IMG/VR virus record: IMGVR_UViG_3300023108_001277
Span: 39,537 to 103,536 of that record
Length of the DNA: 64,000 bases
Reading direction: 5' to 3' (one strand)
From: a virus
The position numbers and the translations under genes are program-made. This document shows, in pieces, positions 1 through 64,000 of this stretch. Position 1 is the stretch's first letter. Each line of letters starts with the position of its first letter. The notes below the pieces were generated by a model. The model saw only the letters and a program-made list of their open reading frames with translations, searched no databases and was not told the origin of the DNA.

Positions 1-452
1 GTTCTATCATTTGCTAGTGTATCTTTAATTGTTGCAACACTAACCTGTGAAACTCCTTCACCGCCTGTTGTCACCGGACCAACTAGAATAAAATCTTCAC
101 CATTAAAAACATATAACTGTTCACCATCTTCTTCCCACCAAAAGTCTCCTTTTGCTAATCCTGATGGTTGTGAAATACCTACTTCGGCGCCGCCTGCAAT
201 ACGCATTTGGTTGCCGTCATAAAATTTAAGAACTTTGTTTGCGGAATCATACCAAATCTGTCCTGCAACCGGTCTTGGTGGAGGAGTAGTTCCTGCAAAG
301 TTCTCCATGAGGTTAACCATATTCTCATTAAGAATTTCACCAAAGCCAGCATAGTTTCTACCAATAAGTTTAATATCAGTAGTTTGATCAATAGTACCGT
401 CATTTACTATTGCAATTTGCTGTCCGTTATATGTGTTTACTATGTATGGCAT
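1..452 (-). CDS. Tail-fibre-type virion protein, N-terminal part (cut by window edge)
   Basis: The ATG at 452 opens a frame that stays open to the window edge (150 codons). The product starts MPYIVNTYNGQQ and carries the same N-terminal module as the three fibre-type proteins encoded downstream at 1432-7607. Shared features are a GRNYAGFGEILNEN motif, a GQIWYD motif near residue 65 and a GDFWWEEDGEQLYVF stretch near residue 100. The module is typical of large virion proteins of marine T4-like phages; its exact place in the virion is not known. The start is chosen because the motif GGTAAATA lies exactly 5 bases upstream and the stop of the preceding gene is adjacent. The C-terminal part, which would tell the paralogs apart, is missing. 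Fibre or baseplate-appendage protein is an inference from the paralogs. Confidence 0.8.
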   Translation of the reverse strand, partial: MPYIVNTYNGQQIAIVNDGTIDQTTDIKLIGRNYAGFGEILNENMVNLMENFAGTTPPPRPVAGQIWYDSANKVLKFYDGNQMRIAGGAEVGISQPSGLAKGDFWWEEDGEQLYVFNGEDFILVGPVTTGGEGVSQVSVATIKDTLANDR

Positions 453-457
453 AAGTG

Positions 458-465
458 TATTTACC
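458..465 (-). promoter_or_regulatory. Late-promoter-like GGTAAATA, 5 nt before the ATG
   Basis: On the minus strand the sequence reads GGTAAATA-CACTT-ATG. TAAATA matches the right half of the T4 late promoter box TATAAATA. In T4 the box spans about -13 to -6, so the +1 base would be the A of the ATG at 452. The upstream AAGG could instead act as a distant ribosome site. Confidence 0.45.
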
Positions 466-939
466 TTAATCTAAATCTAGTCGTTTATTGACTTCTTGTT
501 GTGCTTCTTCTTTTGAAGTATAGTTGTACGGTGAACTTGCATCTTTATAAACTTCTTTTCTAGCCTTATTCTTAGCACGTTCGTCTTCAATGAATTGCAT
601 CATCTTTAGGAATTCTTTTGTTTTAACAATGTCACCATTGTTATGTAAAACATCCATAATAATATTAAGTTGTGTATATAATGGATATTCTAAAATAATA
701 TTTTCTTGAACATTTTGATCTAAAAGTTCTTCGTCAATTGTTGAATTGCCATCGTCTACAATTGGTTGTAGTCCGCCAGTTGCATAATCACCTACATATG
801 CATGAGTGTCAGGATCATAAGATAATGTTTTATATCTAACTCCTTCTAAAAATTGTGAAGGCGTTTGATCCGTTTCAAATCCTCCAATCATTACACCGTT
901 GGATTTATTAAACATTAATGTCATACTTTTGTTTGCCAT
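466..939 (-). CDS. Hypothetical protein, possible tail-fibre assembly chaperone
   Basis: 157 residues, starting MANKSMTLMF. No firm family is recognised. The N-terminal 90 residues look beta-rich with an acidic loop. The middle holds a YPLYTQLNIIMDVLHNNG stretch followed by a charged helix ending in KARKEVYKDA, and the C-terminus is a short charged helix. A tyrosine/proline/glutamine motif before a helix rich in M, F and K/R resembles small chaperones of tail-fibre assembly, and such genes usually lie next to fibre genes, as here. The gene is packed between a fibre gene and an oxygenase gene in the same late operon, with only 4 bases to the upstream neighbour. Chaperone is a weak inference; a small virion protein is equally possible. 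Confidence 0.45.
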   Translation of the reverse strand: MANKSMTLMFNKSNGVMIGGFETDQTPSQFLEGVRYKTLSYDPDTHAYVGDYATGGLQPIVDDGNSTIDEELLDQNVQENIILEYPLYTQLNIIMDVLHNNGDIVKTKEFLKMMQFIEDERAKNKARKEVYKDASSPYNYTSKEEAQQEVNKRLDLD

Positions 940-943
940 ATCT

Positions 944-1432
944 TTATTCCCATATCAGGCAAAGACTATATTTTGGATCTTCACCTTTTTCTATTTTTGT
1001 CACTTCATGCCAAGTATCAATCGGCATATCAAACATTGCTCCTTTTTTCTCTTGAACTAGATGTTCGTTTCCATCTTGGTCCCAGTATTTAAAGTGCGGC
1101 AAGCCTTGTGTTAGATAAACTAACTTAAACTTCCAATATCCTCCTGCACTATCTTGGTGTTTGATTAGCCAATCACCAGGTTGATATTTGTTTACTACTA
1201 CCTGCGAACACCATTTACGTTCATTTGGTATGGTCTTCCAAATAGTTTCAACTAATTCTTCGTTCATATCCTTTTGAAATAATGAACTAAAATTACTTGT
1301 ACCGTACTTTGTTTCGTGCCTTTCTTTTGCGCCTTTGCCTCTTCTAGTAAATTTGCCGTCTTGTTCATGCACCTTTACTAGCATCATAATTTCGTCTACA
1401 TTTGTAATAAAGTCTTCGTTAACTTCATACAT
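944..1432 (-). CDS. 2-oxoglutarate/Fe(II)-dependent oxygenase (prolyl-4-hydroxylase-like)
   Basis: 162 residues from the ATG at 1432. That ATG shares its A with the TAA stop of the upstream fibre gene (TAATG), indicating translational coupling; an in-frame ATG at 1456 lies inside the fibre gene and is less likely. The double-stranded beta-helix motif is visible: His92-x-Asp94 (IKHQDSAGG), distal His142 (TWHEV), and a basic residue in DPKYSLCLIW for the 2-oxoglutarate carboxylate. Such enzymes use Fe(II), O2 and 2-oxoglutarate to hydroxylate proteins or small molecules. They are common in marine T4-like phages, but the substrate is unknown. Its place inside a fibre operon, coupled to a fibre gene, suggests that it may modify a virion protein; that is inference. 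Confidence 0.85.
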   Translation of the reverse strand: MYEVNEDFITNVDEIMMLVKVHEQDGKFTRRGKGAKERHETKYGTSNFSSLFQKDMNEELVETIWKTIPNERKWCSQVVVNKYQPGDWLIKHQDSAGGYWKFKLVYLTQGLPHFKYWDQDGNEHLVQEKKGAMFDMPIDTWHEVTKIEKGEDPKYSLCLIWE

Positions 1433-3774
1433 TAAAAATATCCTACAAATTCCCAACTACCACTTAAAATAGTTTTAGTTATATCATAACTGTATGTACT
1501 AAACTGTGTGTTAGGATCTCCACTAAAAATTCCTCCTAGTTGGAACCATTCAACTACATAGTCATTTCCAGTATAAGTTTGGCGACCTAGTAAAGTATCT
1601 GATTTAATACCGTCTAATAAAACAGCCGATGGGTCAAATCCGTATCCTACTATAACACCATCCTGAATAACAAGAACCCTTGCACCAACACCTTGTGGAA
1701 GACCAATATAGTCTGCTTGATTTTGTGTTAGTCCTCTGTCAGTTGTAATCCAATAAGAATCCGCAAAATCATCTAAGAACGGATCTGCGGTGACATTACT
1801 AAGTTGTGTTGTTGGAACACCAATTCCTTTTTTAACAAATTCATATCCTGTAATTGCACTTTTAGCATTAATTAAATCTGTGACATTTGCTTTTACACCT
1901 ACATAACTGTATGCTCGACCGCCAATAAAACCAATACCATACCTTATACCACTGAATACTCCAAATCTACGATAGAACTGTCCTGAAGGTAAACTTGAAA
2001 AGTAATGTGATCCTAAGATTCTTGCTTTAGTACCTGCAGAATATTGTGTTGCAGGAGCAAGTCTTTCAAGTTGTGCTTTAACTGCATCTAGATTCATATC
2101 TCTAGTATCTAAATGGAATGTTAAATCTTTTGGAATAGCGCCAACTTTTTCATCTACATACTGTTTAATTGCTAATTGAGTGACAACAGTATCGTTATCA
2201 GCACTGTTAAACGTTCCGTCATCTGAAATAAATTTAAAAGACTTGTTATTTGCATCAGTAAATTTAGTAGATTTTACATTTGAAAGAATACCTACTGTAC
2301 CTAACGCACTGTTTTCAATTCTTGAACCATCATCAATCACAACCCTAACTAAGTTAGTATCTTCAATATTTGAATTATCAACTTTTACATATTGTAAAAG
2401 TGTTGTATTTCCATTGCTACCAATAGTACCTTCGGTAATATTAACGTTGTCTGCACTTAACGTATGGTTTACATTAACTGCCGCATTAAAAACTTGTGTT
2501 GCTGTAAATGTTTTAGTACCGCTAATTGTTTGGTTGTTTGATCTATACATACCGTCAAGTACATATCTTGATGTTCCATCTAAGAAACCTTCGTATGTTC
2601 CAGATACACCGTCTTGTCCTGCATCTACTAAAGCAATAACTCTATCATTATCTAATACAATCTTGCCGCCAGTTGCATTTACAGTACCTGTTGTATTACC
2701 TGTGACGTTTCCTGTGACGTTTCCGCTTACATTACCGTTAACACTACCTGTAAGTGTACCACTAAAATTACCTAAAGCATCACCAACTACGTTTGAAAAT
2801 ATAGCATCTGCGTAGATGTTTCTATATTTCATTGTAGGTGCACCTAAGTTTACTTCATTGTCTGCATAAGGTTTTACATCTTTACCTTCAATATAAAAAA
2901 CTGTCTTGTCTGCACCACTGCCTGTATAGTTTACACCAAATGATAATACATCATTTGTTTCGTTATTGATTCCTGCATTACCACTTACACTATCAACATT
3001 AATTTTTAGTTCATCATTAGGACCAACATTAATACCATTATTGTTTTGGAAACTGTAAACACCTGCAATAGTTTCATTTTCTAATCTATTAGCATAAGTG
3101 TCGCCGGCTTTGCCTACTAATCTGTCTGCATCAGTAGCAGTACCGTGATGTTTTGTGTCTGTGCTTACACCGTTTGAATTAGTTCCTTTTAATGTTGTGC
3201 CTCTATAACATTTTGTAAAGTTAGGTACTGGTGTGACTGCTTGATCAATAGTAAATTCTGTATCTGCAACAATCGCATATATTACGTTATGAATATATCC
3301 TGCCATTACAGGATGTTTTGTTCCTTGATCATCAGTTAAAAGAATACTACGCCATTGCGTAAATTCATAACCTTTTAAATCTTGTGGTCCAACTAGAATA
3401 TGTTCATTGCCGTCTGCTGTCCAAGCATATAATTGATTGTTATCTGAGTCCCACCAAAGGTCACCTTCTTTTCTATTGCTTGGTTCTAGATCAGAAACTT
3501 CTAATAATCCAACCTGTCTCCACTCTACACCATCAAAAACAGCAGGACGAAGTGTGTTTACAGTTTTATCAAACCATACTTGACCTACTTGCGCCTTAGG
3601 TGGTTTAGTAGTTGAAGCAAAATTTTCTAATAATTTAACAAAATTCTCATTTTGTATTTCACCGTATCCAGCAACATTACGACCAACTAGTTGTAGGTCC
3701 GTAGTTGTATCAACTACACCATCTGCTAGTGTGACTAACGTTGTTCCGTCTGTTCTGTTAATAGTATATGGCAT
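1432..3774 (-). CDS. Fibre-type virion structural protein, paralog A (780 aa)
   Basis: The N-terminal 150 residues match the module shared with the genes at 1-452, 3784-5619 and 5619-7607: LVGRNVAGYGEIQNEN, GQVWFDK and GDLWWDSDNNQLYAW motifs. A long beta-rich shaft follows, including a glycine/asparagine/valine/threonine run of short repeats (NGNVSGNVTGNVTGN, about residues 335-365), typical of trimeric fibre shafts. The C-terminal 240 residues are unique to this copy and probably form the tip. The gene lies 10 bases from its upstream paralog and overlaps the oxygenase start by one base. Function as a fibre or adhesin is inferred from composition, family and position; no receptor can be named. 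Confidence 0.8.
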   Translation of the reverse strand: MPYTINRTDGTTLVTLADGVVDTTTDLQLVGRNVAGYGEIQNENFVKLLENFASTTKPPKAQVGQVWFDKTVNTLRPAVFDGVEWRQVGLLEVSDLEPSNRKEGDLWWDSDNNQLYAWTADGNEHILVGPQDLKGYEFTQWRSILLTDDQGTKHPVMAGYIHNVIYAIVADTEFTIDQAVTPVPNFTKCYRGTTLKGTNSNGVSTDTKHHGTATDADRLVGKAGDTYANRLENETIAGVYSFQNNNGINVGPNDELKINVDSVSGNAGINNETNDVLSFGVNYTGSGADKTVFYIEGKDVKPYADNEVNLGAPTMKYRNIYADAIFSNVVGDALGNFSGTLTGSVNGNVSGNVTGNVTGNTTGTVNATGGKIVLDNDRVIALVDAGQDGVSGTYEGFLDGTSRYVLDGMYRSNNQTISGTKTFTATQVFNAAVNVNHTLSADNVNITEGTIGSNGNTTLLQYVKVDNSNIEDTNLVRVVIDDGSRIENSALGTVGILSNVKSTKFTDANNKSFKFISDDGTFNSADNDTVVTQLAIKQYVDEKVGAIPKDLTFHLDTRDMNLDAVKAQLERLAPATQYSAGTKARILGSHYFSSLPSGQFYRRFGVFSGIRYGIGFIGGRAYSYVGVKANVTDLINAKSAITGYEFVKKGIGVPTTQLSNVTADPFLDDFADSYWITTDRGLTQNQADYIGLPQGVGARVLVIQDGVIVGYGFDPSAVLLDGIKSDTLLGRQTYTGNDYVVEWFQLGGIFSGDPNTQFSTYSYDITKTILSGSWEFVGYF

Positions 3775-3783
3775 ATCTTATCC

Positions 3784-5619
3784 TTATAACGCTTGGGTGT
3801 AAGTCCAAGCCCCTCCGCTCACTGTTAATAAATGGTATGATCTTACCACACCTAATGCACTACCTGACAGTGTAATACCATCTGGAAATGCTACACTTGA
3901 TAAAACACTTTCACTGTTCAGCACTCCATTTTGATCAACTGTTGTTTGACCAATTAATAATGTGTTTGTTGTTCCTGTAGGAATAGACGTCACGTTAATA
4001 TTAGTTTGTGCGCCAGCGAGTGTTAAATCTTCTGCTAAAATTCTTGCAGTTGCACCGTTGTCAAAATTGCTTGCCGGAGCAAGTGTGTTCATAATAAACG
4101 GTAAACCGTCTACTGCTGATGTTTTATCTGCAATACCAGTTGTGTTAATTGTCATAAACAGTGTTCTTGTTCTAATTTCACTGTCAATATAATTTTTTGT
4201 ACCAACGTCTTGTGCGTCAGTTGGATCTTGAACACCTTTAATTTGAGTTTCTACTGTATTTCTTGGGTTAAGTACAATATTTCCTGTACCCCAAATATCA
4301 AAGTTTAAATCTCCGTCGGTGTTTCTTGTACCAATAGTTGTACCATTAATATCGATGTCGTCAACTTGCAATTCTGTAAGAACGCCAACATTTTGTAAAT
4401 TAGAATTTACAACACTAGGACCAATAGTTGTTGTGTTAATAATATTGTTTTCAGCAATTCTAAACTCTTTACCAGCGGCGATACTAATCGATTCTGAACT
4501 TTCCCATGCTTCGTCTGTTCTACTCCACGCAAACGTGTGATCAGTATCACCTCTAAGTGTTAATCCACCACCGTCAGCAAGTACATCTGATTCAGATCCA
4601 CTAGCATAAGCAAGTTCAATATTTTTATCTGCTACTCTTAAATTTTGCGAATCAACAAACGTTGTTGTTCCGTTTACAGTTAGATTCTGTTGTACAACTA
4701 AACTACCACCTAATTCAACTTCACTTGAAGTTTTATCTTTAAAAATGTTAACTTTCATTAGACTAGAATCAATTTCTAGTGCGTCAATAATACCGCCATT
4801 ACCTTGCGAGTTAACTTGAATTTTAAAATCTTTGTTTTGTAGGTTATTTTTAAATGTTGTGACATCACCTACAATTTCAATATTAAGATCTTGTTCACCA
4901 CCAATAACTAGACCAGCATCATTTTGAATACTTAACTGTGATTGCGATGTTGAAGCAATATCTGCACGTAGGAAATTACCAGGATCAATACCTGCAATAG
5001 TATCTGCCGACCCTGCTGTACCATGAAACTTTAATCCGTCAACTGTTGAACTAAAGTTTAATCCTACTTTAATACTTGCAAACCCTGTAATTGCTACTTT
5101 AGGAGTAAACGCATATCTACTTAAAATACCCACAAGCAAATCATTAACAAAAAGTTTTGTAATTGAGCGACCGTTATCGTTTGAATCAACAACAGTTTCA
5201 ACAATCCAACCGTGTTTACCTTGTGCTGAAGTATAAATTGGACCTGCAAGTCCTAAGTCAACACCGTCGTAAAAGTATAATTGATTGTTAAGTGAATCCA
5301 TCCAAAGGTCGCCTTTAACTAACCCTTGCGGTTGAGTTTCCTCAACTAGCGGTCCACCAGTTGGTTTAAATGTAGTTCCTGTATAAACTTTTAAACGTCC
5401 TTCAAGTTTATCGTACCAAATTTGTCCTTCTAAAGGATTATCAGGTGCTGTTGTATTAGCAAAACTTTCAAGAATTTTAATTAAATTTTCGTTTAAAACT
5501 TCGCCGTAATTACTAAACCTTCTACCAACTAAAGCAATATCTGCAGAAGTTGTATCAACTGTTCCGTCTACAACAGTTGTTAATAATGTTCCGTCTGTTT
5601 TATTAACGTTATATGCCAT
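3784..5619 (-). CDS. Fibre-type virion structural protein, paralog B (611 aa)
   Basis: It has the shared N-terminal module (LVGRRFSNYGEVLNEN, GQIWYDK, GDLWMDSLNNQLYFY). The central part includes a QNLTVNGTTTFVDSQNLRV stretch, a motif recurring in marine T4-like fibre proteins and also present at 48421-49350. The C-terminal 130 residues contain ILAEDLTLAGAQ and end WTYTQAL, loosely resembling the end of paralog A (both carry a TLAPAS/RLAPAT motif before an ILxxxxL/H stretch). It starts at the ATG of 5619, one base into the stop of paralog C. It lacks the collar domain present in C. A virion fibre or appendage role is inferred. Confidence 0.8.
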   Translation of the reverse strand: MAYNVNKTDGTLLTTVVDGTVDTTSADIALVGRRFSNYGEVLNENLIKILESFANTTAPDNPLEGQIWYDKLEGRLKVYTGTTFKPTGGPLVEETQPQGLVKGDLWMDSLNNQLYFYDGVDLGLAGPIYTSAQGKHGWIVETVVDSNDNGRSITKLFVNDLLVGILSRYAFTPKVAITGFASIKVGLNFSSTVDGLKFHGTAGSADTIAGIDPGNFLRADIASTSQSQLSIQNDAGLVIGGEQDLNIEIVGDVTTFKNNLQNKDFKIQVNSQGNGGIIDALEIDSSLMKVNIFKDKTSSEVELGGSLVVQQNLTVNGTTTFVDSQNLRVADKNIELAYASGSESDVLADGGGLTLRGDTDHTFAWSRTDEAWESSESISIAAGKEFRIAENNIINTTTIGPSVVNSNLQNVGVLTELQVDDIDINGTTIGTRNTDGDLNFDIWGTGNIVLNPRNTVETQIKGVQDPTDAQDVGTKNYIDSEIRTRTLFMTINTTGIADKTSAVDGLPFIMNTLAPASNFDNGATARILAEDLTLAGAQTNINVTSIPTGTTNTLLIGQTTVDQNGVLNSESVLSSVAFPDGITLSGSALGVVRSYHLLTVSGGAWTYTQAL

Positions 5620-7607
5620 TAGTCTTCTGCCCTTATGATATAATTCAATGTTAAGAATGGATTCATTACGTTAATATCACTATAAACACCAGTACCAGTA
5701 TTTTGTGTATATTGTGTACCTTGTCCAATTGCATTGTCTGTAATGTTTTTAAGTTCACTACCACCTGTACCAGCAAGTGATTCTGCCGCAGTATCTGTGA
5801 CTCTACCAACACTGCCACCACCTGCATCAACAGCGTTGTTATCTGTATCCTGTACAGTTAACCCGTTGTCCATATTATCTTTACCTAGTGGGAATCTACC
5901 ACGTAGGTCTGGAAGTTTAAATGTGTTTGGATTAATACCTGTTCCGTATGTAGTACCAATTGCTTGGAATAATGCTTGATAACTTGCAATAGGTACTTCA
6001 GAACCATCACATAACAAATATCCTATTGGTGCAGTTTGTCCTGCATACGGCATAATTCCTCCTACTGGAACAGTTGGTGCTCCAGCAAAGAAGTTTTTAT
6101 ACTGTACTTTTCTTAGTCCAACATTATCTCTTGAAACTAAAACATAGTCTTCTGTAGTTTGTGTTTCTGTTGTTTCTGTCTGCTCATCAATAGCATCTTG
6201 TGTTAGTGTGACATCAAATGTTTTTTCTGTTCCACCTGTTTGTCCATCATAACTGAATCCTGTTGCATCAGCCATGTGTCCAGTAATTTTAAATGTTGTA
6301 CTAGCAACTAGTCTATCTGCTGTACCATTAACATTACCTGTGACATCACCAACCATTGTTCCAACTAGTCTACCTGTAAATATTTCTGAGTGTACGTTTT
6401 TAAATCTTAAACTAGGTGTACCAATAGTAAGTTTGTCGTCAACACTTGGTGCAATACCTGTAGCATTATCTGATGGATCATTTTCACCTACTCTAAAGTG
6501 TCCGTAGGTTGTTAAGTTTCCGCCAACAAATAATTGTTTAGCAACACCAATGCCGCCACCGGTTGTAATACTACCTGTTGTAGTACTTGTTGCTTCTTCG
6601 TCTGAACTACAAGTTAAACGTTCAGTGAAGTGACCAGTACCATGAACATCTAATGTTGTGACCGGACTTAGTGTGTTAATACCTAAACGTTTATTGGCTC
6701 CATCAAAACGAGCCATTGTTTCAATTGTTCCTGTATCATTTGGAAATACTGAAATGTCAATACTACCATCTACTGAATTGTTTTTAATAACAGCATTATT
6801 ATCTGCAATTTCTAAATTAAAGATTTGGTTTGAACCAATTGTGACACCACCGTCATTACGTACATATAACTGTCCGTTCATTGTATCAGTAATATCACTT
6901 CTTAAAAAGTTATTTGCATTTACAATTTCTACTGCTGGTTGTGTGACACTTAATGCATCTGCCTTAGTTGCACTAGCATGAAGTTTGTTAAGAACAATTC
7001 CATTACCATCAAAATCTTTTGCTGAAATATTAATACCAGGAAATAGTTCTGTAAATCCTTCAATTACTTGTTTAGGAATAAACTGATCTTTTGAAATAAT
7101 AGTGACTACTTTGTCGTCAACATAATTTTTTACAATAGTGTGTGTTTCACCTTTAGTATCAACTACCTGTTCTGCTTGAGCACCTGATTTAAGTCCTCCA
7201 CTAAAGTTTGGACCAACTAATTGAAACTGACTTGCTGTAAACAAATATAGTTGTGAGTTTGTTGTGTCAACCCAAACATCACCTTGTAATGGATTTTGTG
7301 GTTCGGTTGCACTTACATGAACACCACCTGCTGGTCGCCAATTAGCGGCGCCTGCGGTTGAGTCATTAATCTGTAATCTGTTTGTTGCACTGTCATACCA
7401 CAACTGACCTTCAATTGGATTATTAGGTGCTGTTGGATTTGCAAAATTTTCTAATACGTGAACAAAGTTTTCTGCAATGCTTTGTCCATAACTAGGTTCG
7501 TTTCTACCAATAAGTGTTAATGACGTATCAGAAGTGTTCCTACTGTTGTCATCTACAGTAATTGGTGTCTTTTGAACTGCGTTTGTAAAATTTACTGTGT
7601 ACGCCAT
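5619..7607 (-). CDS. Fibre-type virion protein with C-terminal tail-collar domain, paralog C (662 aa)
   Basis: It carries the shared N-terminal module (LIGRNEPSYGQSIAEN, GQLWYDSATN, GDVWVDTTNSQLYLF) and a beta-rich shaft with QLFVGGNLTTYGHFRVGEN. From about residue 535 there is a phage tail-collar domain (Pfam Tail Collar type): PVGGIMPYAGQ, PIGYLLCDGSEV, TTYGTG, FKLPDLRGRFPLG. In T4 this domain is found in short fibre gp12 and related fibres, where it forms the receptor-proximal knob. It ends LTLNYIIRAED, a usual ending for collar proteins (NYIIK). Its stop overlaps the start of paralog B. This is the most confident fibre assignment of the four copies. Confidence 0.88.
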   Translation of the reverse strand: MAYTVNFTNAVQKTPITVDDNSRNTSDTSLTLIGRNEPSYGQSIAENFVHVLENFANPTAPNNPIEGQLWYDSATNRLQINDSTAGAANWRPAGGVHVSATEPQNPLQGDVWVDTTNSQLYLFTASQFQLVGPNFSGGLKSGAQAEQVVDTKGETHTIVKNYVDDKVVTIISKDQFIPKQVIEGFTELFPGINISAKDFDGNGIVLNKLHASATKADALSVTQPAVEIVNANNFLRSDITDTMNGQLYVRNDGGVTIGSNQIFNLEIADNNAVIKNNSVDGSIDISVFPNDTGTIETMARFDGANKRLGINTLSPVTTLDVHGTGHFTERLTCSSDEEATSTTTGSITTGGGIGVAKQLFVGGNLTTYGHFRVGENDPSDNATGIAPSVDDKLTIGTPSLRFKNVHSEIFTGRLVGTMVGDVTGNVNGTADRLVASTTFKITGHMADATGFSYDGQTGGTEKTFDVTLTQDAIDEQTETTETQTTEDYVLVSRDNVGLRKVQYKNFFAGAPTVPVGGIMPYAGQTAPIGYLLCDGSEVPIASYQALFQAIGTTYGTGINPNTFKLPDLRGRFPLGKDNMDNGLTVQDTDNNAVDAGGGSVGRVTDTAAESLAGTGGSELKNITDNAIGQGTQYTQNTGTGVYSDINVMNPFLTLNYIIRAED

Positions 7608-7610
7608 CTA

Positions 7611-8270
7611 TTAATTCTCGCTCAAGTTAGTTAAACTCTGTATTCTAACTGTGTAATCAATCTGTATAAGTCTGTTTAGTGACTTTTGTACAGGGTGGAA
7701 AATTACGTGTGTTAGAAGTCTGCCTTCATTAGCACCTTCGGTGCTGTATGCTCTTAAACCTAGTTCGTCAAAAACAAAATTACCATCTAAGTTTGTGCTG
7801 TTATCAAATGCCTGTTGTCCTGTTGGTTCACCGTAGTCTAATAAACAACTTACTAAAATGTCTGTATATGTTGTACCTAAGGTATGACGTGTTTCGATGA
7901 AGTTTCTTGCAGGATCTGTGTTGTTAACATTGTTATCATCAACTGTTTTATAGTATGTTTGATTGTACAATGAAGCATTAACGCCTGTATTATTTGGAGT
8001 CAAATAAGTGATAATTCCTGTTGGATCTACTGTTGTTCCACCATTGCCAAATGCCATTTCAACGATGTTTCCACGCCCTTCATTTCCAAGTGATTCTGCT
8101 AGTGAAATACTCATGTTTTCGTAATGAATAGCATTACGCTTATTCACTAGTATTTCTCCACTTTTTGGATCAAAGATCTTAATGTGGCCTTCCATTAATA
8201 CACCTGTATTTTCATTTGGTTTTTTGTTTTCTTTTGGCATTTGTTCCAACTTTTTATCCTCGTTTGACAT
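7611..8270 (-). CDS. Conserved virion-type protein of unknown function (219 aa)
   Basis: The product starts with a lysine/asparagine/glutamate-rich, probably flexible tail (about 25 residues). A compact beta-rich domain follows, beginning GHIKIFDPKSGEILVNKRNA and including GNGGTTVDPTG. Proteins of this look occur next to fibre and baseplate genes in marine T4-like phages, but I do not recognise a named T4 counterpart. It sits between the giant protein and the fibre paralogs, 4 bases from the end of the giant gene. A Shine-Dalgarno AAGGAA precedes the ATG and an AATAAATA late-promoter match lies 14 bases upstream, inside the 3' end of the giant gene, so it may also start its own transcript. 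A connector between baseplate and fibre is a guess from position. Confidence 0.6.
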   Translation of the reverse strand: MSNEDKKLEQMPKENKKPNENTGVLMEGHIKIFDPKSGEILVNKRNAIHYENMSISLAESLGNEGRGNIVEMAFGNGGTTVDPTGIITYLTPNNTGVNASLYNQTYYKTVDDNNVNNTDPARNFIETRHTLGTTYTDILVSCLLDYGEPTGQQAFDNSTNLDGNFVFDELGLRAYSTEGANEGRLLTHVIFHPVQKSLNRLIQIDYTVRIQSLTNLSEN

Positions 8271-8273
8271 TGT

Positions 8274-11200
8274 CTATTCCTTAATATTTATTATAGGTAA
8301 ACCAGAGGACCTCTCTAGCAAGAAATTAGCCTGCGGAGATTCTGCTCTTTGTAGTGTGACACCGTTAGATGCAGTGCTAACACCTGCTGTATACCATACA
8401 TGACCCTGCTTTTGCACCACTTTAATCTCGGTTCCGTTCTCTGGTTCGTCCCTTAATATTAGTTTATAATAGCCTTTTGCTGTACTATCTTCAACTGGTT
8501 CAATAGTAAATTCTGGTAGTTGAACTACATCACTAGCAACACCTAGGCTGTTTGTTTCTTCACTATCATAAGCGATAGATGGATCGTGTTTTGTAATTGG
8601 ATTAGCAGAAACTGTTGGTTTTTGTAGTTTTCTGCCCCCTACATAAACTTCTACTTGATCGTGTGCATTAACACTTCCTGAGAAGTTAATTGTTTCCAAA
8701 ACGTGTACTGATTTACCGTTTGGTAATCCATCACGTACAATTATTTCATATACGCTTAATGATTCTTTATATGGTACAGTTTGTGTTGGTCCTGCATCAA
8801 ACACCTGTGTTCCAACTGGATGTTCAGCAATTCCTGTACCAAGTGTACCTCTTGTTATCTGTGATAACTTATTACCGTTAATTTTGTAAAATTCTATTCT
8901 TTCTTTACCAACAAATATTACGCCAGGAACACGTTTTTCTGGACTTGGCGTATCAAAGAAACTTGCGTCTTGTACAGAAATTTCTGTATCACCTAACAAT
9001 AATTTTGTAGTTAACACAGTAGTATCTTGTTTACTAATTCTCTTAAAGTGATGTCTGTTAAGCATATCTTCAAAAATAGTAAATCCAATACCGTCGTGTG
9101 TTCTATCTTCACTAAACGAAGTTATTACTACTCTATCAGTTGATTTTTGTGAAAACTTGTTGTCAATATAAACGGTATATCCATCATCTAAAATTTTGTA
9201 ATCTGCATCTGCTACAAGAGGAATATTATTCAACTCTACCCAAACATATGCAACATCAATTGCTTTTCTGCTTAACTTATAATTTCCGCCTGTATTTCCT
9301 GCAAATACTTCTTTACGCATTAGGTTAGCATCGTGATTTGTGAAACTTGTAATTTTAAGAATTGTTCCTTCACCAACTCCGGTACTATCTTCTGCACTGT
9401 TGTTAATAATTTTGATATATCCTGCATTTGAACTATCGTCATCATCGTGTTTTCTAATTTCATAATCATGACCACGTAATACTGTGATTGCAATTACATC
9501 GCCTGCTTGTAATCTACCTTGATAGAAAGTGACAAGGTTTGTTGCAGTATTAAACTGATAATCTGAAATTGGTTCAAGTCTAACACCGTTCTGATGAACT
9601 TCTAATTCACCAAGTGCCAAACTAAATGCTGGATACTCTGGATCTTGACTTGCTAGATAATCTAGAGTCACTCCGTTAGCAACATAATAAATTGTGTCTG
9701 GTGCTCTCAATCTTCTACCATTTGCTTCAACTACTACCATTGCATGGAACGGTTCAATATTTCCAGGTACCTGAGATAAGTCATATGTAAGACCGTCGTT
9801 GCTTTGTACTTCGTGTACGTCTGTGACTACTTCACTGTATGTTTTTTCTAATCCGCTTAATGCAGTAATCTGTGTCACGGCATCTGTCATATCGTTTGGA
9901 GGATTTGTTAAAACAATTTTTGCACTACCACTATCAGTATCTTCATAGATAGCATAGTCTTGTTTTACACCATTAACTGTGACAAACGCACTTTTAACAT
10001 CTTCGTACTTACTTGTTAAAACAAACTCAATAGTACTATCACCTGAGTCAACATAATCTTCTTTTTCAAGTATCTCGCTACCGCCAACATTTAAAGTTGT
10101 AATTGTGACTAACTGTCCATCAGTTGGTGCTGATGTAAGTGTAATTTTTTTATTAGCATAGTCAACAGTGTAGTCAGTTCCTAAAACTTTATAAGAACTT
10201 GATCTTGTTGCAGTATCTGTTGGTGTAGGATTACTAGGCCCTACTGTGACTATAATACTGTCTGTTGTTCCGGGATATTTGTTAAACGTAAACTCAGTTT
10301 CACTTCCATCTCCCCAATGTCTTGTAATGTCAATAATTGGAGAACCATCTGCTGGAGCATTATAAACTTTCATAGCCAGCGAATCAAATATTTGACCTGG
10401 TACAACTTCTTCAGGTGCGTGTGACGTATCTGGTGTGACAAACCCGTCGCCTTGTAAACTAATTTCTTCTGGTGTTTGTCCAGTTGCAGTACTATAAGAT
10501 AAATTACCACCTTGTATAATTGTGTCTAAGTTGTTTACATCTGTTGGAACAACACTACCATCTGAATCTTCTGGACGGAATACTACCAACACACCATCTG
10601 CTGGTGTTGCATTTAAAGTAAATGCTGTTGTGTTCCCGTCGCCAACAATAGTTGGAGTGTTATTTGGATCTTGCCTTACACCATCAAAATAAACGTTAAT
10701 CTTTTCATCCTGTTTAGGTGCATAAGGTAATGTAAACGATGTTGCAACTCCGTCTGCACGGAAAGCATAATCTGTGTTGCCTCCTGAGAACGTATCCCAA
10801 CCATGACTAAACCATGGAAGGCCGTCCCACCCAACACTAACACCAAAGTCTAAACCTTGTACTTTAACGCCCGGATATTCGATACCATACATTAATTGTG
10901 CCGGATCTTTACCAGGCATACCTGCTGTTGGTTCATAGAAATAATTAATTCTATCAATAGCGTTCATTAGTTTTACATTTTTCTTATATGTAATTGTGAC
11001 TGTTGAACGCTCTTTTGGCAATGTTTTTAATACAACATGGCCAACTTGTTTTTTATAAGTTTTATCAGTTAATGTTTCAATGCTTACATCAAAGTTTTCA
11101 ACAAAAATTGCTTCATTATTCACACTGATAACAAAATCTCTTTTATCTAACGTAGGCAAGTATGTTAGTTTATAAACAACTTGTCCTGACTTAGCGGTAT

Positions 11201-14200
11201 ATGTATCAACGTATTCTTCATCAGCAATAATACCTGTTGAGCCAATTCTATCAAATTTAAGTTCAGTTTTATTTGTTCTAACTTTATTGTTTTCAAGAAT
11301 TGCAACTGCTTTTGCTGTTGATGTTGTATTACCTCCACCAGTAATTGTGACTGTTGGAGCACTTACATAACCAGCGCCTGGATTTTCAACAACAATTTTG
11401 TTTACTTTGTTTCTACTGATATATGCTGTTGCTGTTGCATTAATGTTTCCGCTTTGTGGCATTTTACCGTTGCCATTAGGCAACAACGGATTACCGTGAT
11501 AATGAGGTCCAACAATGTATGGGAACGCTGGTTCAAACGTGCCGTCATCTTGCTCGTCAACTGTAATAAAGTAAGCGTATGTTCCTTGTGGATATTCTGG
11601 TGTTTGAATAAACCTACCGTTGTTTTCGTCTAGGTCTCCGTGTCCTTGTACAAACTCATAATCCTCGTTGTATCTTCCAGTTGGCATACTACCATCTGCA
11701 CGAGGTGTTGTTCTAAGTTTATAACTTGATTTAATTAATTTAACTGTTTTATCATTTGTAGCAATAAAACCGTACGGTCCATAAATTGGGAAACCGTCAA
11801 AGGCGTATCCTAATATTGGACTGTGATTCTCTGGATCCTTAGTGTACATAAAGGTAGGATCGCTATGGTAATGGTAAATTCCATCTTCTTGCGGATGACC
11901 TGAACCGTCATCAATACCTAATTCTTCATGACTGAATACTGCATTTACAGTATATGTTGTACCATTAAGTAATTCTGTGACTGCAGAACTAGGATTAAAA
12001 ATACTTACTCCGTTAACTGCTACACCAATAGCACCTAGTGGTGTTGGAACTTTAACTTCAGGAACACTTGGGAATCTTGGAATCTGATAAACAAGATTTT
12101 GTGAAACTACATTTGTTGTATTAAAGAAGTGATCCGGAACACTTGTAGTATTAACGTACACATACAAGTTGTCATAGTCTGTAGTAGTAAGAACCCTAAA
12201 CGGTGTTGTTTGTACAATAGCAGGTTTATCTTCTCTTCCGCCGCTAATTACAACAATCGGTCTTTGTGTATACCCGTCTCCTGCTTCAGCAATTTCAATG
12301 CTGTCAACATTAAATTTATAATTTTCAAACCATTGATTAAATGGCTCAGTTGTTATATCTTCGCTTGTTTCGTTTAATACTTCAAACTCTTCTTTGGTTT
12401 CGTTATAACGGCTTGGCAAATCAAAGTCAGTAGTAAAAATACTGCTAGGCTCACGATTATTATAACTTGTAATCATGTCTTTAATTGTGACACTATATGG
12501 TTTAATTTCTTCAACGTAAGATTGTATATTTCCAGGATCGTCAAGATTATAATTAATCTTTTTAGTAAAGCCGCCTAAATTATTCTTAACACTGATTAAA
12601 CTTGTTTTAAATGCCCAGTCAGTAAATGTTTGCTCACTGATTGCATAACGTATTGCTGTAAACAAAAATTCATTCCAAGCATATTTTAAGTCATCAACAA
12701 AAATGTTTGAATACAGTTGTTCTAAAATAACTCGTGTTTCTTGTGTTGGCTGTTCATCATATAAGTTAATATCAAAGTTTTCTGCGCCAGCAAAGCCAAA
12801 GTTTAGTCCTGTGTAATCATAGATAGACGAATCAAATTCAATTGTGCTATTTGCTTTGAACAAAATATCATAATTATTATTCCAAGTACCATTTGCTTCA
12901 ACTTTTCTAAGAACAATTTTGTTTCCATCGCCAACATTTGCTACCTCAACTAGTTGTCCTGTTGCAGGAGTAATTGTTTTTAATAGATAAGGCTCTGCAA
13001 CTTTAAAGTCTATAATGCTGTCAACATCAAATCCTTCAACAACATAATCTTTATATTTCCAAAATCTATTAACATCATATGTTTGTGTGTTTGTTCTAAT
13101 CCATTCTTCAGATGCAATATTCCATTCATACATTGTCCAATAGTTGTTTGCTGTACTATCAGCATCAACAAGAACTTTGAATGGTCTAATTCTAATAGCA
13201 CCGTTTGTATAATCTCGTCCTTCTTTTAACACTTCAATTGATGTGACTCTTCCTTGAGCATCAATAGTTGATTGGAATTTTGCTCCCCAACCTTCTGTTG
13301 TAATTTCAATGTTTGGCGGATTAACATAACCAAACCCAGGATTTGTAATTTCTACAGATTTAACTCTACCGTTAACAATAGTTGCAGTAGCAGTTGCTTG
13401 TTCTAAATCCTGTGTTTTAATATTATCTAAATCATTAAACTCATCAACCTTAACATCATAACGCCCACTAATTAGTGTTGGCTGAGGGTCTGATTCAAAT
13501 AAACCACTTAGATCTTTTTCATCAACGATTCTACTTTTTGCAAGTAAGTTATTTGTGTATGTAAACAGTGTTTCTAATGCACCCAGTCTATTAACAAACA
13601 TACTTTGTCTTGGTCTAATTTGTAAACCATATTTTTTCTGTACAGGAAGTTGTGAGTCTGGTACTGTATTACCTGCATCATCAAAACCTACTAAACTGTC
13701 ATAAAGTTTTTTAATTAACAATGGATTGTCAATTTTGTCTCTTTGTTGTTCATCTAATAATAACCAACTATTATGATTTGGAATATTAGTTTTTACTTTC
13801 TTATATTGTACATTTAAACTTACGTCAGTATCACTTAAACTTGTTTTAATATTGGTAAGACTAAAACTGTTAGTGTCTAAAAGTTGCAACGATTTGATAC
13901 CATATCCTTTAGGATCTGCAATTACGTTTGCGATTTCGTTTGCAGGCAAACGACGTGTATCAACTGCAATCTTTTCACTTAGACCAACAGCAATTTGTGT
14001 ACTAACACGTTGTGGTAAAAGTACATTATTTTTAACCCAATAATAATATCTATTAACAAAGTTATTTGTTGCTGTGTCATAGACACGCTTTAATACAAAA
14101 GTATTGTTATCGTATTTTGATTGTCCACTAAATCCTGCCGCAATACCTTCTGTTGTATCTGAAATATTATTCCATTCTTCTGGACTTAGATCGCTTTCTA

Positions 14201-17200
14201 CCCATTCGTAAATATCAATAGTTGACCCTGGGAACAATCCACCCCAGTTATTTTTTCTAAATTCAACATCGCCTTGCTCGTACCAAACATATCTTACAGT
14301 ACTTAGATCCCACCAAATTTGTCCTACGTGTGTTGCACCCCAGTTTGTATCTGGATCAACATTAAGGCCACGATCACTTGTTGTGTAAATTGCAGGATCT
14401 TTTGCACTCTTATAAGATATTTCTGTTTCTGCAATGTAAGGTATTTTTCCTTTTATAGGATCAATAGTCTCTAAGAAATCAACAACAGTTTGTGAATCTG
14501 TACGATACGTCATTACCTTCTCAACACTAAACGGATCAGTTAAACTGTCTTGTTGTCTTAGAGTATTCCAGCCTGCTGACGCTTCTTTCTGATACACAAA
14601 TAGCATACCAGTGTCGTTGCCATTGTATGTAAAGTATGGTGCACCTACATATAAACTTGTTGTACTAAAATCGAGACCTGTACCAAATGCATCATTTGAT
14701 TGTAAATCGTTGCTTGAAAGTTTTTGTCCAAATACATATGTTGTGCCTAACTTTGTAAATGTATAAACACTACCAGTACCTGTTTCTGTATCTACAAACG
14801 ATGTTGATTTAGCATCAAAAGAAGTTTCGTTATTATCAAACAAAGTAATAGCACTATTCGATCCGCCTTTACCTGCAACTGCAAAACTTAAACCGTCTGG
14901 GTTAACTGAAACATTGCTACCAAACTGCTCGCCACTTAGGTTAGTTGGACTTGTAAGTTTTTGTTTATATGTATAACCAACCGTTGAGTCACCTTGTGTC
15001 TGTCTTTCAAATACATAAACAGCACCTTGGTTAATACTGTCATCATCATTTAATGGTGCACCAATAACAAGCACATCGCCATTTCTACTTAACGACAACG
15101 AAGATCCAAATAAATCTGATTTGCTAAGAGTGTCAACTGTTGTTGCATCAATAGTTTGAATTAAATTATAACCTGTACCGTCCCAATAGTAAATGTAAAC
15201 AGCACCGGTATCCACTGTTGTACTATCAGACTCAAGTTCTTTGTTCCTTGCAGAAACTGCAAGTATACTCATGTCGATTGAGGCTGTAAGTTTTTCACCA
15301 AATCTATCATTAGGATGATCAGATGGAGCAGTTAATTCCCATTCTGCATTTAGATCCCAACCGTTTGTTCCTTTTGTATAAACATATACTCCGCCAGCGT
15401 TATTTGCTCTGCCAGGAGCACCAACTACCATTCTTGTATCACTTACAGCAACACTTGAACCAAATTCTTCGTTGTTTGCAGGTCTTGGACTTGCAATAAT
15501 ATGTGTTGGATCATAAATGTTTGTTAAAGAATTATATGTTGACAGTTTAACAACGCCTTGCTTTGTATAACTGCTAGCCGTACCTGTTAAGCCAACAGTA
15601 TTAAATCTTGGCTTTTCAGGATCTGTAATTGTTTTTACAAAAGAAGCATACGGAGCACCAGCAACTAATGTATTAGTTGTTTGCGATAAACTAAGACTTG
15701 AACCTAGACCGGCCGGTACTGATGGTGAAACTAATTGGTCTACAAGGCTTTCACTAATATTAAAACCAGAACTTCCTTCTAGTGTGCTAATGTCCGTATT
15801 AAATTTACGTCTAAGAATTAAAACAGCACCTTCAACAGTTTGTCCTGGATTACCAACAACAATAGTTCTTCCTTGGTCACCGTATTTTACAGTTGAAGCA
15901 TAAGTTTTTGCATCACTAGCAATAAGTTGAACTTGATTTTCAGCATATGCTTTTGTTTTCTCAAAAACTCTCCAAGTACCGTCACTAACATCGTCGGCCC
16001 ATATCTTTGTTCCTTCAGCAAATTCTGCTACGTCTTTAATATCATTAATCTTGTCAGGACTACTTACACGAACAGGTAATAGTTCTAGTATTGTACCTGA
16101 AGCACTATCTTCTGCAAGTGTAATAGTTAATAATTCTGTTGTAATAGTAAAAGAAGTTAATCCTAAAACACTATTAACTAAATGTGTTCCGTTAATTTGA
16201 TTATCAAATTGTTTGATAACAATAGTATCGCCTTCTTTTAATCCATGAGGTATATTTGTATGTAAAGTTATGGTACCATTATCAACCGACACTTGGTTAT
16301 CTTCTGTTTGTACTAGTCTTGCACGATTAGCAGTTAAACGATAAATGTTCCATGTATCACTTTTATCACGTGCTACCCATACAGATGCTCCCTCATTTAA
16401 AGTAGGAAGTGTAGTATCTGTTAACAAGTCTTCACTGTTAAACACTGTGTGATCAACATCATCTAACCTAGCAAAACCCGCTGTTGGTATTTTTTGTATT
16501 GAATTAAGACTTACACCGTCTTGTGTTGTATCAAAGTTTTTCCAAACATCAACACTAAAGTTATCTGGTTTTAATGTTAAATCGCTTGACAATAATTCTA
16601 TAGTATTTGTATCTGAATTTGAAGTTTTTGCAGTCACAAATTCGTATGCTTGTGGATTCTCAACATTATCTTTTTCACTTAAAACTACTTCAAGTTCTTT
16701 TGTTGTAGATCCACTACCTAAAGATCCAATCTTAATTGCCCAGTTATCTGTAATGCTTAGATCAGTTGACGTTCCGTCAATAGTTAAACGATTTAATTTT
16801 TCTAAAGAGTTTCTTGTACCTTTTTCTTTAATAAATCCTGAATAAAACTTATACTGAGCAATATCATCTCTAACCATATTATCAAGATATAATCTCTTTT
16901 GATAACCTGTTAAGTGTTGGCTCAGTTTAGTAGTTTCACTGTCAAAGTTTTCACTTTCTAAACTATAAAAATCTTCGTATGAACTTGCTTTATAGTCCAA
17001 GTTAGGCAATAACTCAGCAACAGGTTTATCTCCTATAAACACCCATTCACTAAAATTAAATGCTTTTGTGGCTGGTAAAAACTTCTTAGCACTGTAAAAC
17101 TTACTCTTGTGTCTTACAACATCACCAAGATTATAATCTTTACCATCAATGTAATCTGCTACTACCGCTTCGTCAAACACAAAACCCGGACTTACATAAT

Positions 17201-20200
17201 CACCATCCCATTCACTTGTTTTGAATCCAACTAATTTAATACGTTTTTGTCTGTATCCTGCTTCTTGATCATATATCACATCGCCAAATTGACTCTTATC
17301 ATCAAAGACTACAATGTGTTCCCATTGTACAAGATTTAACACAGCAAAGAAAATACCTCGTTGTGTATTCTTTGTTGTTATATTAAACTTGCCTGAACCT
17401 CTAACAATACTAATATTGTCTTTTGGTAGTGGAGTTCCGTTAGCACTTAAGATACTGTATTCATAAAAACTGTTTAAAACATTGTCAACAGTAGCATACT
17501 TGTATTCAAAACTTAAACTATCTGCAAAAGGACTTAGTGAAATAACACTGCCTTCTGCCCAATTCTGTGTTGTCCAATACAAAAACTCTCTACCAGATAA
17601 ATCCCAGTCTTGAATTGTTGCTGTTTCACGTTGGAATATATCAAATACAAAACCTTGTTCTTTTAGGTATTCTTGATATCCTAAAATAACGTCATATACC
17701 TCTTGTGCTCTAGGATATACTGTTCCATAAGACACTTCAGTTATTTTAGATTCAAATGCTTTTGCTTTTGCAACTTCTGTTCCGCCAGTGACCGGCAACT
17801 CTCCAAGTTTTGTAAACTTGCTATTATCAAAAGTTTCAGTTGATGTATGGTTAATTGAAACTCTATAATATTCTCCACCAAATTCTACAATCTGTCCTTT
17901 TCCATAAAACTTCTCTGAATCCCAAATAACAAATTTTGCTTGTTTGCCACCTACATTTACAGCAATATCATTCTTTCCATGCTTAGGCTTATAAATGCTA
18001 AACCAAGGTTTAATATTATCATAACCTCTAACTAAAAATCCTTTTGCTGTTTTTTCAACAATAATACCTGAAACTCTTACATTTCTTATAGGATTACTTT
18101 TTCTTAATGTAAGTTGGTAGTTTTCACTTGGTAAGAAAATACTATTATCTGCTGTATTAGGATTTGAACTTTCTGCTAATACACGCAATCTATTTTTGTT
18201 TGCAAATCCACCTAACTTGTATGTTAAGTTGCTTGATGTATTTGTAAGATAATCGTAAAATGTTTCTTTTACATCTTTATCAAAACTTTTAATGTATTCT
18301 ACAATAGGAACATGATAACCTAAACCTAAGAAACGTTCATTGTTAAATCTTAAGTCTTTAATTTTTGCTTCTTTAAGACTAAAGATTTTTCCATTATCTG
18401 CATAAACAACGTTTCCACTTGGTGTAATTTCGTTTTGGTTAACATCGAATAAACTACCAAAGTATTGTGCTGGTTTTGTTAAGCCTACTGCTACTTGTAA
18501 TGCAAACGGAAACCAACTTGACTTTCTCCAAGCAGTTTCTGCTGGGCCTTCGTCACCAAATTTCCAAGCATTTTTAATTTCTGTAATAAAAATTGCTTTT
18601 ACAATATTGATTTTGCTAGGATCAATCAACTCACCGTATTCGTCAACAGGTAAATTTTTAGACAAATTAGGTCTTGCATATGCAGGATAAATTTTTGTTC
18701 CGTTAGGATCTCTAACTAAACCGCGTTCAATGTCGTTCCATAACAAGTTATTACCACTAGTATATGGTGCTTCACCATACTGTTCGTCCCACCATGTAGG
18801 TTTAAGAGTAATACCTAACATTTCCCATGGATGTGTGTGAGGGCGATCTGTATCAAAATAATCTTTATAAATTGCTCTCCAGTTTCCTGGAAGTTTTTGA
18901 TCTTGTAAATTGATCATTGTGTTGAAGTTATATGTAAATGCGTCACCGCTCTGAGAAACATTGTTAGTTTCAAAATCTACATCAAATAAACTCTTCCAAT
19001 AACCAAAATCAGTCCTTAAAACTTTATTAAATTCGTCTCTGGTATAAGCATCTGGTCTATAATGTCCAGGTTGTTCCTTAAGAATATCAAAAACATCACG
19101 ATTGTATTTTACTTTAAGGTTATTATAAATTCTTTTTTCTAATTCAAGAATTAATTCATCTCTTTCGTCGTTATATGCTTTTGTTATTGATCCGTCGTGT
19201 CCTTGGATTACCTTTGTAGGATTAATATAACTGCTATCTACAAAAATTTCTGGAACATATGCTGGATATAAACCTAATTTAGTAGGAGAATGAGGAATAA
19301 CATTACCTGTTGTATCATAATCGTTAACCTTAACTTTGTCTCCAACTGATAATTCTTTTTTAATTGTGACAGTATTGTCTACTGCATCAAACTCATAGTC
19401 TGCATCTAAATAAAGTTGTACATCATTTAGGTAAACATAAACTGCACGATCACTTACTTTTGTTGTATCAAATGCATTATTAATTGCAAAAACATTTTGA
19501 GTTCCGTTTTTAACTTCAAATTCTAAACGTTCAACTTTTCTACCAAAGCCAGCCATGTCAGAATAGAAGTACGGAGACGTTGTAATCTTATTTGAACCTA
19601 ATTCGTATAAAATTTTATCAACATCATTTGCAACACTAGTTGTTCTTTCAATTTCTCCAGCCTTTTCAATAAACTGATCTTTAAAGAAGTTGTAATCATT
19701 TGCGTTTTTACGCATTGAATTAACAAAGTTTAAATTTTCTTGAACTAAAAACATAATTGCAGGTAAAACACTGCCTTTGTGTTTTACATATCTGCTACCA
19801 TCTAAATGAATCTCGCTAATATCACGAGAGTTATTAGGACCTACAGAATTACCTGTAATAAAACTATTGTTTTGGAATATAGTTTTAAAGTGATCACTAA
19901 CACTACCTAATGTAAATGTTTTAAGATCATTGTTTTCACTATTATTAGTTAAGTTAATAGGCGGTTCATAAAACCCATTTTCGTTTGGTTTTTGATTTGT
20001 TTTAATTTTTAAAGTAATTCGTGTTCCTTGAGGAATTATAGAATTAAATTTAAGTTCATAAATTTGTCTTTCTCTATCAATAACCTTTTCAAAATCTGTT
20101 GTTTCTTTATATGTCTTACCATTATATTCAACTACAATGTCTAGATCATACTTATGAGGTTGATTAATTGCGTTAACTGCAACAGTGTCAGTGTCAATTA

Positions 20201-22199
20201 CAGTATCGACTACTTGTAAAATACGTTGAACAGTTTGTTTTCCTTTAACAAGTTCCCATCCACTAATAAACTTATCTTTAGCATAATCTTTTACTAGTCC
20301 ACTTGCAGTATCAACTGTCTTTTGTGTTGTTCCTTCTTGGTAAGTAAACAACCCGTCGTCCCAATTAAACTCAAATGTAATATCACCAACATTATTAATG
20401 TTTTGATATGCAATAGGAAATCCTAAAACAGGGTCATCTGATCCTGTTCCAATCTTATAACTTGCAAGTTTATTCCCATTAAATGTAGATGAAAAGTAAT
20501 AATCTGTATCAGCAAAACTATTACCTGCACTATCATAAAGATCAAACAAAGGACTTTGATTTAATATTGTCTTTTGTTGACCATTAATCCAACTAGTACC
20601 GTCAAAGTGCCAACTTGACCCTTGGTGTGTTTCGCCCGATGTTGCAACAACACTGTCATTAACTAACGGTTCATATACTTCTTCAAGATGTACTCTTTTA
20701 ACACCGTTATGTTCAACAAAGTCAACTTCGTATACTTTACCTTTTACTGTAATGTCAGGATCTGCATTAAAAATAACACGCATACCTTTACGTAAAAGAA
20801 CTTCGTCTACGTGGTATCCAAATGACCCTTCAACATCACTCATAGCATCTTTAGTATCAGTGTCAATTAAGTCAATATTACCAATACCATTAGTACCAAA
20901 GTTTACAAGTTTTAAGTTAGGTTTAAATTCAATAATAGGTCTTACTGCTCTATAATTTTCATCAAGCACAGGAGAAGTATTATTATACTCTGCACTTAAT
21001 TCAATTACATCTTTATGTACCCATCTATTATACCGTGACCAAGGATTTTTATCCTTACTTGATCTATTAATTGTAATATATTCTGCTGTTAAAGGACTAT
21101 TTTCTGTATCATCATAAGGAGTATCGTCAAACGGATCAACATCAAACTCATATTCTTCATTTTTAGCATAAAGTTCAGGAGTATCAAGTTCTGTTTCGTC
21201 AATTAAAACAATACTTTCGCCTACACCTTCAACATACCAATTTTTATTTCTGTATTTTGTTGGTAAAACATCTCCAACAAAATTAACTTTCATACCATTT
21301 GTTAACTGTACACCGTTTGCACTTTTAAATGTTGCCTTACTAATAATATCTTCTTCAACATCAATACTTAAATCATCAGAGGTATTTCTAATTTCAAGTA
21401 CACCTTGCATACTTTGATGATATTGACAAGCATAATAAAGCAAGTCTGGAGCATCAACTGGAACTGTAAATGTAATTGTTCCTTGTTCAGCACCATTGTT
21501 TTCAACACCGTTGTTGTATTGGTCACCAATGCCTACTGTGTTGGCTGTTTTAATAAAGAAAGGATGCCCTTGAGCATTTACTTTAAACTTATATGTGCCG
21601 CCTCTGTATAAAATTACTGTTGGGTTTTCACTAAACCCGTTTGGAGTAAACACAAATGAGTTTTCTCCGCTATTAGAAACTGAGTATTCGCTTTGTGTGT
21701 TTCCAGGATCGCCACTAATTGATACAGGATCTGGTCCTTGTGGCAACCAATAATACTGTCTGTAGTTGGCAAATTTATCAAAATCAAACAATGGATTCCA
21801 TGCAAAGTAGTCTGCTTCAAACAATCTGTTATGATTGTCAGTTATTCCACCAAAGAAATCAATTTGATTAATTAAATCGTCGTATGTTCCTGTCCACTTA
21901 TTTGAATTGTCAATAGGATTTTTTGTGACTGCTGACGGTAAGAAGTTATATTGACGTCTGTTTGCTGTTGGTTCTTGAATGTAAACATCAGTTGGTTTTG
22001 CATTTTCTGTATTTCTTGCGCCAACAAAACCATTTAGACGATCTAAGTTTCCTTTACTAATTAACGCATCAACAGTTGCACCAAGAAACTTTCTATTAGT
22101 TTCTGTGCGAAAATACATAGGTAAAAGATCAGCACTATTACGCAACTTATCTTTGTTTTCTATGTTTACAGGCGTACCTTGTCTATCACTAAAAGCCAT
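8274..22199 (-). CDS. Giant virion structural protein (4641 aa), baseplate/adhesin-like mosaic
   Basis: One uninterrupted frame of 13.9 kb. Visible parts in order: residues about 180-270, a cupredoxin-like domain with a full type-1 copper set (His212, Cys258, His261, Met264; CQYHQSM has amicyanin-like C-x2-H-x2-M spacing); about 2140-2540, six or so FG-GAP/integrin-type propeller repeats (FGSSVAVSDTRMVVGAPG, FGSSLSLSRNGDVLVIGAP); three GxGYxxxPxVxI repeats near 2956, 3315 and 3610; about 3390-3580, a YHYH-type domain (GIYHYHSDP, GFPIYGPYG, GPHYHGNP); near 4400-4480, a beta-rich segment with ISVQDASFF. It directly follows gp6, where T4 has gp7, so a wedge-anchored role at the N-terminus is plausible. 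The modules suggest adhesion or a long tail appendage. Copper binding and adhesion are inferred from motifs only. Confidence 0.85.
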   Translation of the reverse strand: MAFSDRQGTPVNIENKDKLRNSADLLPMYFRTETNRKFLGATVDALISKGNLDRLNGFVGARNTENAKPTDVYIQEPTANRRQYNFLPSAVTKNPIDNSNKWTGTYDDLINQIDFFGGITDNHNRLFEADYFAWNPLFDFDKFANYRQYYWLPQGPDPVSISGDPGNTQSEYSVSNSGENSFVFTPNGFSENPTVILYRGGTYKFKVNAQGHPFFIKTANTVGIGDQYNNGVENNGAEQGTITFTVPVDAPDLLYYACQYHQSMQGVLEIRNTSDDLSIDVEEDIISKATFKSANGVQLTNGMKVNFVGDVLPTKYRNKNWYVEGVGESIVLIDETELDTPELYAKNEEYEFDVDPFDDTPYDDTENSPLTAEYITINRSSKDKNPWSRYNRWVHKDVIELSAEYNNTSPVLDENYRAVRPIIEFKPNLKLVNFGTNGIGNIDLIDTDTKDAMSDVEGSFGYHVDEVLLRKGMRVIFNADPDITVKGKVYEVDFVEHNGVKRVHLEEVYEPLVNDSVVATSGETHQGSSWHFDGTSWINGQQKTILNQSPLFDLYDSAGNSFADTDYYFSSTFNGNKLASYKIGTGSDDPVLGFPIAYQNINNVGDITFEFNWDDGLFTYQEGTTQKTVDTASGLVKDYAKDKFISGWELVKGKQTVQRILQVVDTVIDTDTVAVNAINQPHKYDLDIVVEYNGKTYKETTDFEKVIDRERQIYELKFNSIIPQGTRITLKIKTNQKPNENGFYEPPINLTNNSENNDLKTFTLGSVSDHFKTIFQNNSFITGNSVGPNNSRDISEIHLDGSRYVKHKGSVLPAIMFLVQENLNFVNSMRKNANDYNFFKDQFIEKAGEIERTTSVANDVDKILYELGSNKITTSPYFYSDMAGFGRKVERLEFEVKNGTQNVFAINNAFDTTKVSDRAVYVYLNDVQLYLDADYEFDAVDNTVTIKKELSVGDKVKVNDYDTTGNVIPHSPTKLGLYPAYVPEIFVDSSYINPTKVIQGHDGSITKAYNDERDELILELEKRIYNNLKVKYNRDVFDILKEQPGHYRPDAYTRDEFNKVLRTDFGYWKSLFDVDFETNNVSQSGDAFTYNFNTMINLQDQKLPGNWRAIYKDYFDTDRPHTHPWEMLGITLKPTWWDEQYGEAPYTSGNNLLWNDIERGLVRDPNGTKIYPAYARPNLSKNLPVDEYGELIDPSKINIVKAIFITEIKNAWKFGDEGPAETAWRKSSWFPFALQVAVGLTKPAQYFGSLFDVNQNEITPSGNVVYADNGKIFSLKEAKIKDLRFNNERFLGLGYHVPIVEYIKSFDKDVKETFYDYLTNTSSNLTYKLGGFANKNRLRVLAESSNPNTADNSIFLPSENYQLTLRKSNPIRNVRVSGIIVEKTAKGFLVRGYDNIKPWFSIYKPKHGKNDIAVNVGGKQAKFVIWDSEKFYGKGQIVEFGGEYYRVSINHTSTETFDNSKFTKLGELPVTGGTEVAKAKAFESKITEVSYGTVYPRAQEVYDVILGYQEYLKEQGFVFDIFQRETATIQDWDLSGREFLYWTTQNWAEGSVISLSPFADSLSFEYKYATVDNVLNSFYEYSILSANGTPLPKDNISIVRGSGKFNITTKNTQRGIFFAVLNLVQWEHIVVFDDKSQFGDVIYDQEAGYRQKRIKLVGFKTSEWDGDYVSPGFVFDEAVVADYIDGKDYNLGDVVRHKSKFYSAKKFLPATKAFNFSEWVFIGDKPVAELLPNLDYKASSYEDFYSLESENFDSETTKLSQHLTGYQKRLYLDNMVRDDIAQYKFYSGFIKEKGTRNSLEKLNRLTIDGTSTDLSITDNWAIKIGSLGSGSTTKELEVVLSEKDNVENPQAYEFVTAKTSNSDTNTIELLSSDLTLKPDNFSVDVWKNFDTTQDGVSLNSIQKIPTAGFARLDDVDHTVFNSEDLLTDTTLPTLNEGASVWVARDKSDTWNIYRLTANRARLVQTEDNQVSVDNGTITLHTNIPHGLKEGDTIVIKQFDNQINGTHLVNSVLGLTSFTITTELLTITLAEDSASGTILELLPVRVSSPDKINDIKDVAEFAEGTKIWADDVSDGTWRVFEKTKAYAENQVQLIASDAKTYASTVKYGDQGRTIVVGNPGQTVEGAVLILRRKFNTDISTLEGSSGFNISESLVDQLVSPSVPAGLGSSLSLSQTTNTLVAGAPYASFVKTITDPEKPRFNTVGLTGTASSYTKQGVVKLSTYNSLTNIYDPTHIIASPRPANNEEFGSSVAVSDTRMVVGAPGRANNAGGVYVYTKGTNGWDLNAEWELTAPSDHPNDRFGEKLTASIDMSILAVSARNKELESDSTTVDTGAVYIYYWDGTGYNLIQTIDATTVDTLSKSDLFGSSLSLSRNGDVLVIGAPLNDDDSINQGAVYVFERQTQGDSTVGYTYKQKLTSPTNLSGEQFGSNVSVNPDGLSFAVAGKGGSNSAITLFDNNETSFDAKSTSFVDTETGTGSVYTFTKLGTTYVFGQKLSSNDLQSNDAFGTGLDFSTTSLYVGAPYFTYNGNDTGMLFVYQKEASAGWNTLRQQDSLTDPFSVEKVMTYRTDSQTVVDFLETIDPIKGKIPYIAETEISYKSAKDPAIYTTSDRGLNVDPDTNWGATHVGQIWWDLSTVRYVWYEQGDVEFRKNNWGGLFPGSTIDIYEWVESDLSPEEWNNISDTTEGIAAGFSGQSKYDNNTFVLKRVYDTATNNFVNRYYYWVKNNVLLPQRVSTQIAVGLSEKIAVDTRRLPANEIANVIADPKGYGIKSLQLLDTNSFSLTNIKTSLSDTDVSLNVQYKKVKTNIPNHNSWLLLDEQQRDKIDNPLLIKKLYDSLVGFDDAGNTVPDSQLPVQKKYGLQIRPRQSMFVNRLGALETLFTYTNNLLAKSRIVDEKDLSGLFESDPQPTLISGRYDVKVDEFNDLDNIKTQDLEQATATATIVNGRVKSVEITNPGFGYVNPPNIEITTEGWGAKFQSTIDAQGRVTSIEVLKEGRDYTNGAIRIRPFKVLVDADSTANNYWTMYEWNIASEEWIRTNTQTYDVNRFWKYKDYVVEGFDVDSIIDFKVAEPYLLKTITPATGQLVEVANVGDGNKIVLRKVEANGTWNNNYDILFKANSTIEFDSSIYDYTGLNFGFAGAENFDINLYDEQPTQETRVILEQLYSNIFVDDLKYAWNEFLFTAIRYAISEQTFTDWAFKTSLISVKNNLGGFTKKINYNLDDPGNIQSYVEEIKPYSVTIKDMITSYNNREPSSIFTTDFDLPSRYNETKEEFEVLNETSEDITTEPFNQWFENYKFNVDSIEIAEAGDGYTQRPIVVISGGREDKPAIVQTTPFRVLTTTDYDNLYVYVNTTSVPDHFFNTTNVVSQNLVYQIPRFPSVPEVKVPTPLGAIGVAVNGVSIFNPSSAVTELLNGTTYTVNAVFSHEELGIDDGSGHPQEDGIYHYHSDPTFMYTKDPENHSPILGYAFDGFPIYGPYGFIATNDKTVKLIKSSYKLRTTPRADGSMPTGRYNEDYEFVQGHGDLDENNGRFIQTPEYPQGTYAYFITVDEQDDGTFEPAFPYIVGPHYHGNPLLPNGNGKMPQSGNINATATAYISRNKVNKIVVENPGAGYVSAPTVTITGGGNTTSTAKAVAILENNKVRTNKTELKFDRIGSTGIIADEEYVDTYTAKSGQVVYKLTYLPTLDKRDFVISVNNEAIFVENFDVSIETLTDKTYKKQVGHVVLKTLPKERSTVTITYKKNVKLMNAIDRINYFYEPTAGMPGKDPAQLMYGIEYPGVKVQGLDFGVSVGWDGLPWFSHGWDTFSGGNTDYAFRADGVATSFTLPYAPKQDEKINVYFDGVRQDPNNTPTIVGDGNTTAFTLNATPADGVLVVFRPEDSDGSVVPTDVNNLDTIIQGGNLSYSTATGQTPEEISLQGDGFVTPDTSHAPEEVVPGQIFDSLAMKVYNAPADGSPIIDITRHWGDGSETEFTFNKYPGTTDSIIVTVGPSNPTPTDTATRSSSYKVLGTDYTVDYANKKITLTSAPTDGQLVTITTLNVGGSEILEKEDYVDSGDSTIEFVLTSKYEDVKSAFVTVNGVKQDYAIYEDTDSGSAKIVLTNPPNDMTDAVTQITALSGLEKTYSEVVTDVHEVQSNDGLTYDLSQVPGNIEPFHAMVVVEANGRRLRAPDTIYYVANGVTLDYLASQDPEYPAFSLALGELEVHQNGVRLEPISDYQFNTATNLVTFYQGRLQAGDVIAITVLRGHDYEIRKHDDDDSSNAGYIKIINNSAEDSTGVGEGTILKITSFTNHDANLMRKEVFAGNTGGNYKLSRKAIDVAYVWVELNNIPLVADADYKILDDGYTVYIDNKFSQKSTDRVVITSFSEDRTHDGIGFTIFEDMLNRHHFKRISKQDTTVLTTKLLLGDTEISVQDASFFDTPSPEKRVPGVIFVGKERIEFYKINGNKLSQITRGTLGTGIAEHPVGTQVFDAGPTQTVPYKESLSVYEIIVRDGLPNGKSVHVLETINFSGSVNAHDQVEVYVGGRKLQKPTVSANPITKHDPSIAYDSEETNSLGVASDVVQLPEFTIEPVEDSTAKGYYKLILRDEPENGTEIKVVQKQGHVWYTAGVSTASNGVTLQRAESPQANFLLERSSGLPIINIKE
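8285..8292 (-). promoter_or_regulatory. Late-promoter-like AATAAATA
   Basis: A minus-strand 7-of-8 match to the T4 late box TATAAATA, 14 bases before the ATG at 8270, with AAGGAA between them. It lies inside the last codons of the giant gene. No proof of activity. Confidence 0.4.
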
Positions 22200-22208
22200 T
22201 TATCTACC

Positions 22209-25200
22209 TTAATAACTGCTTGTTGTAGTACTACTACTTGTCGATACAGAAACTGAACCAGTACTGTCAACTGATGTCACAACATTTCCATCTGCTTTCA
22301 AATTATTTGCTGTAATTTGATCAATAATTTCAATGTTGTCTACGCTGGCTGTACTAATAAAAATTTCATCTGCACGACATTTAATTTGATATAAACTTCC
22401 AAATACTTGTGATCCACTTCTTGGAACAATTACAAAGTTTGCAACATCTGGTGCTGTTTGTTGTTGCACATAAGTTGCTAACTCTGTAAAATAAAAAGTT
22501 TCACCAAAGTCCCAATTATCAATAGCAAAGAAATCATTTATTGCACTAATAACTTTACTTTTAATTTCATTATCACTAATTGTGCTATTATCGCTTTTAA
22601 CAATCTTAAATGTTGCTTGTAATGAAGCATCAGCATTTACACCAAATAGTGGTCTATAATTAACAGCATGATATATAATCTCGTCGCTAATAGATTTTAC
22701 TCCATCTAGCACACCTGCTAATTCAAGTCTTAAATTTGCACTTGTTGGTTTGACAGGCTCGATACCACCGTTGTTAACAAATATTCTATAATCTTCATCA
22801 TATGCTCTTGTTAAAACATACAAGTCAATAATATTTGTTTTTCCAGGATCAAGACGTCTATCGTTTTGTGCATTATGATTGTATTGGAATTTTAACTCGT
22901 CTCTTCCAAATCGAGCAAAGTATGAAGTATCTAATTGTAATGTACCTGATGTAGCATCATATGATTTAACAACATCTTCTCTACTGTCATAAAAATAAAA
23001 TAGTTGGCCGTTTTCAATTCCTGTAAATGACGATACACTTGCTTCTTTATCAAAAATTAAAAATTGCGAAGCAGGAATTTTAGTTGTTGTTGATATTCCG
23101 TCATTTGTTGTTTTTTGAAAAAATACAAACTTGTCATTGTACCCTCTTGTATCTAAAGAATCAGGTGCAACGATTTGCTCAAAACTATCAGGATCATCAA
23201 TCATTCCGTCATCGTCTGAATCGTAAAAATTAATTCTAATTTTATTTGTTTCTTCAAAACCGTCGTCATTTAAAATGCTACCAACAATCTCCCACTGGTA
23301 GTCTTTTTCTAAAATAGTATCTAACAGTGGATCTTCGTTAATTTTTAAAACTTTAATTTGGTCTTTAATAACTTTTCCTGTTTCACTATCATATTTTTTA
23401 ATACCTTTATCAACAAAGAACTGGATTAGTTGTTCGCTTTCGAATCTATAATCCATTCCTCTATAGGTAATAGTATAAGTTTCACCGTCTGTTTCAAATA
23501 ACACAAACCAACTTTTATCTAGTTTAGATCCTGTTATATCGCCTTGGCGTTCTAAACTGAAATCATCTTTTGTGTTTAGATTAGCGTTTACAATAATTTT
23601 CCATTCTTTGTTGTTTTGATCATATCTTAAACCAAACGTTTTGTAGTTGAAAATTAAATCAACTAATTGTAATTCTAAATCTGTTGGAAAGTTTGTCACA
23701 ATACTTGGAACTACTAAACTAGGAACAGCAAGTGAAGGAATGTTTTCGCTAAACACAATTGGACCAGTACCGTCGTCAAGTTCACCTTGACCGCCGTTAG
23801 ATCCGTCGCCACTTACTTGAACTACTTTTGCCCAAATATAGTTTAAAGAATTTTTTGTTTTAGTCGTTGTTAGTGTTCCATCACTTAAGAAGTACTTGCC
23901 TTCTGGTGGAACAAACTTAACAAGTGTATCTGGTGTAATAAATTTAAAGTTATTTGTTGTAAATGTACCTACAGTAATTGGAGATCCATTAATTATATTT
24001 CTAAAATAACCTGTACTGTCAGTTCCTGATTCTGTAGATCTTACCCAATCAATATTAATATCACTAGTAATAATTCTAGGGAATTTATCATAATAAAATG
24101 CCTTAGTTGGTAAACTATCAACAATAGGCTCAATAGTATTTCTAATAACACCTAAGATATCATTACGTGTTTGAAATGTAAAATTAAAATCACTATCGTA
24201 AGGATTTTTGTAAATGATACCATCATCTGCCATTAAATTAACAGCACTATATTTTCCTGTTGGATCTTGGATTTCAAACTGTCTAGAAATACCCGAACTA
24301 ACTCTGTTTACTGCTTTTACTTTAATAACAGTATTACTTGCTGTAAGAGGATATGAATTATAATCCTCTCCAGTAATCATTCTATTTTGTGTGTAATAAC
24401 TTTGCGGTGCATTAGTTCTAATATCTTCAGTAGTTTCTGTTGCACTTGCATTTGTTAAACTTGCTTCTAATCCTAACTGTACAGTTAATGTATGTCCTTG
24501 TCCTTTCTTATTAAAGTAAGGAATTGTTAAAATAATATTCTGCATATCTGCAGGTCTAATTGTGTAAGTTAAACCATTTGAAGTTCTGTAATAAACTCTA
24601 AAGTTTCCTTTAGGTAAATCGCCAAAACTTCCGTCTGCAAAATTTAAACTAATTTGATCTTGATCTCTAGTTGTGACATTGTACAATGTTCTAATATTTT
24701 TATTAACACTGTTGTAGATAACATTGCTTCCGTAAATAGAATTTAATTTTGTCCATTCTGTTGCAGGCAAACCGTTTCTATCTAATTGCCATAGCCAAAC
24801 ATCTGTATTGTTAATACTAGGAATATCAATGTTAACAATTTCATTTGGACTTGGGTCTAGTATTGTAAACGGAGAACTTTGTAATTGTCCTTGTCTAAAA
24901 TGGAAGAACCATCCTGTGTTAGGTGAACTGTTTCCTCGTTTATCGTTTCTATATAAAAATCCTAGTCTGTTTCCTGGCTGTGGTGATTCTTCAACCACTT
25001 CGTCGTCATAAATCTCAGCACTGACAACTTCAAAATTCATAGAACGTCCTGTGACTGTTTTAGCAAATTGATAAAGCGGAACGTCAGTGTTTTGTGAATT
25101 AATTTTATATTGTTCTGTTTTAATACCATCAATTATAGCATCTTGTGATGGTTTTCCAATAACCGTAGCACCTTCAAGTGTGCTATTAATAATAACTTGA

Positions 25201-25667
25201 AACTGTTCTAACCAGTTGCTGTTAGTATCGTCGTTCCAATTAATAAAAACATTTTCAAGTCTATTACCTAAACTATCTTGTACATTCTCAGTAGTCTGTA
25301 CACCAAGAATTTTTAAGTACCCATTTGATGGCTGATTACGTGTAGGATTATAGCCAACTAGTCTTGCTAGACGTAATACGCTTTCACGTCTTTCTGCAAG
25401 TTCAATAAAGTTTTCTCTAGCATTTAAATCAAATCTGTATGATAAACTTTGACCTAGGAAAGCAATCATATCAATCAATGCTAGGTATTCGCTTGATTCA
25501 ATATAATCATTGAAATCTTCTGGGTAGTTTGCCCTTAGATAATTGATCATCGTCCTACGTAAAGTAGGAAAATCATAAGAACTAAAATCAGCGTTGGCAA
25601 AGGCTTTATATACCTTGTCCCAATCCTGATTCGCTAATAGAGAATTTTGTCTATCTACACTTGCCAT
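22209..25667 (-). CDS. 6: Baseplate wedge subunit gp6
   Basis: 1152 residues. The N-terminus (DWDKVYKAFANADFSSYDF, LRANYPEDFNDYIESSEYLALIDMIAFL, then FDLNARENFIELAERRESVLRLARLVGYNP) is the hallmark of T4-type gp6, which dimerises to join adjacent wedges of the baseplate. T4 gp6 is about 660 residues. The extra length here lies in the middle and C-terminal parts and is usual for marine T4-like phages. The C-terminus ends in a serine/threonine-rich tail. The gene lies between gp25 and the giant protein, the T4 order of 25-6 and a large wedge protein. An AATAAATA box stands 5 bases before its ATG. Identification is confident. Confidence 0.93.
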   Translation of the reverse strand: MASVDRQNSLLANQDWDKVYKAFANADFSSYDFPTLRRTMINYLRANYPEDFNDYIESSEYLALIDMIAFLGQSLSYRFDLNARENFIELAERRESVLRLARLVGYNPTRNQPSNGYLKILGVQTTENVQDSLGNRLENVFINWNDDTNSNWLEQFQVIINSTLEGATVIGKPSQDAIIDGIKTEQYKINSQNTDVPLYQFAKTVTGRSMNFEVVSAEIYDDEVVEESPQPGNRLGFLYRNDKRGNSSPNTGWFFHFRQGQLQSSPFTILDPSPNEIVNIDIPSINNTDVWLWQLDRNGLPATEWTKLNSIYGSNVIYNSVNKNIRTLYNVTTRDQDQISLNFADGSFGDLPKGNFRVYYRTSNGLTYTIRPADMQNIILTIPYFNKKGQGHTLTVQLGLEASLTNASATETTEDIRTNAPQSYYTQNRMITGEDYNSYPLTASNTVIKVKAVNRVSSGISRQFEIQDPTGKYSAVNLMADDGIIYKNPYDSDFNFTFQTRNDILGVIRNTIEPIVDSLPTKAFYYDKFPRIITSDINIDWVRSTESGTDSTGYFRNIINGSPITVGTFTTNNFKFITPDTLVKFVPPEGKYFLSDGTLTTTKTKNSLNYIWAKVVQVSGDGSNGGQGELDDGTGPIVFSENIPSLAVPSLVVPSIVTNFPTDLELQLVDLIFNYKTFGLRYDQNNKEWKIIVNANLNTKDDFSLERQGDITGSKLDKSWFVLFETDGETYTITYRGMDYRFESEQLIQFFVDKGIKKYDSETGKVIKDQIKVLKINEDPLLDTILEKDYQWEIVGSILNDDGFEETNKIRINFYDSDDDGMIDDPDSFEQIVAPDSLDTRGYNDKFVFFQKTTNDGISTTTKIPASQFLIFDKEASVSSFTGIENGQLFYFYDSREDVVKSYDATSGTLQLDTSYFARFGRDELKFQYNHNAQNDRRLDPGKTNIIDLYVLTRAYDEDYRIFVNNGGIEPVKPTSANLRLELAGVLDGVKSISDEIIYHAVNYRPLFGVNADASLQATFKIVKSDNSTISDNEIKSKVISAINDFFAIDNWDFGETFYFTELATYVQQQTAPDVANFVIVPRSGSQVFGSLYQIKCRADEIFISTASVDNIEIIDQITANNLKADGNVVTSVDSTGSVSVSTSSSTTTSSY

Positions 25668-25672
25668 AACAA

Positions 25673-25680
25673 TATTTATT
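25673..25680 (-). promoter_or_regulatory. Late-promoter-like AATAAATA, 5 nt before gp6 ATG
   Basis: The minus strand reads AATAAATA-TTGTT-ATG. By the T4 rule the transcript would start on the A of the gp6 start codon (25667). An AAGGTG just upstream of the box could also serve as a distant ribosome site on a longer mRNA. Confidence 0.5.
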
Positions 25681-25706
25681 CACCTTATAAACTGCGTGGT
25701 TTATTT

Positions 25707-26141
25707 CTATCCCAAAGCATTTGCTTTATCAAAAGTAAACTGTAATGCTTCAGAAACATCAAACTCAACATAGTACAAAACACACTGAATTTGTAGTCCG
25801 TACTCTCTTTCAACCAATGCTAAACTGTCAACTCTAACTCTTGGATCTGCATCAACAATACTTCTAACATCGGCTAATATTTGCTCTTTAAGAACATCTG
25901 TAAATGGTTCAAATATAGCGTCCCATATAATTGTTCCAAATCTTGAATTATAAATCTTTTCACCTCGTCTAATGTTGAAGTGATTGATTATATCCTGTTT
26001 TATTAACTCAATGTCGTATGTTTGATTTGAAGAATTTTGTGGATTAACCGTACTAACACCACGATAGACATTAGAACGTCTAAGTTCGTTTCCCTTATTA
26101 GTTGGGTTTGGTTTAATTACAATGTCCGTATATCTTGCCAT
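25707..26141 (-). CDS. 25: Baseplate wedge subunit gp25 (gpW/gp25 family)
   Basis: 144 residues, the usual length for the family. The core motif INHFNIRRGEKIYNSRFGT matches the lysozyme-like gp25 fold of T4 and the W proteins of P2-like phages, and is followed by a helix with LKEQILADVRSIV and a C-terminal strand pair. In the T4 baseplate gp25 sits in the wedge core next to gp6 and gp53 and helps start the sheath. It is encoded 8 bases after gp5 and 39 bases before gp6. A TGTAAATA box lies 5 bases before the ATG. Confidence 0.93.
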   Translation of the reverse strand: MARYTDIVIKPNPTNKGNELRRSNVYRGVSTVNPQNSSNQTYDIELIKQDIINHFNIRRGEKIYNSRFGTIIWDAIFEPFTDVLKEQILADVRSIVDADPRVRVDSLALVEREYGLQIQCVLYYVEFDVSEALQFTFDKANALG

Positions 26142-26146
26142 AATAC

Positions 26147-26154
26147 TATTTACA
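26147..26154 (-). promoter_or_regulatory. Late-promoter-like TGTAAATA, 5 nt before gp25 ATG
   Basis: The minus strand reads TGTAAATA-GTATT-ATG, inside the 3' end of the gp5 gene. It has the same TAAATA-N5-ATG spacing as five other genes in the window. Confidence 0.42.
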
Positions 26155-28009
26155 CTTCTCTATCGGTTGATGATTTCTTGTTGGTGTTTGGTGCTTTATT
26201 CTCATGCCCGTCCCACGGTTCGTGTGTTGGAACACGTTTTAGAATAGTTTCAAACTGTGCTGACCTATAATAGTTAAAGTTCTCCCACTTAGAAGTAATT
26301 TCTTTCTCCCACAACTGAATAACACCCATATGCTGAATATGCCTGCTTGGAGCCGGTGTTGATCCATTTGCAGAAATAGTTGGTTTTGCACCAGGTCCAG
26401 GTAAGTTTAAATGCACTGCTTCAGTACCATCTACATAAACAACTTTATCTGTTTCAACATTAACATTAGCGCCTGATGTTGCTATTGAAATGTCATGCTC
26501 TGTTGTTGAAATATTAATCTGTCCATTAGCGGAGCCTGCTTTGTTTGCTGGACCAGGAAACTCTGCCCAATAGTCTGTGTCACTTGGCGGTATAGGTTGT
26601 AATGTATCTGGATCTTGTGTTCTCTTTAATGCTTGATAATATTTCAATTCATCATCGTCGTTGATCCATGAAGTTGTATATCCTTTACTGTAGATCTCTG
26701 CTGGATCAAATGTTTCCATAACTTCAGTAGAACTATTTGCTTTAATGTTTACACTTGTTCCTGCTGTAATTCTTGTTCCTAAAATTGTAGCAAGATCAAA
26801 ATTTCCTGTTTCAAGTTTAGTATCAATTCTGTTAGCAATACTTAAATTGTTTGTGTTTACTTGGTAATCATTAGTGTCAAAGCGAGAATTAAGAGTTTTA
26901 ATATCGCTATTACCTTTTACCATAATTCTTTGTGAACCGTTTACAATCTGTCTATGGTGATCAGACTCTGTTCTAAAAATATTTGCCGCTTTTAAATTAA
27001 TGTTTCTTTTTGCTTCTACGTTGAAGTCTCTATCAGCATAAAGGTTGAAATCACCTCTAGTACGCATACTAATACTGTCATCACAGAACACATCCATCTT
27101 ACCATCTGATGTAAGTTCAATCCAAGCAGTACCTTTTGAATTTCCAATGTAAATTAAATCATCAGTGTCGTGTAAAAGTATCTGATGTCCGGCTTTAGTT
27201 CTTAATCTAATTAAATTATTTTTACCTAGGCCGTCGCCATCATCCATTACAAATGCGTGGCCACCTGGTTGTGTCACTTTTGATTTTGCTTTTTCAGCAC
27301 CAACAATTTTTGTTTCTCCAGTGTACCTACCTGGTGTTTTAATTCCAAATATTTGATTAATATTATCTCGTCTAGCACTACTACTTGATAAACCACGAAT
27401 GTTATCAGCCAGTAGGCCTTGTGCTTTTAATACATCTGCTAGAGGATGAATTGGATGTTTAATTTTAGTAGAAGGTGCTTGTCCTATAAAAGCGGCTTTA
27501 ACAAAATTTTCTACAGGTAAACCATATTCACCAGGTGATAATTCATTGTACCTATCATCTGTTGCCGCAATATCTGTTTTTGCCGCAGGCTCTGGAATAC
27601 TATGATTCATCTCTGGTTCTACAACTGCACCAAGCCATATTGCTTCTTCAATGTTTTTGTTTACTAGTATTACTAAACCTTTTGTTCCTACTTGTGGAGC
27701 AGGAAATATCATACCATGCGATTGCTGTGCGTGTTCAAAACTTTGAGGATCTTTCCCTCCATTAACATAATCCTTAACACTATAATACGGCAATAATATT
27801 CTACAGTTGACTCTGTTATTGGTAATACTTCTTTGATCGTCTTGATTTCCAAGCAATGTCACTGATAGTTGACCATGCTTTGTATAATCACTGTTAGATT
27901 CAACAACTGCTAGATACGGGCCAATACCGCCCGAAGCCTGGGACATCTTTTCAGAGCGTTCACTGCTTGACTGTCCTCCTGATTTAAGTTGTTTGTTAAA
28001 AATTGCCAT
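26150..28009 (-). CDS. 5: Baseplate central spike/hub protein gp5 (no lysozyme domain seen)
   Basis: 619 residues. An N-terminal OB-fold-like domain (GPYLAVVESNSDYTKHGQLS, about residues 25-150) includes PAPQVGTKGLVILVNKNIEEAIWLGA, as in T4 gp5 and VgrG-type spikes. About residues 265-360 give the spike start (RLRTKAGHQILLHDTDDLIYIGN, WIELTSDGKMDVFCDDSISM), with alternating strands as in the gp5 C-terminal triangular beta-helix. The T4 lysozyme domain between these parts is missing: the corresponding segment (150-250) has no Glu-Asp-Thr lysozyme signature. This is usual for marine T4-like phages. It follows the large hub gene by 2 bases and precedes gp25. The spike trimer would tip the tail tube and pierce the outer membrane. 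Confidence 0.88.
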   Translation of the reverse strand: MAIFNKQLKSGGQSSSERSEKMSQASGGIGPYLAVVESNSDYTKHGQLSVTLLGNQDDQRSITNNRVNCRILLPYYSVKDYVNGGKDPQSFEHAQQSHGMIFPAPQVGTKGLVILVNKNIEEAIWLGAVVEPEMNHSIPEPAAKTDIAATDDRYNELSPGEYGLPVENFVKAAFIGQAPSTKIKHPIHPLADVLKAQGLLADNIRGLSSSSARRDNINQIFGIKTPGRYTGETKIVGAEKAKSKVTQPGGHAFVMDDGDGLGKNNLIRLRTKAGHQILLHDTDDLIYIGNSKGTAWIELTSDGKMDVFCDDSISMRTRGDFNLYADRDFNVEAKRNINLKAANIFRTESDHHRQIVNGSQRIMVKGNSDIKTLNSRFDTNDYQVNTNNLSIANRIDTKLETGNFDLATILGTRITAGTSVNIKANSSTEVMETFDPAEIYSKGYTTSWINDDDELKYYQALKRTQDPDTLQPIPPSDTDYWAEFPGPANKAGSANGQINISTTEHDISIATSGANVNVETDKVVYVDGTEAVHLNLPGPGAKPTISANGSTPAPSRHIQHMGVIQLWEKEITSKWENFNYYRSAQFETILKRVPTHEPWDGHENKAPNTNKKSSTDREV

Positions 28010-28011
28010 TA

Positions 28012-31000
28012 TTAATCACCAAATCCTAAAAAGTTGCTCACCGATTGTCCTACTGAACTAATACCTTTGCTTACACTACTAAAGAATGTTTCGCCTGTTG
28101 ACACATTAGTACCAATAGATTTATTTGTTTCAATTGCTTTTTGTGCAGATTCAGGAACAAAGTTTGCCGCATTAAAAGTTCCAGCATTTAAAGATGCTCC
28201 AATCTCTTGTGCCTCTGCAACACTAGCAAACACACTTCCACCTAATGCATTTGGTTGCAAACCAAGAGCAGATGATGGTATTTCTACTTGTGCTTGTTGA
28301 CTAATTCCAGGTAATGCTCCTGGACCGTGTATACTTAAATTTTTAAGATCTTCTTCACTTAACTTTTTAACAGGAGCCTTTTTCATTTTTTCTAAGTTTT
28401 CTTCACTTGACGGTGCGTGTTTTGGATCTACTTTTGGTGCAGTGACAACCGGTCTTGCCTCTCGTTTTTCTGCATAGTCAGTTGCTTGATTGGGTCTTCT
28501 GTATGTTGAAAGTCGTTGTGTAAATTGTCCACCGGAAAAGGTACTATCAACTTGAATAACTTTATATGCTCCACTATAAACACTTTCGTCTAAAAACATA
28601 GTGCTTTCGCCGCCTTGTATTTCATCCCAAGTTGGATTATCTTCTGCTGTACCAAATCTAAAAATAACATCACCTTCTCTACTAAAACAGTTTATTTCAC
28701 CAATGTCGGTTTCTGACTCAGTCGCTTCAATTGCCGCTCTGTTAGTAATTCCACTACTTAATAGATAAACAGGATCACCCACAATGGTTATGTCTGCTGA
28801 GATTAATCCCTTTTCATGCACACCACTATAAATTGCATCGTGTAAAAATTTTGCTGTATCACTTGCGTTGTTTGCTGTTGGTGCAGTTTGTGTAGTTGAC
28901 GATCCTTGATTGACCGGTGCTGTTCTTTTTGCTCCAACACGATTTTGCTTTGAATAATTTAAAATTTGAGAAATTTCTGGTGGTTTAACATCAGTCTTTT
29001 CTCCTGATGCTGTACCTTGAGATCCTTCAGCAGTCTGTTGTTTTCTATATAATGCTGTTGCATGATACAAGTTATTAAAATCTAAATCAAAGTTTAATAC
29101 ATCTAAATTTTTTCCTGTATAGATATAATTGTATTCTCTAACCGCTAACTGTTTTAAAACATCATAGTTAAACACATCTTGAGGTAAAGGCATACTACTG
29201 TAATGCACTTTAAATGGTTGAATAATATAGTGATAATCCCACACTTCTGTATTTCTATATGTGTCAAAGCCTCTAATGTGTGCTATCTTTTCAATTCTAT
29301 ACCACGGAATGTATCCTGTTTTTTGATACTCTGTTGTTAATGCTCCTTCGGCTCCGTCAAGTTCGGTAGCATAAACGCTATCAAAAATAACCTTATGAAT
29401 GTTGTCATCTACTCGAGTATCTTTTTTAAAGTTCCAACTTCTAGCATCAGATCCATATCTAATATATTCTGTATTATAAACAGTTTCTTTGGCTTTGCCG
29501 GCATTTTCAATTCCTTCTTCTGCTAGTTTTAATGCAACCTGCGCCGTGTTTTGTTTAGCAACAGCATCCATCCAGTTTTGTCTAAGTTCATTTAGTTTAT
29601 CTATCTTTGATTGGTCAACATTAGGATCAACTTTTACGTTCCCCGACCCATCTGCATCATCGGGATCAATTTCATTAAAGTCTTGATACGTTAATGTTTG
29701 TTTAAGTTGTGGAGTTCCTTCTCCTTCTCCTTCTTCAGGAAATAGTGCTTTTAAATCTGCTTGACTTAATTTAAAAAACTTTTCGGCAAGTTTTTCAAAC
29801 TTTAATCTTTCTCCGTCTGCCTTTTTAGTAGCGTTGAAAAAATCTGATTTTGCTTTTTTTAATTTTTCTTCTGCGGCTTTGCGATCTTCTTCTGCCGCTT
29901 CAAGTTGTTTATCAAGATCATTTACAGCATAAAACCCAGTAAATGTTTGTTTCTCTCCAGCAACCATTTTTGAGCCACCAATAGGATTTTTAACAATTAA
30001 AGAATCGTTTGCTACTGCAAAATCCTTTTGATTAAGTGGGTCTGATGCAGGACCTTCTTTAGTTAAAAATTGGTCTGTATTAGTTTTCCAAGAGTCATAT
30101 GCATCACCGGATTTGCCAGCCAACATTGAGTCAAAAGCAGTTGGTGCTGACTTTCCTTTAGATCCTGTTCCATATTTTTCTGGAAACCAAATCATATATC
30201 TATCATGCTGGAACGGTGCAACCTCGCCACCTTGTGTTTTTACTGATTCTATCTTTGCTGAACTTGCCGCAGTATTTTCTTTAACCTTTGCATCTTTATC
30301 TTCTGCATCGGCTTCGACTTCGGCTTGTAATTGAAGATTAGCATTAATACCTTTAAACAGCGTTAACAGTACACTTGCAACTGTTGGCTTAGATTGTTTT
30401 GGGCCAACTATGTTTGCTGGTAATTTGTTTACAATAGTTTTATTTGCATGAGCGTTTATCGCCGTAAACTCTACTTTATATTTTGAGCCTGCTTCGGTGA
30501 CGTTCATAGAACTAGTTGTTATTAAAATAGGAAAATATCTTGTTGCACGAGGAATAACTTCTGTAATTAAATCGCCCTCTTCAAACCTGTGTCCTACAAA
30601 AGAAAGTGTTAAAAGGAATGGTGCACCTAAATAATGTTCATGGCCGGCAAATCTTGATGCATTGTATAACTCCTCATAAAAACCTCCAACACTGTATGGT
30701 TCTGTAATTTCAAAACTTCCTGTTGTTAGGTTTCCGCTACCATTTGCGCCTAGGTCCATTGTGCAGTTCATATTAACATTATCGATAAAAAGGTCTTTAT
30801 TTCTGGCGCCTCCTTCTTTAAATCCTTTGAATCCAGCAGTGCCACTGCCAGCCGCCGCTTCTTGGGTTTTTCGGCTAACCATTGCTGAAGGTCCGCCAAA
30901 GTCCGATAACGAATCTTCACCGTAAACATTCTTATAAAAATTAGCAGAACTAATTCCATTTAATCTTTCAAACCCTCCTGATCTTAAAACAATATAACTG

Positions 31001-31350
31001 TTTTGTGATTCAATGCCGCCACTATTGTTTTTATACTTTGTTGGATCTTTTAGATCCGCCATTGTTAAACTTGCAAGGGTAAAAATATAGTTGTAAGAAT
31101 TATAGTCGTGTAAAATGTTAGGGTTTTTGCCGTTATAAAATGATTCTAAGCGATCGTCGTTTCTCCACTCGGCTTCAATTTCATTAATGAACGCTTGGTC
31201 TTCACCAAAAAAATCCTCTTCATATTCGTCTTCCATACCGCTGACTGCATTAGGATTAGTTTTTCCATTAGAAACAGCATCGGTGTTTTCTTTAACCGTG
31301 CCTCCACCGGGGTTATGATTTCTGCCAACCTCGTCAATAAATCCTGCCAT
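28012..31350 (-). CDS. Large baseplate hub protein, probable gp27 counterpart (1112 aa)
   Basis: The product has a disordered acidic N-terminus (about 60 residues). A domain near residues 230-320 (GSFEITEPYSVGGFYEEL, HEHYLGAPFLLTLSFVGH, RYFPILITTSSMNVTEAGS) resembles the tube-like domain of tail hub proteins. A long charged coiled-coil follows near 480-530 (KQLEAAEEDRKAAEEKLKKA). A second conserved part near 940-980 contains FLDESVYSGAYKVIQVDSTF and FTQRLSTYRRP, as in gp27-type hubs. It lies between gp53 and gp5, and T4 gp5 binds gp27. T4 gp27 is only 391 residues, so this is a greatly enlarged form; hub assignment rests on position and these motifs, not on a clear full-length match. Confidence 0.65.
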   Translation of the reverse strand: MAGFIDEVGRNHNPGGGTVKENTDAVSNGKTNPNAVSGMEDEYEEDFFGEDQAFINEIEAEWRNDDRLESFYNGKNPNILHDYNSYNYIFTLASLTMADLKDPTKYKNNSGGIESQNSYIVLRSGGFERLNGISSANFYKNVYGEDSLSDFGGPSAMVSRKTQEAAAGSGTAGFKGFKEGGARNKDLFIDNVNMNCTMDLGANGSGNLTTGSFEITEPYSVGGFYEELYNASRFAGHEHYLGAPFLLTLSFVGHRFEEGDLITEVIPRATRYFPILITTSSMNVTEAGSKYKVEFTAINAHANKTIVNKLPANIVGPKQSKPTVASVLLTLFKGINANLQLQAEVEADAEDKDAKVKENTAASSAKIESVKTQGGEVAPFQHDRYMIWFPEKYGTGSKGKSAPTAFDSMLAGKSGDAYDSWKTNTDQFLTKEGPASDPLNQKDFAVANDSLIVKNPIGGSKMVAGEKQTFTGFYAVNDLDKQLEAAEEDRKAAEEKLKKAKSDFFNATKKADGERLKFEKLAEKFFKLSQADLKALFPEEGEGEGTPQLKQTLTYQDFNEIDPDDADGSGNVKVDPNVDQSKIDKLNELRQNWMDAVAKQNTAQVALKLAEEGIENAGKAKETVYNTEYIRYGSDARSWNFKKDTRVDDNIHKVIFDSVYATELDGAEGALTTEYQKTGYIPWYRIEKIAHIRGFDTYRNTEVWDYHYIIQPFKVHYSSMPLPQDVFNYDVLKQLAVREYNYIYTGKNLDVLNFDLDFNNLYHATALYRKQQTAEGSQGTASGEKTDVKPPEISQILNYSKQNRVGAKRTAPVNQGSSTTQTAPTANNASDTAKFLHDAIYSGVHEKGLISADITIVGDPVYLLSSGITNRAAIEATESETDIGEINCFSREGDVIFRFGTAEDNPTWDEIQGGESTMFLDESVYSGAYKVIQVDSTFSGGQFTQRLSTYRRPNQATDYAEKREARPVVTAPKVDPKHAPSSEENLEKMKKAPVKKLSEEDLKNLSIHGPGALPGISQQAQVEIPSSALGLQPNALGGSVFASVAEAQEIGASLNAGTFNAANFVPESAQKAIETNKSIGTNVSTGETFFSSVSKGISSVGQSVSNFLGFGD

Positions 31351-31352
31351 AA

Positions 31353-31646
31353 TTAAACTCCTAGGACAGTTTTAATCGTGCTAATATTTGGAATTTGTAT
31401 TTCTACTCCAGCAACAAAATCAAAGATAGGATCTTCTAAAACATTAGGGTTCCTTGATTTGAACACCCACCATAGGTTAGGATCATCATACAAATCGCTG
31501 GCTAACAAATCAGGACGATAATTATACTGCGGTTTAATAATATATTTTATATCGCTTACAACTTCAGGAATTTTTCTATAGTCTAAAAAACCTAAACCAT
31601 TTTCTGTTATTTGTGTTGTACCATAAAGACTAGAAGCGTTATACAT
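31353..31646 (-). CDS. 53: Baseplate wedge subunit gp53
   Basis: 97 residues. The block YRPDLLASDLYDDPNLWWVF followed by SRNPNVLEDPIFDFVAG and IQIP is the LysM-like signature of gp53-type wedge proteins; the marine phage versions are short like this one, whereas T4 gp53 is 196 residues. gp53 joins gp6 and gp25 in the wedge core. Its ATG at 31646 overlaps the TAA stop of the upstream tail-tube-cap-like gene (TAATG), so translation is probably coupled. Confidence 0.85.
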   Translation of the reverse strand: MYNASSLYGTTQITENGLGFLDYRKIPEVVSDIKYIIKPQYNYRPDLLASDLYDDPNLWWVFKSRNPNVLEDPIFDFVAGVEIQIPNISTIKTVLGV

Positions 31647-32449
31647 TATATCATTCCTTTAAATCTCATGTCACCTTTTGCATAAGCATCTAAACTGAAA
31701 CTTGCTTGATCTCTTCTTGAGAATGCAGGTAAACATTCAACTGTAAACTCTGCTCTAGTTGGCACAGTTGTTTTTGCTCCGCTTGTTGTCATTACATCAA
31801 TGTAATCAACATCTTCGTTTAATGTATAGAAAAAGTTTCCTATTACAACAGGCATATCGTTAAACATATATTCGCCATAACCAGAAAGTCTTACAACTGG
31901 TGGTGGTGCGCCAACATAAGAGCCGCCGCCAAAGTGCATTTTGGTCACTGTGCGTAATGCATGAATGCTACCTAATAGCATTTCTGCTTCTCCCGTGTTT
32001 TGTGCTGTAAATGTTCCTACAACAGAAATAGAATCCAAACTTGAGTTCTGGTATGCTTGGAACTGATAATTACTATGTGTAGGATGAATAGGACTGTAAT
32101 TTGCTCTTGTTGTGACAACAATTTGTGGCGTGTATGGAAATACTACTCCACCTAAACTTACAAGTTTCTCAGCAGGACCTTTTAAGTATGGTTCGTGAAT
32201 TTTTATTTTGACTCTATTATCAATAGTTGCTAAATGTGTAGACGGAATTTCAGCGTACGGAGCATTGCCTCCTTTTGCTAAATCAAACCCTAACCGCTTT
32301 GCGGCGCCATCACCAATTAATGCAGTTAAACCTTTTACTGCTCCAGGGTTTTGGCCAATACCGGTTGCTTGGGCGGCATTTTTTACAAACTTGCTACCGA
32401 AACTTCCGATCTTGTCTACAAAACTATTTGCGTTAGTACTTCCAGCCAT
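31646..32449 (-). CDS. Tail tube cap/initiator-like baseplate protein (gp48/gp54 type)
   Basis: 267 residues. After a glycine/alanine-rich start comes a beta-rich core with KIKIHEPYLKGPAEKL, FPYTPQIVVTTRANYSPIHP and SLDSISVVGTFTAQNTGEAE, then GYGEYMFNDMPVVIGNFFYTL. This is the tube-like fold of the T4 gp48/gp54 pair, which cap the baseplate hub and start tail-tube growth. I cannot tell gp48 from gp54; only one gene of the type is in the window. It is the first gene of the minus-strand baseplate block, with an AATAAATA late box 27 bases upstream and an AAGGAA ribosome site. Confidence 0.7.
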   Translation of the reverse strand: MAGSTNANSFVDKIGSFGSKFVKNAAQATGIGQNPGAVKGLTALIGDGAAKRLGFDLAKGGNAPYAEIPSTHLATIDNRVKIKIHEPYLKGPAEKLVSLGGVVFPYTPQIVVTTRANYSPIHPTHSNYQFQAYQNSSLDSISVVGTFTAQNTGEAEMLLGSIHALRTVTKMHFGGGSYVGAPPPVVRLSGYGEYMFNDMPVVIGNFFYTLNEDVDYIDVMTTSGAKTTVPTRAEFTVECLPAFSRRDQASFSLDAYAKGDMRFKGMI

Positions 32450-32476
32450 ATCTATTTTGGTTCCTTTTCTTTATAA

Positions 32477-32484
32477 TATTTATT
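32477..32484 (-). promoter_or_regulatory. Late promoter AATAAATA for the baseplate operon
   Basis: A minus-strand 7-of-8 match to TATAAATA, 27 bases before the ATG of the gp48/54-like gene. It is the expected site for gp55-directed transcription of the whole leftward block. It overlaps the -35 element of the divergent early promoter for the gp55 gene. Confidence 0.55.
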
Positions 32485-32511
32485 GCTTTTTTTAACTACG
32501 TAGTTTATAAT
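32483..32511 (+). promoter_or_regulatory. Sigma70-type early promoter for the gp55 gene
   Basis: TTGCTT (32483-32488), a 17-base spacer and a perfect TATAAT (32506-32511), 23 bases before the ATG at 32535. A ribosome site (CGGAG) lies between. Strong by sequence; activity not shown. Confidence 0.65.
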
Positions 32512-32534
32512 ACTTATATTAATCGGAGAATCTA

Positions 32535-33386
32535 ATGAAAAGAACGAAATATCTAACTAACAAAGATCTACTAGCAGAGATCCATAGAAGCAAGGTTTCC
32601 TTCTGTTCGTTTGTTGAAGATGAATATGCACAACACGACATTATTTTGCCTAGTTTAGACAAAGTTAATAGACTAACTGTTGCACAAGCAAAACGCAATC
32701 GTGCAGACAGAATTGGTAAAGCGGCATATGAACTAGCAAAAGAACAAAAGAAAAAGGTAAAACAAGCAGAATGTTTGCCTGATTGGAAAAAAATTGAAAA
32801 AACAGAATTAATCTTTAGAATTATGACATTTGATCATATTCCTGAAGAACCAGGACGTAAACGCAAAACAAAAACTATTGCAGACGAACACACTAAAGTT
32901 AACTTTCCACCATTCCAGCATTGGAAGTATGACGAAAACGATAACTTGATTTGTGTAGGTAAAAGCCATTGGCAGGGTGGAATGTTAAACGGACACTTTA
33001 GTAAGGATCACGGACGTATGACTGAAGATCTAGGACGTATGTTCCTTAAACTTGCTGATCGGTATGGTACACGAAGCAATTGGCGTGGATACACTTATAA
33101 TGACGAGATGAGAGCACAAGCGGTACTACAACTTTCACAAATTGGTTTACAGTTTGACGAAAGCAAAAGTTTAAATCCGTTTGCTTATTACACTGCGGCA
33201 GTGACTAATTCATTTACAAGAGTACTAAACATTGAGAAAAAGAATCAAAACATTCGTGATGACATCTTGCAAGAAAACGGACTTAATCCATCGTTTACAA
33301 GACAGAATCAAGAAGTGTTCAAAGAAGATAAAGAAAAATTAGCAGAGTTCTATAAAAATATGAGACGTCCAAAAGCGGACTATTAA
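32535..33386 (+). CDS. 55: Late-transcription sigma factor gp55
   Basis: 283 residues. The C-terminal 110 residues carry the gp55 signature: LADRYGTRSNWRGYTYNDEM, LQLSQIGLQFDESKSLNPFA, YYTAAVTNSFTRVLNIEKK and RDDILQENGLNPSF. gp55 is a minimal sigma factor, related to region 2 of sigma70, that with gp33 and the sliding clamp directs host RNA polymerase to TATAAATA promoters. T4 gp55 is 185 residues. Here an N-terminal extension of about 90 residues contains WKKIEKTELIFRIMTF and FPPFQHWKYDENDNLICVGK, which I do not recognise. The gene is read divergently from the baseplate block from an early-type promoter, which suits a regulator made before late transcription. Confidence 0.92.
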   Translation: MKRTKYLTNKDLLAEIHRSKVSFCSFVEDEYAQHDIILPSLDKVNRLTVAQAKRNRADRIGKAAYELAKEQKKKVKQAECLPDWKKIEKTELIFRIMTFDHIPEEPGRKRKTKTIADEHTKVNFPPFQHWKYDENDNLICVGKSHWQGGMLNGHFSKDHGRMTEDLGRMFLKLADRYGTRSNWRGYTYNDEMRAQAVLQLSQIGLQFDESKSLNPFAYYTAAVTNSFTRVLNIEKKNQNIRDDILQENGLNPSFTRQNQEVFKEDKEKLAEFYKNMRRPKADY

Positions 33387-33388
33387 GG

Positions 33389-33418
33389 TTGACAAACTAC
33401 TACTAATTCTCGTATAAT
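33389..33418 (+). promoter_or_regulatory. Consensus sigma70 early promoter for gp47-gp46
   Basis: A perfect TTGACA (33389-33394), an 18-base spacer and a perfect TATAAT (33413-33418), just after the gp55 stop and 26 bases before the gp47 ATG; AAGGAAAGG gives the ribosome site. This is the best host-type promoter in the window and marks gp47/gp46 as early genes. Confidence 0.85.
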
Positions 33419-33443
33419 ATGTAGATTAGTATTAAGGAAAGGC

Positions 33444-34469
33444 ATGACAGAGCAATTATTTAAAAAAGCGGCTGTATTTACGGACATTCATTTTGGACTT
33501 AAATCAAACAGCCGAATACACAATAGTGACTGTGAAAAATTTGTAGATTGGTTTATTGAACAAGCCAAAGAAAACAACTGTGACGTTGGAATTTTTACAG
33601 GTGACTGGCATCACAACAGAAGTGCGTTAAATTTAACCACAATGGATGCAAGTTTACGTTCACTTGAAAAACTTGGTAAAGCATTTAAAGAGTTTTACTT
33701 TTTTCCAGGCAACCACGATTTATACTATAAAGATAAGCGAGATGTTCATTCTGTAGTATTTGGTAAGCACGTTCCTGGTGTTAAGGTTATTAACGAACCT
33801 ACTATTATTAAAGATGTAGGATTAGTGCCTTGGATGGTTGGCGACGAATGGAAAAACATAGTAAAAATGAAGTGCAAATATATGTTTGGACACTTTGAAC
33901 TGCCTCATTTCAAAATGAATGCTATGGTTGAAATGCCTGACACAGGAGAAGTAAGAGCAAGTGATTTTCAAAATCAAGAACTAGTTTTTACAGGACACTT
34001 CCATAAGCGTCAGCATAACAATAACATCTACTACATTGGCAATGCCTTTCCACACAATTACGCCGATGCTTGGGATGACGAACGTGGTATGATGATTTTG
34101 GAATGGGACGGTCAACCTCAGTTTATTGATTGGCCAGAATGTCCTAAGTATCGTACAGTTAAATTAAGTCAACTACTAAACGAAACTGAATCAATACTTA
34201 AACCTTCAAACTTATATTTGCGTGTTGTACTTGATATCGATATTTCGTATGAAGAAGCAAACTTTATTAAAGAAAACTTTACCAAACAATACGACATTAG
34301 AGAAATAAGTTTACTTCCAAATACAGAAGAAAATGACGAAGCACTAACACTTGAACGTGGTGAAATAGAGTTTGAAAGTGTTGATCAAATCGTGACTGAC
34401 CAAATAACAAAAATTCAAAGTGAGCAGTATCGACCTAGTACACTTTTAGATATCTATAGGAACTTATAA
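33444..34469 (+). CDS. 47: Recombination endonuclease subunit gp47 (SbcD/Mre11-like)
   Basis: 341 residues, the usual length. Metallophosphoesterase motifs are in order: FTDIHFG (Asp14, His16), FTGDWHH (Asp54), FFPGNHDLYY (Asn90, His91), FGHFELPHF and the final FTGHFHKRQ. These bind two metal ions for Mre11-type nuclease activity. With gp46 it forms the Rad50/Mre11-like complex that resects DNA ends for recombination-dependent replication and helps degrade host DNA. It starts after a consensus early promoter and overlaps gp46 by one base (TAATG), so the subunits are coupled. Confidence 0.95.
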   Translation: MTEQLFKKAAVFTDIHFGLKSNSRIHNSDCEKFVDWFIEQAKENNCDVGIFTGDWHHNRSALNLTTMDASLRSLEKLGKAFKEFYFFPGNHDLYYKDKRDVHSVVFGKHVPGVKVINEPTIIKDVGLVPWMVGDEWKNIVKMKCKYMFGHFELPHFKMNAMVEMPDTGEVRASDFQNQELVFTGHFHKRQHNNNIYYIGNAFPHNYADAWDDERGMMILEWDGQPQFIDWPECPKYRTVKLSQLLNETESILKPSNLYLRVVLDIDISYEEANFIKENFTKQYDIREISLLPNTEENDEALTLERGEIEFESVDQIVTDQITKIQSEQYRPSTLLDIYRNL

Positions 34470-36250
34470 TGTTTAAAATTAAAACACTTACAGTTAAAAA
34501 CTTTATGAGTGTAGGTAATGCTACACAAGCAGTAGATTTTGATAAAAATTTACTAACCCTTGTGCTAGGTGAAAATATGGACCTAGGCGGCGATGACGCA
34601 GGTTCTAGAAACGGTACAGGTAAAACAACAATTATTAATGCGTTAAGTTATGCATTGTATGGCGAAGCATTAACAAAAATTAGAAAAGAAAACCTTATTA
34701 ACAAAACTAACGGCAAGGATATGCTTGTCACAGTTGAGTTTGAAAAAGGTGGTAAAACATATAGAATTGAACGTGGACGTAAAAAGAATGTATTAAAGTT
34801 TTACGTTGAAGATGTTGATGCAACTGCTGATGATATTGACGAGTCGCAAGGCGATTCACGCAAAACACAGCAAGAAATAGAACGTCTTTTGGACATGAGT
34901 CACGGTATGTTCAAACACTTGGTGGCACTTAACACATATACAGAGCCTTTCCTATCTCTCAGTAATAACGCACAACGCGAAATTATTGAACAGTTGTTAG
35001 GTATCACCATTCTGTCAGAGAAAGCAGAAAACCTCAAGGAGCAACAAAAAGAAGTCCGTGATAGTATTACTGAAGAAGATGCTCGTATTAAAGGAATTGA
35101 AAGTGCTAACAAGGCTGTACAAGAATCTATTAATGCCCTTGAATTAAAAAGCAAGGCTTGGGACGCTTCTCAGGCAGAAGAAATTTCTCGTTTGAGTAAA
35201 GCAATTATGCAACTAGTTCAAGTTGATATTGAGGCTGAAATTCAAGCACACAACGATTTAGCAGAGTGGGATACTAAAAACACTGAACTTACTAATCTTC
35301 AAAAAGAAAAAGCAAGTTTAGAAGCAAGTATCTTACGTGCTGAACGTGAAACTAAAAAATATCAAAAAGAACTAGAAGATATTGGCAGTAAAAAATGTTT
35401 TACTTGCGGACAAGATTTACACGACGATACTCATGCAGATTTACTTGCAGAAAAAGAAAACGATGTAAAAGAAAGCAAACAGTATCTTGATGGTGTACAA
35501 CTACAACTAGATGATGTTGTTAAAAAGATTACGGATATTGGCGAACTTAGCAGTAAGCCTAAAACGTTTTATGACAGTGCAGAAGAAGCATATAATCATA
35601 GAAACAATCTCACAACACTAGAAGAACGTAAAAAAGAAAAAGATACAGAAGTTAATCCATACACAGAACAAATGGATGAACTAACAAATACAGCAATAAA
35701 AGAAGTCAGTTGGGATCACATGAATGATCTACAAAACATGAAAGCACATATGGATTTCTTGTACAAGTTGCTTACAAGTAAAGATTCATTTATACGTAAA
35801 CGTATTATTGATCAAAACCTTACTGTGTTAAATCAACGATTAAAATACTATCTTGATAAGACTGGTTTACCACATCAAGTTAAGTTTTTAAACGATTTAA
35901 CGGTAGAAATTACAGAACTAGGACGTGACTTAGACTTTGATAACCTCAGTAGAGGTGAACGAAATAGACTCATCTTATCAATGAGTTGGGCGTTCCGTGA
36001 TGTTTGGGAAAGCCTATATCAAAGCATTAATTTGCTGTTTATTGACGAACTTATTGATAGTGGTATGGACAGTGCTGGTGTTGAAAGTTCAATTGGTATT
36101 CTTAAGAAAATGGCACGTGAACGTCATAAAAACATCTATTTGATTTCACATAAAGACGAACTAAGTTCTCGTGTTAACACTATATTAAAAGTTATAAAAG
36201 AAAACGGCTTCACAAGTTATGAAACAGACACAGAGGTTGTAAATGGCTAA
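34469..36250 (+). CDS. 46: Recombination endonuclease subunit gp46 (SbcC/Rad50-like ATPase)
   Basis: 593 residues. Walker A GSRNGTGKTT at about 45-54; a long central coiled coil broken by a zinc hook CFTCGQ at about 309-314; an ABC signature LSRGERNR near 491; Walker B INLLFIDELID near 523; and a C-terminal LISHKDEL. All catalytic motifs are intact. It binds gp47 as an SMC-like clamp on DNA ends. The start codon overlaps the gp47 stop and the 3' end overlaps the next small gene by 8 bases. Confidence 0.95.
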   Translation: MFKIKTLTVKNFMSVGNATQAVDFDKNLLTLVLGENMDLGGDDAGSRNGTGKTTIINALSYALYGEALTKIRKENLINKTNGKDMLVTVEFEKGGKTYRIERGRKKNVLKFYVEDVDATADDIDESQGDSRKTQQEIERLLDMSHGMFKHLVALNTYTEPFLSLSNNAQREIIEQLLGITILSEKAENLKEQQKEVRDSITEEDARIKGIESANKAVQESINALELKSKAWDASQAEEISRLSKAIMQLVQVDIEAEIQAHNDLAEWDTKNTELTNLQKEKASLEASILRAERETKKYQKELEDIGSKKCFTCGQDLHDDTHADLLAEKENDVKESKQYLDGVQLQLDDVVKKITDIGELSSKPKTFYDSAEEAYNHRNNLTTLEERKKEKDTEVNPYTEQMDELTNTAIKEVSWDHMNDLQNMKAHMDFLYKLLTSKDSFIRKRIIDQNLTVLNQRLKYYLDKTGLPHQVKFLNDLTVEITELGRDLDFDNLSRGERNRLILSMSWAFRDVWESLYQSINLLFIDELIDSGMDSAGVESSIGILKKMARERHKNIYLISHKDELSSRVNTILKVIKENGFTSYETDTEVVNG

Positions 36251-36470
36251 AACAACGCACGAACTATTGGTACAAGCAGTCATGGACTACTACAATATGA
36301 ACGAGCGTTTTGAAGCAAAAGGCTTTGATGAAAACGGACGCAAGGTTCGTTCTATACTAAGCGACATTAGAAGGCTATGCACACAAAGGCGAGCAGAAGT
36401 ACAAGACAGGCGAAAAGAACTCAAAGAAGAAAAACAGCATAACAAGGCAGTCAAATCCGAGACCAGGTAA
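36243..36470 (+). CDS. Small charged hypothetical protein (75 aa)
   Basis: The ATG lies 8 bases inside the 3' end of gp46, so the two are probably translated together. The product is a helical protein with an N-terminal TTHELLVQAVMDYYNMNERF segment and a strongly basic/acidic second half (RRAEVQDRRKELKEEKQHNK). No domain is recognised. Small genes at this position are common next to gp46 in T4-like phages, so it is likely real; the function is unknown. Confidence 0.6.
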   Translation: MAKTTHELLVQAVMDYYNMNERFEAKGFDENGRKVRSILSDIRRLCTQRRAEVQDRRKELKEEKQHNKAVKSETR

Positions 36471-36494
36471 ATACAGGCGCAGGTAAGTATCTAC

Positions 36495-36926
36495 ATGGAG
36501 TGGACTTATCAGGGCAAAATAGTTAAAGAACTTCCGCAAGATTGCGAAGGCTTTGTCTATCTGATAACAAACACCACCAACAACCGCAAATACGTAGGCA
36601 AAAAACTAGCAAAATTTAAAACAACAAAGCCACCTCTTAAGGGCAAAAAGAATAAACGCAGAGGCACAAAGGAATCTGATTGGCGAGAATATTGGGGCTC
36701 AAATGACCATCTTAAGGCTGATGTAGAAAAACTAGGACCTGAAAACTTCACAAGAGAAATACTTTATATTTGTAATAGCAGAGGCTTGATGAGTTATCTT
36801 GAGGCTAAAGAACAGTTTGACCGTCGTGTATTAGAAACAGATGAGTATTATAACGGAATTATTAATGTAAGAGTTGGCGGTTCAAAAATTCTAAAAGAAG
36901 CACTAGAAAATTTAAAGGCAATATAA
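36495..36926 (+). CDS. SegE-like GIY-YIG family protein
   Basis: 143 residues. GFVYLITNTTNNRKYVGKK (about 19-37) is a GIY-YIG core in the variant form VYL...YVG. A lysine-rich insertion follows, then WREYWGSNDHL and a conserved Glu in SYLEAKEQFD, near the position of the family's metal-binding glutamate. This matches the SegE-type putative endonucleases of T4-like phages. It may be a free-standing homing or repair-type nuclease; activity is not shown. It ends the early operon. Its stop is followed at once by the structured non-coding region, an association worth noting since homing nucleases often sit next to mobile or structured elements. Confidence 0.75.
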   Translation: MEWTYQGKIVKELPQDCEGFVYLITNTTNNRKYVGKKLAKFKTTKPPLKGKKNKRRGTKESDWREYWGSNDHLKADVEKLGPENFTREILYICNSRGLMSYLEAKEQFDRRVLETDEYYNGIINVRVGGSKILKEALENLKAI

Positions 36927-37431
36927 CAGCACATAAGGTTGGCGGGCCAGTTTGCAAATACCGCTGAGTAAAAGGTACCCTTGAAAAGGACACTCGTACA
37001 CATTGATCGACCCCCCATGGGAGGAAGCCAGCAAAAGAATTGGGCTCACTGGTTGATGTAGATTGAATGCTGTCAGTCGAAAACACTGTGTTTGAAAAAA
37101 CTCCACGCACCGGAACGAAGCGGGAGGTAGCGGAGAATCCGCGAAGCGGTTTGCGATAGCAAAGCGGTTAAAGCAGATTTTTACGTGATGTCGACGTAGG
37201 TAGGGGAAAGGTCAGAGCCCTACAAACAGGTGTATAAACAAAACAACCTACTTCCAAGTCTTGGCTGTGACGAACTCACATGATGTTCAAGATTAGATGG
37301 AACCGTAAACAGGTTCCGTCTGACTGAAACAATCTACATGATGCTAAATTGCTTCGCAATTATCTTTCATATATAAAAGAAATAAATGTGTTTGAGCGAT
37401 AGCGATAACACAGATGAACGCAGTTCATCTA
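36927..37431 (+). ncRNA. Candidate large structured RNA in a 505-bp gene-free region
   Basis: No coding frame of note lies between the convergent segE-like and gp26/51 genes. The stretch is locally GC-rich (38 of 60 bases in 37101-37160) and dense in exact inverted repeats. A 10-bp long-range helix joins 37056-37065 (ATGTAGATTG) to 37330-37339. Inside it are hairpins at 37130-37142 (GCGGA, GAA loop), 37150-37163 (TTTGC, GATA loop), 37182-37198 (TACGT), 37200-37223 (GTAGGG), a nested pair at 37259-37292 (TCTTG then TGTGA), and a 12-bp hairpin at 37293-37323. The last uses two pairs that are U-G on the plus strand but would be A-C on the minus, so the plus strand is the RNA. Further hairpins follow at 37347-37361 and 37412-37430. 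The family is not recognised; size and branching recall ornate phage RNAs such as GOLLD or ROOL, as analogy only. Confidence 0.7.
37412..37430. terminator. 8-bp perfect hairpin between the RNA region and the gp26/51 stop
   Basis: AGATGAAC-GCA-GTTCATCT directly follows the minus-strand stop codon at 37432. Neither strand has a proper T-run after it, so it may be a 3'-end stabiliser or part of the plus-strand RNA rather than a classic rho-independent terminator. Confidence 0.35.
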
Positions 37432-38507
37432 CTAGTATATAGGATTACCAGTTTTCTTAGACATTTCTGCGTTATTCTTGATTAATTCGAATATGAATTT
37501 TCTTTGTACAGGAGTAAGATTGTATGCTTCTGTAATGGAAACGCTTCCACGCATATACCAACATACATCGACTAGATCTTTTTCTAGTGTGCTGTACTCA
37601 TCATCATAACGTTTGATTAATTGGGTAATTTGGTCAGGCGATTGACATTGTTTTACTTCAATGCGAAAAAACTTGCTTGATTGAACACCATTGGGACTTC
37701 AAAGTCTTTTGGCGCTCCTTCCTCGATTAGGTTTTGTGGAACTACTACTTTTTGTGGTGGAAGATCAAATAACTCTCTTCTTTGTTGCATTTGATCTCTA
37801 ATAATATCAAACTCTTTTACTGCTAGAGAATTTAAAAACTCTTTAATAGCAACAGCATTGTATTCAAACTCACCGTCTGGTGTTTCGATTGCTTTGATTT
37901 GTTTTGCAATAATATCAACGTTCATATCACTAATGCTTTCAAATAACTGTGTCATTTGGCCTTTACGTTCTGCTAAAGGTCTATCATTATCACGCATTAG
38001 AGAAATAAACTTCTGTGTTTCGTAGTTTTGCTGTTCGTAAATGTTTTGATCTTGAAACTTTAATGGTGCTGTGTGTAGTGTTAGTTCACCGTATTTTACA
38101 ATAGGTTCCCATACTTTGCCATTAAAACTGTCCAACATACTTACTAGGTCAACTTCAATTTCTAGATCTTCGTTTTCCACTCTTGGCACTGGAACAGTCA
38201 TTTTCATTTTTTCACCATAGGTTGCGATTCTAATCGCAATTAGGATTGCATCTAGATCAATTAATGGAATTTCCCATGGATCATCAATTAGTGGTATACA
38301 ATTTTTAATGCAGGCGTGTACGCTTTCACCGTTCATAAGTGCATCTGGTGTGCGTAGAATTAATTCATCCTTTGCTGTCATACTAAGCACTGGCAATTCG
38401 CCTGTACCTGTTTTTTCAGTAGGATTATTAGCATAGAACTGACCACCGCTGGGCAATCTAAGGTAGATCTTTGGTTGTCTACTGTACGATTTTAAAAGTT
38501 CTGACAC
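37432..38507 (-). CDS. gp26-gp51 fusion made by -1 frameshift (predicted, 358 aa)
   Basis: The gp26 frame reaches a perfect slippery heptamer T TTT TTC (37665-37671) four codons before its stop. In the -1 frame, reading continues from CGC at 37665 for 77 codons to a TAG at 37432. The extension begins RIEVKQCQSPDQ and ends NNAEMSKKTGNPIY. It has no ATG, GTG or TTG start between the upstream stop in that frame and its conserved part, so it can hardly be made except by frameshift. The segment DVCWYMRGSVSITEAYNLTP resembles the gp51-type small proteins that follow gp26 in T4-like phages. The layout equals lambda gpG/gpGT and P2 E/E', tail assembly chaperones encoded beside the tape measure gene. 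Function is inferred from this layout. Confidence 0.72.
37653..38507 (-). CDS. 26: Baseplate hub assembly protein gp26
   Basis: 284 residues from a GTG start at 38507, supported by GGAGAT nine bases upstream. Motifs KIYLRLPSGGQFY, LSMTAKDELILRTPDALMNG, CIKNCIPLIDDPWEI and AILIAIRIATYGEKM are the gp26 signature (T4 gp26, 208 residues; hub assembly). The C-terminal third is helical and includes KFISLMRDNDRPLAERKGQM. It is read leftward from a perfect TATAAATA late promoter and stands divergent to the tape-measure gene. Because gp26 and gp51 are needed for hub assembly and a frameshift product is visible, I take it as the short form of a chaperone pair. Confidence 0.87.
   Translation of the reverse strand: MSELLKSYSRQPKIYLRLPSGGQFYANNPTEKTGTGELPVLSMTAKDELILRTPDALMNGESVHACIKNCIPLIDDPWEIPLIDLDAILIAIRIATYGEKMKMTVPVPRVENEDLEIEVDLVSMLDSFNGKVWEPIVKYGELTLHTAPLKFQDQNIYEQQNYETQKFISLMRDNDRPLAERKGQMTQLFESISDMNVDIIAKQIKAIETPDGEFEYNAVAIKEFLNSLAVKEFDIIRDQMQQRRELFDLPPQKVVVPQNLIEEGAPKDFEVPMVFNQASFFALK
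37665..37671 (-). promoter_or_regulatory. Slippery heptamer T TTT TTC (-1 frameshift site)
   Basis: In the gp26 frame the codons are AGT TTT TTC GCA TTG AAG TAA. The heptamer T TTT TTC fits X XXY YYZ exactly, and both tRNAs can re-pair in the -1 frame. The zero-frame stop follows three codons later. No strong downstream stem is obvious within 15 bases, so a modest rate is likely. Confidence 0.7.
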
Positions 38508-38521
38508 TGGTTTTTAATCTC

Positions 38522-38529
38522 CATAAATA
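38522..38529 (+). promoter_or_regulatory. Late-promoter-like CATAAATA for the tape measure gene
   Basis: A plus-strand 7-of-8 match to TATAAATA, 71 bases before the ATG at 38601. It faces the minus-strand late promoter at 38557-38564, so the two late transcripts would start with overlapping antisense leaders. Confidence 0.4.
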
Positions 38530-38556
38530 AAAGTATACAATAATATGTAGTATGTT

Positions 38557-38564
38557 TATTTATA
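38557..38564 (-). promoter_or_regulatory. Perfect T4-type late promoter TATAAATA for gp26
   Basis: An exact 8-of-8 match on the minus strand, 49 bases before the GTG start of gp26. It is the cleanest late box in the window and supports gp55-dependent late expression. Confidence 0.75.
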
Positions 38565-38600
38565 TACGCAGTTTATTCAGAATTTAGATTTGAGAACAGA

Positions 38601-40907
38601 ATGGATGAATTAATTGAATATCTTAAAAGTTTGGGTGGCGGAAAAGGCCCTGCTTCCAATGCTTCTATAGAAAGCCTTGCAAGGGCACTAGGAGTACAGG
38701 TTTCTGCAGGTGATGCAACAGTAATCAGTAGCAAAAAGTCCTTTGATGGTTGGGTTGGTAGTATTGTTAAAGGAATTAATGTTGCAGACAAACTTACTAA
38801 CAAATTTGGTAGTATGGTTGAATCAGTTGTTGACTTTTCTAAAGAACAACGTAAAGCCACACAAGTAGTAAAAGATTTTAGCAGTGTTATTCCAATCATG
38901 AAGGGTCTAGGTGTTGCGGCAAGTTCTATTATTAGTGTGCTTGACGACAACATGAAATCGTTCCAGAGTATGACAGGCGCTGGTGTTTATGCTGGAAAAA
39001 GATTTAATATGCTCAGTCGTGATGCGGCCGCATTAGGTATTGATCTTGAAAAGTTTACTACAAATATTCAATCAGCAAGTGGAGATATTGCTAGATTAGG
39101 CAAAGGTGGATTAGACTTTGCAGTAGAAGAAAGTAAACGAGCCTTTGAAGCAAACGCAGAATCATTAATGAAGTATGGATATAGTTTTGAAGAATCTAGT
39201 GAAAAGTTTTTCTCGTTTTTAAATCAAAACAGTTATGCAATGCGTTTGTATGGCAAAGAGAATGTTGATCTAACCAAAGGAGCAAAATCATACAGTGTGT
39301 ATTTGAAACGCCTAGCAGAACTAACAGGTGATCAAGTTGATGAAGCAGAAGATCAAATCAAAAAGGCTAGAGCAAATAATGTGTACAACGCATTTCTACA
39401 AACAATTCAAGACCCTGCTACTAGAGCCAAATATGATGCTATTGTAGCGGCATATGGACAAATGTATGGCGACGAAGGGCGTGAAAAAGCAATGGCCGTA
39501 ATTGCAGGATTTGAACCTATGACCAAAGGTGCTCAACAACTTGGTGCCATGGTGCAAGGCCTAGATGGTGATTTACGAATGCATAGACAATATGCAAACA
39601 ACAGTGCTGAGAATATGGATCAATTTACAAGTACATTGTTTGGCGATGTAGCGGCACGTAGTAGAGGATTGCAAGAAACATATGGCCAACCAGGAATGAT
39701 GAAAACTATGTTAGCGGCATCGTTCCAAGGAGCAGATCTACCACTACAAAGCATATACGGTGCTATGCTAAAGGGAACAAAGTCACAAGAAGAAATTAAT
39801 GAGATTTTAGGCAGGAATGTTGATGACCAAAACAACAATCTAAATGAAATGGCCAAAATGAATAAAAACATTCGTGATACACGTTTGTTAATTGCAGAAG
39901 AACTAGTAGAACAATTAGGCGATACAACTTATATGAGTTTTATCATTAAAGAAATTAACTCTAATTTAGAAAACTTTAATGATGCAATGAAAGCACTATT
40001 ACAAGCACAAGGTTCAACATCAGCAGGAGACACAGCGTCAGGCAAAACAGACGAAACCACGGCAACAAAAGAAGCCATTGAAAACACAATGGATGATGGT
40101 ATTCTTAAAAATATTGCAAACATTTTAGAAGATATTAGAGACGCATTTTCAAGATTGTTCGGTAAAGAAGGTGTTGCGGCGGCATTTGATAAAAAAGCAC
40201 TAGCAAATATACAAAAAGAACTTGCAATAGGATTGCAAAATGGCGGTACGGCTGATATAAGTCAAAACAAAGCAGTACAAGATGTATTTCAAATGTTTCT
40301 TGCTCAAACAGGATCTCAACAAGAGGCTCAACGTTTAACATTAGAAGCACTTAGAAATACGGCACTAAATCCAGCAGTAGGATATGGCGGTGGCAAAGAA
40401 ATGGCTGACATGGTACAACAAGGTATTGCTAGTGGAAAAATTAAAACGTTTGCTGGCGGTACTGGAGGTTTTGGCAGTTTATTCCAAAACTTTGGTAAAG
40501 GTCAACTTTCAGTGCTTCATAACGAAGAAGCAGTTATTCCTAAAGATTCACCATTAGGTGGAATGCTTAATATGATGCAAGGTGATTTAGGAAATCTTAA
40601 ACAAAATATGTTTACTGCTGATGGAAAAATGAATGTTTCTGGAATGATATCGTCTGCACAGGAAATGGGCAAGAAATATGACACTTATGCAAAAGAAAAT
40701 GAAGGTGCTATTAAAGACCAAAGCCGCGGTTTGGTAAAATCTATGACCAATTTGACTGATGCAGATCTTGACAGGATGGAGAAAGAGAGTGTAAAATCAA
40801 ATAATACTGTGAGTTCTGGCACATCGGTAAATACAATGTCAGGCGGCAAAATGGACGAATTGATAAGAATTAATAAACAAATGTTAGCAGAATTGAGAAA
40901 TATGTAA
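38601..40907 (+). CDS. 29: Tail tape measure protein, gp29 counterpart (768 aa)
   Basis: Long and mainly helical. Small-residue and hydrophobic helices lie near 95-130 (VVKDFSSVIPIMKGLGVAAS). The central region is rich in charged helices and Q/N. A C-terminal block GGTGGFGSLFQNFGKGQLSVLHNEEAVIP (about 615-650) is typical of the ends of tape measure proteins. T4 gp29 is 590 residues; at about 1.5 angstrom per residue this one would allow a tail of about 115 nm. The neighbouring frameshifted gp26/gp51 pair on the other strand supports the role, since tape measure genes normally sit beside such chaperones. Its last base is shared with the portal ATG. Identification by architecture and position, with fair confidence. 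Confidence 0.75.
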   Translation: MDELIEYLKSLGGGKGPASNASIESLARALGVQVSAGDATVISSKKSFDGWVGSIVKGINVADKLTNKFGSMVESVVDFSKEQRKATQVVKDFSSVIPIMKGLGVAASSIISVLDDNMKSFQSMTGAGVYAGKRFNMLSRDAAALGIDLEKFTTNIQSASGDIARLGKGGLDFAVEESKRAFEANAESLMKYGYSFEESSEKFFSFLNQNSYAMRLYGKENVDLTKGAKSYSVYLKRLAELTGDQVDEAEDQIKKARANNVYNAFLQTIQDPATRAKYDAIVAAYGQMYGDEGREKAMAVIAGFEPMTKGAQQLGAMVQGLDGDLRMHRQYANNSAENMDQFTSTLFGDVAARSRGLQETYGQPGMMKTMLAASFQGADLPLQSIYGAMLKGTKSQEEINEILGRNVDDQNNNLNEMAKMNKNIRDTRLLIAEELVEQLGDTTYMSFIIKEINSNLENFNDAMKALLQAQGSTSAGDTASGKTDETTATKEAIENTMDDGILKNIANILEDIRDAFSRLFGKEGVAAAFDKKALANIQKELAIGLQNGGTADISQNKAVQDVFQMFLAQTGSQQEAQRLTLEALRNTALNPAVGYGGGKEMADMVQQGIASGKIKTFAGGTGGFGSLFQNFGKGQLSVLHNEEAVIPKDSPLGGMLNMMQGDLGNLKQNMFTADGKMNVSGMISSAQEMGKKYDTYAKENEGAIKDQSRGLVKSMTNLTDADLDRMEKESVKSNNTVSSGTSVNTMSGGKMDELIRINKQMLAELRNM

Positions 40908-42640
40908 TGAGTTGGAAAAGATACTTCACAGATTATACACCTAAAGACACTTCAGGACAAACTAGTCCTATTCCAGGATCAGGCGGAGCCGGTCCTGCAC
41001 GTACCAACTATTCATCATTTCTTCCTGATGTTTATACAGGTCATCCAAATCGTATTGAACGCTATGGTCAGTACGAAACAATGGACATGGACAGTGAAGT
41101 AAATGCGGCACTGGATATTCTTGCTGAATTTTGTTCACAGAAAAATCCAGAAAACAACACGCCTTTTAAAATTAACTACAAAAAACAAGGTACTAGTACA
41201 GAAACTAAAGTACTAAAAGGTTATCTACAACAGTGGGCAGACCTAAATAATTTTGAAAGACGTATTTTTAAAATTGTACGTAATGTATTCAAATACGGTG
41301 ATGCATTTTTTGTACGTGATCCAGAAACATTTAAGTGGATGCACGTTGACCCTGCAAAACTAGACAAGATTATTGTAAACGAAAGTGAAGGCAAAGAGCC
41401 TGAGCAATATGTAGTTAGAGATATTAATCCTAATTTTCAAAATTTATCAGTGACACAAATTGATGCTAAGTCAACTAATTCACAAGTTGAGTATACTACT
41501 GCTGGCGGTTCACTTGGTAGAGGTTATGTAGGTGGTGCTAATACTAACTCAGGCACACGTTTTGAAAATAACCTAAACCAGTTTGCCATTGATGCGGCAC
41601 ATTTTGTACATATCAGTTTAAGTGAAGGACTAGATAGAAACTTTCCATTTGGTAATTCACTATTAGAATCAGTTTTTAAAGTTTACAAACAAAAAGAGTT
41701 ATTAGAAGATGCGATTATTATCTATCGTGTACAAAGAGCACCTGAAAGACGTGTGTTCTATATTGACGTAGGTAATATGCCAACACACCTTGCTATGGGA
41801 TTTGTTGAAAGAGTTAAAAATGAAATTAACCAAAGACGTATTCCAAGTACTTCAGGTGGCGGCACCAATGTAATTGATGCTAGTTTCAATCCGCTGTCTA
41901 TCAATGAGGACTACTTCTTTCCACAAACGGCTGAAGGTAGAGGTTCTAAGGTTGAAACATTGCCCGGTGGTACTAACCTAGGTGAAATTGATGACTTGAA
42001 ATTCTTTACTAATAAACTATTCCGTGGTTTACGTATTCCAAGTTCTTATCTACCAACAGGTGCAGATGACAGTGCTTCACAATATAATGACGGTAGAGTT
42101 GGCACAGCATACATTCAAGAGTTAAGATTTAACAAATATTGCGAACGTTTACAAAACTTAATGGCATTTATCTTTGATAAAGAGTTTAAAATGTATCTAA
42201 ATGCTAAAGGTGTAAACATTGATAACGATTTATTTGATCTAGTATTCCAACCTCCAATGAACTTTGCTTCATACAGACAAAGTGAAATGGATAATGCAAG
42301 GGTTAACACATTTGCTTCATTACAAGAAATTCCATATATGAGTAAACGTTTTGCACTTAAACGTTTCTTAGGACTAACACCTGAAGAAATGGCAGAGAAT
42401 GAATCACTATGGAAAGAAGAAAACGGTGATCAAATTCCAAACAATGAAAGTGCAAGTATGGAAATGAGAGGTGCAGGAGTCACAGCAGGCGGAATTGCTA
42501 GTGATATAGATAATCTTGGTGATGCATCACCAGATGCAGAAGCACCACCACCAGCAGAAGAAGGCGGAGATACTACTCCAGCAGGCGGAGGCGAAGGCGG
42601 AGCAACACCACCACCACCAGGCGGCACTCCAGGCGCATAG
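40907..42640 (+). CDS. 20: Portal vertex protein gp20
   Basis: 577 residues. The opening (MSWKRYFTDY, SSFLPDVYTGHPNRIERYGQ, YETMDMDSEVNAALDILAEF) and the central YRVQRAPERRVFYIDVGNMP, NEDYFFPQTAEGRGSKVETL, GIPSSYLP-type motif and EFKMYLNAKG are gp20 hallmarks. It forms the dodecameric portal for DNA packaging and tail joining. Unusual here is the C-terminal tail (last 45 residues), a low-complexity run of proline, glycine, alanine and glutamate that follows the conserved end and is probably disordered. The ATG overlaps the stop of the tape measure gene (AATGA type). Confidence 0.96.
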   Translation: MSWKRYFTDYTPKDTSGQTSPIPGSGGAGPARTNYSSFLPDVYTGHPNRIERYGQYETMDMDSEVNAALDILAEFCSQKNPENNTPFKINYKKQGTSTETKVLKGYLQQWADLNNFERRIFKIVRNVFKYGDAFFVRDPETFKWMHVDPAKLDKIIVNESEGKEPEQYVVRDINPNFQNLSVTQIDAKSTNSQVEYTTAGGSLGRGYVGGANTNSGTRFENNLNQFAIDAAHFVHISLSEGLDRNFPFGNSLLESVFKVYKQKELLEDAIIIYRVQRAPERRVFYIDVGNMPTHLAMGFVERVKNEINQRRIPSTSGGGTNVIDASFNPLSINEDYFFPQTAEGRGSKVETLPGGTNLGEIDDLKFFTNKLFRGLRIPSSYLPTGADDSASQYNDGRVGTAYIQELRFNKYCERLQNLMAFIFDKEFKMYLNAKGVNIDNDLFDLVFQPPMNFASYRQSEMDNARVNTFASLQEIPYMSKRFALKRFLGLTPEEMAENESLWKEENGDQIPNNESASMEMRGAGVTAGGIASDIDNLGDASPDAEAPPPAEEGGDTTPAGGGEGGATPPPPGGTPGA

Positions 42641-42642
42641 AA

Positions 42643-42650
42643 GGTAAATA
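42643..42650 (+). promoter_or_regulatory. Late-promoter-like GGTAAATA, 5 nt before the 82-aa gene
   Basis: The sequence is AAGGTAAATA-GTTTT-ATG, nearly the same layout as at 452-465 on the other strand. It could be a late promoter giving a leaderless mRNA or, through AAGG, a distant ribosome site. Confidence 0.45.
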
Positions 42651-42655
42651 GTTTT

Positions 42656-42904
42656 ATGTTGTTAAAAGAATTCTTTTATTTTGATACTGACGGTAATAAA
42701 TTTACTACCGATAACAGATACGATGCTGAAAGAGATATTTCAGTGGTCCGTTCTGATGATACAAGAAAAACAAGATTAAAACTTTCACAAATTAATCAAA
42801 TTAGACGTACAGCAGAAGCACGTGAACTTGAACACGCAAAAGATGTTGAGTTTGTAAAAACAATGTACGGTCAACCACCAGCAGACCAGGCTACAGGCCT
42901 TTAA
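42656..42904 (+). CDS. Small conserved protein after gp20 (82 aa), possible prohead core gp67/68 position
   Basis: The product has a short acidic N-terminus (EFFYFDTDGNKFTTDN), then RKTRLKLSQINQIRRTAEAR and a helix EHAKDVEFVKTMYGQP. In T4 the genes right after gp20 are 67 and 68, small prohead core proteins. Position and size fit, but the sequence is not acidic enough to call gp67, and I see no decisive motif. It is probably a virion or prohead component. Confidence 0.55.
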   Translation: MLLKEFFYFDTDGNKFTTDNRYDAERDISVVRSDDTRKTRLKLSQINQIRRTAEARELEHAKDVEFVKTMYGQPPADQATGL

Positions 42905-42915
42905 TTTTTATTTCG

Positions 42916-42923
42916 TTTAAATA
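42916..42923 (+). promoter_or_regulatory. Late-promoter-like TTTAAATA, 5 nt before the ATG at 42929
   Basis: TTTAAATA-TTACA-ATG; no Shine-Dalgarno sequence is visible before this ATG, which fits a leaderless late mRNA better than a normal leader. Confidence 0.5.
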
Positions 42924-42928
42924 TTACA

Positions 42929-43516
42929 ATGCACAGAACAGGCTTTGTAATAGGGAACGGAACGTCCCGCAAAAAATTTGATCTTAATAAACTTGTTGAT
43001 AAAGGTATAATGTATGCCTGCAATGCCGTTTATCGCGAGTTTTTACCCAACGTATTAATAGCAGTTGACCCTAAGATGGTACATGAAATAGTTGCTAAAC
43101 GAGCACAATTCGACACAGAAGTATGGACCAACTATAACAAAGCATACGAAACATATGTTGGTTTAAATTACTTTAATCCGAGCAAAGGATGGAGCAGTGG
43201 ACCAACAGCATTGAATAAAGCCTGCACTGATGGCTGTCAAACTATCTATATTTTAGGGTTTGATTATGTTGGTTTAGAAGGCGGTAAGCGAGTAAACAAC
43301 ATTTATGCAGGATCACCCAACTACAAAGGCGCACACGAGCCTGCAACCTACTATGGAAACTGGTTAAGACAAACAGAAACCATACTAAAAGCACACTCTA
43401 GCACTAGTTTTGTACGTGTTATAACAAAGAAATGTTATAATCCTAACAATTTTGCACCGTATAGCAACTACAAAACTATCACTTATAAAGAATTCGAAAA
43501 CATATTAGATAAGTAA
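42929..43516 (+). CDS. Hypothetical Rossmann-like protein (MptE/DUF115-like look), 195 aa
   Basis: The start HRTGFVIGNGTSRKKFDLNK has the GNGxS loop of DUF115/MptE-like and some glycosyltransferase-related proteins. Next come MYACNAVYREFLPNVLIAVD and SSGPTALNKACTDGCQTIYI, and then ILGFDYVGLEG. The alternation of strands and helices with a GxGxS loop and a later Asp suggests a nucleotide- or sugar-nucleotide-binding Rossmann fold. The real substrate is unknown, and the gene is an odd guest between portal and prohead core genes. A rho-independent terminator follows. Fold assignment is tentative. Confidence 0.5.
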   Translation: MHRTGFVIGNGTSRKKFDLNKLVDKGIMYACNAVYREFLPNVLIAVDPKMVHEIVAKRAQFDTEVWTNYNKAYETYVGLNYFNPSKGWSSGPTALNKACTDGCQTIYILGFDYVGLEGGKRVNNIYAGSPNYKGAHEPATYYGNWLRQTETILKAHSSTSFVRVITKKCYNPNNFAPYSNYKTITYKEFENILDK

Positions 43517-43550
43517 TATTGATAAAACTAGCGTTTTTCGGCCTATTTGT

Positions 43551-43571
43551 ACCGGTAAAACTGGTTTTTTT
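43551..43571 (+). terminator. Rho-independent terminator after the 195-aa gene
   Basis: ACCGG-TAAAA-CTGGT followed by a run of seven T. The stem has one G-U pair. It separates the portal transcript from the prohead core genes. Confidence 0.65.
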
Positions 43572-43578
43572 GTAAATA
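43571..43578 (+). promoter_or_regulatory. Late-promoter-like TGTAAATA for the prohead genes
   Basis: It lies directly after the terminator and 45 bases before the ATG at 43624, which has a good AGGAGAT ribosome site. It is the likely start of the transcript covering the core, protease, scaffold and capsid genes. Confidence 0.45.
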
Positions 43579-43623
43579 TATTATGACAGCCTTGCCAATT
43601 AACAAACTAAAGGAGATAAGAAG

Positions 43624-44493
43624 ATGTCTGATAAAACTAAATTTGAACAGTTATTAGACTTGCTTGTCAACGAAGAGCAGGATAAAGCCGAGTCTTTATT
43701 CCATGATATCGTTGTAGAGAAGTCAAAAGAAATTTATCAAGGATTAATTGAATCTGATGAATCAGAAAAGGAAGACGAAGTTGAAGAGTCTACTGAAGAA
43801 AAAGAAGATGAAGTAGAGGAATCAGTTGAGGAAGTTGCTGAAGCATCAGACGATGAAGAAGAACAAACAGATGAGTCATTTGACGAAGAATCAGTTGAAG
43901 AAGTAGGCGGAGATGCCGCTGACGACATGATTGATGACGTTGAAGCAGGTGACGAACCTGAAATGGATATGGGTGATGAAGAAGATCACCACGCTGACAT
44001 GGGTGGAAACGAAGAACTTGAAGATCGTGTTGTTGACTTAGAAGACGCACTTGATGATCTTAAAGCAGAATTTGAAGCCATGATGGGCGACAACGGCGGA
44101 GAAGAAGGTGAAGACGAAGCACCTGAAGCCGACGAAGAAGAATCAGAAGAAGCCGAAGAAGCAATTGAAGCACCATTTGAAGCAACAGAAGAAGATGGTG
44201 AAGAAGTTGAAGAGGGTGCAAAAAGTAAATCCGCTGGCGAAACCATGAGAGAATATGTTGAAAAGGTTTCTGCACCATCGAATTCAGAAGGCGCTGATAA
44301 CACTACGAGTCCTGTAGCATCGAAAGGTGGTAAAGACTCAGGTGCTAATGGTAAAAACATTGCACAAAGTGGTGAAGAAAAGGGCGGTAGTGCTCCAAAA
44401 GTTAAGGACATGGGAAAATCTTTCGAGAATGAACCAGGTGCTAACGCGGGGGACTCTTTTAAGAAAGCATCTGCACCAAAGAGTGCTGAATAA
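43624..44493 (+). CDS. Very acidic prohead core/scaffold protein (gp67/68-like role), 289 aa
   Basis: A short ordered N-terminus (TKFEQLLDLLVNEEQDKAES, SKEIYQGLIE) is followed by about 160 residues dominated by Glu and Asp, with a small helical section (LEDRVVDLEDALDDLKAEFE). It ends in a flexible, serine/glycine/lysine-rich tail. Strongly acidic core proteins lie just before gp21 in T4-like phages and are digested by the gp21 protease in the prohead. Position and composition fit this role, but homology to T4 gp67 or gp68 cannot be claimed. A good ribosome site (AGGAGAT) precedes the ATG. Confidence 0.65.
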   Translation: MSDKTKFEQLLDLLVNEEQDKAESLFHDIVVEKSKEIYQGLIESDESEKEDEVEESTEEKEDEVEESVEEVAEASDDEEEQTDESFDEESVEEVGGDAADDMIDDVEAGDEPEMDMGDEEDHHADMGGNEELEDRVVDLEDALDDLKAEFEAMMGDNGGEEGEDEAPEADEEESEEAEEAIEAPFEATEEDGEEVEEGAKSKSAGETMREYVEKVSAPSNSEGADNTTSPVASKGGKDSGANGKNIAQSGEEKGGSAPKVKDMGKSFENEPGANAGDSFKKASAPKSAE

Positions 44494-44512
44494 TTGTTAA
44501 GGAGAAAGCCAC

Positions 44513-45139
44513 ATGGCTTACTTACGTGAGAATTTGACATTCGACCAAGCACAGGTCACCCTTGAGTCAAAGGGAGATGGAGATAGCAAGGATCTCTATC
44601 TTAAAGGCATCTGTATTCAGGGTGGTGTCAAAAACGCTAACCAGCGTGTGTACCCTGTTTCCGAGATAGGCAACGCTGTTAAAACACTCAAGGATCAAAT
44701 CTCAGGCGGTTATTCTGTACTAGGTGAAGTAGATCACCCAGATGATTTGAAAGTAAATTTGGATCGTGTATCGCATATGATTACTGATATGTGGATGGAT
44801 GGTCCTAACGGGTTTGGCAAGATGAAAATCTTGCCGACTCCCATGGGTAAACTAGTTGAAACTATGTTGCAAAGCGGAGTTAAACTAGGTGTATCCAGCA
44901 GGGGTAGTGGAAATGTTAACGAGTCTAACGGCGAAGTTAGCGATTTCGAAATTATCACGGTAGACGTGGTAGCACAACCTAGTGCCCCAGGTGCATATCC
45001 TACACCAATCTATGAACACATCATGAATACACGAGGTGGTTATAGTGCGTTTAGGACTGCGTCAGAGGTACAACAAGATGCTAAAGCACAAAAGTATCTT
45101 AAAGAAGCAATGCTAAGAGTCATTAAAGGCTTGAAGTAA
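44513..45139 (+). CDS. 21: Prohead protease gp21
   Basis: 208 residues, close to T4 gp21 (212). The catalytic histidine is His75 in LGEVDHPDD and the serine lies in GVSSRGSGNV (Ser128/129), the S78-type serine protease pattern of herpes-like prohead proteases. NQRVYP and FEIITVDVVAQPSAPGAY are further family marks. It cleaves gp22, gp23 and other core proteins after (Leu/Ile)-x-Glu during head maturation. It lies between the acidic core gene and gp22 as in T4. Confidence 0.95.
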   Translation: MAYLRENLTFDQAQVTLESKGDGDSKDLYLKGICIQGGVKNANQRVYPVSEIGNAVKTLKDQISGGYSVLGEVDHPDDLKVNLDRVSHMITDMWMDGPNGFGKMKILPTPMGKLVETMLQSGVKLGVSSRGSGNVNESNGEVSDFEIITVDVVAQPSAPGAYPTPIYEHIMNTRGGYSAFRTASEVQQDAKAQKYLKEAMLRVIKGLK

Positions 45140-45155
45140 TATTAGGAGAAACACG

Positions 45156-46241
45156 ATGAGTGATGTTTTTAATAAACTTTTTGAAACTGGAATTATCAGT
45201 GAAGAGGTCAAAGACCAAATTACTGGTGCTTGGGACGAAAAGATTAAAGAACACCGTGATAGTGTGACTGCTGAACTACGTGAAGAATTTGCAAATCGCT
45301 ACGAGCATGACAAACAAAACATGGTTGAAGCAATTGATCGCATGGTTTCCGAGCGTTTGGAATCAGAAATTTCTGAGTTTTCTGAAGATAAGAAGGCACT
45401 TGCAGAAGCAAGAGTTGAATATAAGAAGAAAGTTTCAGAGCATTCTGAGAAATTGCAAGAGTTTATGCTCAAGCAATTGACCAAAGAAATTGCAGAGTTA
45501 AATGAAGACCGTCAAAAAGTCACAGAAAACTTTGTAAAACTCGAAGACTTTGTAGTTAAAGCACTTGCAAAAGAAATCAACGAGTTTGCAGTTGACAAAA
45601 GAGATCTTGCTGAAACTAAGGTTAAACTTGTTAAAGAAGCAAAATCAAAATTCAATGAACTTAAATCTAAGTTTGTTGCTAAGTCCGCTAAAGTGGTTGA
45701 GGACGCTGTTAACACTAAGTTGGCAGAAGAAATCAAACAACTCAAAGAAGACATCACGGCTTCTAGAGAAAACCACTTTGGTAGAAAAATCTTCGAAGCG
45801 TTTGCTAATGAATATGGTTCATCTTACTTAAATGAGAAATCAGAAACTGCGAAGTTAATGAAACTTGTTTCAGAGAAAGACGAAGCGTTAGCAGAGGCTA
45901 AGAAAGCCATCACAGAGAAGGAAACTCTTGTTGAGTCTAAGGAAGCAGAAATTACTGCGGCTAAAGACAAAGCAGAAAGAGTAGCAGTGATGAATGAGTT
46001 GCTATCTCCATTGGGTAAAGACAAAAAAGAAATTATGTCTGAACTTTTGGAGTCGGTGCAAACTAATAAGTTGCACACAGCGTTTGAGAAGTATCTACCA
46101 GCAGTGATGGAAGATAAGGCTCCAAAAGTTAAAAAGGCGTTAAACGAAGGCGTTGAAATCACAGGCAATAAAGAAAACACAATTAAGGAAGATACTACTT
46201 CAAACTTAATTGAACTCCGCAGATTAGCGGGATTAAACTAA
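45156..46241 (+). CDS. 22: Prohead core scaffold protein gp22
   Basis: 361 residues, almost all helical coiled coil (FSEDKKALAEARVEYKKK, HSEKLQEFMLKQLTKEIAE, LNEDRQKVTENFVKLEDFVV). The three similar segments look like internal repeats of about 45 residues between positions 70 and 190. Several LAE-A sites fit the gp21 cleavage rule, as expected for a scaffold that is destroyed after assembly. The C-terminus ends LIELRRLAGLN, a conserved ending of gp22 in marine T4-like phages. It lies directly before gp23. Confidence 0.93.
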   Translation: MSDVFNKLFETGIISEEVKDQITGAWDEKIKEHRDSVTAELREEFANRYEHDKQNMVEAIDRMVSERLESEISEFSEDKKALAEARVEYKKKVSEHSEKLQEFMLKQLTKEIAELNEDRQKVTENFVKLEDFVVKALAKEINEFAVDKRDLAETKVKLVKEAKSKFNELKSKFVAKSAKVVEDAVNTKLAEEIKQLKEDITASRENHFGRKIFEAFANEYGSSYLNEKSETAKLMKLVSEKDEALAEAKKAITEKETLVESKEAEITAAKDKAERVAVMNELLSPLGKDKKEIMSELLESVQTNKLHTAFEKYLPAVMEDKAPKVKKALNEGVEITGNKENTIKEDTTSNLIELRRLAGLN

Positions 46242-46258
46242 AAAGGAGAGACAAAAAA

Positions 46259-47431
46259 ATGTCAGAAAATATCAACAACAACTGGCAGGAAACCAAAGAA
46301 GCACTTTTAGAAGGCCTTCAAGGTTCTAAAAAAGGTGTTATGGATGTCACTCTCGAGAACACTCGCAAGTATCTCGCTGAGGCGGCAACCGCTGGGGCAA
46401 CTTCCGCAGGGAACGTAGCAACTCTAAACAGAGTTATCCTTCCAGTAATTAGACGTGTTATGCCAACTACAATCGCTAACGAGATTGTTGGTGTACAACC
46501 AATGACTGGACCTGTAGCACAGATCCACACACTAAGAGTACGTTATGCTGAAACTTTCGATTCTGCAACAGCAGGCGAAGAAGCACTTTCACCATTTAAA
46601 ATTGCTGAAGGTTATTCAGGTAATGCAACTACTAATGCGGCAGATGCGACTGCAACATTAGAAGGTTCTGCAGGTAAAAAGTTAAGCATTCAAATCTTAA
46701 AACAAGCAGTAGAAGCGAAAACTCGTAAACTATCTGCTCGTTGGACATTTGAAGCGGCTCAAGATGCTCAAGCACAGCAAGGCATCGACGTAGAGGCTGA
46801 AATCATGGCGGCTTTAGCACAAGAAATTACTGCTGAAATCGATCAAGAGATCATCCAATCACTTCGTTCATTAGCATCAGTTGAAGAAACTTACGACCAA
46901 GCAGGCGTAAGTGGTACTGCAACTTTCGTTGGTGACGAACACGCGGCTTTAGCAGTTCAAATTAACAGAGTTGCTAACAAAATTGCTCAACGTACACGTA
47001 GAGGCGCAGGAAACTTTGCAGTGGTTTCAAACCAAGCATTGACAATCCTACAGTCTGCTACAACTTCTGCGTTCGCAAGAACAACTGAAGGTACTTTTGA
47101 AGGCCCAACAAACACTAAGTATGTTGGTACTTTAAATAACTCTATGAGAGTTTACGTTGACGCTTACTTGGCTGATTCAGGTCAAGATGCTAACCAAGTG
47201 CTTGTTGGATATAAAGGTTCATCAGAAGCAGATGCGGCGGCATTCTACTGCCCATACATTCCGCTAATGTCTTCAGGTGTTGTTTTAGATCCATCAACTT
47301 TCGAACCAGTTGTGTCATTTATGACTAGATATGGTTATGTAGAGTTGACAAACACTGCATCTTCACTAGGTAATGCGGCTGACTACCTTGGTAAAGTACA
47401 AATTACTTCTGCCAACGTATCATTCTCTTAA
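46259..47431 (+). CDS. 23: Major capsid protein gp23
   Basis: 390 residues. LPVIRRVMPTTIANEIVGVQ with PMTGPVAQIHTLRVRY is the gp23 signature; later come RKLSARWTFEAAQDAQAQQG, IDQEIIQSLRSLA, YVGTLNNSMRVYVDAY and FEPVVSFMTRYGYVELTN. It is clearly shorter than T4 gp23 (521). A likely gp21 cut is Leu39-Ala40-Glu41|Ala42, which would remove a 41-residue propeptide instead of the 65 of T4. It is followed by a strong terminator, which suits a very highly expressed last gene of the head operon. Confidence 0.96.
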   Translation: MSENINNNWQETKEALLEGLQGSKKGVMDVTLENTRKYLAEAATAGATSAGNVATLNRVILPVIRRVMPTTIANEIVGVQPMTGPVAQIHTLRVRYAETFDSATAGEEALSPFKIAEGYSGNATTNAADATATLEGSAGKKLSIQILKQAVEAKTRKLSARWTFEAAQDAQAQQGIDVEAEIMAALAQEITAEIDQEIIQSLRSLASVEETYDQAGVSGTATFVGDEHAALAVQINRVANKIAQRTRRGAGNFAVVSNQALTILQSATTSAFARTTEGTFEGPTNTKYVGTLNNSMRVYVDAYLADSGQDANQVLVGYKGSSEADAAAFYCPYIPLMSSGVVLDPSTFEPVVSFMTRYGYVELTNTASSLGNAADYLGKVQITSANVSFS

Positions 47432-47451
47432 TATCTAGTATTAGAGGAATT

Positions 47452-47481
47452 AAAAAGGGCGGCTTAGGTCGCCCTTTTTTT
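47452..47481 (+). terminator. Strong rho-independent terminator after gp23
   Basis: The stem GGGCGGC/GTCGCCC (one G-U pair, TTAG loop) is flanked by five A upstream and six to seven T downstream. It is a textbook bidirectional-looking terminator. Confidence 0.9.
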
Positions 47482-47485
47482 ACGA

Positions 47486-47493
47486 CTTAAATA
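47486..47493 (+). promoter_or_regulatory. Late-promoter-like CTTAAATA, 5 nt before the ATG at 47499
   Basis: CTTAAATA-CAGTT-ATG comes straight after the gp23 terminator. Since there is no room for a leader, the gene must be made from a leaderless mRNA or by readthrough. Confidence 0.55.
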
Positions 47494-47498
47494 CAGTT

Positions 47499-47774
47499 AT
47501 GAAAGAATTAGAAATTTCATTAGACTGGAAAGACATTGAACAAGAACTTAGAGAGTTAACTAAGACTGCTCCTGAGTTTAAATTTAATGTTATTAAGTTT
47601 TGTTCAAGCATAGGAAGAGAAGTTAGAAAACTATCTGATATAGAAATAGAAATCCGTAGAAGACCAACAGACAGTTTACAACTTAAACACAAAGAAAAAG
47701 CACGTGAAATAAACGATGCAATAAAATTGTTCTCACAAACACACTTATTACACCTGTTTAGCAGGGTTGACTAA
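47499..47774 (+). CDS. Small conserved hypothetical protein after gp23 (91 aa)
   Basis: A mostly helical, charged protein (SLDWKDIEQELRELTKTAPE, IGREVRKLSDIEIEIRRRP, SLQLKHKEKAREINDAIKLF). No domain is recognised. It is isolated between a terminator and a late promoter, so it forms its own small transcript. The ATG has no Shine-Dalgarno sequence but a late box exactly 5 bases upstream. Possibly a small head or regulatory protein; the function is unknown. Confidence 0.6.
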   Translation: MKELEISLDWKDIEQELRELTKTAPEFKFNVIKFCSSIGREVRKLSDIEIEIRRRPTDSLQLKHKEKAREINDAIKLFSQTHLLHLFSRVD

Positions 47775-47777
47775 ATA
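47771..47777 (+). promoter_or_regulatory. Late promoter CTAAATA for the 148-aa virion gene
   Basis: GACTAAATAC overlaps the stop codon of the preceding gene. The same GACTAAATA context appears at 48385 and 50233. The start codon is 103 bases downstream. Confidence 0.6.
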
Positions 47778-47879
47778 CATTGTCAGATATGTTCCATTTG
47801 AAGTAATGGACTTATGCAGTATTAAACCCACTGCGTACCGGATAGAACCCGGATCGGACTTCTAAAAAGGAGAAAACAA
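47778..47879 (+). promoter_or_regulatory. Structured 5' leader of the 148-aa virion gene
   Basis: Three hairpins follow each other: TCCATT/AATGGA (47793-47810), GCAGT/ACTGC (47816-47834) and CCGG/CCGG (47838-47852). AAAAAGGAGA then gives the ribosome site. Such a leader could stabilise the mRNA or tune translation; no known riboswitch is recognised. Confidence 0.4.
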
Positions 47880-48326
47880 ATGGGTAGACCACTTAATAAA
47901 AGATACTTCGGCGAACCTACTGCGGGCGGAAATGAAATCAAAGTTGATTTTCACAACGGCACTAGTGTAGTTGAAGGACATATTGTAAAACAAAAAGGTA
48001 GCAAAAAGTTTGTAGTAGCAGAAATTGGTGCTTCAGACACTGAATACACTTGTACATTAACAACTGGTAAACTAATGTCAGCACTAGCGGCTGGTGAAAT
48101 GGGTATCACGTTTAAAATGGACGATTCTGAAACTTATCAAGTTTCTAAAATTTCAGGTCGTAAAGCAACACTAGTTGCTCCAGACGGTACAGGTTCTAAC
48201 GCATATGATGGTAAGTCAGTGCCATGGAACTTTAGCACATCACTAGTAGATGGCGCGGCACAAGTTGAAGAGGCTGGTGACGATGACGCGGCTGGTGTTG
48301 ATGACGACGATTTTACTAACGCATAA
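47880..48326 (+). CDS. Small virion protein, capsid-decoration-like (148 aa)
   Basis: It starts MGRPLNKRYFGEPTAGGNEI, a start shared by a conserved small structural protein of marine T4-like phages. The body is beta-rich (GTSVVEGHIVKQKGSKKFVV, TYQVSKISGRKATLVAPDG) and the C-terminus is very acidic (EEAGDDDAAGVDDDDF). A capsid surface or decoration role is plausible because it follows gp23 closely and is under its own late promoter with a strong AAGGAGA ribosome site, but this is inference. A terminator follows. Confidence 0.6.
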   Translation: MGRPLNKRYFGEPTAGGNEIKVDFHNGTSVVEGHIVKQKGSKKFVVAEIGASDTEYTCTLTTGKLMSALAAGEMGITFKMDDSETYQVSKISGRKATLVAPDGTGSNAYDGKSVPWNFSTSLVDGAAQVEEAGDDDAAGVDDDDFTNA

Positions 48327-48354
48327 TCGTAGTTTTTACCAAAACTTGGAGAGA

Positions 48355-48377
48355 GGGCAAATTCGCTTTGCCCTTTT
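48355..48377 (+). terminator. Rho-independent terminator after the 148-aa gene
   Basis: GGGCAAA-TTCGC-TTTGCCC followed by TTTTCTCTT. A seven-base perfect stem; the flanking GAGA/TCTC could extend it. Confidence 0.85.
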
Positions 48378-48384
48378 CTCTTGA

Positions 48385-48391
48385 CTAAATA
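48385..48391 (+). promoter_or_regulatory. Late promoter CTAAATA for the 309-aa gene
   Basis: TTGACTAAATAACACT lies 8 bases after the terminator T-run and 29 bases before the ATG at 48421. Confidence 0.6.
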
Positions 48392-48420
48392 ACACTATAC
48401 TTGTATAGGATTCTAATAGA

Positions 48421-49350
48421 ATGGCAACTGATGTTTTAAAACTCACTGGTGACTACAAAATTACTACCGTAAGTGCGGGAGAAATCACCCTCAATACGGG
48501 CAATAGAAAAGGTACTACAAGAGTCACAGGTAATCTTATTGTTGAAGGTACTACAACTAGTGTAGATACTGAAGAACTTGCAATTGAAGATGCTATCATT
48601 ACGTTAAACAAAAATGAAACAGGAAATGGTGTTTCACTTGGACAAAGCGGTATTGATATTGAAAGAGGAACTGCTGATAACGCAACTATTCTTTGGGATG
48701 ATACACTAAGTTATACTAGACCAAACGGTGGTACTGGCGAAGGTATTTTTACGTTTAAAGTTGGTTCAGGATTAGCCGCAATTAGAACTAATCATATTAG
48801 TACAACAGGCGACGATATTGTTTTCTTAGGCACAAATGCTCCTAACGCAAAACTAAGTGTTAGAGGTACTACTAATTATGAAACAGGCTTAACTGATGAC
48901 GATATTCCAAACGTAAGATATGTTAATAACGCTTTCCAAACTATTAATATTCCACAAATTCAAGCAGATAACACAATCTTTAAAGCAGAAGACATACAAG
49001 AAGGCGATGCTGTATCTAGACTGTTAGGTAAAATTGATAATGTCACAAGAGTAGACATTAGACGTGATATCATGACATTTGGTGATTTAGAGTTTGATGG
49101 TACAACTATTAGACCTACTAATACTAACGAAGATTTAGTTTTACAGTCAAACGGTAGCGGAAATGTAGTTGTTGACGAGGTGTTAACATTACCTACTGCA
49201 AGTGCTACTCCTACTGGTGTTGCAGGGCGTTTAAAAGTCTATGTTGATTCAGAAGGATTCGGTGGAACTGGCCTATTTTTTGTAAATAACAGTACTAGTG
49301 GAGAGGTGACAAGTAAACGAAAAGCCATGCTAATGAGCATGATATTTTAG
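48421..49350 (+). CDS. Fibre-like virion structural protein (309 aa)
   Basis: Beta-rich, with RVTGNLIVEGTTTSVDTEEL and IEDAIITLNKNETGNG, a module widespread in fibre and appendage proteins of marine T4-like phages and present in variant form in the fibre gene at 3784-5619. Near residue 230 is DLEFDGTTIRPTNTNEDLVL, a repeat also found several times in the 1228-residue protein downstream. A perfect 6-bp hairpin (CATGCT/AGCATG, 49326-49341) lies in its last codons. The gene opens a plus-strand cluster of virion genes. Fibre or whisker role is inferred. Confidence 0.65.
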   Translation: MATDVLKLTGDYKITTVSAGEITLNTGNRKGTTRVTGNLIVEGTTTSVDTEELAIEDAIITLNKNETGNGVSLGQSGIDIERGTADNATILWDDTLSYTRPNGGTGEGIFTFKVGSGLAAIRTNHISTTGDDIVFLGTNAPNAKLSVRGTTNYETGLTDDDIPNVRYVNNAFQTINIPQIQADNTIFKAEDIQEGDAVSRLLGKIDNVTRVDIRRDIMTFGDLEFDGTTIRPTNTNEDLVLQSNGSGNVVVDEVLTLPTASATPTGVAGRLKVYVDSEGFGGTGLFFVNNSTSGEVTSKRKAMLMSMIF

Positions 49351-49359
49351 GATAAAGAT

Positions 49360-49704
49360 ATGGCAATAACGAATAGTTTTATAGATGCAACATTAACAAC
49401 AGTATACACATCTACAGGTGAAAATGCTATTACTAGTATGATTTTCTGTAATTATGCTGATGCAGATAACATTCCAGGTGATAATATTCTAACTGATGCT
49501 GACACATATCTTGACGTACACGTTGTACAATCAGGACAAAGTGCAACTGATGTTAACAAAATTTTACATCAGTTAAAAGTTCCAGCAGGTGAAACTTTTA
49601 TCATGGATACTGAAAAGTTTGTAATGGAGTCGGGTGACAAAATCATTTGTCAAACAACATCTCCAGCAACTATTTCAGTCACTATTTCAACAATAGCGGT
49701 GTAA
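49360..49704 (+). CDS. Small beta-rich virion-type protein (114 aa)
   Basis: The compact beta pattern AITNSFIDATLTTVYTSTGE ... LKVPAGETFIMDTEKFVMES ... SVTISTIAV looks like a small jelly-roll or immunoglobulin-like subunit. A second protein with the same plan (start, length, ending in a beta strand) is encoded at 54040-54369, each directly after a fibre-type gene. This suggests two paralogous accessory subunits. No family name is claimed. Confidence 0.55.
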   Translation: MAITNSFIDATLTTVYTSTGENAITSMIFCNYADADNIPGDNILTDADTYLDVHVVQSGQSATDVNKILHQLKVPAGETFIMDTEKFVMESGDKIICQTTSPATISVTISTIAV

Positions 49705-49708
49705 TAAT

Positions 49709-50197
49709 ATGCGTTTTGTAAAACAACAACAGATTAACAGAAAAATGATAGTTGACAAATCAGTGTTTGTTGACATTGACGGCTCTGTAAGTTTCCAAGG
49801 TGCTGTTGGTGGTTTACAACTTGGTACTGGTGATACTAGCCAACGTAGTGGCGCACCTGTTAACGGAACAATTCGTTATAATAGTCAAATTAATGAGATT
49901 GAAGCATATATTAATAATGCTTGGGAAACAATTAGATCTGATCGTCCAGGAAACATTCAAGTTCAAAACTTAGGAACTGGCGATGCCTCTGAAACACAAT
50001 TTGGTGTACTAAGTCCATCACCAGCCGCGGCTGAGAATGTACTTGTACTTGTTGAAAACGTTGTGCAAATTGCAGGTGTAAACTATACTATGACTGTTGA
50101 TGTTAACGGCAACAAATATATTAAGTTTGATTCTCCTGTTCCTTTAGGTAAAGACGTCACCGTTATACACGGCTTCGACGGTAGTATCGTAGGTTAA
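49709..50197 (+). CDS. Fibre-type virion protein (162 aa)
   Basis: VDIDGSVSFQGAVGGLQLGT with SGAPVNGTIRYNSQINEIEA and YINNAWETI is the short 'PVNGTxRYNxxxNxxExYxxxxW' motif that ends the shaft of many tail fibres; the same motif lies near residue 1020 of the 1228-residue protein. A beta-rich C-terminus follows. Probably a small fibre or adaptor protein encoded with its neighbours in one late transcript. Confidence 0.6.
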   Translation: MRFVKQQQINRKMIVDKSVFVDIDGSVSFQGAVGGLQLGTGDTSQRSGAPVNGTIRYNSQINEIEAYINNAWETIRSDRPGNIQVQNLGTGDASETQFGVLSPSPAAAENVLVLVENVVQIAGVNYTMTVDVNGNKYIKFDSPVPLGKDVTVIHGFDGSIVG

Positions 50198-50232
50198 TTT
50201 TAACTACATACTTACGGTTTTTCCAATAAAGA

Positions 50233-50239
50233 CTAAATA
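50233..50239 (+). promoter_or_regulatory. Late promoter CTAAATA (extended CTAAATACTATT)
   Basis: The match to T4 late promoters extends past the box (CTAAATACTATT). It lies 105 bases before the ATG of the 1228-residue gene. Confidence 0.65.
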
Positions 50240-50343
50240 CTATTAATGCAAACTTGACCGTTTAGGTTTGCAGGACAAACAGTGGTTAACCCGCTATGTA
50301 AGGTGGTTAGAGGCACAGGATGCCCGGTTTATAGGAGAACACA
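50240..50343 (+). promoter_or_regulatory. Structured 5' leader of the 1228-aa fibre gene
   Basis: Hairpins TGCAAAC/GTTTGCA (50247-50272), TAACC/GGTTA (50287-50309) and GGCA/TGCC (50312-50324) precede ATAGGAGA and the ATG. The plan (late box, about 100-nt leader with three hairpins, ribosome site) equals that at 47778-47879, although the sequences differ. Confidence 0.4.
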
Positions 50344-53300
50344 ATGGCCGTCGGTCGTATTTCGGGTCCGTTGTTAAAGGCAAATCTGCTCCGTAATGGT
50401 GTGGACTTGGCGTTTGAAACGGATTTATTATATTTGGATGTTAACAATGGTCGCATTGGTATCAAAAAGACCAATCCTTCCTATGAACTAGATGTAAACG
50501 GTACAGTACAAGTCACAGACTGGATTGCAACAAATTCAGCAACAACAGGTAATTTAACTTTTCAAGGAAACACAATTAGTAGTACACTAGGTACTATTGA
50601 ACTTACACCTTCAGGTGGTGATCCTGTAATTTACCATTCAAGAATTCAAGTTGATTCATTAGAAATGAATGACAACACTATCAGTACAATTGATAGTAAT
50701 GCTCCTATCGAACTTGCTCCTAATGGAACAGGTACTATTGAACTATTAGGAAACACAAACGTCACAGGAAACTTATATGCAACTGGCAATATTACTGCTG
50801 GCGGAAATATTAATTTAGGTGATGCTGACACAGACACTGTTAATTTTAAAGCAGATGTTGTTTCAAATATTATTCCAGATGCTGATCAAATTTACACACT
50901 AGGTACTCCTAGCAAACGTTGGAAAACACTAAACTCTAGACAAGCAAATATTGATAATATTCAAATTACAGATTCAACAATTGAAACTATTGACAGTAAT
51001 GCAGATTTAACTATTCGTGCTAACGGAACAGGTAAAGTAAGAATTGAAAACTTGCTTTTAAATGAAGAAGGTCAGACATTATTTGTGACACAAAACGGTG
51101 ACGACGCAGAAGAAGGCACTAGTATTGACAGTGCATTTGCAACAATCAAACACGCTTTGAGTCAAGCAAGTTCAGGTGATATTATTAAAGTTTCTGCAGG
51201 AATTTATACAGAAGAATTTCCACTAGTAGTACCAGCAGGAGTCACAGTAGACGGCGCAGGCTTACGTGCAACTGTTGTTAGTCCAACTGTTGCAACAGAA
51301 GATTTAGATTGTTTTCACTTAAACAGTGCTACAACTATTCAACATTTAGCAATTAAAAATATGAAGTATAACTCGTCAAACGACACAGGTTATGCTTTTA
51401 GTTTTGATCCTGCTGGATCATTAAGTGTTCCATTGCAATCACCATATATAATAAACTGTACAGTATTAAACAAAGGTACTACAACTAGTGCTAGTGATCC
51501 TTATGGTTTTGATAGTGGAGATGCAGGACGTGGTGCAAAAATTGATGGTAGTTTAGTTTCTGCAAGTTCAATTGAAGCGGCAATGTTGTTTAATGATACT
51601 ACTTTCTTTGTACCAAATTCCGTTGGTTTGTATATGACTAATGGTGCAAGATGTGAGTGGTTAAACAGTTTTGTTTATTTTGCTGACAAAGGCATTGTTG
51701 GCGAATCAGGTAGTGCTGGTAGAGGCGGCGACGGAAAAACTATTGTTGATTTATCGGGATACACAGGAACGTTTAATGTCACCGACACAGTCACTTTAAC
51801 ATCAGAAGACGGATCAACAGTACTAGCACAAGGTACTATTGAATCAAAAGAAACAGTTGACGGCAGATTAAGATTAACATTTGATGGTAAAGTTTCAGGT
51901 TGGTCTACAACAACTGATAGAAAAAGTAAAACTATTAACCTAACAGGAAATAGTTCTTTAAGTACTACACAGAAAAAGTTTGGTACAGCAAGTTTATACC
52001 TAGATGGCACAGGTGATTATGCAAGTGTGCCTAGTTCAAATGATTTTGGATTTGGAGAAGGAAACTTTACAGTTGAAGGCTTCTTTAGATTTGACGGAGT
52101 CACAGGAACACAATACTTGTTTGATATGAGAACAGAAGCAAGTGATAATGCAATTAGTGTTTATACTAACGGTGCTAATGTAAGAGTTGCTGTTGCTGGT
52201 AGTGATGTTATTACTGGAACAGATGTACTACTAACAAACACTTGGTACCATATTGCTGTTTCTAGATCAAACGATGGAACAAAATTGTTTGTTAACGGAA
52301 ATCAAGACGGATCAACATATAGTGATACAAACAACTATGGTACAGCAAGAATGTTTGGTATTGGTGGCGACTATAATAACACAAACTTGTTTACAGGATA
52401 TGTAGACGAACTAAGAGTCACTAAAGGTTTACCAAGATATTTGTCAGGTTTTTCAACACCAACAGCAGAGTTTGTTGGAGATAGCACAACAGTATTTTTA
52501 ACACACTTTAATGGTGCAAATGCTAGTACAACAGTCACAGAAGATGTAGCAGTTCAAGTTGATATTTCTTCTTCAAGTGGTGGTAGTGCAACAGGCATTG
52601 AATTTATTGATCTTAAACAATTTGGTGCTGAACTAAGAGCAATTGGTAGTGCAAACGTTTACGGAAATCAAGGTGTTATTGCAGACGGCGACGGTGTTCT
52701 CCTAAGATTGATCAATCATAACTTTGGATACGTAGGCGTTGGAAAGAATTTAGAAAATGATGTTTCTAGAGTAATTCAAGCAAACGAAATTACTGAAACA
52801 AACAACGGTAAAGTATTATTCAGTTCAATTGACCAAAGCGGTGACTTTAGAGTTGGTAATGCATTTACTGTTGACCAAGAAACAGGAAACGTCACATTTG
52901 AAGCAGAAAGTTTTGATATTAGTTCATTATCTGGTTTAACATTTACTGACGGTGGAAATACAACTATTGTAGATCCTAGCAGAGTTGAAACAGGAAATAT
53001 TAGAATTAGTGGTAATCAAATCATTACTACAAGCGGTGACTTAACAATTAATCCAGATGGATCATCAGATGTTGTAATTGACGGAAACTTAGTGATTAAT
53101 GGCGGATTTAATGAAATCCGTGACCAAGATGGTGATACTAAAGTAAACGTTGAAACTACACTTGGTGCAGACAATGATGTTATTACTTTTGATGTTGCAG
53201 GAACAACTATTGCTTATATCGATAGTGATGGTTTACAAACAACATCATTTATTTCAGACGAAGTTAAATTAATTAACAACTCTGTACAAACATTTAGAAA

Positions 53301-54030
53301 CGATACTAATTTAGAAATTTTTGCACACGGCGACGGATATGTAGACTTTAACAGTGATGATGCTATTAAACTTCCTGCAGGTACAACTGCTCAAAGACCG
53401 GGCACACCTGTTAATGGTATGTTTAGATATAACACAAGTTCAAACGTATTTGAATTATATGCAGACGGATTTTGGAATGCAGTTGGTGGTAGTGTAAGTG
53501 GTGTTGTTGACCAAGACTTAGACACTTATATCACAGCAGAATTAACACAAGGTAATGACGACGATACATTTAGATTTTATAATGGCGCGGCAGGACTAAC
53601 AGCAGATTTAAATGCAACACGTTTTAATACTGACACAATTCACGTTAATACACTTAGTACAGAGGCTACAGATGCAGATTTAACTATTGCTCCAAACGGT
53701 ACAGGTAAAGTAGTAATTGGAGATGTAGAGTGGGATCAGGGCACAAATACGATAACTAATGTAGTAAGTGATTCACAGATTAACTTTGCTGGAACAGACG
53801 AAGGATATGTGGATTTTAATGGAACATATGGTCTTAAGTTTCCAGTAGGTGATAACAACAATAGACCAGTGTCTAATCTTGCTGTAGGTTTAACAAGATA
53901 TAACACTCAGCAGAGTAGATTAGAAGTGTGGGATGGTAGTGTATGGGCATCTGTTGTTGGACAACAGGGTGGTATTACATTCCAAGAAGCGGAAGAACTA
54001 TCATTCTTAAACGCATTAATATATGGATAG
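50344..54030 (+). CDS. Large tail-fibre-type protein with beta-helix and LamG-like domains (1228 aa)
   Basis: The N-terminus RISGPLLKANLLRNGVDLAF is followed by repeated shaft units with TIELTPSGGDPVIYHSRIQV and DSNADLTIRANGTGKVRIEN. About residues 245-460 are a parallel beta-helix of the pectate-lyase-like type (DSAFATIKHALSQASSGDII, PLVVPAGVTVDGAGLRATVV). About 550-715 are an inserted concanavalin/LamG-like lectin domain (FGTASLYLDGTGDYASVPSS, WYHIAVSRSNDGTKLFVNGN, YVDELRVTKG). The C-terminal part returns to shaft repeats (FSSIDQSGDFRVGNAF, PVNGMFRYNTSSNVFELYAD). Sugar binding at the host surface is inferred from the LamG-like fold. Confidence 0.8.
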   Translation: MAVGRISGPLLKANLLRNGVDLAFETDLLYLDVNNGRIGIKKTNPSYELDVNGTVQVTDWIATNSATTGNLTFQGNTISSTLGTIELTPSGGDPVIYHSRIQVDSLEMNDNTISTIDSNAPIELAPNGTGTIELLGNTNVTGNLYATGNITAGGNINLGDADTDTVNFKADVVSNIIPDADQIYTLGTPSKRWKTLNSRQANIDNIQITDSTIETIDSNADLTIRANGTGKVRIENLLLNEEGQTLFVTQNGDDAEEGTSIDSAFATIKHALSQASSGDIIKVSAGIYTEEFPLVVPAGVTVDGAGLRATVVSPTVATEDLDCFHLNSATTIQHLAIKNMKYNSSNDTGYAFSFDPAGSLSVPLQSPYIINCTVLNKGTTTSASDPYGFDSGDAGRGAKIDGSLVSASSIEAAMLFNDTTFFVPNSVGLYMTNGARCEWLNSFVYFADKGIVGESGSAGRGGDGKTIVDLSGYTGTFNVTDTVTLTSEDGSTVLAQGTIESKETVDGRLRLTFDGKVSGWSTTTDRKSKTINLTGNSSLSTTQKKFGTASLYLDGTGDYASVPSSNDFGFGEGNFTVEGFFRFDGVTGTQYLFDMRTEASDNAISVYTNGANVRVAVAGSDVITGTDVLLTNTWYHIAVSRSNDGTKLFVNGNQDGSTYSDTNNYGTARMFGIGGDYNNTNLFTGYVDELRVTKGLPRYLSGFSTPTAEFVGDSTTVFLTHFNGANASTTVTEDVAVQVDISSSSGGSATGIEFIDLKQFGAELRAIGSANVYGNQGVIADGDGVLLRLINHNFGYVGVGKNLENDVSRVIQANEITETNNGKVLFSSIDQSGDFRVGNAFTVDQETGNVTFEAESFDISSLSGLTFTDGGNTTIVDPSRVETGNIRISGNQIITTSGDLTINPDGSSDVVIDGNLVINGGFNEIRDQDGDTKVNVETTLGADNDVITFDVAGTTIAYIDSDGLQTTSFISDEVKLINNSVQTFRNDTNLEIFAHGDGYVDFNSDDAIKLPAGTTAQRPGTPVNGMFRYNTSSNVFELYADGFWNAVGGSVSGVVDQDLDTYITAELTQGNDDDTFRFYNGAAGLTADLNATRFNTDTIHVNTLSTEATDADLTIAPNGTGKVVIGDVEWDQGTNTITNVVSDSQINFAGTDEGYVDFNGTYGLKFPVGDNNNRPVSNLAVGLTRYNTQQSRLEVWDGSVWASVVGQQGGITFQEAEELSFLNALIYG

Positions 54031-54039
54031 AGAAAATAG

Positions 54040-54369
54040 ATGGCAACGATATTAAAAAATGCAATTATAAAAGACGTAGGTCAATTACCAATTGATGCGA
54101 TCAATGTTCCTGTTAATAGAAAAGTTGTAATTATGGGCATTTCACTAGCAAATACAAAAGATAGTACAGTGTTAGGAAGTGTTATGGTTAAAGACGCAGG
54201 TAGTGTTGTAGCATATTACGCAAAAGATGTTCCAATACCACCAAACGGATCACTAAGAGCATTAAATGGTAGTGAGAAATTAGTACTAGATGAATATCAT
54301 ACTTTACAAATTTCGTCAAGTTATGCAGATAGCGTTGACGCAGTAATAAGTTATGCGGAACAAACTTAA
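54040..54369 (+). CDS. Small beta-rich virion-type protein (109 aa)
   Basis: ATILKNAIIKDVGQLPIDAI ... VNRKVVIMGISLANTKD ... EKLVLDEYHTLQISSSYADS, with alternating strands over the whole length. It resembles in plan the protein at 49360-49704 and again directly follows a large fibre gene, 9 bases away. Possibly an accessory subunit of that fibre. No family is recognised. Confidence 0.5.
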   Translation: MATILKNAIIKDVGQLPIDAINVPVNRKVVIMGISLANTKDSTVLGSVMVKDAGSVVAYYAKDVPIPPNGSLRALNGSEKLVLDEYHTLQISSSYADSVDAVISYAEQT

Positions 54370-54381
54370 TAGGAGATAACG

Positions 54382-54729
54382 ATGGCAAATTATATCGGCG
54401 GAAATATGGAACAACTAATAGATGGTATGAATACCAGATACTTCTATGGTTTAAGAAAACTAGACGACGGTACAATTTACCTTGCTATTGTTGACCAATT
54501 AAATCCAAATGATCAAATTGAAATTAACGTTCCTGGTAATAGTGCAGAGAACTATAACGATTTTGATATTGGACAAGACTTTTTTGAAGGTAGAGATGTA
54601 AACCACGAAAAGGTTTATAACAACTTAAAATATGAACAATACAGATGGGATTACCAAAAGATTAATTACTACATCAACGAAGATGGAAATTTAGTCGCAA
54701 GAGTAAATCAACCATATGATTACAGTTAA
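54382..54729 (+). CDS. Small tyrosine/asparagine-rich virion-type protein (115 aa)
   Basis: ANYIGGNMEQLIDGMNTRYF ... LDDGTIYLAIVDQLNPND ... FFEGRDVNHEKVYNNLKYEQ, ending NQPYDYS. It is unlike its neighbours in being rich in aromatic residues. It has an AGGAGAT ribosome site and lies 12 bases after the 109-residue gene. I see no domain; a virion role is inferred from its place in the fibre cluster. Confidence 0.5.
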   Translation: MANYIGGNMEQLIDGMNTRYFYGLRKLDDGTIYLAIVDQLNPNDQIEINVPGNSAENYNDFDIGQDFFEGRDVNHEKVYNNLKYEQYRWDYQKINYYINEDGNLVARVNQPYDYS

Positions 54730-54746
54730 ATATAGGTGAGAAATAA

Positions 54747-57700
54747 ATGGCACAGTTTAAACTAGACAGATTTACTTACAAATACAGAGGCGATTGGGCG
54801 CCTGATGTCGCATATGCACTAGATGACATTGTGACAGTTAATGGTAATGTTTACTTCTGTACAGCGGCACACACATCACAAGATGATTTTTATGGCGACT
54901 TTTTATATGACTTTACATATCCAGAGCCATATAGTGCACCAAACGGTGTTGATGACGAATTTAACCTATCTGCAAATGCTGGCGGTCAAAATACAACAGT
55001 AGACGGAACAGGAATTGACTTTACAGTCACACGAAGCGGTAAGAAATATTCTGTGACACTTGTTGCTGGTGGTAGAAACTATGTTGCTAAAGAATATTTT
55101 GTAATTCCAGGCGATCAAGTAGGCGGCGTCCGCGGAGTAAATGATGCAACAGTCACAGTAGCCACAGTTGATAATGCATACGAAGGTGCGTTAGTTGTAC
55201 CTGGTGTAGTTCAAAGTTTAGAAGTTAGCGGTACTCCTGCTACTACTAGATGGGAAATTATGTCTGAAGGATATAGTTGGCAGGGTGCATGGCAAAACAG
55301 TACTTCAGTAAGTTCAATTGATCCTGAAACCGGAAACAATGTTATTACTATTACGCCTAAACTATATTACATAAACGATTTAGTAGAACGAGGCGGCATA
55401 ATTTACCGTTGTACACAAGGACACCAGGCACTAACAGATGCTGATTTTGGTCACGCAAATAACATTAGATTTTGGACAACTCACGTATTTGGATCTCATT
55501 GGTCTGGAGATTGGGTTGGATTTACACCATATCAAGTCGGTGATGTTGTTAGAGCCGGCGGTTCAACTTGGAGATGTACAACTGCACACACTTCAGGAAC
55601 AAATGCCGAAGGACTAGCAGGCGATCAAGGATATTGGGAAAGAATAGTCACAGGTGATGATTGGTTAAACGAATGGGCACCTGCAACAAATTATAAACCA
55701 CAAGACATTGTTCGTTATGGAGGATATGTTTATAGAGCAAATGCTCAACACACTTCAACAAGTAATTTTGAAAACGAAGTAGACGTAGAAGGTTGGTGGG
55801 ATTTAGTTGTTCCTGGTATTGAATACAAAGGTCTCTGGACAGCACCAACAGCACACGTTCAAGGCGGAACACCAAACACAATTAAATGGAAAGTTGGTGA
55901 TATGGTTAGGCATAGTCAAGCAATTTATGTTTGTAATGCTACACATACTGTCACAGGCACTGACGAGGAAACTGATGATCCGTTATTTAGAGACACAGAA
56001 TCTTATTGGAATTTATATGTTGCAGGAATGGCATATGAAGAACAATGGAACGCAGATACAAATTACCAACCCGGTGATATTGTTGAATATGGTGGATATA
56101 CATACTATTGTAAAACGTTCCATACTAATAAAGTTCCTTCAGTAGAAGTAAATGATTGGGAACTTTTAAGTGAATGGTATAATTTTAAAAATGATTGGTC
56201 TGCGGTACAACCTTATAAAGTAGGTGATGTTGTAAGAAATCACGGTTATTTGTACTGGGCAGTTATCGACAACGTTGGTAGTAAACCAGACAGCGGTATT
56301 AAAACAGATGTTAGTATTACATTTGGAACAGCCTTTAATTGGGACGGAGTCACAACACCAAATAAAACTTATACACGTGGCACTACATTAATTTTAGATC
56401 AATCGCATAGTTCAAACGATTCTCATCCAATTTATCCAGCAGATACAACAGACGGATTCTTAAATGTAGCAGATGGTGGTAATGAATTATTTACTGGAGT
56501 GCAAACAACTTATATTTTAGATGACGAAATTGTAGCAAGTTTAGAAGATTATAATTCAGGATTTAATACAGCAACAGTTAGACAAGTTATTGTTAAACTT
56601 GAACCTGATTGTCCAGATGCAATTTATTTTGCAGATTATAATAACACAGGATCAAGTGGTGTTCAAGTAATTTCAGTTAGTGGAACATCTAATTGGGATT
56701 TATTAATGCCTGGTGTTTCTTTTAAAGGACCTTGGAATGATTTTGATGCAGACTCTACACTTAATGCATACGAATTAGGCGACATTGTACTTTGGGCAGG
56801 AACTGCTTATCAGTGTATTAGAAGACATGATGCTAATAGTGCTAATAGTAGACCGGATCAAGATACAAGAAAAACTATTCCAGTATACTGGAAAGTATAC
56901 GTACAAGGTATTAGAACAAACGTACTTGCAAGACCTGGCGATATTAAAACTTACAGTGCAGGATCAAATGAGCGTTTAGAAATTGGTGACCTAGGAACTG
57001 TACTTAAAGGTTTACCACAAACAAATGCAGACTCAAGTTTAGGACAAGGTCCACAATGGGATCTTTTAGGAGATTCTAAAAATAATTTTTATGTAGCACT
57101 TGACGGTGTTGACGAAGCAACACGCGGCGCCACAAAACAAAATCCGTTTAGAACTGTTAAGTATGCACTAGATCACATTGCAGGTGATACAGTAAACAGA
57201 ACACCAGCAACAGTATTTGTTTCAACTGGTGAATTTAAAGAAATATTACCTTTAAAAATTCCTGCTAATGTTGCAGTAGTTGGAGATGAATTAAGATCAA
57301 CTAGAATTGTTCCGGCCGCAGGATACGAAGGAACAGATATGTTCCACGTAAAGAATGGTTGTGGTATTAGAAATTGTACTCTACAAGGCCTTGTAGGAAC
57401 TATGAGTGCTGTTAACGAGTTTGGCACTAAACGTCCAGTAGGAGGACATCCTGCGTTTGTTAGTTTAGATCCAGGAACAGGTCCAAGTGATAGTAATGTG
57501 TGGGTCACATCTAAATCTACTTATGTGCAAAATGTCACAACATTTGGTACTAATTGTGTAGGAATGAAAATTGACGGTGGGTTGCATTTAGGTGGTAATA
57601 AATCTATTGTTGCTAACGACTTTACACAAGTAATAAGTGGCGGTATTGGTATTTGGGTCACTAACGGTGCATTATCAGAACTTGTATCAGTGTTTACATA

Positions 57701-60700
57701 TTATTGTCATATTGGATACTTGTCTGAAGCAGGCGGAAAGATTCGTGCTACAAACGGAAACAACTCATACGGTGATTACGGTTCTGTTGCTGAAGGGTAT
57801 GACTTATTAGAAACACCAATTACAGCAAATGTAAACAACAGAGATAATGACGCAACAGTATCAAACGTATTAACAGATTTAGACAACGAAATTTATTTGT
57901 TTGGTTATGCACACGCTGGACAAAATTATACAAGTGCAGATATTGATGCATTTTCAGGTACTGGTTCTAACTTAGAAGCAGAATTTAAAGAATTTAGAAA
58001 CAAATCACTATCACAAGTTAGAATGCTTGATCCGGGTGATTCATCTACACCTGGTGGTTCAGGATTTAGTATTACTACAGGTCAGTCACAAGGTGGAACA
58101 GGTTCTACACTTTTATTAAGTGCAACTGATACTGTTGAAGATAGTAGTGGTGTTTATGATGGAAAGCGTATTTTTATTACGCAGGGTAAAGGTAAAGGAC
58201 AATACGGTTATATCCAATCATACGATCCGTCAAGTAAAGTTGCATATATTCTAAGAGAAAGTGACGACTTACCAGGTTGGGATCATTGGATTCCAGGGAC
58301 TCCAATTCAAACAAGTCTTGACGATACTGCATTTTATCAAATTGAGCCAAGAGTTGAATTTAGTAAACCTCCGTTTGCAACTGAAAGCATCAATGTTAAC
58401 ACTCCATTAGACTATAAAAAAGTTGTGTTTGGTAATAATAGATACGTTGCTATTGCACAAAGTGAATTTGGTAATTCAGGAACAGATCAGTTTGTTTATT
58501 CTACAAACGGTACTAGTTGGACTGCCGGAAATATGGATGGAAGTAATCTTCCACAATCAACCGGTCGTTGGTCTTGGCAAGATTTAGATTACGGTGGCGG
58601 TAAGTTTGTTGCTGTTGCTAAAGAAGGTATTGTTGCGGTATCAAGCGACGGCGAAAACTGGACAATGTACGAGGTCACTAACGATAGTACAGGAGTTCAA
58701 ACAAGATATATTGCATTTGGTGATAACCCAACAATTGAGCAGACATTTAAAGTCACAGTTTCTGTACCTGGAGACAATCCACTTTATCACTTTGATGGCG
58801 CAGTAAATACTGCTCCAGATATTTCTGTTGTTGAAGGAAATACTTATACGTTTAATCAAAACGATGGCTCAAATAACAACTGCCCAATTTATTTTAGTTC
58901 AACTCCGGAAGGTATTAATGGCGGCGGCGACGAATATACAGAAGGCGTAAAATATTATCTTAATAATAAACAAGTTGCAGATTTAGCGGCTTATGTATCA
59001 GGATTTAATGCGGCGCAAACAAGAAAAGTAGTATGGACAGTACCCAACTCGTTAGTTGGTGTTCCTATGTATTATGTAAACTATAATAGTACAGGATCAG
59101 GTGTACAACCAGATAGTTCGTATGCACTTGTAAGAGTTGATGGGCGTTCAGAATGGTTAGTGACATCAAACGGCTCGCCTGAATATTTCCAAAGTTTAGA
59201 TTATGGCAATACATGGACAGCAGGACAATTACCGTCAGCAGAAAGTTTTGACGGCGGCGTTAGAGGAATGGCATACGGATCCGGCAAGTTTGTTGCAGTA
59301 GCGGGTGACTGGGATTCTTCTAAAATGAGAATTTATACAAAAACACCTGGTAATACTGAATGGGCTGAAAACTTTGTTAGCATGGGAGATATGTCAAATG
59401 TTGAAAGCATGGTTTATGGTAATAACATTTTCCTTGCAACAGAAACAAATAGCGACGATGTATGGATTAATCCAACAGGCGGCCATGGTGCGTGGTATAG
59501 ACAAGAAAATGTTTTACCATCAACAGGCAACTGGTTCTTAGGATACGGCCAAGGTGTATATGTAGCATTTAAACCTAATACGGACGAATTTGCAATTTCA
59601 GAAAATGGAATTTTTTGGGAAGCAAAAACTCTTCCAACTACTGCTAATTGGACCACTTGTGGAATTGGTACTCCTGGAAACTCATGTAAATTTGTATTAA
59701 TGGGAAGTGGTAGTCCTCTACAAGGTTCAGGCGAACAAAATGCTGTTGTAATTCAAGCAGGTAGAAAACCATTTGCTAGAATGTTTGTTAAAAATACAAG
59801 AGCAGGCGAGTTTTGGATTTATGATCCAGGTTCAAACTACGAAAGCGATTTATTGAATGTTAATAATACGTTTGCTGTCACATTTGGTAGAAATGCGGCA
59901 GATACAGCAGATGTTTATTTTATCGACGGAAGCGAAAACCCAACATTAACATTTACTGAAGGTAGAAGATATACTTTTGATTTAAGTGATGAATCACTTA
60001 AAAACTATGGTGGTGCAGTTGTTGACGGTGTAGTTGAAGATAACATTCATCCATTGAATATCTATCAAGATGCGGCTAAAACTATTGTTTGGTCCGATAA
60101 TGTTGTATATCGTTTTGGAACAACAGTTGTAAGCAGAGACGTGTTCCTTAGAGATTTTGCAGATTATGCAAATCGTACAGTTGAAATTGAAATTCAATAT
60201 GATGCACCAAGTGGTCTGTATTATGGTAGCACAGAAGATGCTGGCGCAACAGCAATTACAATTGAAGAAACAGATGCTATGAGTATGACAGTTAGTGATC
60301 CTTTAGCAACTGTTGATCCTTATGTTAAATTAAGAATTGCAAATGGTGTATTACCTCAACCTTCATTTAGAAATAGAGGTACTAAATTTAGAAGTGCAAC
60401 AGCAAGTGTCACAGGCGACGGATATGCTGATGTATATCAAACAGGAAACAAAATTAAGGTCACTGATTTAACTAGAGAACCAGGTCCGGGTGCTAACTTA
60501 TCAATTACAGGTATTGACGGAAAAACATATTTGGTCACAAAAGTCACTGATATTACAGGATCTGAACCAACGTTGTCAGCAACAATACAGATTAGTCCAA
60601 CATTAGGAGTTGACGAGTCACCAGATCATAACACAGCACTAGTAATGCGTGAACAATACAGTCAGGTTCGTTTAACATTCCATGACTTCCTAGATATTGG

Positions 60701-61331
60701 TACTGGTAATAAAAATTCAACTAGATATCCTGTAAGATACTTACAAGGATTTACTGAAGCAGACGAAGATGCTGTAAAACAACAAAACGAAACAGACTTT
60801 AGTGATGGTGGTAGAGTGTTTTACTCGTCCACTGACCAAGATGGAAACTTTAGAGTAGGTGAACTATTTGAAGTTGAGCAGGCATCGGGTATTATTACTA
60901 TTAATGCTGATCAGTTTGATTTATCAGGATTAACAGAATTATCATTAGGTGGTGTGACACTTGGTGGTACGGGTGCAGTAATTAAAGAGTTCTCAATTGA
61001 TCCGCTGTTTGTAGCAAACAGTGATAACGTAGTACCAACACAAAAAGCAATAGCGGCATACGTTAAATCACGTATTACAGGTGGTGGTTCTAGTGTTAAT
61101 GTTAACAAAGTCACTGCTGGTGTTATTACATCAGGTGATAGTGGTCAAGAAATAGATACTACCGACGGTAGTGTTATACAAGCAAAAGCAAAAATATCGT
61201 TTGAAGGCGGTGTAGGCGGTGATATGGCGGCTAGAGCGTTCTTTGCATTTGGTACTGACATTGCTATTTCAGATGATTTTGGAGGACAAGATGAGTCCGG
61301 AGGGAATACGAATGATAACTACGGAGCATAA
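54747..61331 (+). CDS. Giant fibre/adhesin protein with chitin-binding-like repeats, beta-helix and propeller (2194 aa)
   Basis: Residues 1-480 and about 655-700 hold eight copies of a W-x-Y-x-GDVVxxGGxxYxCxxxHT module, close to carbohydrate-binding module family 5/12 (for example WAPATNYKPQDIVRYGGYVY). About 520-650, 1333-1456 and 1709-1841 are three cupredoxin-like beta domains; the first and third keep an early His (SHPIY, IHPLN) but lack Cys-His-Met, so no copper site. About 780-1020 is a pectate-lyase-like beta-helix (NPFRTVKYALDHI, VVGDELRSTRIVP). Propeller-like repeats surround the second cupredoxin (MAYGSGKFVAVAGDWDSSKM, FVYSTNGTSW). The C-terminus (STDQDGNFRVGELFEVEQAS) matches the 1228-residue fibre. 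Binding of surface sugars is inferred. Confidence 0.8.
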   Translation: MAQFKLDRFTYKYRGDWAPDVAYALDDIVTVNGNVYFCTAAHTSQDDFYGDFLYDFTYPEPYSAPNGVDDEFNLSANAGGQNTTVDGTGIDFTVTRSGKKYSVTLVAGGRNYVAKEYFVIPGDQVGGVRGVNDATVTVATVDNAYEGALVVPGVVQSLEVSGTPATTRWEIMSEGYSWQGAWQNSTSVSSIDPETGNNVITITPKLYYINDLVERGGIIYRCTQGHQALTDADFGHANNIRFWTTHVFGSHWSGDWVGFTPYQVGDVVRAGGSTWRCTTAHTSGTNAEGLAGDQGYWERIVTGDDWLNEWAPATNYKPQDIVRYGGYVYRANAQHTSTSNFENEVDVEGWWDLVVPGIEYKGLWTAPTAHVQGGTPNTIKWKVGDMVRHSQAIYVCNATHTVTGTDEETDDPLFRDTESYWNLYVAGMAYEEQWNADTNYQPGDIVEYGGYTYYCKTFHTNKVPSVEVNDWELLSEWYNFKNDWSAVQPYKVGDVVRNHGYLYWAVIDNVGSKPDSGIKTDVSITFGTAFNWDGVTTPNKTYTRGTTLILDQSHSSNDSHPIYPADTTDGFLNVADGGNELFTGVQTTYILDDEIVASLEDYNSGFNTATVRQVIVKLEPDCPDAIYFADYNNTGSSGVQVISVSGTSNWDLLMPGVSFKGPWNDFDADSTLNAYELGDIVLWAGTAYQCIRRHDANSANSRPDQDTRKTIPVYWKVYVQGIRTNVLARPGDIKTYSAGSNERLEIGDLGTVLKGLPQTNADSSLGQGPQWDLLGDSKNNFYVALDGVDEATRGATKQNPFRTVKYALDHIAGDTVNRTPATVFVSTGEFKEILPLKIPANVAVVGDELRSTRIVPAAGYEGTDMFHVKNGCGIRNCTLQGLVGTMSAVNEFGTKRPVGGHPAFVSLDPGTGPSDSNVWVTSKSTYVQNVTTFGTNCVGMKIDGGLHLGGNKSIVANDFTQVISGGIGIWVTNGALSELVSVFTYYCHIGYLSEAGGKIRATNGNNSYGDYGSVAEGYDLLETPITANVNNRDNDATVSNVLTDLDNEIYLFGYAHAGQNYTSADIDAFSGTGSNLEAEFKEFRNKSLSQVRMLDPGDSSTPGGSGFSITTGQSQGGTGSTLLLSATDTVEDSSGVYDGKRIFITQGKGKGQYGYIQSYDPSSKVAYILRESDDLPGWDHWIPGTPIQTSLDDTAFYQIEPRVEFSKPPFATESINVNTPLDYKKVVFGNNRYVAIAQSEFGNSGTDQFVYSTNGTSWTAGNMDGSNLPQSTGRWSWQDLDYGGGKFVAVAKEGIVAVSSDGENWTMYEVTNDSTGVQTRYIAFGDNPTIEQTFKVTVSVPGDNPLYHFDGAVNTAPDISVVEGNTYTFNQNDGSNNNCPIYFSSTPEGINGGGDEYTEGVKYYLNNKQVADLAAYVSGFNAAQTRKVVWTVPNSLVGVPMYYVNYNSTGSGVQPDSSYALVRVDGRSEWLVTSNGSPEYFQSLDYGNTWTAGQLPSAESFDGGVRGMAYGSGKFVAVAGDWDSSKMRIYTKTPGNTEWAENFVSMGDMSNVESMVYGNNIFLATETNSDDVWINPTGGHGAWYRQENVLPSTGNWFLGYGQGVYVAFKPNTDEFAISENGIFWEAKTLPTTANWTTCGIGTPGNSCKFVLMGSGSPLQGSGEQNAVVIQAGRKPFARMFVKNTRAGEFWIYDPGSNYESDLLNVNNTFAVTFGRNAADTADVYFIDGSENPTLTFTEGRRYTFDLSDESLKNYGGAVVDGVVEDNIHPLNIYQDAAKTIVWSDNVVYRFGTTVVSRDVFLRDFADYANRTVEIEIQYDAPSGLYYGSTEDAGATAITIEETDAMSMTVSDPLATVDPYVKLRIANGVLPQPSFRNRGTKFRSATASVTGDGYADVYQTGNKIKVTDLTREPGPGANLSITGIDGKTYLVTKVTDITGSEPTLSATIQISPTLGVDESPDHNTALVMREQYSQVRLTFHDFLDIGTGNKNSTRYPVRYLQGFTEADEDAVKQQNETDFSDGGRVFYSSTDQDGNFRVGELFEVEQASGIITINADQFDLSGLTELSLGGVTLGGTGAVIKEFSIDPLFVANSDNVVPTQKAIAAYVKSRITGGGSSVNVNKVTAGVITSGDSGQEIDTTDGSVIQAKAKISFEGGVGGDMAARAFFAFGTDIAISDDFGGQDESGGNTNDNYGA

Positions 61332-61334
61332 TAT

Positions 61335-61342
61335 AATAAATA
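61335..61342 (+). promoter_or_regulatory. Late-promoter-like AATAAATA before the last fibre gene
   Basis: It lies 3 bases after the stop of the 2194-residue gene and 21 bases before the ATG at 61364; CGGAG gives a ribosome site. Confidence 0.5.
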
Positions 61343-61363
61343 ACTACGATATCGGAGCAAAAC

Positions 61364-64000
61364 ATGGCTGAATTTCTATTAGGAAGAATTAAATTTGTAT
61401 GGAAAGGCGACTGGACAACCAGTACAGCATACGTTAAAGACGATGTTGTAAGGTACGGTGGTAAAGTATATATTTGTACTGAAGCACATACCGCAGACGC
61501 TGACTTTTATGTAGATAGTGCAAACTGGAATACGTTTGCTGATGGTTCTGCATGGAAGGAAGACTGGGCAACTAGCACTTATTATAAAACAGGTGATGTT
61601 GTAAAATATGGTGGTTATCTATATATTGCAAATAATGGCCACACTTCAGCCGATACAACAACAAAAGGTTTAGAGTTTAACCAAGGCGACTGGGACACAT
61701 ACGCAGAATTTTTTAATTATACCGGCGCTTGGGCAACTAGCACAAGATATAAAGTTAATGATATTGCCAAGTATGGCGGAACAGTTTATGTTTGTATTGA
61801 TGATCATACATCAAGTGCAACAGCATCTTCAGACAGTGATGGTTTAGAAAACGACAACGATGGTAAAGCATTAACAATTGATTCGATATCAGCGGCAAAC
61901 GTTTCTAGAAGTCAGGGAACATATACAGGAATTACACCAACAGACGGTTCTGGATCAGGATTAGTTTTAGATGCCACAGTTGATAACATTGGTGGTGTTG
62001 CGATTACATTAACAAGCAATGGTACAGGATATGCAGTTGGCGATGTATTAACAATTACTGATGCACAACTTGGTGGTGGTGGCGCTCCTAATGTGACATT
62101 TAGAATTGCTTCAGTTGCAGACAGATGGAATATTTTTACAGAAGGTTTTGAATGGAAAAACAACTGGGCAATTTCAACTAGGTACAAACTAAATGACCTT
62201 GTTAAGTATGGTGGTCAAATTTATGTTTGTATTCAAGGCCACCAGTCTGCAACAGATTTAGCAGATGGATTAGAAGTAGATCAAGCAAAATGGCAACACT
62301 TTCATAAAGGTATTGAATACAGAGAAACTTGGTCAACAGGTACACGTTATAGAATTAATGACATTGTAAAATATGGCGCAAACATTTGGATTTGTACAGC
62401 GGCTCATACAGCAACTAATAGTTTTGCAACAGATGAAGGCAATTGGTCAATTTTTGTTCCAGGATTAGAATACGAAGATTCGTGGAGCAATGGTGAAGTT
62501 TATCAACCAGGAGACATTGTCACATACGGCGGTTATTCTTATATTGCAAATACTAACAACACTGGTAAGCCACCGTATGCAAACGCAAACGATTGGAAGT
62601 TATACCTAAAAGGTTATAACTTTAGAGGCGACTATGGTGACGACTCTTCATTACAAGATTATCTAGTAGGAGATGTAGTAAGACTAGGTGGATACACTTA
62701 TATGTGTATTCAAGACCATCAAGGTGTTGCAAAAAATCCTGCAAGTGAAACAACTTTTTGGACAAAATTAAACGAAGGTTTTGCTTGGAAAGGCAACTGG
62801 ACAAACATTACAGATTATGTATTAGGTGATGTTGTTTACTATGGTGTGAACTCATACGTAGTAATTCAAGCACACCAATCAAACCAAGCAATTGGTCAAA
62901 AGCGTCCTGACTTAGATGTTTCAGGTACCTACTACAAATTATTAGCAGGTGGTGCTGAAGGTTCTAACTTAACAACAGACGGTGACCTATTAATTTACAA
63001 TGGTGCAGGTCCTGCACGTTTACCAATTGGTGAAGAAGGACAAGTATTAACAGTTGACACAACTGGACTACCAGCATGGAAATACTGGGGCAGAACAGAC
63101 CACGTTTATTATGTTGGTCCTGATGGTGTTGACGGCGCATATCCAAATAGAGGTTCTACACTTGATAGACCTTTTAAATCTGTAAGATTTGCTTGTGAAG
63201 CAATTGAAAAAGGTGTACTAAGACCTAATGCAGTACAACTATTAAAAGAGAATAGACAATTTATTCAAAGAGAAATTGTTGAATGGACAGATTATCAAAT
63301 TGCAAATGACATTGCACCATTTACTAGTGCTTTCTCATATGACAGTGCAAAATGTTATAGAGACATGGGCATTATTATTGATGCTGTTATTTGGGATTTA
63401 TCACATGGTGGCAATACAGAATCAAGAAAAGCCGCATATGCTTACTTTACAAAAGCAGGCGGAAGTTATATTAACGGTCAAGAATCAGAAACAGTTGCTT
63501 CTATTAACTACGGTATTGAAGTAATTGATGCTGTTATTAGCAGTCTTGATCCGGCATCAAACTACCAAACATTAAACAGTTATACACCGGCAATTACACA
63601 AAGAAAAGATACTGCTCTTGTTGAAGAATCTGAAGCACAGAGCGTTATTGAAAGTTTAGTTGCAATTATTACTGATGCTATTACAGCAGGTAGTGCATCA
63701 GGTATTCCAACAGAAGAACAAGTACAAAAAACTGTGTTTGTTAAAACAGGAGAATATAAAGAAGTTCTTCCTATTAGAGTTCCTGCAAATACAGCAGTTG
63801 TTGGTGACGAATTGCGTTCAACTAGAATTCGACCAAGTGAAGATACTGACTACGTTTCAAGAAGCGATGTTGATTACAGTTTAGCAGGTATCACAAGAGT
63901 ACAAGGTTTACTAAGCGATATTATTCAAGGTAGTGCTGTCACTAAAACAGGCACTAACACACAAACACAAGTACAAGCACTTCCGTATGGTACTGCAACA
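61364..64000 (+). CDS. Second giant chitin-binding-like repeat fibre protein (N-terminal 879 aa, runs off window)
   Basis: The ATG at 61364 opens a frame without stops to the window end. It begins MAEFLLGRIKFVWKGDW and holds eight modules of the W-x-Y-x-DVVxYGGxxYxCxxxHT type (for example STAYVKDDVVRYGGKVYICT, TRYRINDIVKYGANIWICTA) in about 530 residues, with one beta-rich insertion after the third. A linker with GDLLIYNGAGPARLPIGEEG follows, then the beta-helix entry HVYYVGPDGVDG ... FKSVRFACEAIEKG and ILPLK-like LPIRVPANTAVVGDELRSTR. The last stretch is nearly the same as in the upstream 2194-residue protein, so the two are tandem paralogs. The end and any tip domain lie outside the window. 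Confidence 0.85.
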   Translation, partial: MAEFLLGRIKFVWKGDWTTSTAYVKDDVVRYGGKVYICTEAHTADADFYVDSANWNTFADGSAWKEDWATSTYYKTGDVVKYGGYLYIANNGHTSADTTTKGLEFNQGDWDTYAEFFNYTGAWATSTRYKVNDIAKYGGTVYVCIDDHTSSATASSDSDGLENDNDGKALTIDSISAANVSRSQGTYTGITPTDGSGSGLVLDATVDNIGGVAITLTSNGTGYAVGDVLTITDAQLGGGGAPNVTFRIASVADRWNIFTEGFEWKNNWAISTRYKLNDLVKYGGQIYVCIQGHQSATDLADGLEVDQAKWQHFHKGIEYRETWSTGTRYRINDIVKYGANIWICTAAHTATNSFATDEGNWSIFVPGLEYEDSWSNGEVYQPGDIVTYGGYSYIANTNNTGKPPYANANDWKLYLKGYNFRGDYGDDSSLQDYLVGDVVRLGGYTYMCIQDHQGVAKNPASETTFWTKLNEGFAWKGNWTNITDYVLGDVVYYGVNSYVVIQAHQSNQAIGQKRPDLDVSGTYYKLLAGGAEGSNLTTDGDLLIYNGAGPARLPIGEEGQVLTVDTTGLPAWKYWGRTDHVYYVGPDGVDGAYPNRGSTLDRPFKSVRFACEAIEKGVLRPNAVQLLKENRQFIQREIVEWTDYQIANDIAPFTSAFSYDSAKCYRDMGIIIDAVIWDLSHGGNTESRKAAYAYFTKAGGSYINGQESETVASINYGIEVIDAVISSLDPASNYQTLNSYTPAITQRKDTALVEESEAQSVIESLVAIITDAITAGSASGIPTEEQVQKTVFVKTGEYKEVLPIRVPANTAVVGDELRSTRIRPSEDTDYVSRSDVDYSLAGITRVQGLLSDIIQGSAVTKTGTNTQTQVQALPYGTAT

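What the first reader, a model, noticed from the sequence alone, without database searches (positions are those of the whole stretch)
1..64000. The 5-base word GTTAC (and its complement GTAAC) appears to be absent from all 64 kb
Reading every TTAC and TAAC in the window and checking the base before it, I found A, C or T in front, never G. With about 36 % G+C, chance would give roughly 130 occurrences on the two strands (rough estimate). The sister word GTCAC/GTGAC is common, several dozen copies. The coding regions show the same choice: Val-Thr is written GTC-AC or GTG-AC although GTC and GTG are otherwise rare, and Gly-Asn is GGT-AAT, GGA-AAC or GGC-AAC but not GGT-AAC. It holds on both strands, in genes of all kinds and in the non-coding stretch. 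Selection against a non-palindromic 5-mer is expected if hosts carry a defence (type III or BREX-like methylation/restriction, or an unknown nuclease) that recognises GTTAC, or if the phage itself cuts or marks this word in host DNA. None of these is shown.
Basis: seen in the sequence. Interest (0 to 1): 0.85.

Follow-up and report, generated by a model that had tools for sequence, protein, structure and literature searches.

The report
Phage purges words its modification misses
A large environmental phage has removed every copy of five short DNA words, GTTAC/GTAAC among them, apparently to escape bacterial DNA-cutting enzymes, and a gene in this phage lineage suggests that it chemically masks other cutting sites, so that only words that cannot be masked must be deleted.

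Summary
GTTAC/GTAAC occurs 0 times in the window (codon shuffle expects 145 in its coding DNA) and 0 times in a near-identical 182-kb record (354 expected). It is one of five purged words: AGCT, GTWAC, GCWGC, RCATGY, HGCGCD. GTWAC is a palindrome with a degenerate centre, so this is Type II-style site elimination, a known phenomenon, not a non-palindromic Type III/BREX word. The loss looks recent: 67 of 72 polymerase relatives keep GTWAC, the other five being this same species; 44 of 44 GTWAC sites of an 84%-identical relative are gone while half of all 5-mers are identical. A distant relative lost GTWAC separately. In related jumbo loci, tested 4/5-base palindromes containing GA or GG were purged in 0 of 2,133 tests, other G words in 73 of 2,332; controls purge mostly GA/GG words. 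The lineage carries an unannotated protein with the tRNA-guanine transglycosylase fold (Z 19). Proposed: 7-deazaguanine masks GA/GG sites and purging handles the rest, GTWAC being the unmaskable half of GTNAC. Modification, motif and host enzymes are inferred, and there are exceptions (whole CATG, CTAG, GCGC, CTNAG purged in some lineages).

The parts
1..64000 (.). Whole window: zero GTWAC (GTTAC/GTAAC), AGCT, GCWGC and RCATGY; HGCGCD zero in its coding DNA; GTSAC and GCSGC over-represented
43865..55176 (+). Stretch alignable to relative L004 in two BLAST pieces (87.3% and 81.9% identical): 44 GTWAC sites of the relative, 0 kept here
46259..47431 (+). Major capsid protein gp23; nearest isolates are jumbo phages (Phosso 70%, PA5oct, GAP32, CBB)
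   Evidence: Pfam PF07068 3.1e-98; tblastn
40907..42640 (+). T4-like portal protein gp20
   Evidence: Pfam PF07230 3.5e-109

Best explanation
The phage is under selection from Type II-like restriction enzymes of its hosts and has removed the recognition sites that its own DNA modification cannot protect. Shown: five palindromic words, GTWAC among them, are totally absent; relatives keep GTWAC, and where they have it this phage has other letters, mostly with unchanged amino acids; in related jumbo loci no tested 4- or 5-base palindrome with an internal GA or GG was purged; the lineage carries a protein with the fold of tRNA-guanine transglycosylase and its two conserved aspartate motifs, and this phage also has FolE, a QueE-like protein and a Vut_1 transporter (the family of the preQ0 transporter YhhQ, recalled). 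Inferred: that protein is a DpdA-type enzyme that exchanges G for a 7-deazaguanine in genomic DNA before purines (GA and GG, perhaps GA and GGC); this blocks cutting at GTGAC/GTCAC, GCGGC, GGCGC and GATC-like sites. A host enzyme of GTNAC specificity then leaves only GTWAC cuttable, and the phage lineage has lost it. About 0.9 for the restriction-avoidance part; the figure given is for the whole model. It was 0.55 in my draft and is lowered because on rereading the calls I had left out that GG words are depleted in known 7-deazaguanine phages.
For: Zero counts against codon shuffle. Kept sister words are raised: GTSAC 324 vs 189, GCSGC 235 vs 64. L004: 44 GTWAC sites, 0 kept, while GTSAC 9/16, GCSGC 14/21 and GATC 19/35 are kept; 30 of 43 assignable losses keep the amino acids; 49.6% of all 5-mers identical. 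G-purine rule: jumbo loci 0 of 2,133 tests purged against 73 of 2,332 for other G-containing palindromes; controls T7-like 37 of 799 vs 6 of 549, cyanophage-like 7 of 412 vs 1 of 405. Tree of 127 distinct TGT-like proteins: GATC, GGCC, CCGG, TCGA, GANTC, CCWGG and GGWCC purged at no tip (4 tips untestable for CCGG, 8 for GGWCC); gains/losses AGCT 6/2, GCWGC 5/7, RCATGY 7/2, GTWAC 2/0, GTAC 2/0, ACWGT 1/0. GTWAC 0 and GTSAC 83 in the distant record G042, 57,482 bases, which has a QueD-family hit. TGT fold: pLDDT 84, pTM 0.87; Z 19.1, 301 residues, rmsd 4.4; Foldseek 2.4e-6; a phage nt-1 protein at 2.4e-10 and an annotated tRNA guanine transglycosylase of phage Motura at 5e-12 among viral models. 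FolE and Vut_1, QueE-like.
Against: No chemical evidence of any modification. Exceptions to the rule: all CATG, not only RCATGY, is purged in L064, L099/L281 (one contig), L484 and L494, and DCATGH in L252; all CTAG in L217, L222, L233, L234 and L236; all GCGC including GGCGC in G002 and in L212, L244, L246, L261; CTGAG/CTCAG with the rest of CTNAG in L028, a GA word that fell below the expectation limit. In G001 CATGG not followed by C is kept, which fits G-purine or an NspI-type enzyme (recalled) but not a strict GA/GGC rule. GG words are depleted, though not purged, in 7-deazaguanine phages: nt-1 stretch GGCC 6 of 30, CCGG 10 of 31; 9g-type loci GGWCC at 0.15-0.36. GCWGC and RCATGY are known enzyme specificities in their own right (recalled). 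QueC in 0 of 14 and PF01702 in 0 of 17 viral records. hhalign against 9g DpdA failed. In phage MED16 several GA/GGC sites were still cut (PMC8306585 passage). Controls are small and not host-matched. Host and its enzymes unknown.
Confidence: 0.5

Rival explanations
1. Plain site elimination: a host has a restriction enzyme that recognises GTWAC itself, alongside enzymes for AGCT, GCWGC, RCATGY and HGCGCD. DNA modification has nothing to do with the choice of words.
For: Complete or almost complete site elimination is reported for about one tenth of viral genomes (PMC6286503, abstract). W-centred sites are an ordinary Type II shape: T7-like controls purge CCWGG in 20 and GGWCC in 4 of 35 loci, the whole CCNGG in 2 and GGNCC in 1 of 73. 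CATG, CTAG, GCGC and CTNAG are purged whole in some lineages, so G-purine versions are not always spared.
Against: It leaves the G-purine rule unexplained (0 of 2,133; seven GA/GG words with no gain) and needs specificities such as HGCGCD (every GCGC left in G001 is GGCGC/GCGCC) and ACWGT that I do not know. 'GTWAC' occurs as a whole word in only 2 papers of the library, neither about restriction by title and abstract start.
Confidence: 0.38
2. The phage itself encodes nucleases for these words, to degrade host DNA, and keeps its own genome free of them.
For: AGCT and GCWGC are absent in 72 of 72 polymerase relatives, as a shared gene would give; a small HNH-like protein (G001 46665-47018; Pfam HNH_3 below its cut-off) and a TnsA-like nuclease domain are present.
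Against: Purge sets are gained and lost several times on the tree, and GTWAC is lost in one species only among the 72 relatives. Lack of a methylase would be expected here too, so searches do not decide. Nothing links the HNH or TnsA-like genes to these words.
Confidence: 0.05
3. Type III, BREX or another non-palindromic system directed at GTTAC.
Against: The word pair is the palindrome GTWAC and its companions are all palindromes. PMC6286503 (abstract) reports avoidance very rare for Type III sites and not observed for Type I.
Confidence: 0.03
4. Mutational bias or codon usage, without selection.
For: None found.
Against: Codon shuffle expects 145 in the window and never gave fewer than 120 in 200 shuffles. 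Single-base losses against L004 fall at positions 1, 2, 3 and 5 of the word, with position 4 changed against other relatives, by transitions and transversions. Relatives at 72-84% mean identity have ordinary numbers.
Confidence: 0.01

Closest known systems
Restriction-site elimination by dsDNA phages (Rusinov et al. 2018, PMC6286503; abstract and passages seen)
   Same: Complete loss of palindromic Type II-like sites, measured against a composition model.
   Different: Five words purged at once in one 182-kb genome, a layered set (shared by all polymerase relatives, by some of them, by one species), and a rule on which words are purged.
HF1-group haloviruses (PMC7230728; passages seen)
   Same: [quoted passage not shown] the authors call the avoidance remarkable.
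   Different: There GATC, a GA word, is purged; on the present tree it is purged at 0 of 127 tips.
7-deazaguanine phages 9g, CAjan, nt-1 with DpdA or DpdA2 (PMC6884629; passages seen)
   Same: FolE, a QueE-like protein and a TGT-fold protein in one genome; a protein of phage nt-1 (R9TGF0) is among the fold matches. That it is the nt-1 DpdA2 was not checked.
   Different: The present protein has no Pfam hit and no PHROG hit better than 0.034, is not recognised from 9g DpdA by hhalign, and QueC was not found. No modification has been measured.
MaeIII-type GTNAC restriction (recalled, no call)
   Same: Would cut GTWAC and GTSAC.
   Different: Only GTWAC is purged here; GTSAC is raised.

Membership tests
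Type II restriction-site elimination | Avoided word is palindromic (degenerate allowed) | tested here: met
   GTTAC and GTAAC are reverse complements with a W centre; companions AGCT, GCWGC, RCATGY, HGCGCD
Type II restriction-site elimination | Observed/expected below 0.1 with adequate expectation | tested here: met
   0 against 145 in the window, 0 against 354 in G001 by codon shuffle
Type II restriction-site elimination | Host encodes the cognate enzyme | not tested
   Host unknown; ten gp23 hits in MAG contigs of mixed taxa are no host assignment; no polymerase relative in genome contigs
Type III / BREX target avoidance | Asymmetric recognition word | tested here: not met
   Word plus reverse complement = GTWAC
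TGT / DpdA guanine transglycosylase superfamily (protein g158) | TGT TIM-barrel fold | tested here: met
   VIA-align Z 19.1, the 50 rows shown are TGTs; Foldseek 2.4e-6, the 14 matches under 0.001 are TGTs
TGT / DpdA guanine transglycosylase superfamily (protein g158) | Two catalytic aspartates in DSGG(F/Y)Q and FDC motifs (role recalled) | tested here: met
   D100 and D293 invariant in 64 sequences; motifs aligned to two cellular TGTs by hhalign, E 1e-4, probability 56%
TGT / DpdA guanine transglycosylase superfamily (protein g158) | Sequence match to Pfam TGT PF01702 | tested here: not met
   0 of 17 viral records; 0 Pfam families
tRNA-guanine transglycosylase proper | CXCXXC zinc motif (recalled) | tested here: not met
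   By eye, no CXC in the g158 sequence
DpdA-type DNA modification system | preQ0 supply genes FolE, QueD, QueE, QueC | tested here: inconclusive
   In this phage FolE yes, QueE-like by PHROG (Pfam Radical_SAM below its cut-off), Vut_1 transporter. Of 14 records: QueD 2 (not G001), QueC 0, Vut_1 3; most are fragments
DpdA-type DNA modification system | 7-deazaguanine in virion DNA | not testable with these tools
   Needs mass spectrometry or long-read signal

The most novel reading that the evidence does not exclude
A large lineage of jumbo T4-like phages runs a two-layer defence: an unrecognised guanine transglycosylase places 7-deazaguanine before purines throughout the genome, and selection then deletes exactly those restriction words that contain no such position. 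The list of purged words would then read out both the modification motif and the restriction repertoire of uncultured hosts, GTWAC being the unmaskable half of GTNAC.
Probability: 0.45. Interest if true: 0.85.

Novelty: new variant of a known kind. Interest (0 to 1): 0.72.

Why it matters
Site elimination and base modification are usually described as separate anti-restriction strategies. Here the choice of purged words appears to be set by what a modification cannot cover. If true, purge lists from metagenomes would give the sequence motif of an unmeasured DNA modification and the restriction specificities of uncultured hosts, and a widespread phage protein of unknown function gains a testable role. 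Close relatives that still carry GTWAC make it possible to follow the purge site by site.

Tried and rejected
Cyanophage host: an early guess from ferredoxin-, 2OG- and QueE-like hits; dropped because the nearest gp23 isolates are jumbo phages such as Phosso, PA5oct, GAP32 and CBB. Host: no tRNAs in G001, no polymerase relative in genome contigs, gp23 hits in ten MAG contigs of mixed taxa that look like co-binned phage; unresolved. Habitat: no call gives the sample type of any record; in the notes and scripts I used the labels salt and fresh from recall of IMG sample numbers, and this report does not rely on them.

Phage-borne methylase or nuclease: PF00145 and PF01555 0 of 14 records each. 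Pfam scans of pooled G001 genes covered 34, 29 and 38 of 191 predicted proteins, and for the second pool the best 25 of 56 families were shown; PADLOC was run on that second pool only. A rare nuclease could be missed. The PHROG label 'HNH endonuclease' on L003:13703-14983 is contradicted by Pfam DUF2201/VWA. The small HNH-like protein was not followed further.

The first fold of g158 with a shallow alignment was poor (pLDDT 42) and was not used. Sequence and profile searches of the PDB with g158, A4 and A6 found no TGT. hhalign with A5 against 9g DpdA found nothing, and adding 9g DpdA to the TGT pair lowered the match to 17%. The 9g-type loci (7 found) and the 50-kb stretch of 9g have no 4/5-base palindrome at or below the 3% limit, the lowest being AAWTT at 0.04 in L538. 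Kot et al. 2020 on CAjan motifs is not held; the GA/GGC statement comes from one passage of PMC8306585.

Limits of the counts. One search dropped loci under 9,000 bases and near-duplicates, tested only words with expectation 14 or more, and set the purge limit at 3% of expectation. Its larger jumbo set (108 loci) pools loci found by polymerase, gp23 and the TGT-like protein, MAG contigs with gp23 down to 35% identity included, so only part is known to carry the TGT-like gene; the gene was found in 6 of 29 gp23-selected records, many of them fragments. The second set (53 loci) and the tree tips were found by that gene, so its presence there is no evidence. One search used expectation 6 or more, which can give a few false purges (GCGC especially). 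Loci share ancestry; counting only distinct purged 4/5-base words, nine of nine in the jumbo sets lack an internal GA/GG, against two of six G-containing words in the controls.
Full report
The observation. GTTAC and GTAAC are absent from all 64,000 bases. The maximal-order Markov expectation is 124, and shuffling synonymous codons within genes predicts 145 +/- 8 for 32 window genes, with a minimum of 120 in 200 shuffles. The window is bases 39,537-103,536 of a 103,536-base virus record; the rest has none either. A 181,867-base record (G001) that matches the whole shorter record at 99.988% also has none (codon shuffle 354 +/- 12).

It is one word of five. A scan found the following absent from the 103.5-kb record: AGCT (expected 237-349), GTWAC (193-249), GCWGC (96-111), RCATGY (19-128) and WGCGCW (7-48). 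In G001 every GCGC left lies in GGCGC or GCGCC, so the absent form is HGCGCD (codon shuffle 66, observed 0). GTTAC and GTAAC are reverse complements, so the avoided object is the palindrome GTWAC. The kept forms GTSAC and GCSGC are above expectation (324 vs 189; 235 vs 64), as if some lost sites had turned into them. This is the shape of Type II restriction-site avoidance, not of a Type III or BREX word.

It looks recent and selective. The phage has T4-like gp23 and gp20; the nearest isolates by gp23 are Phosso (70%), Vibrio phage 2.275.O (67%), PA5oct (65%) and the GAP32/CBB group (64%). Among 72 viral loci found with its DNA polymerase, AGCT and GCWGC are 0 in 72 of 72 and WGCGCW is 0 in 70 of 72, but GTWAC is 0 only in the five loci 100.0% identical to this record; the other 67 have it. 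RCATGY is absent in a patchy subset. Aligned to L004 (mean identity 83.9%), 44 GTWAC sites of the relative have 0 survivors, while GTSAC 9 of 16, GCSGC 14 of 21 and GATC 19 of 35 survive, and 49.6% of all 5-mers are identical. Of 43 assignable losses 30 leave the amino acids unchanged, 13 do not. Single-base differences fall at positions 1, 2, 3 and 5 against L004 and also at position 4 against others such as L006 and L008, by transitions and transversions, which speaks for selection and against one mutational process.

A rule on which words are purged. The same kind of scan was applied to relatives. In 108 de-duplicated loci of a near set (polymerase, gp23 and near TGT-like hits) and 53 of a far set (loci found with distant TGT-like homologues), 4-base and W/S-centred 5-base palindromes that contain GA or GG on either strand were purged in 0 of 1,367 and 0 of 766 tests; other G-containing palindromes in 60 of 1,539 and 13 of 793. 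T7-like control loci: 37 of 799 and 6 of 549; cyanophage-like T4 control loci: 7 of 412 and 1 of 405, with 5 of 230 for words without G or C (all). In 151 near-set loci, not de-duplicated, GATC never fell below 0.90 of expectation; other GA/GG words do dip (GGCC to 0.35, GANTC to 0.42) without reaching the limit. On a tree of 127 distinct TGT-like proteins (FastTree, midpoint root, Fitch parsimony) gains/losses of purging are AGCT 6/2, GCWGC 5/7, RCATGY 7/2, HGCGCD 4/7, GCGC 9/2 (low expectations), CATG 3/0, CTAG 2/0, GTAC 2/0, GTWAC 2/0 and ACWGT 1/0; GATC, GGCC, CCGG, TCGA, GANTC, CCWGG and GGWCC are purged at no tip, with 4 tips untestable for CCGG and 8 for GGWCC. The second GTWAC gain is the far-set phage L471; its whole record G042, 57,482 bases, has GTWAC 0 and GTSAC 83.

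A gene that could explain the rule. Next to the DNA polymerase lies a 485-aa protein (L002:17812-19269, outside the window) with no Pfam hit and no PHROG hit better than 0.034, 88-93% identical in 26 relatives and 44-49% in the far set. It has the motifs DSGGFQ, VLQG, MGGQN, HFLGT and FDCASP. An AlphaFold model from 64 sequences (pLDDT 84, pTM 0.87) matches tRNA-guanine transglycosylases: Z 19.1, rmsd 4.4 over 301 residues, the 50 rows shown all being TGTs; Foldseek 2.4e-6. Among viral models it matches a protein of Vibrio phage nt-1 at 2.4e-10; nt-1 is the phage for which DpdA2 was described and low levels of 7-deazaguanines were measured (PMC6884629, passages). That the matched protein is DpdA2 itself was not checked. 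The genome also has FolE and a Vut_1 transporter (that this family holds the preQ0 transporter YhhQ is recalled) and a QueE-like protein. Outside the sets chosen by it, the gene was found in 6 of 29 gp23-selected records, at 47-84%, and, in pieces of up to 39% identity, in Phosso; it was found in 0 of 16 cyanophage-like and 0 of 4 T7-like control records. Many records are fragments, so absence is weak evidence.

Model. DpdA of phage CAjan modifies GA and GGC (stated in PMC8306585, passage; the original was not available). If the present enzyme marks G before purines, sites such as GATC, GGCC, GTGAC/GTCAC, GCGGC and GGCGC are masked and need no purging. What is left of GCNGC is GCWGC; of GCGC, HGCGCD; of CATG, RCATGY; of GTNAC, GTWAC; AGCT is never masked. 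All five purged words then follow from five ordinary four- and five-base specificities plus one modification rule. That such enzymes exist is recalled. In GGCGC the G before a purine lies just outside GCGC, so masking there needs either an effect of the neighbouring base or modification of the second G.

What does not fit. Some lineages purge whole CATG, CTAG, GCGC or CTNAG, masked versions included; enzymes insensitive to the modification would have to be assumed. GG words are depleted in known 7-deazaguanine phages: nt-1 stretch GGCC 6 of 30 and CCGG 10 of 31, 9g-type loci GGWCC at 0.15-0.36. RCATGY and GCWGC also exist as specificities of their own (recalled). PMC8306585 reports that dADG in phage MED16 appeared to have minimal effect on the enzymes tested. 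QueC was not found (0 of 14), QueD in 2 of 14 and not in G001, so precursor would have to come from the host. The control sets are small and not host-matched, and loci share ancestry. Host and enzymes are unknown. I hold the restriction-avoidance part at about 0.9 and the two-layer model at 0.5, lowered from 0.55 after restoring the nt-1 and 9g results.

In print. The library search for 'GTWAC' as a whole word gave 2 papers and inside words 12; by title and abstract start none is about restriction. The search for 7-deazaguanine, restriction, avoidance, phage and recognition sites together gave 6 papers, of which only the BASEL paper PMC8594841 was opened, at passages; in those passages the two strategies are treated separately. 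'DpdA2' occurs in 4 papers, two of them opened at passages (PMC6884629, PMC8306585). Most papers of subscription journals and all preprints are outside the library.

Noticed in passing
window 8274-22199 (-) and 54747-61331 (+): Two very long open reading frames of 4,641 and 2,194 aa; both have homologues over nearly their full length in relatives. Function not examined.
   Followed up: no
L003:13703-14983 and L003:11059-12153: A VWA-like DUF2201 protein labelled 'HNH endonuclease' in PHROGs, near an ATPase; possibly a MoxR/VWA pair.
   Followed up: partly
L064, L099/L281, L484, L494; L252: Complete absence of CATG, including CATGA and CATGG, in four jumbo-phage contigs, and of DCATGH in L252: exceptions to the masking rule worth study.
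   Followed up: partly
L217, L222, L233, L234, L236: Complete absence of CTAG in five jumbo-phage loci, two gains on the tree.
   Followed up: partly
L462, L463, L497: ACWGT absent while ACSGT is present in 36, 34 and 15 copies, another W-only purge.
   Followed up: partly
L028: All four forms of CTNAG absent in 10 kb, CTGAG/CTCAG included: the one GA-containing purge seen.
   Followed up: partly
L205 (phage nt-1), L533-L535 (9g-type): GGCC, CCGG or GGWCC depleted in phages of the 7-deazaguanine groups.
   Followed up: no
G001, e.g. L181:2077-2610: Several 2OG-Fe(II) oxygenase-like proteins in one phage genome; role unknown.
   Followed up: no
L195, L196 (PBPT01 contigs, Neomarinimicrobiota MAG): Large jumbo-phage contigs binned into a bacterial MAG; the same MAG holds an 84% identical TGT-like gene.
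   Followed up: no
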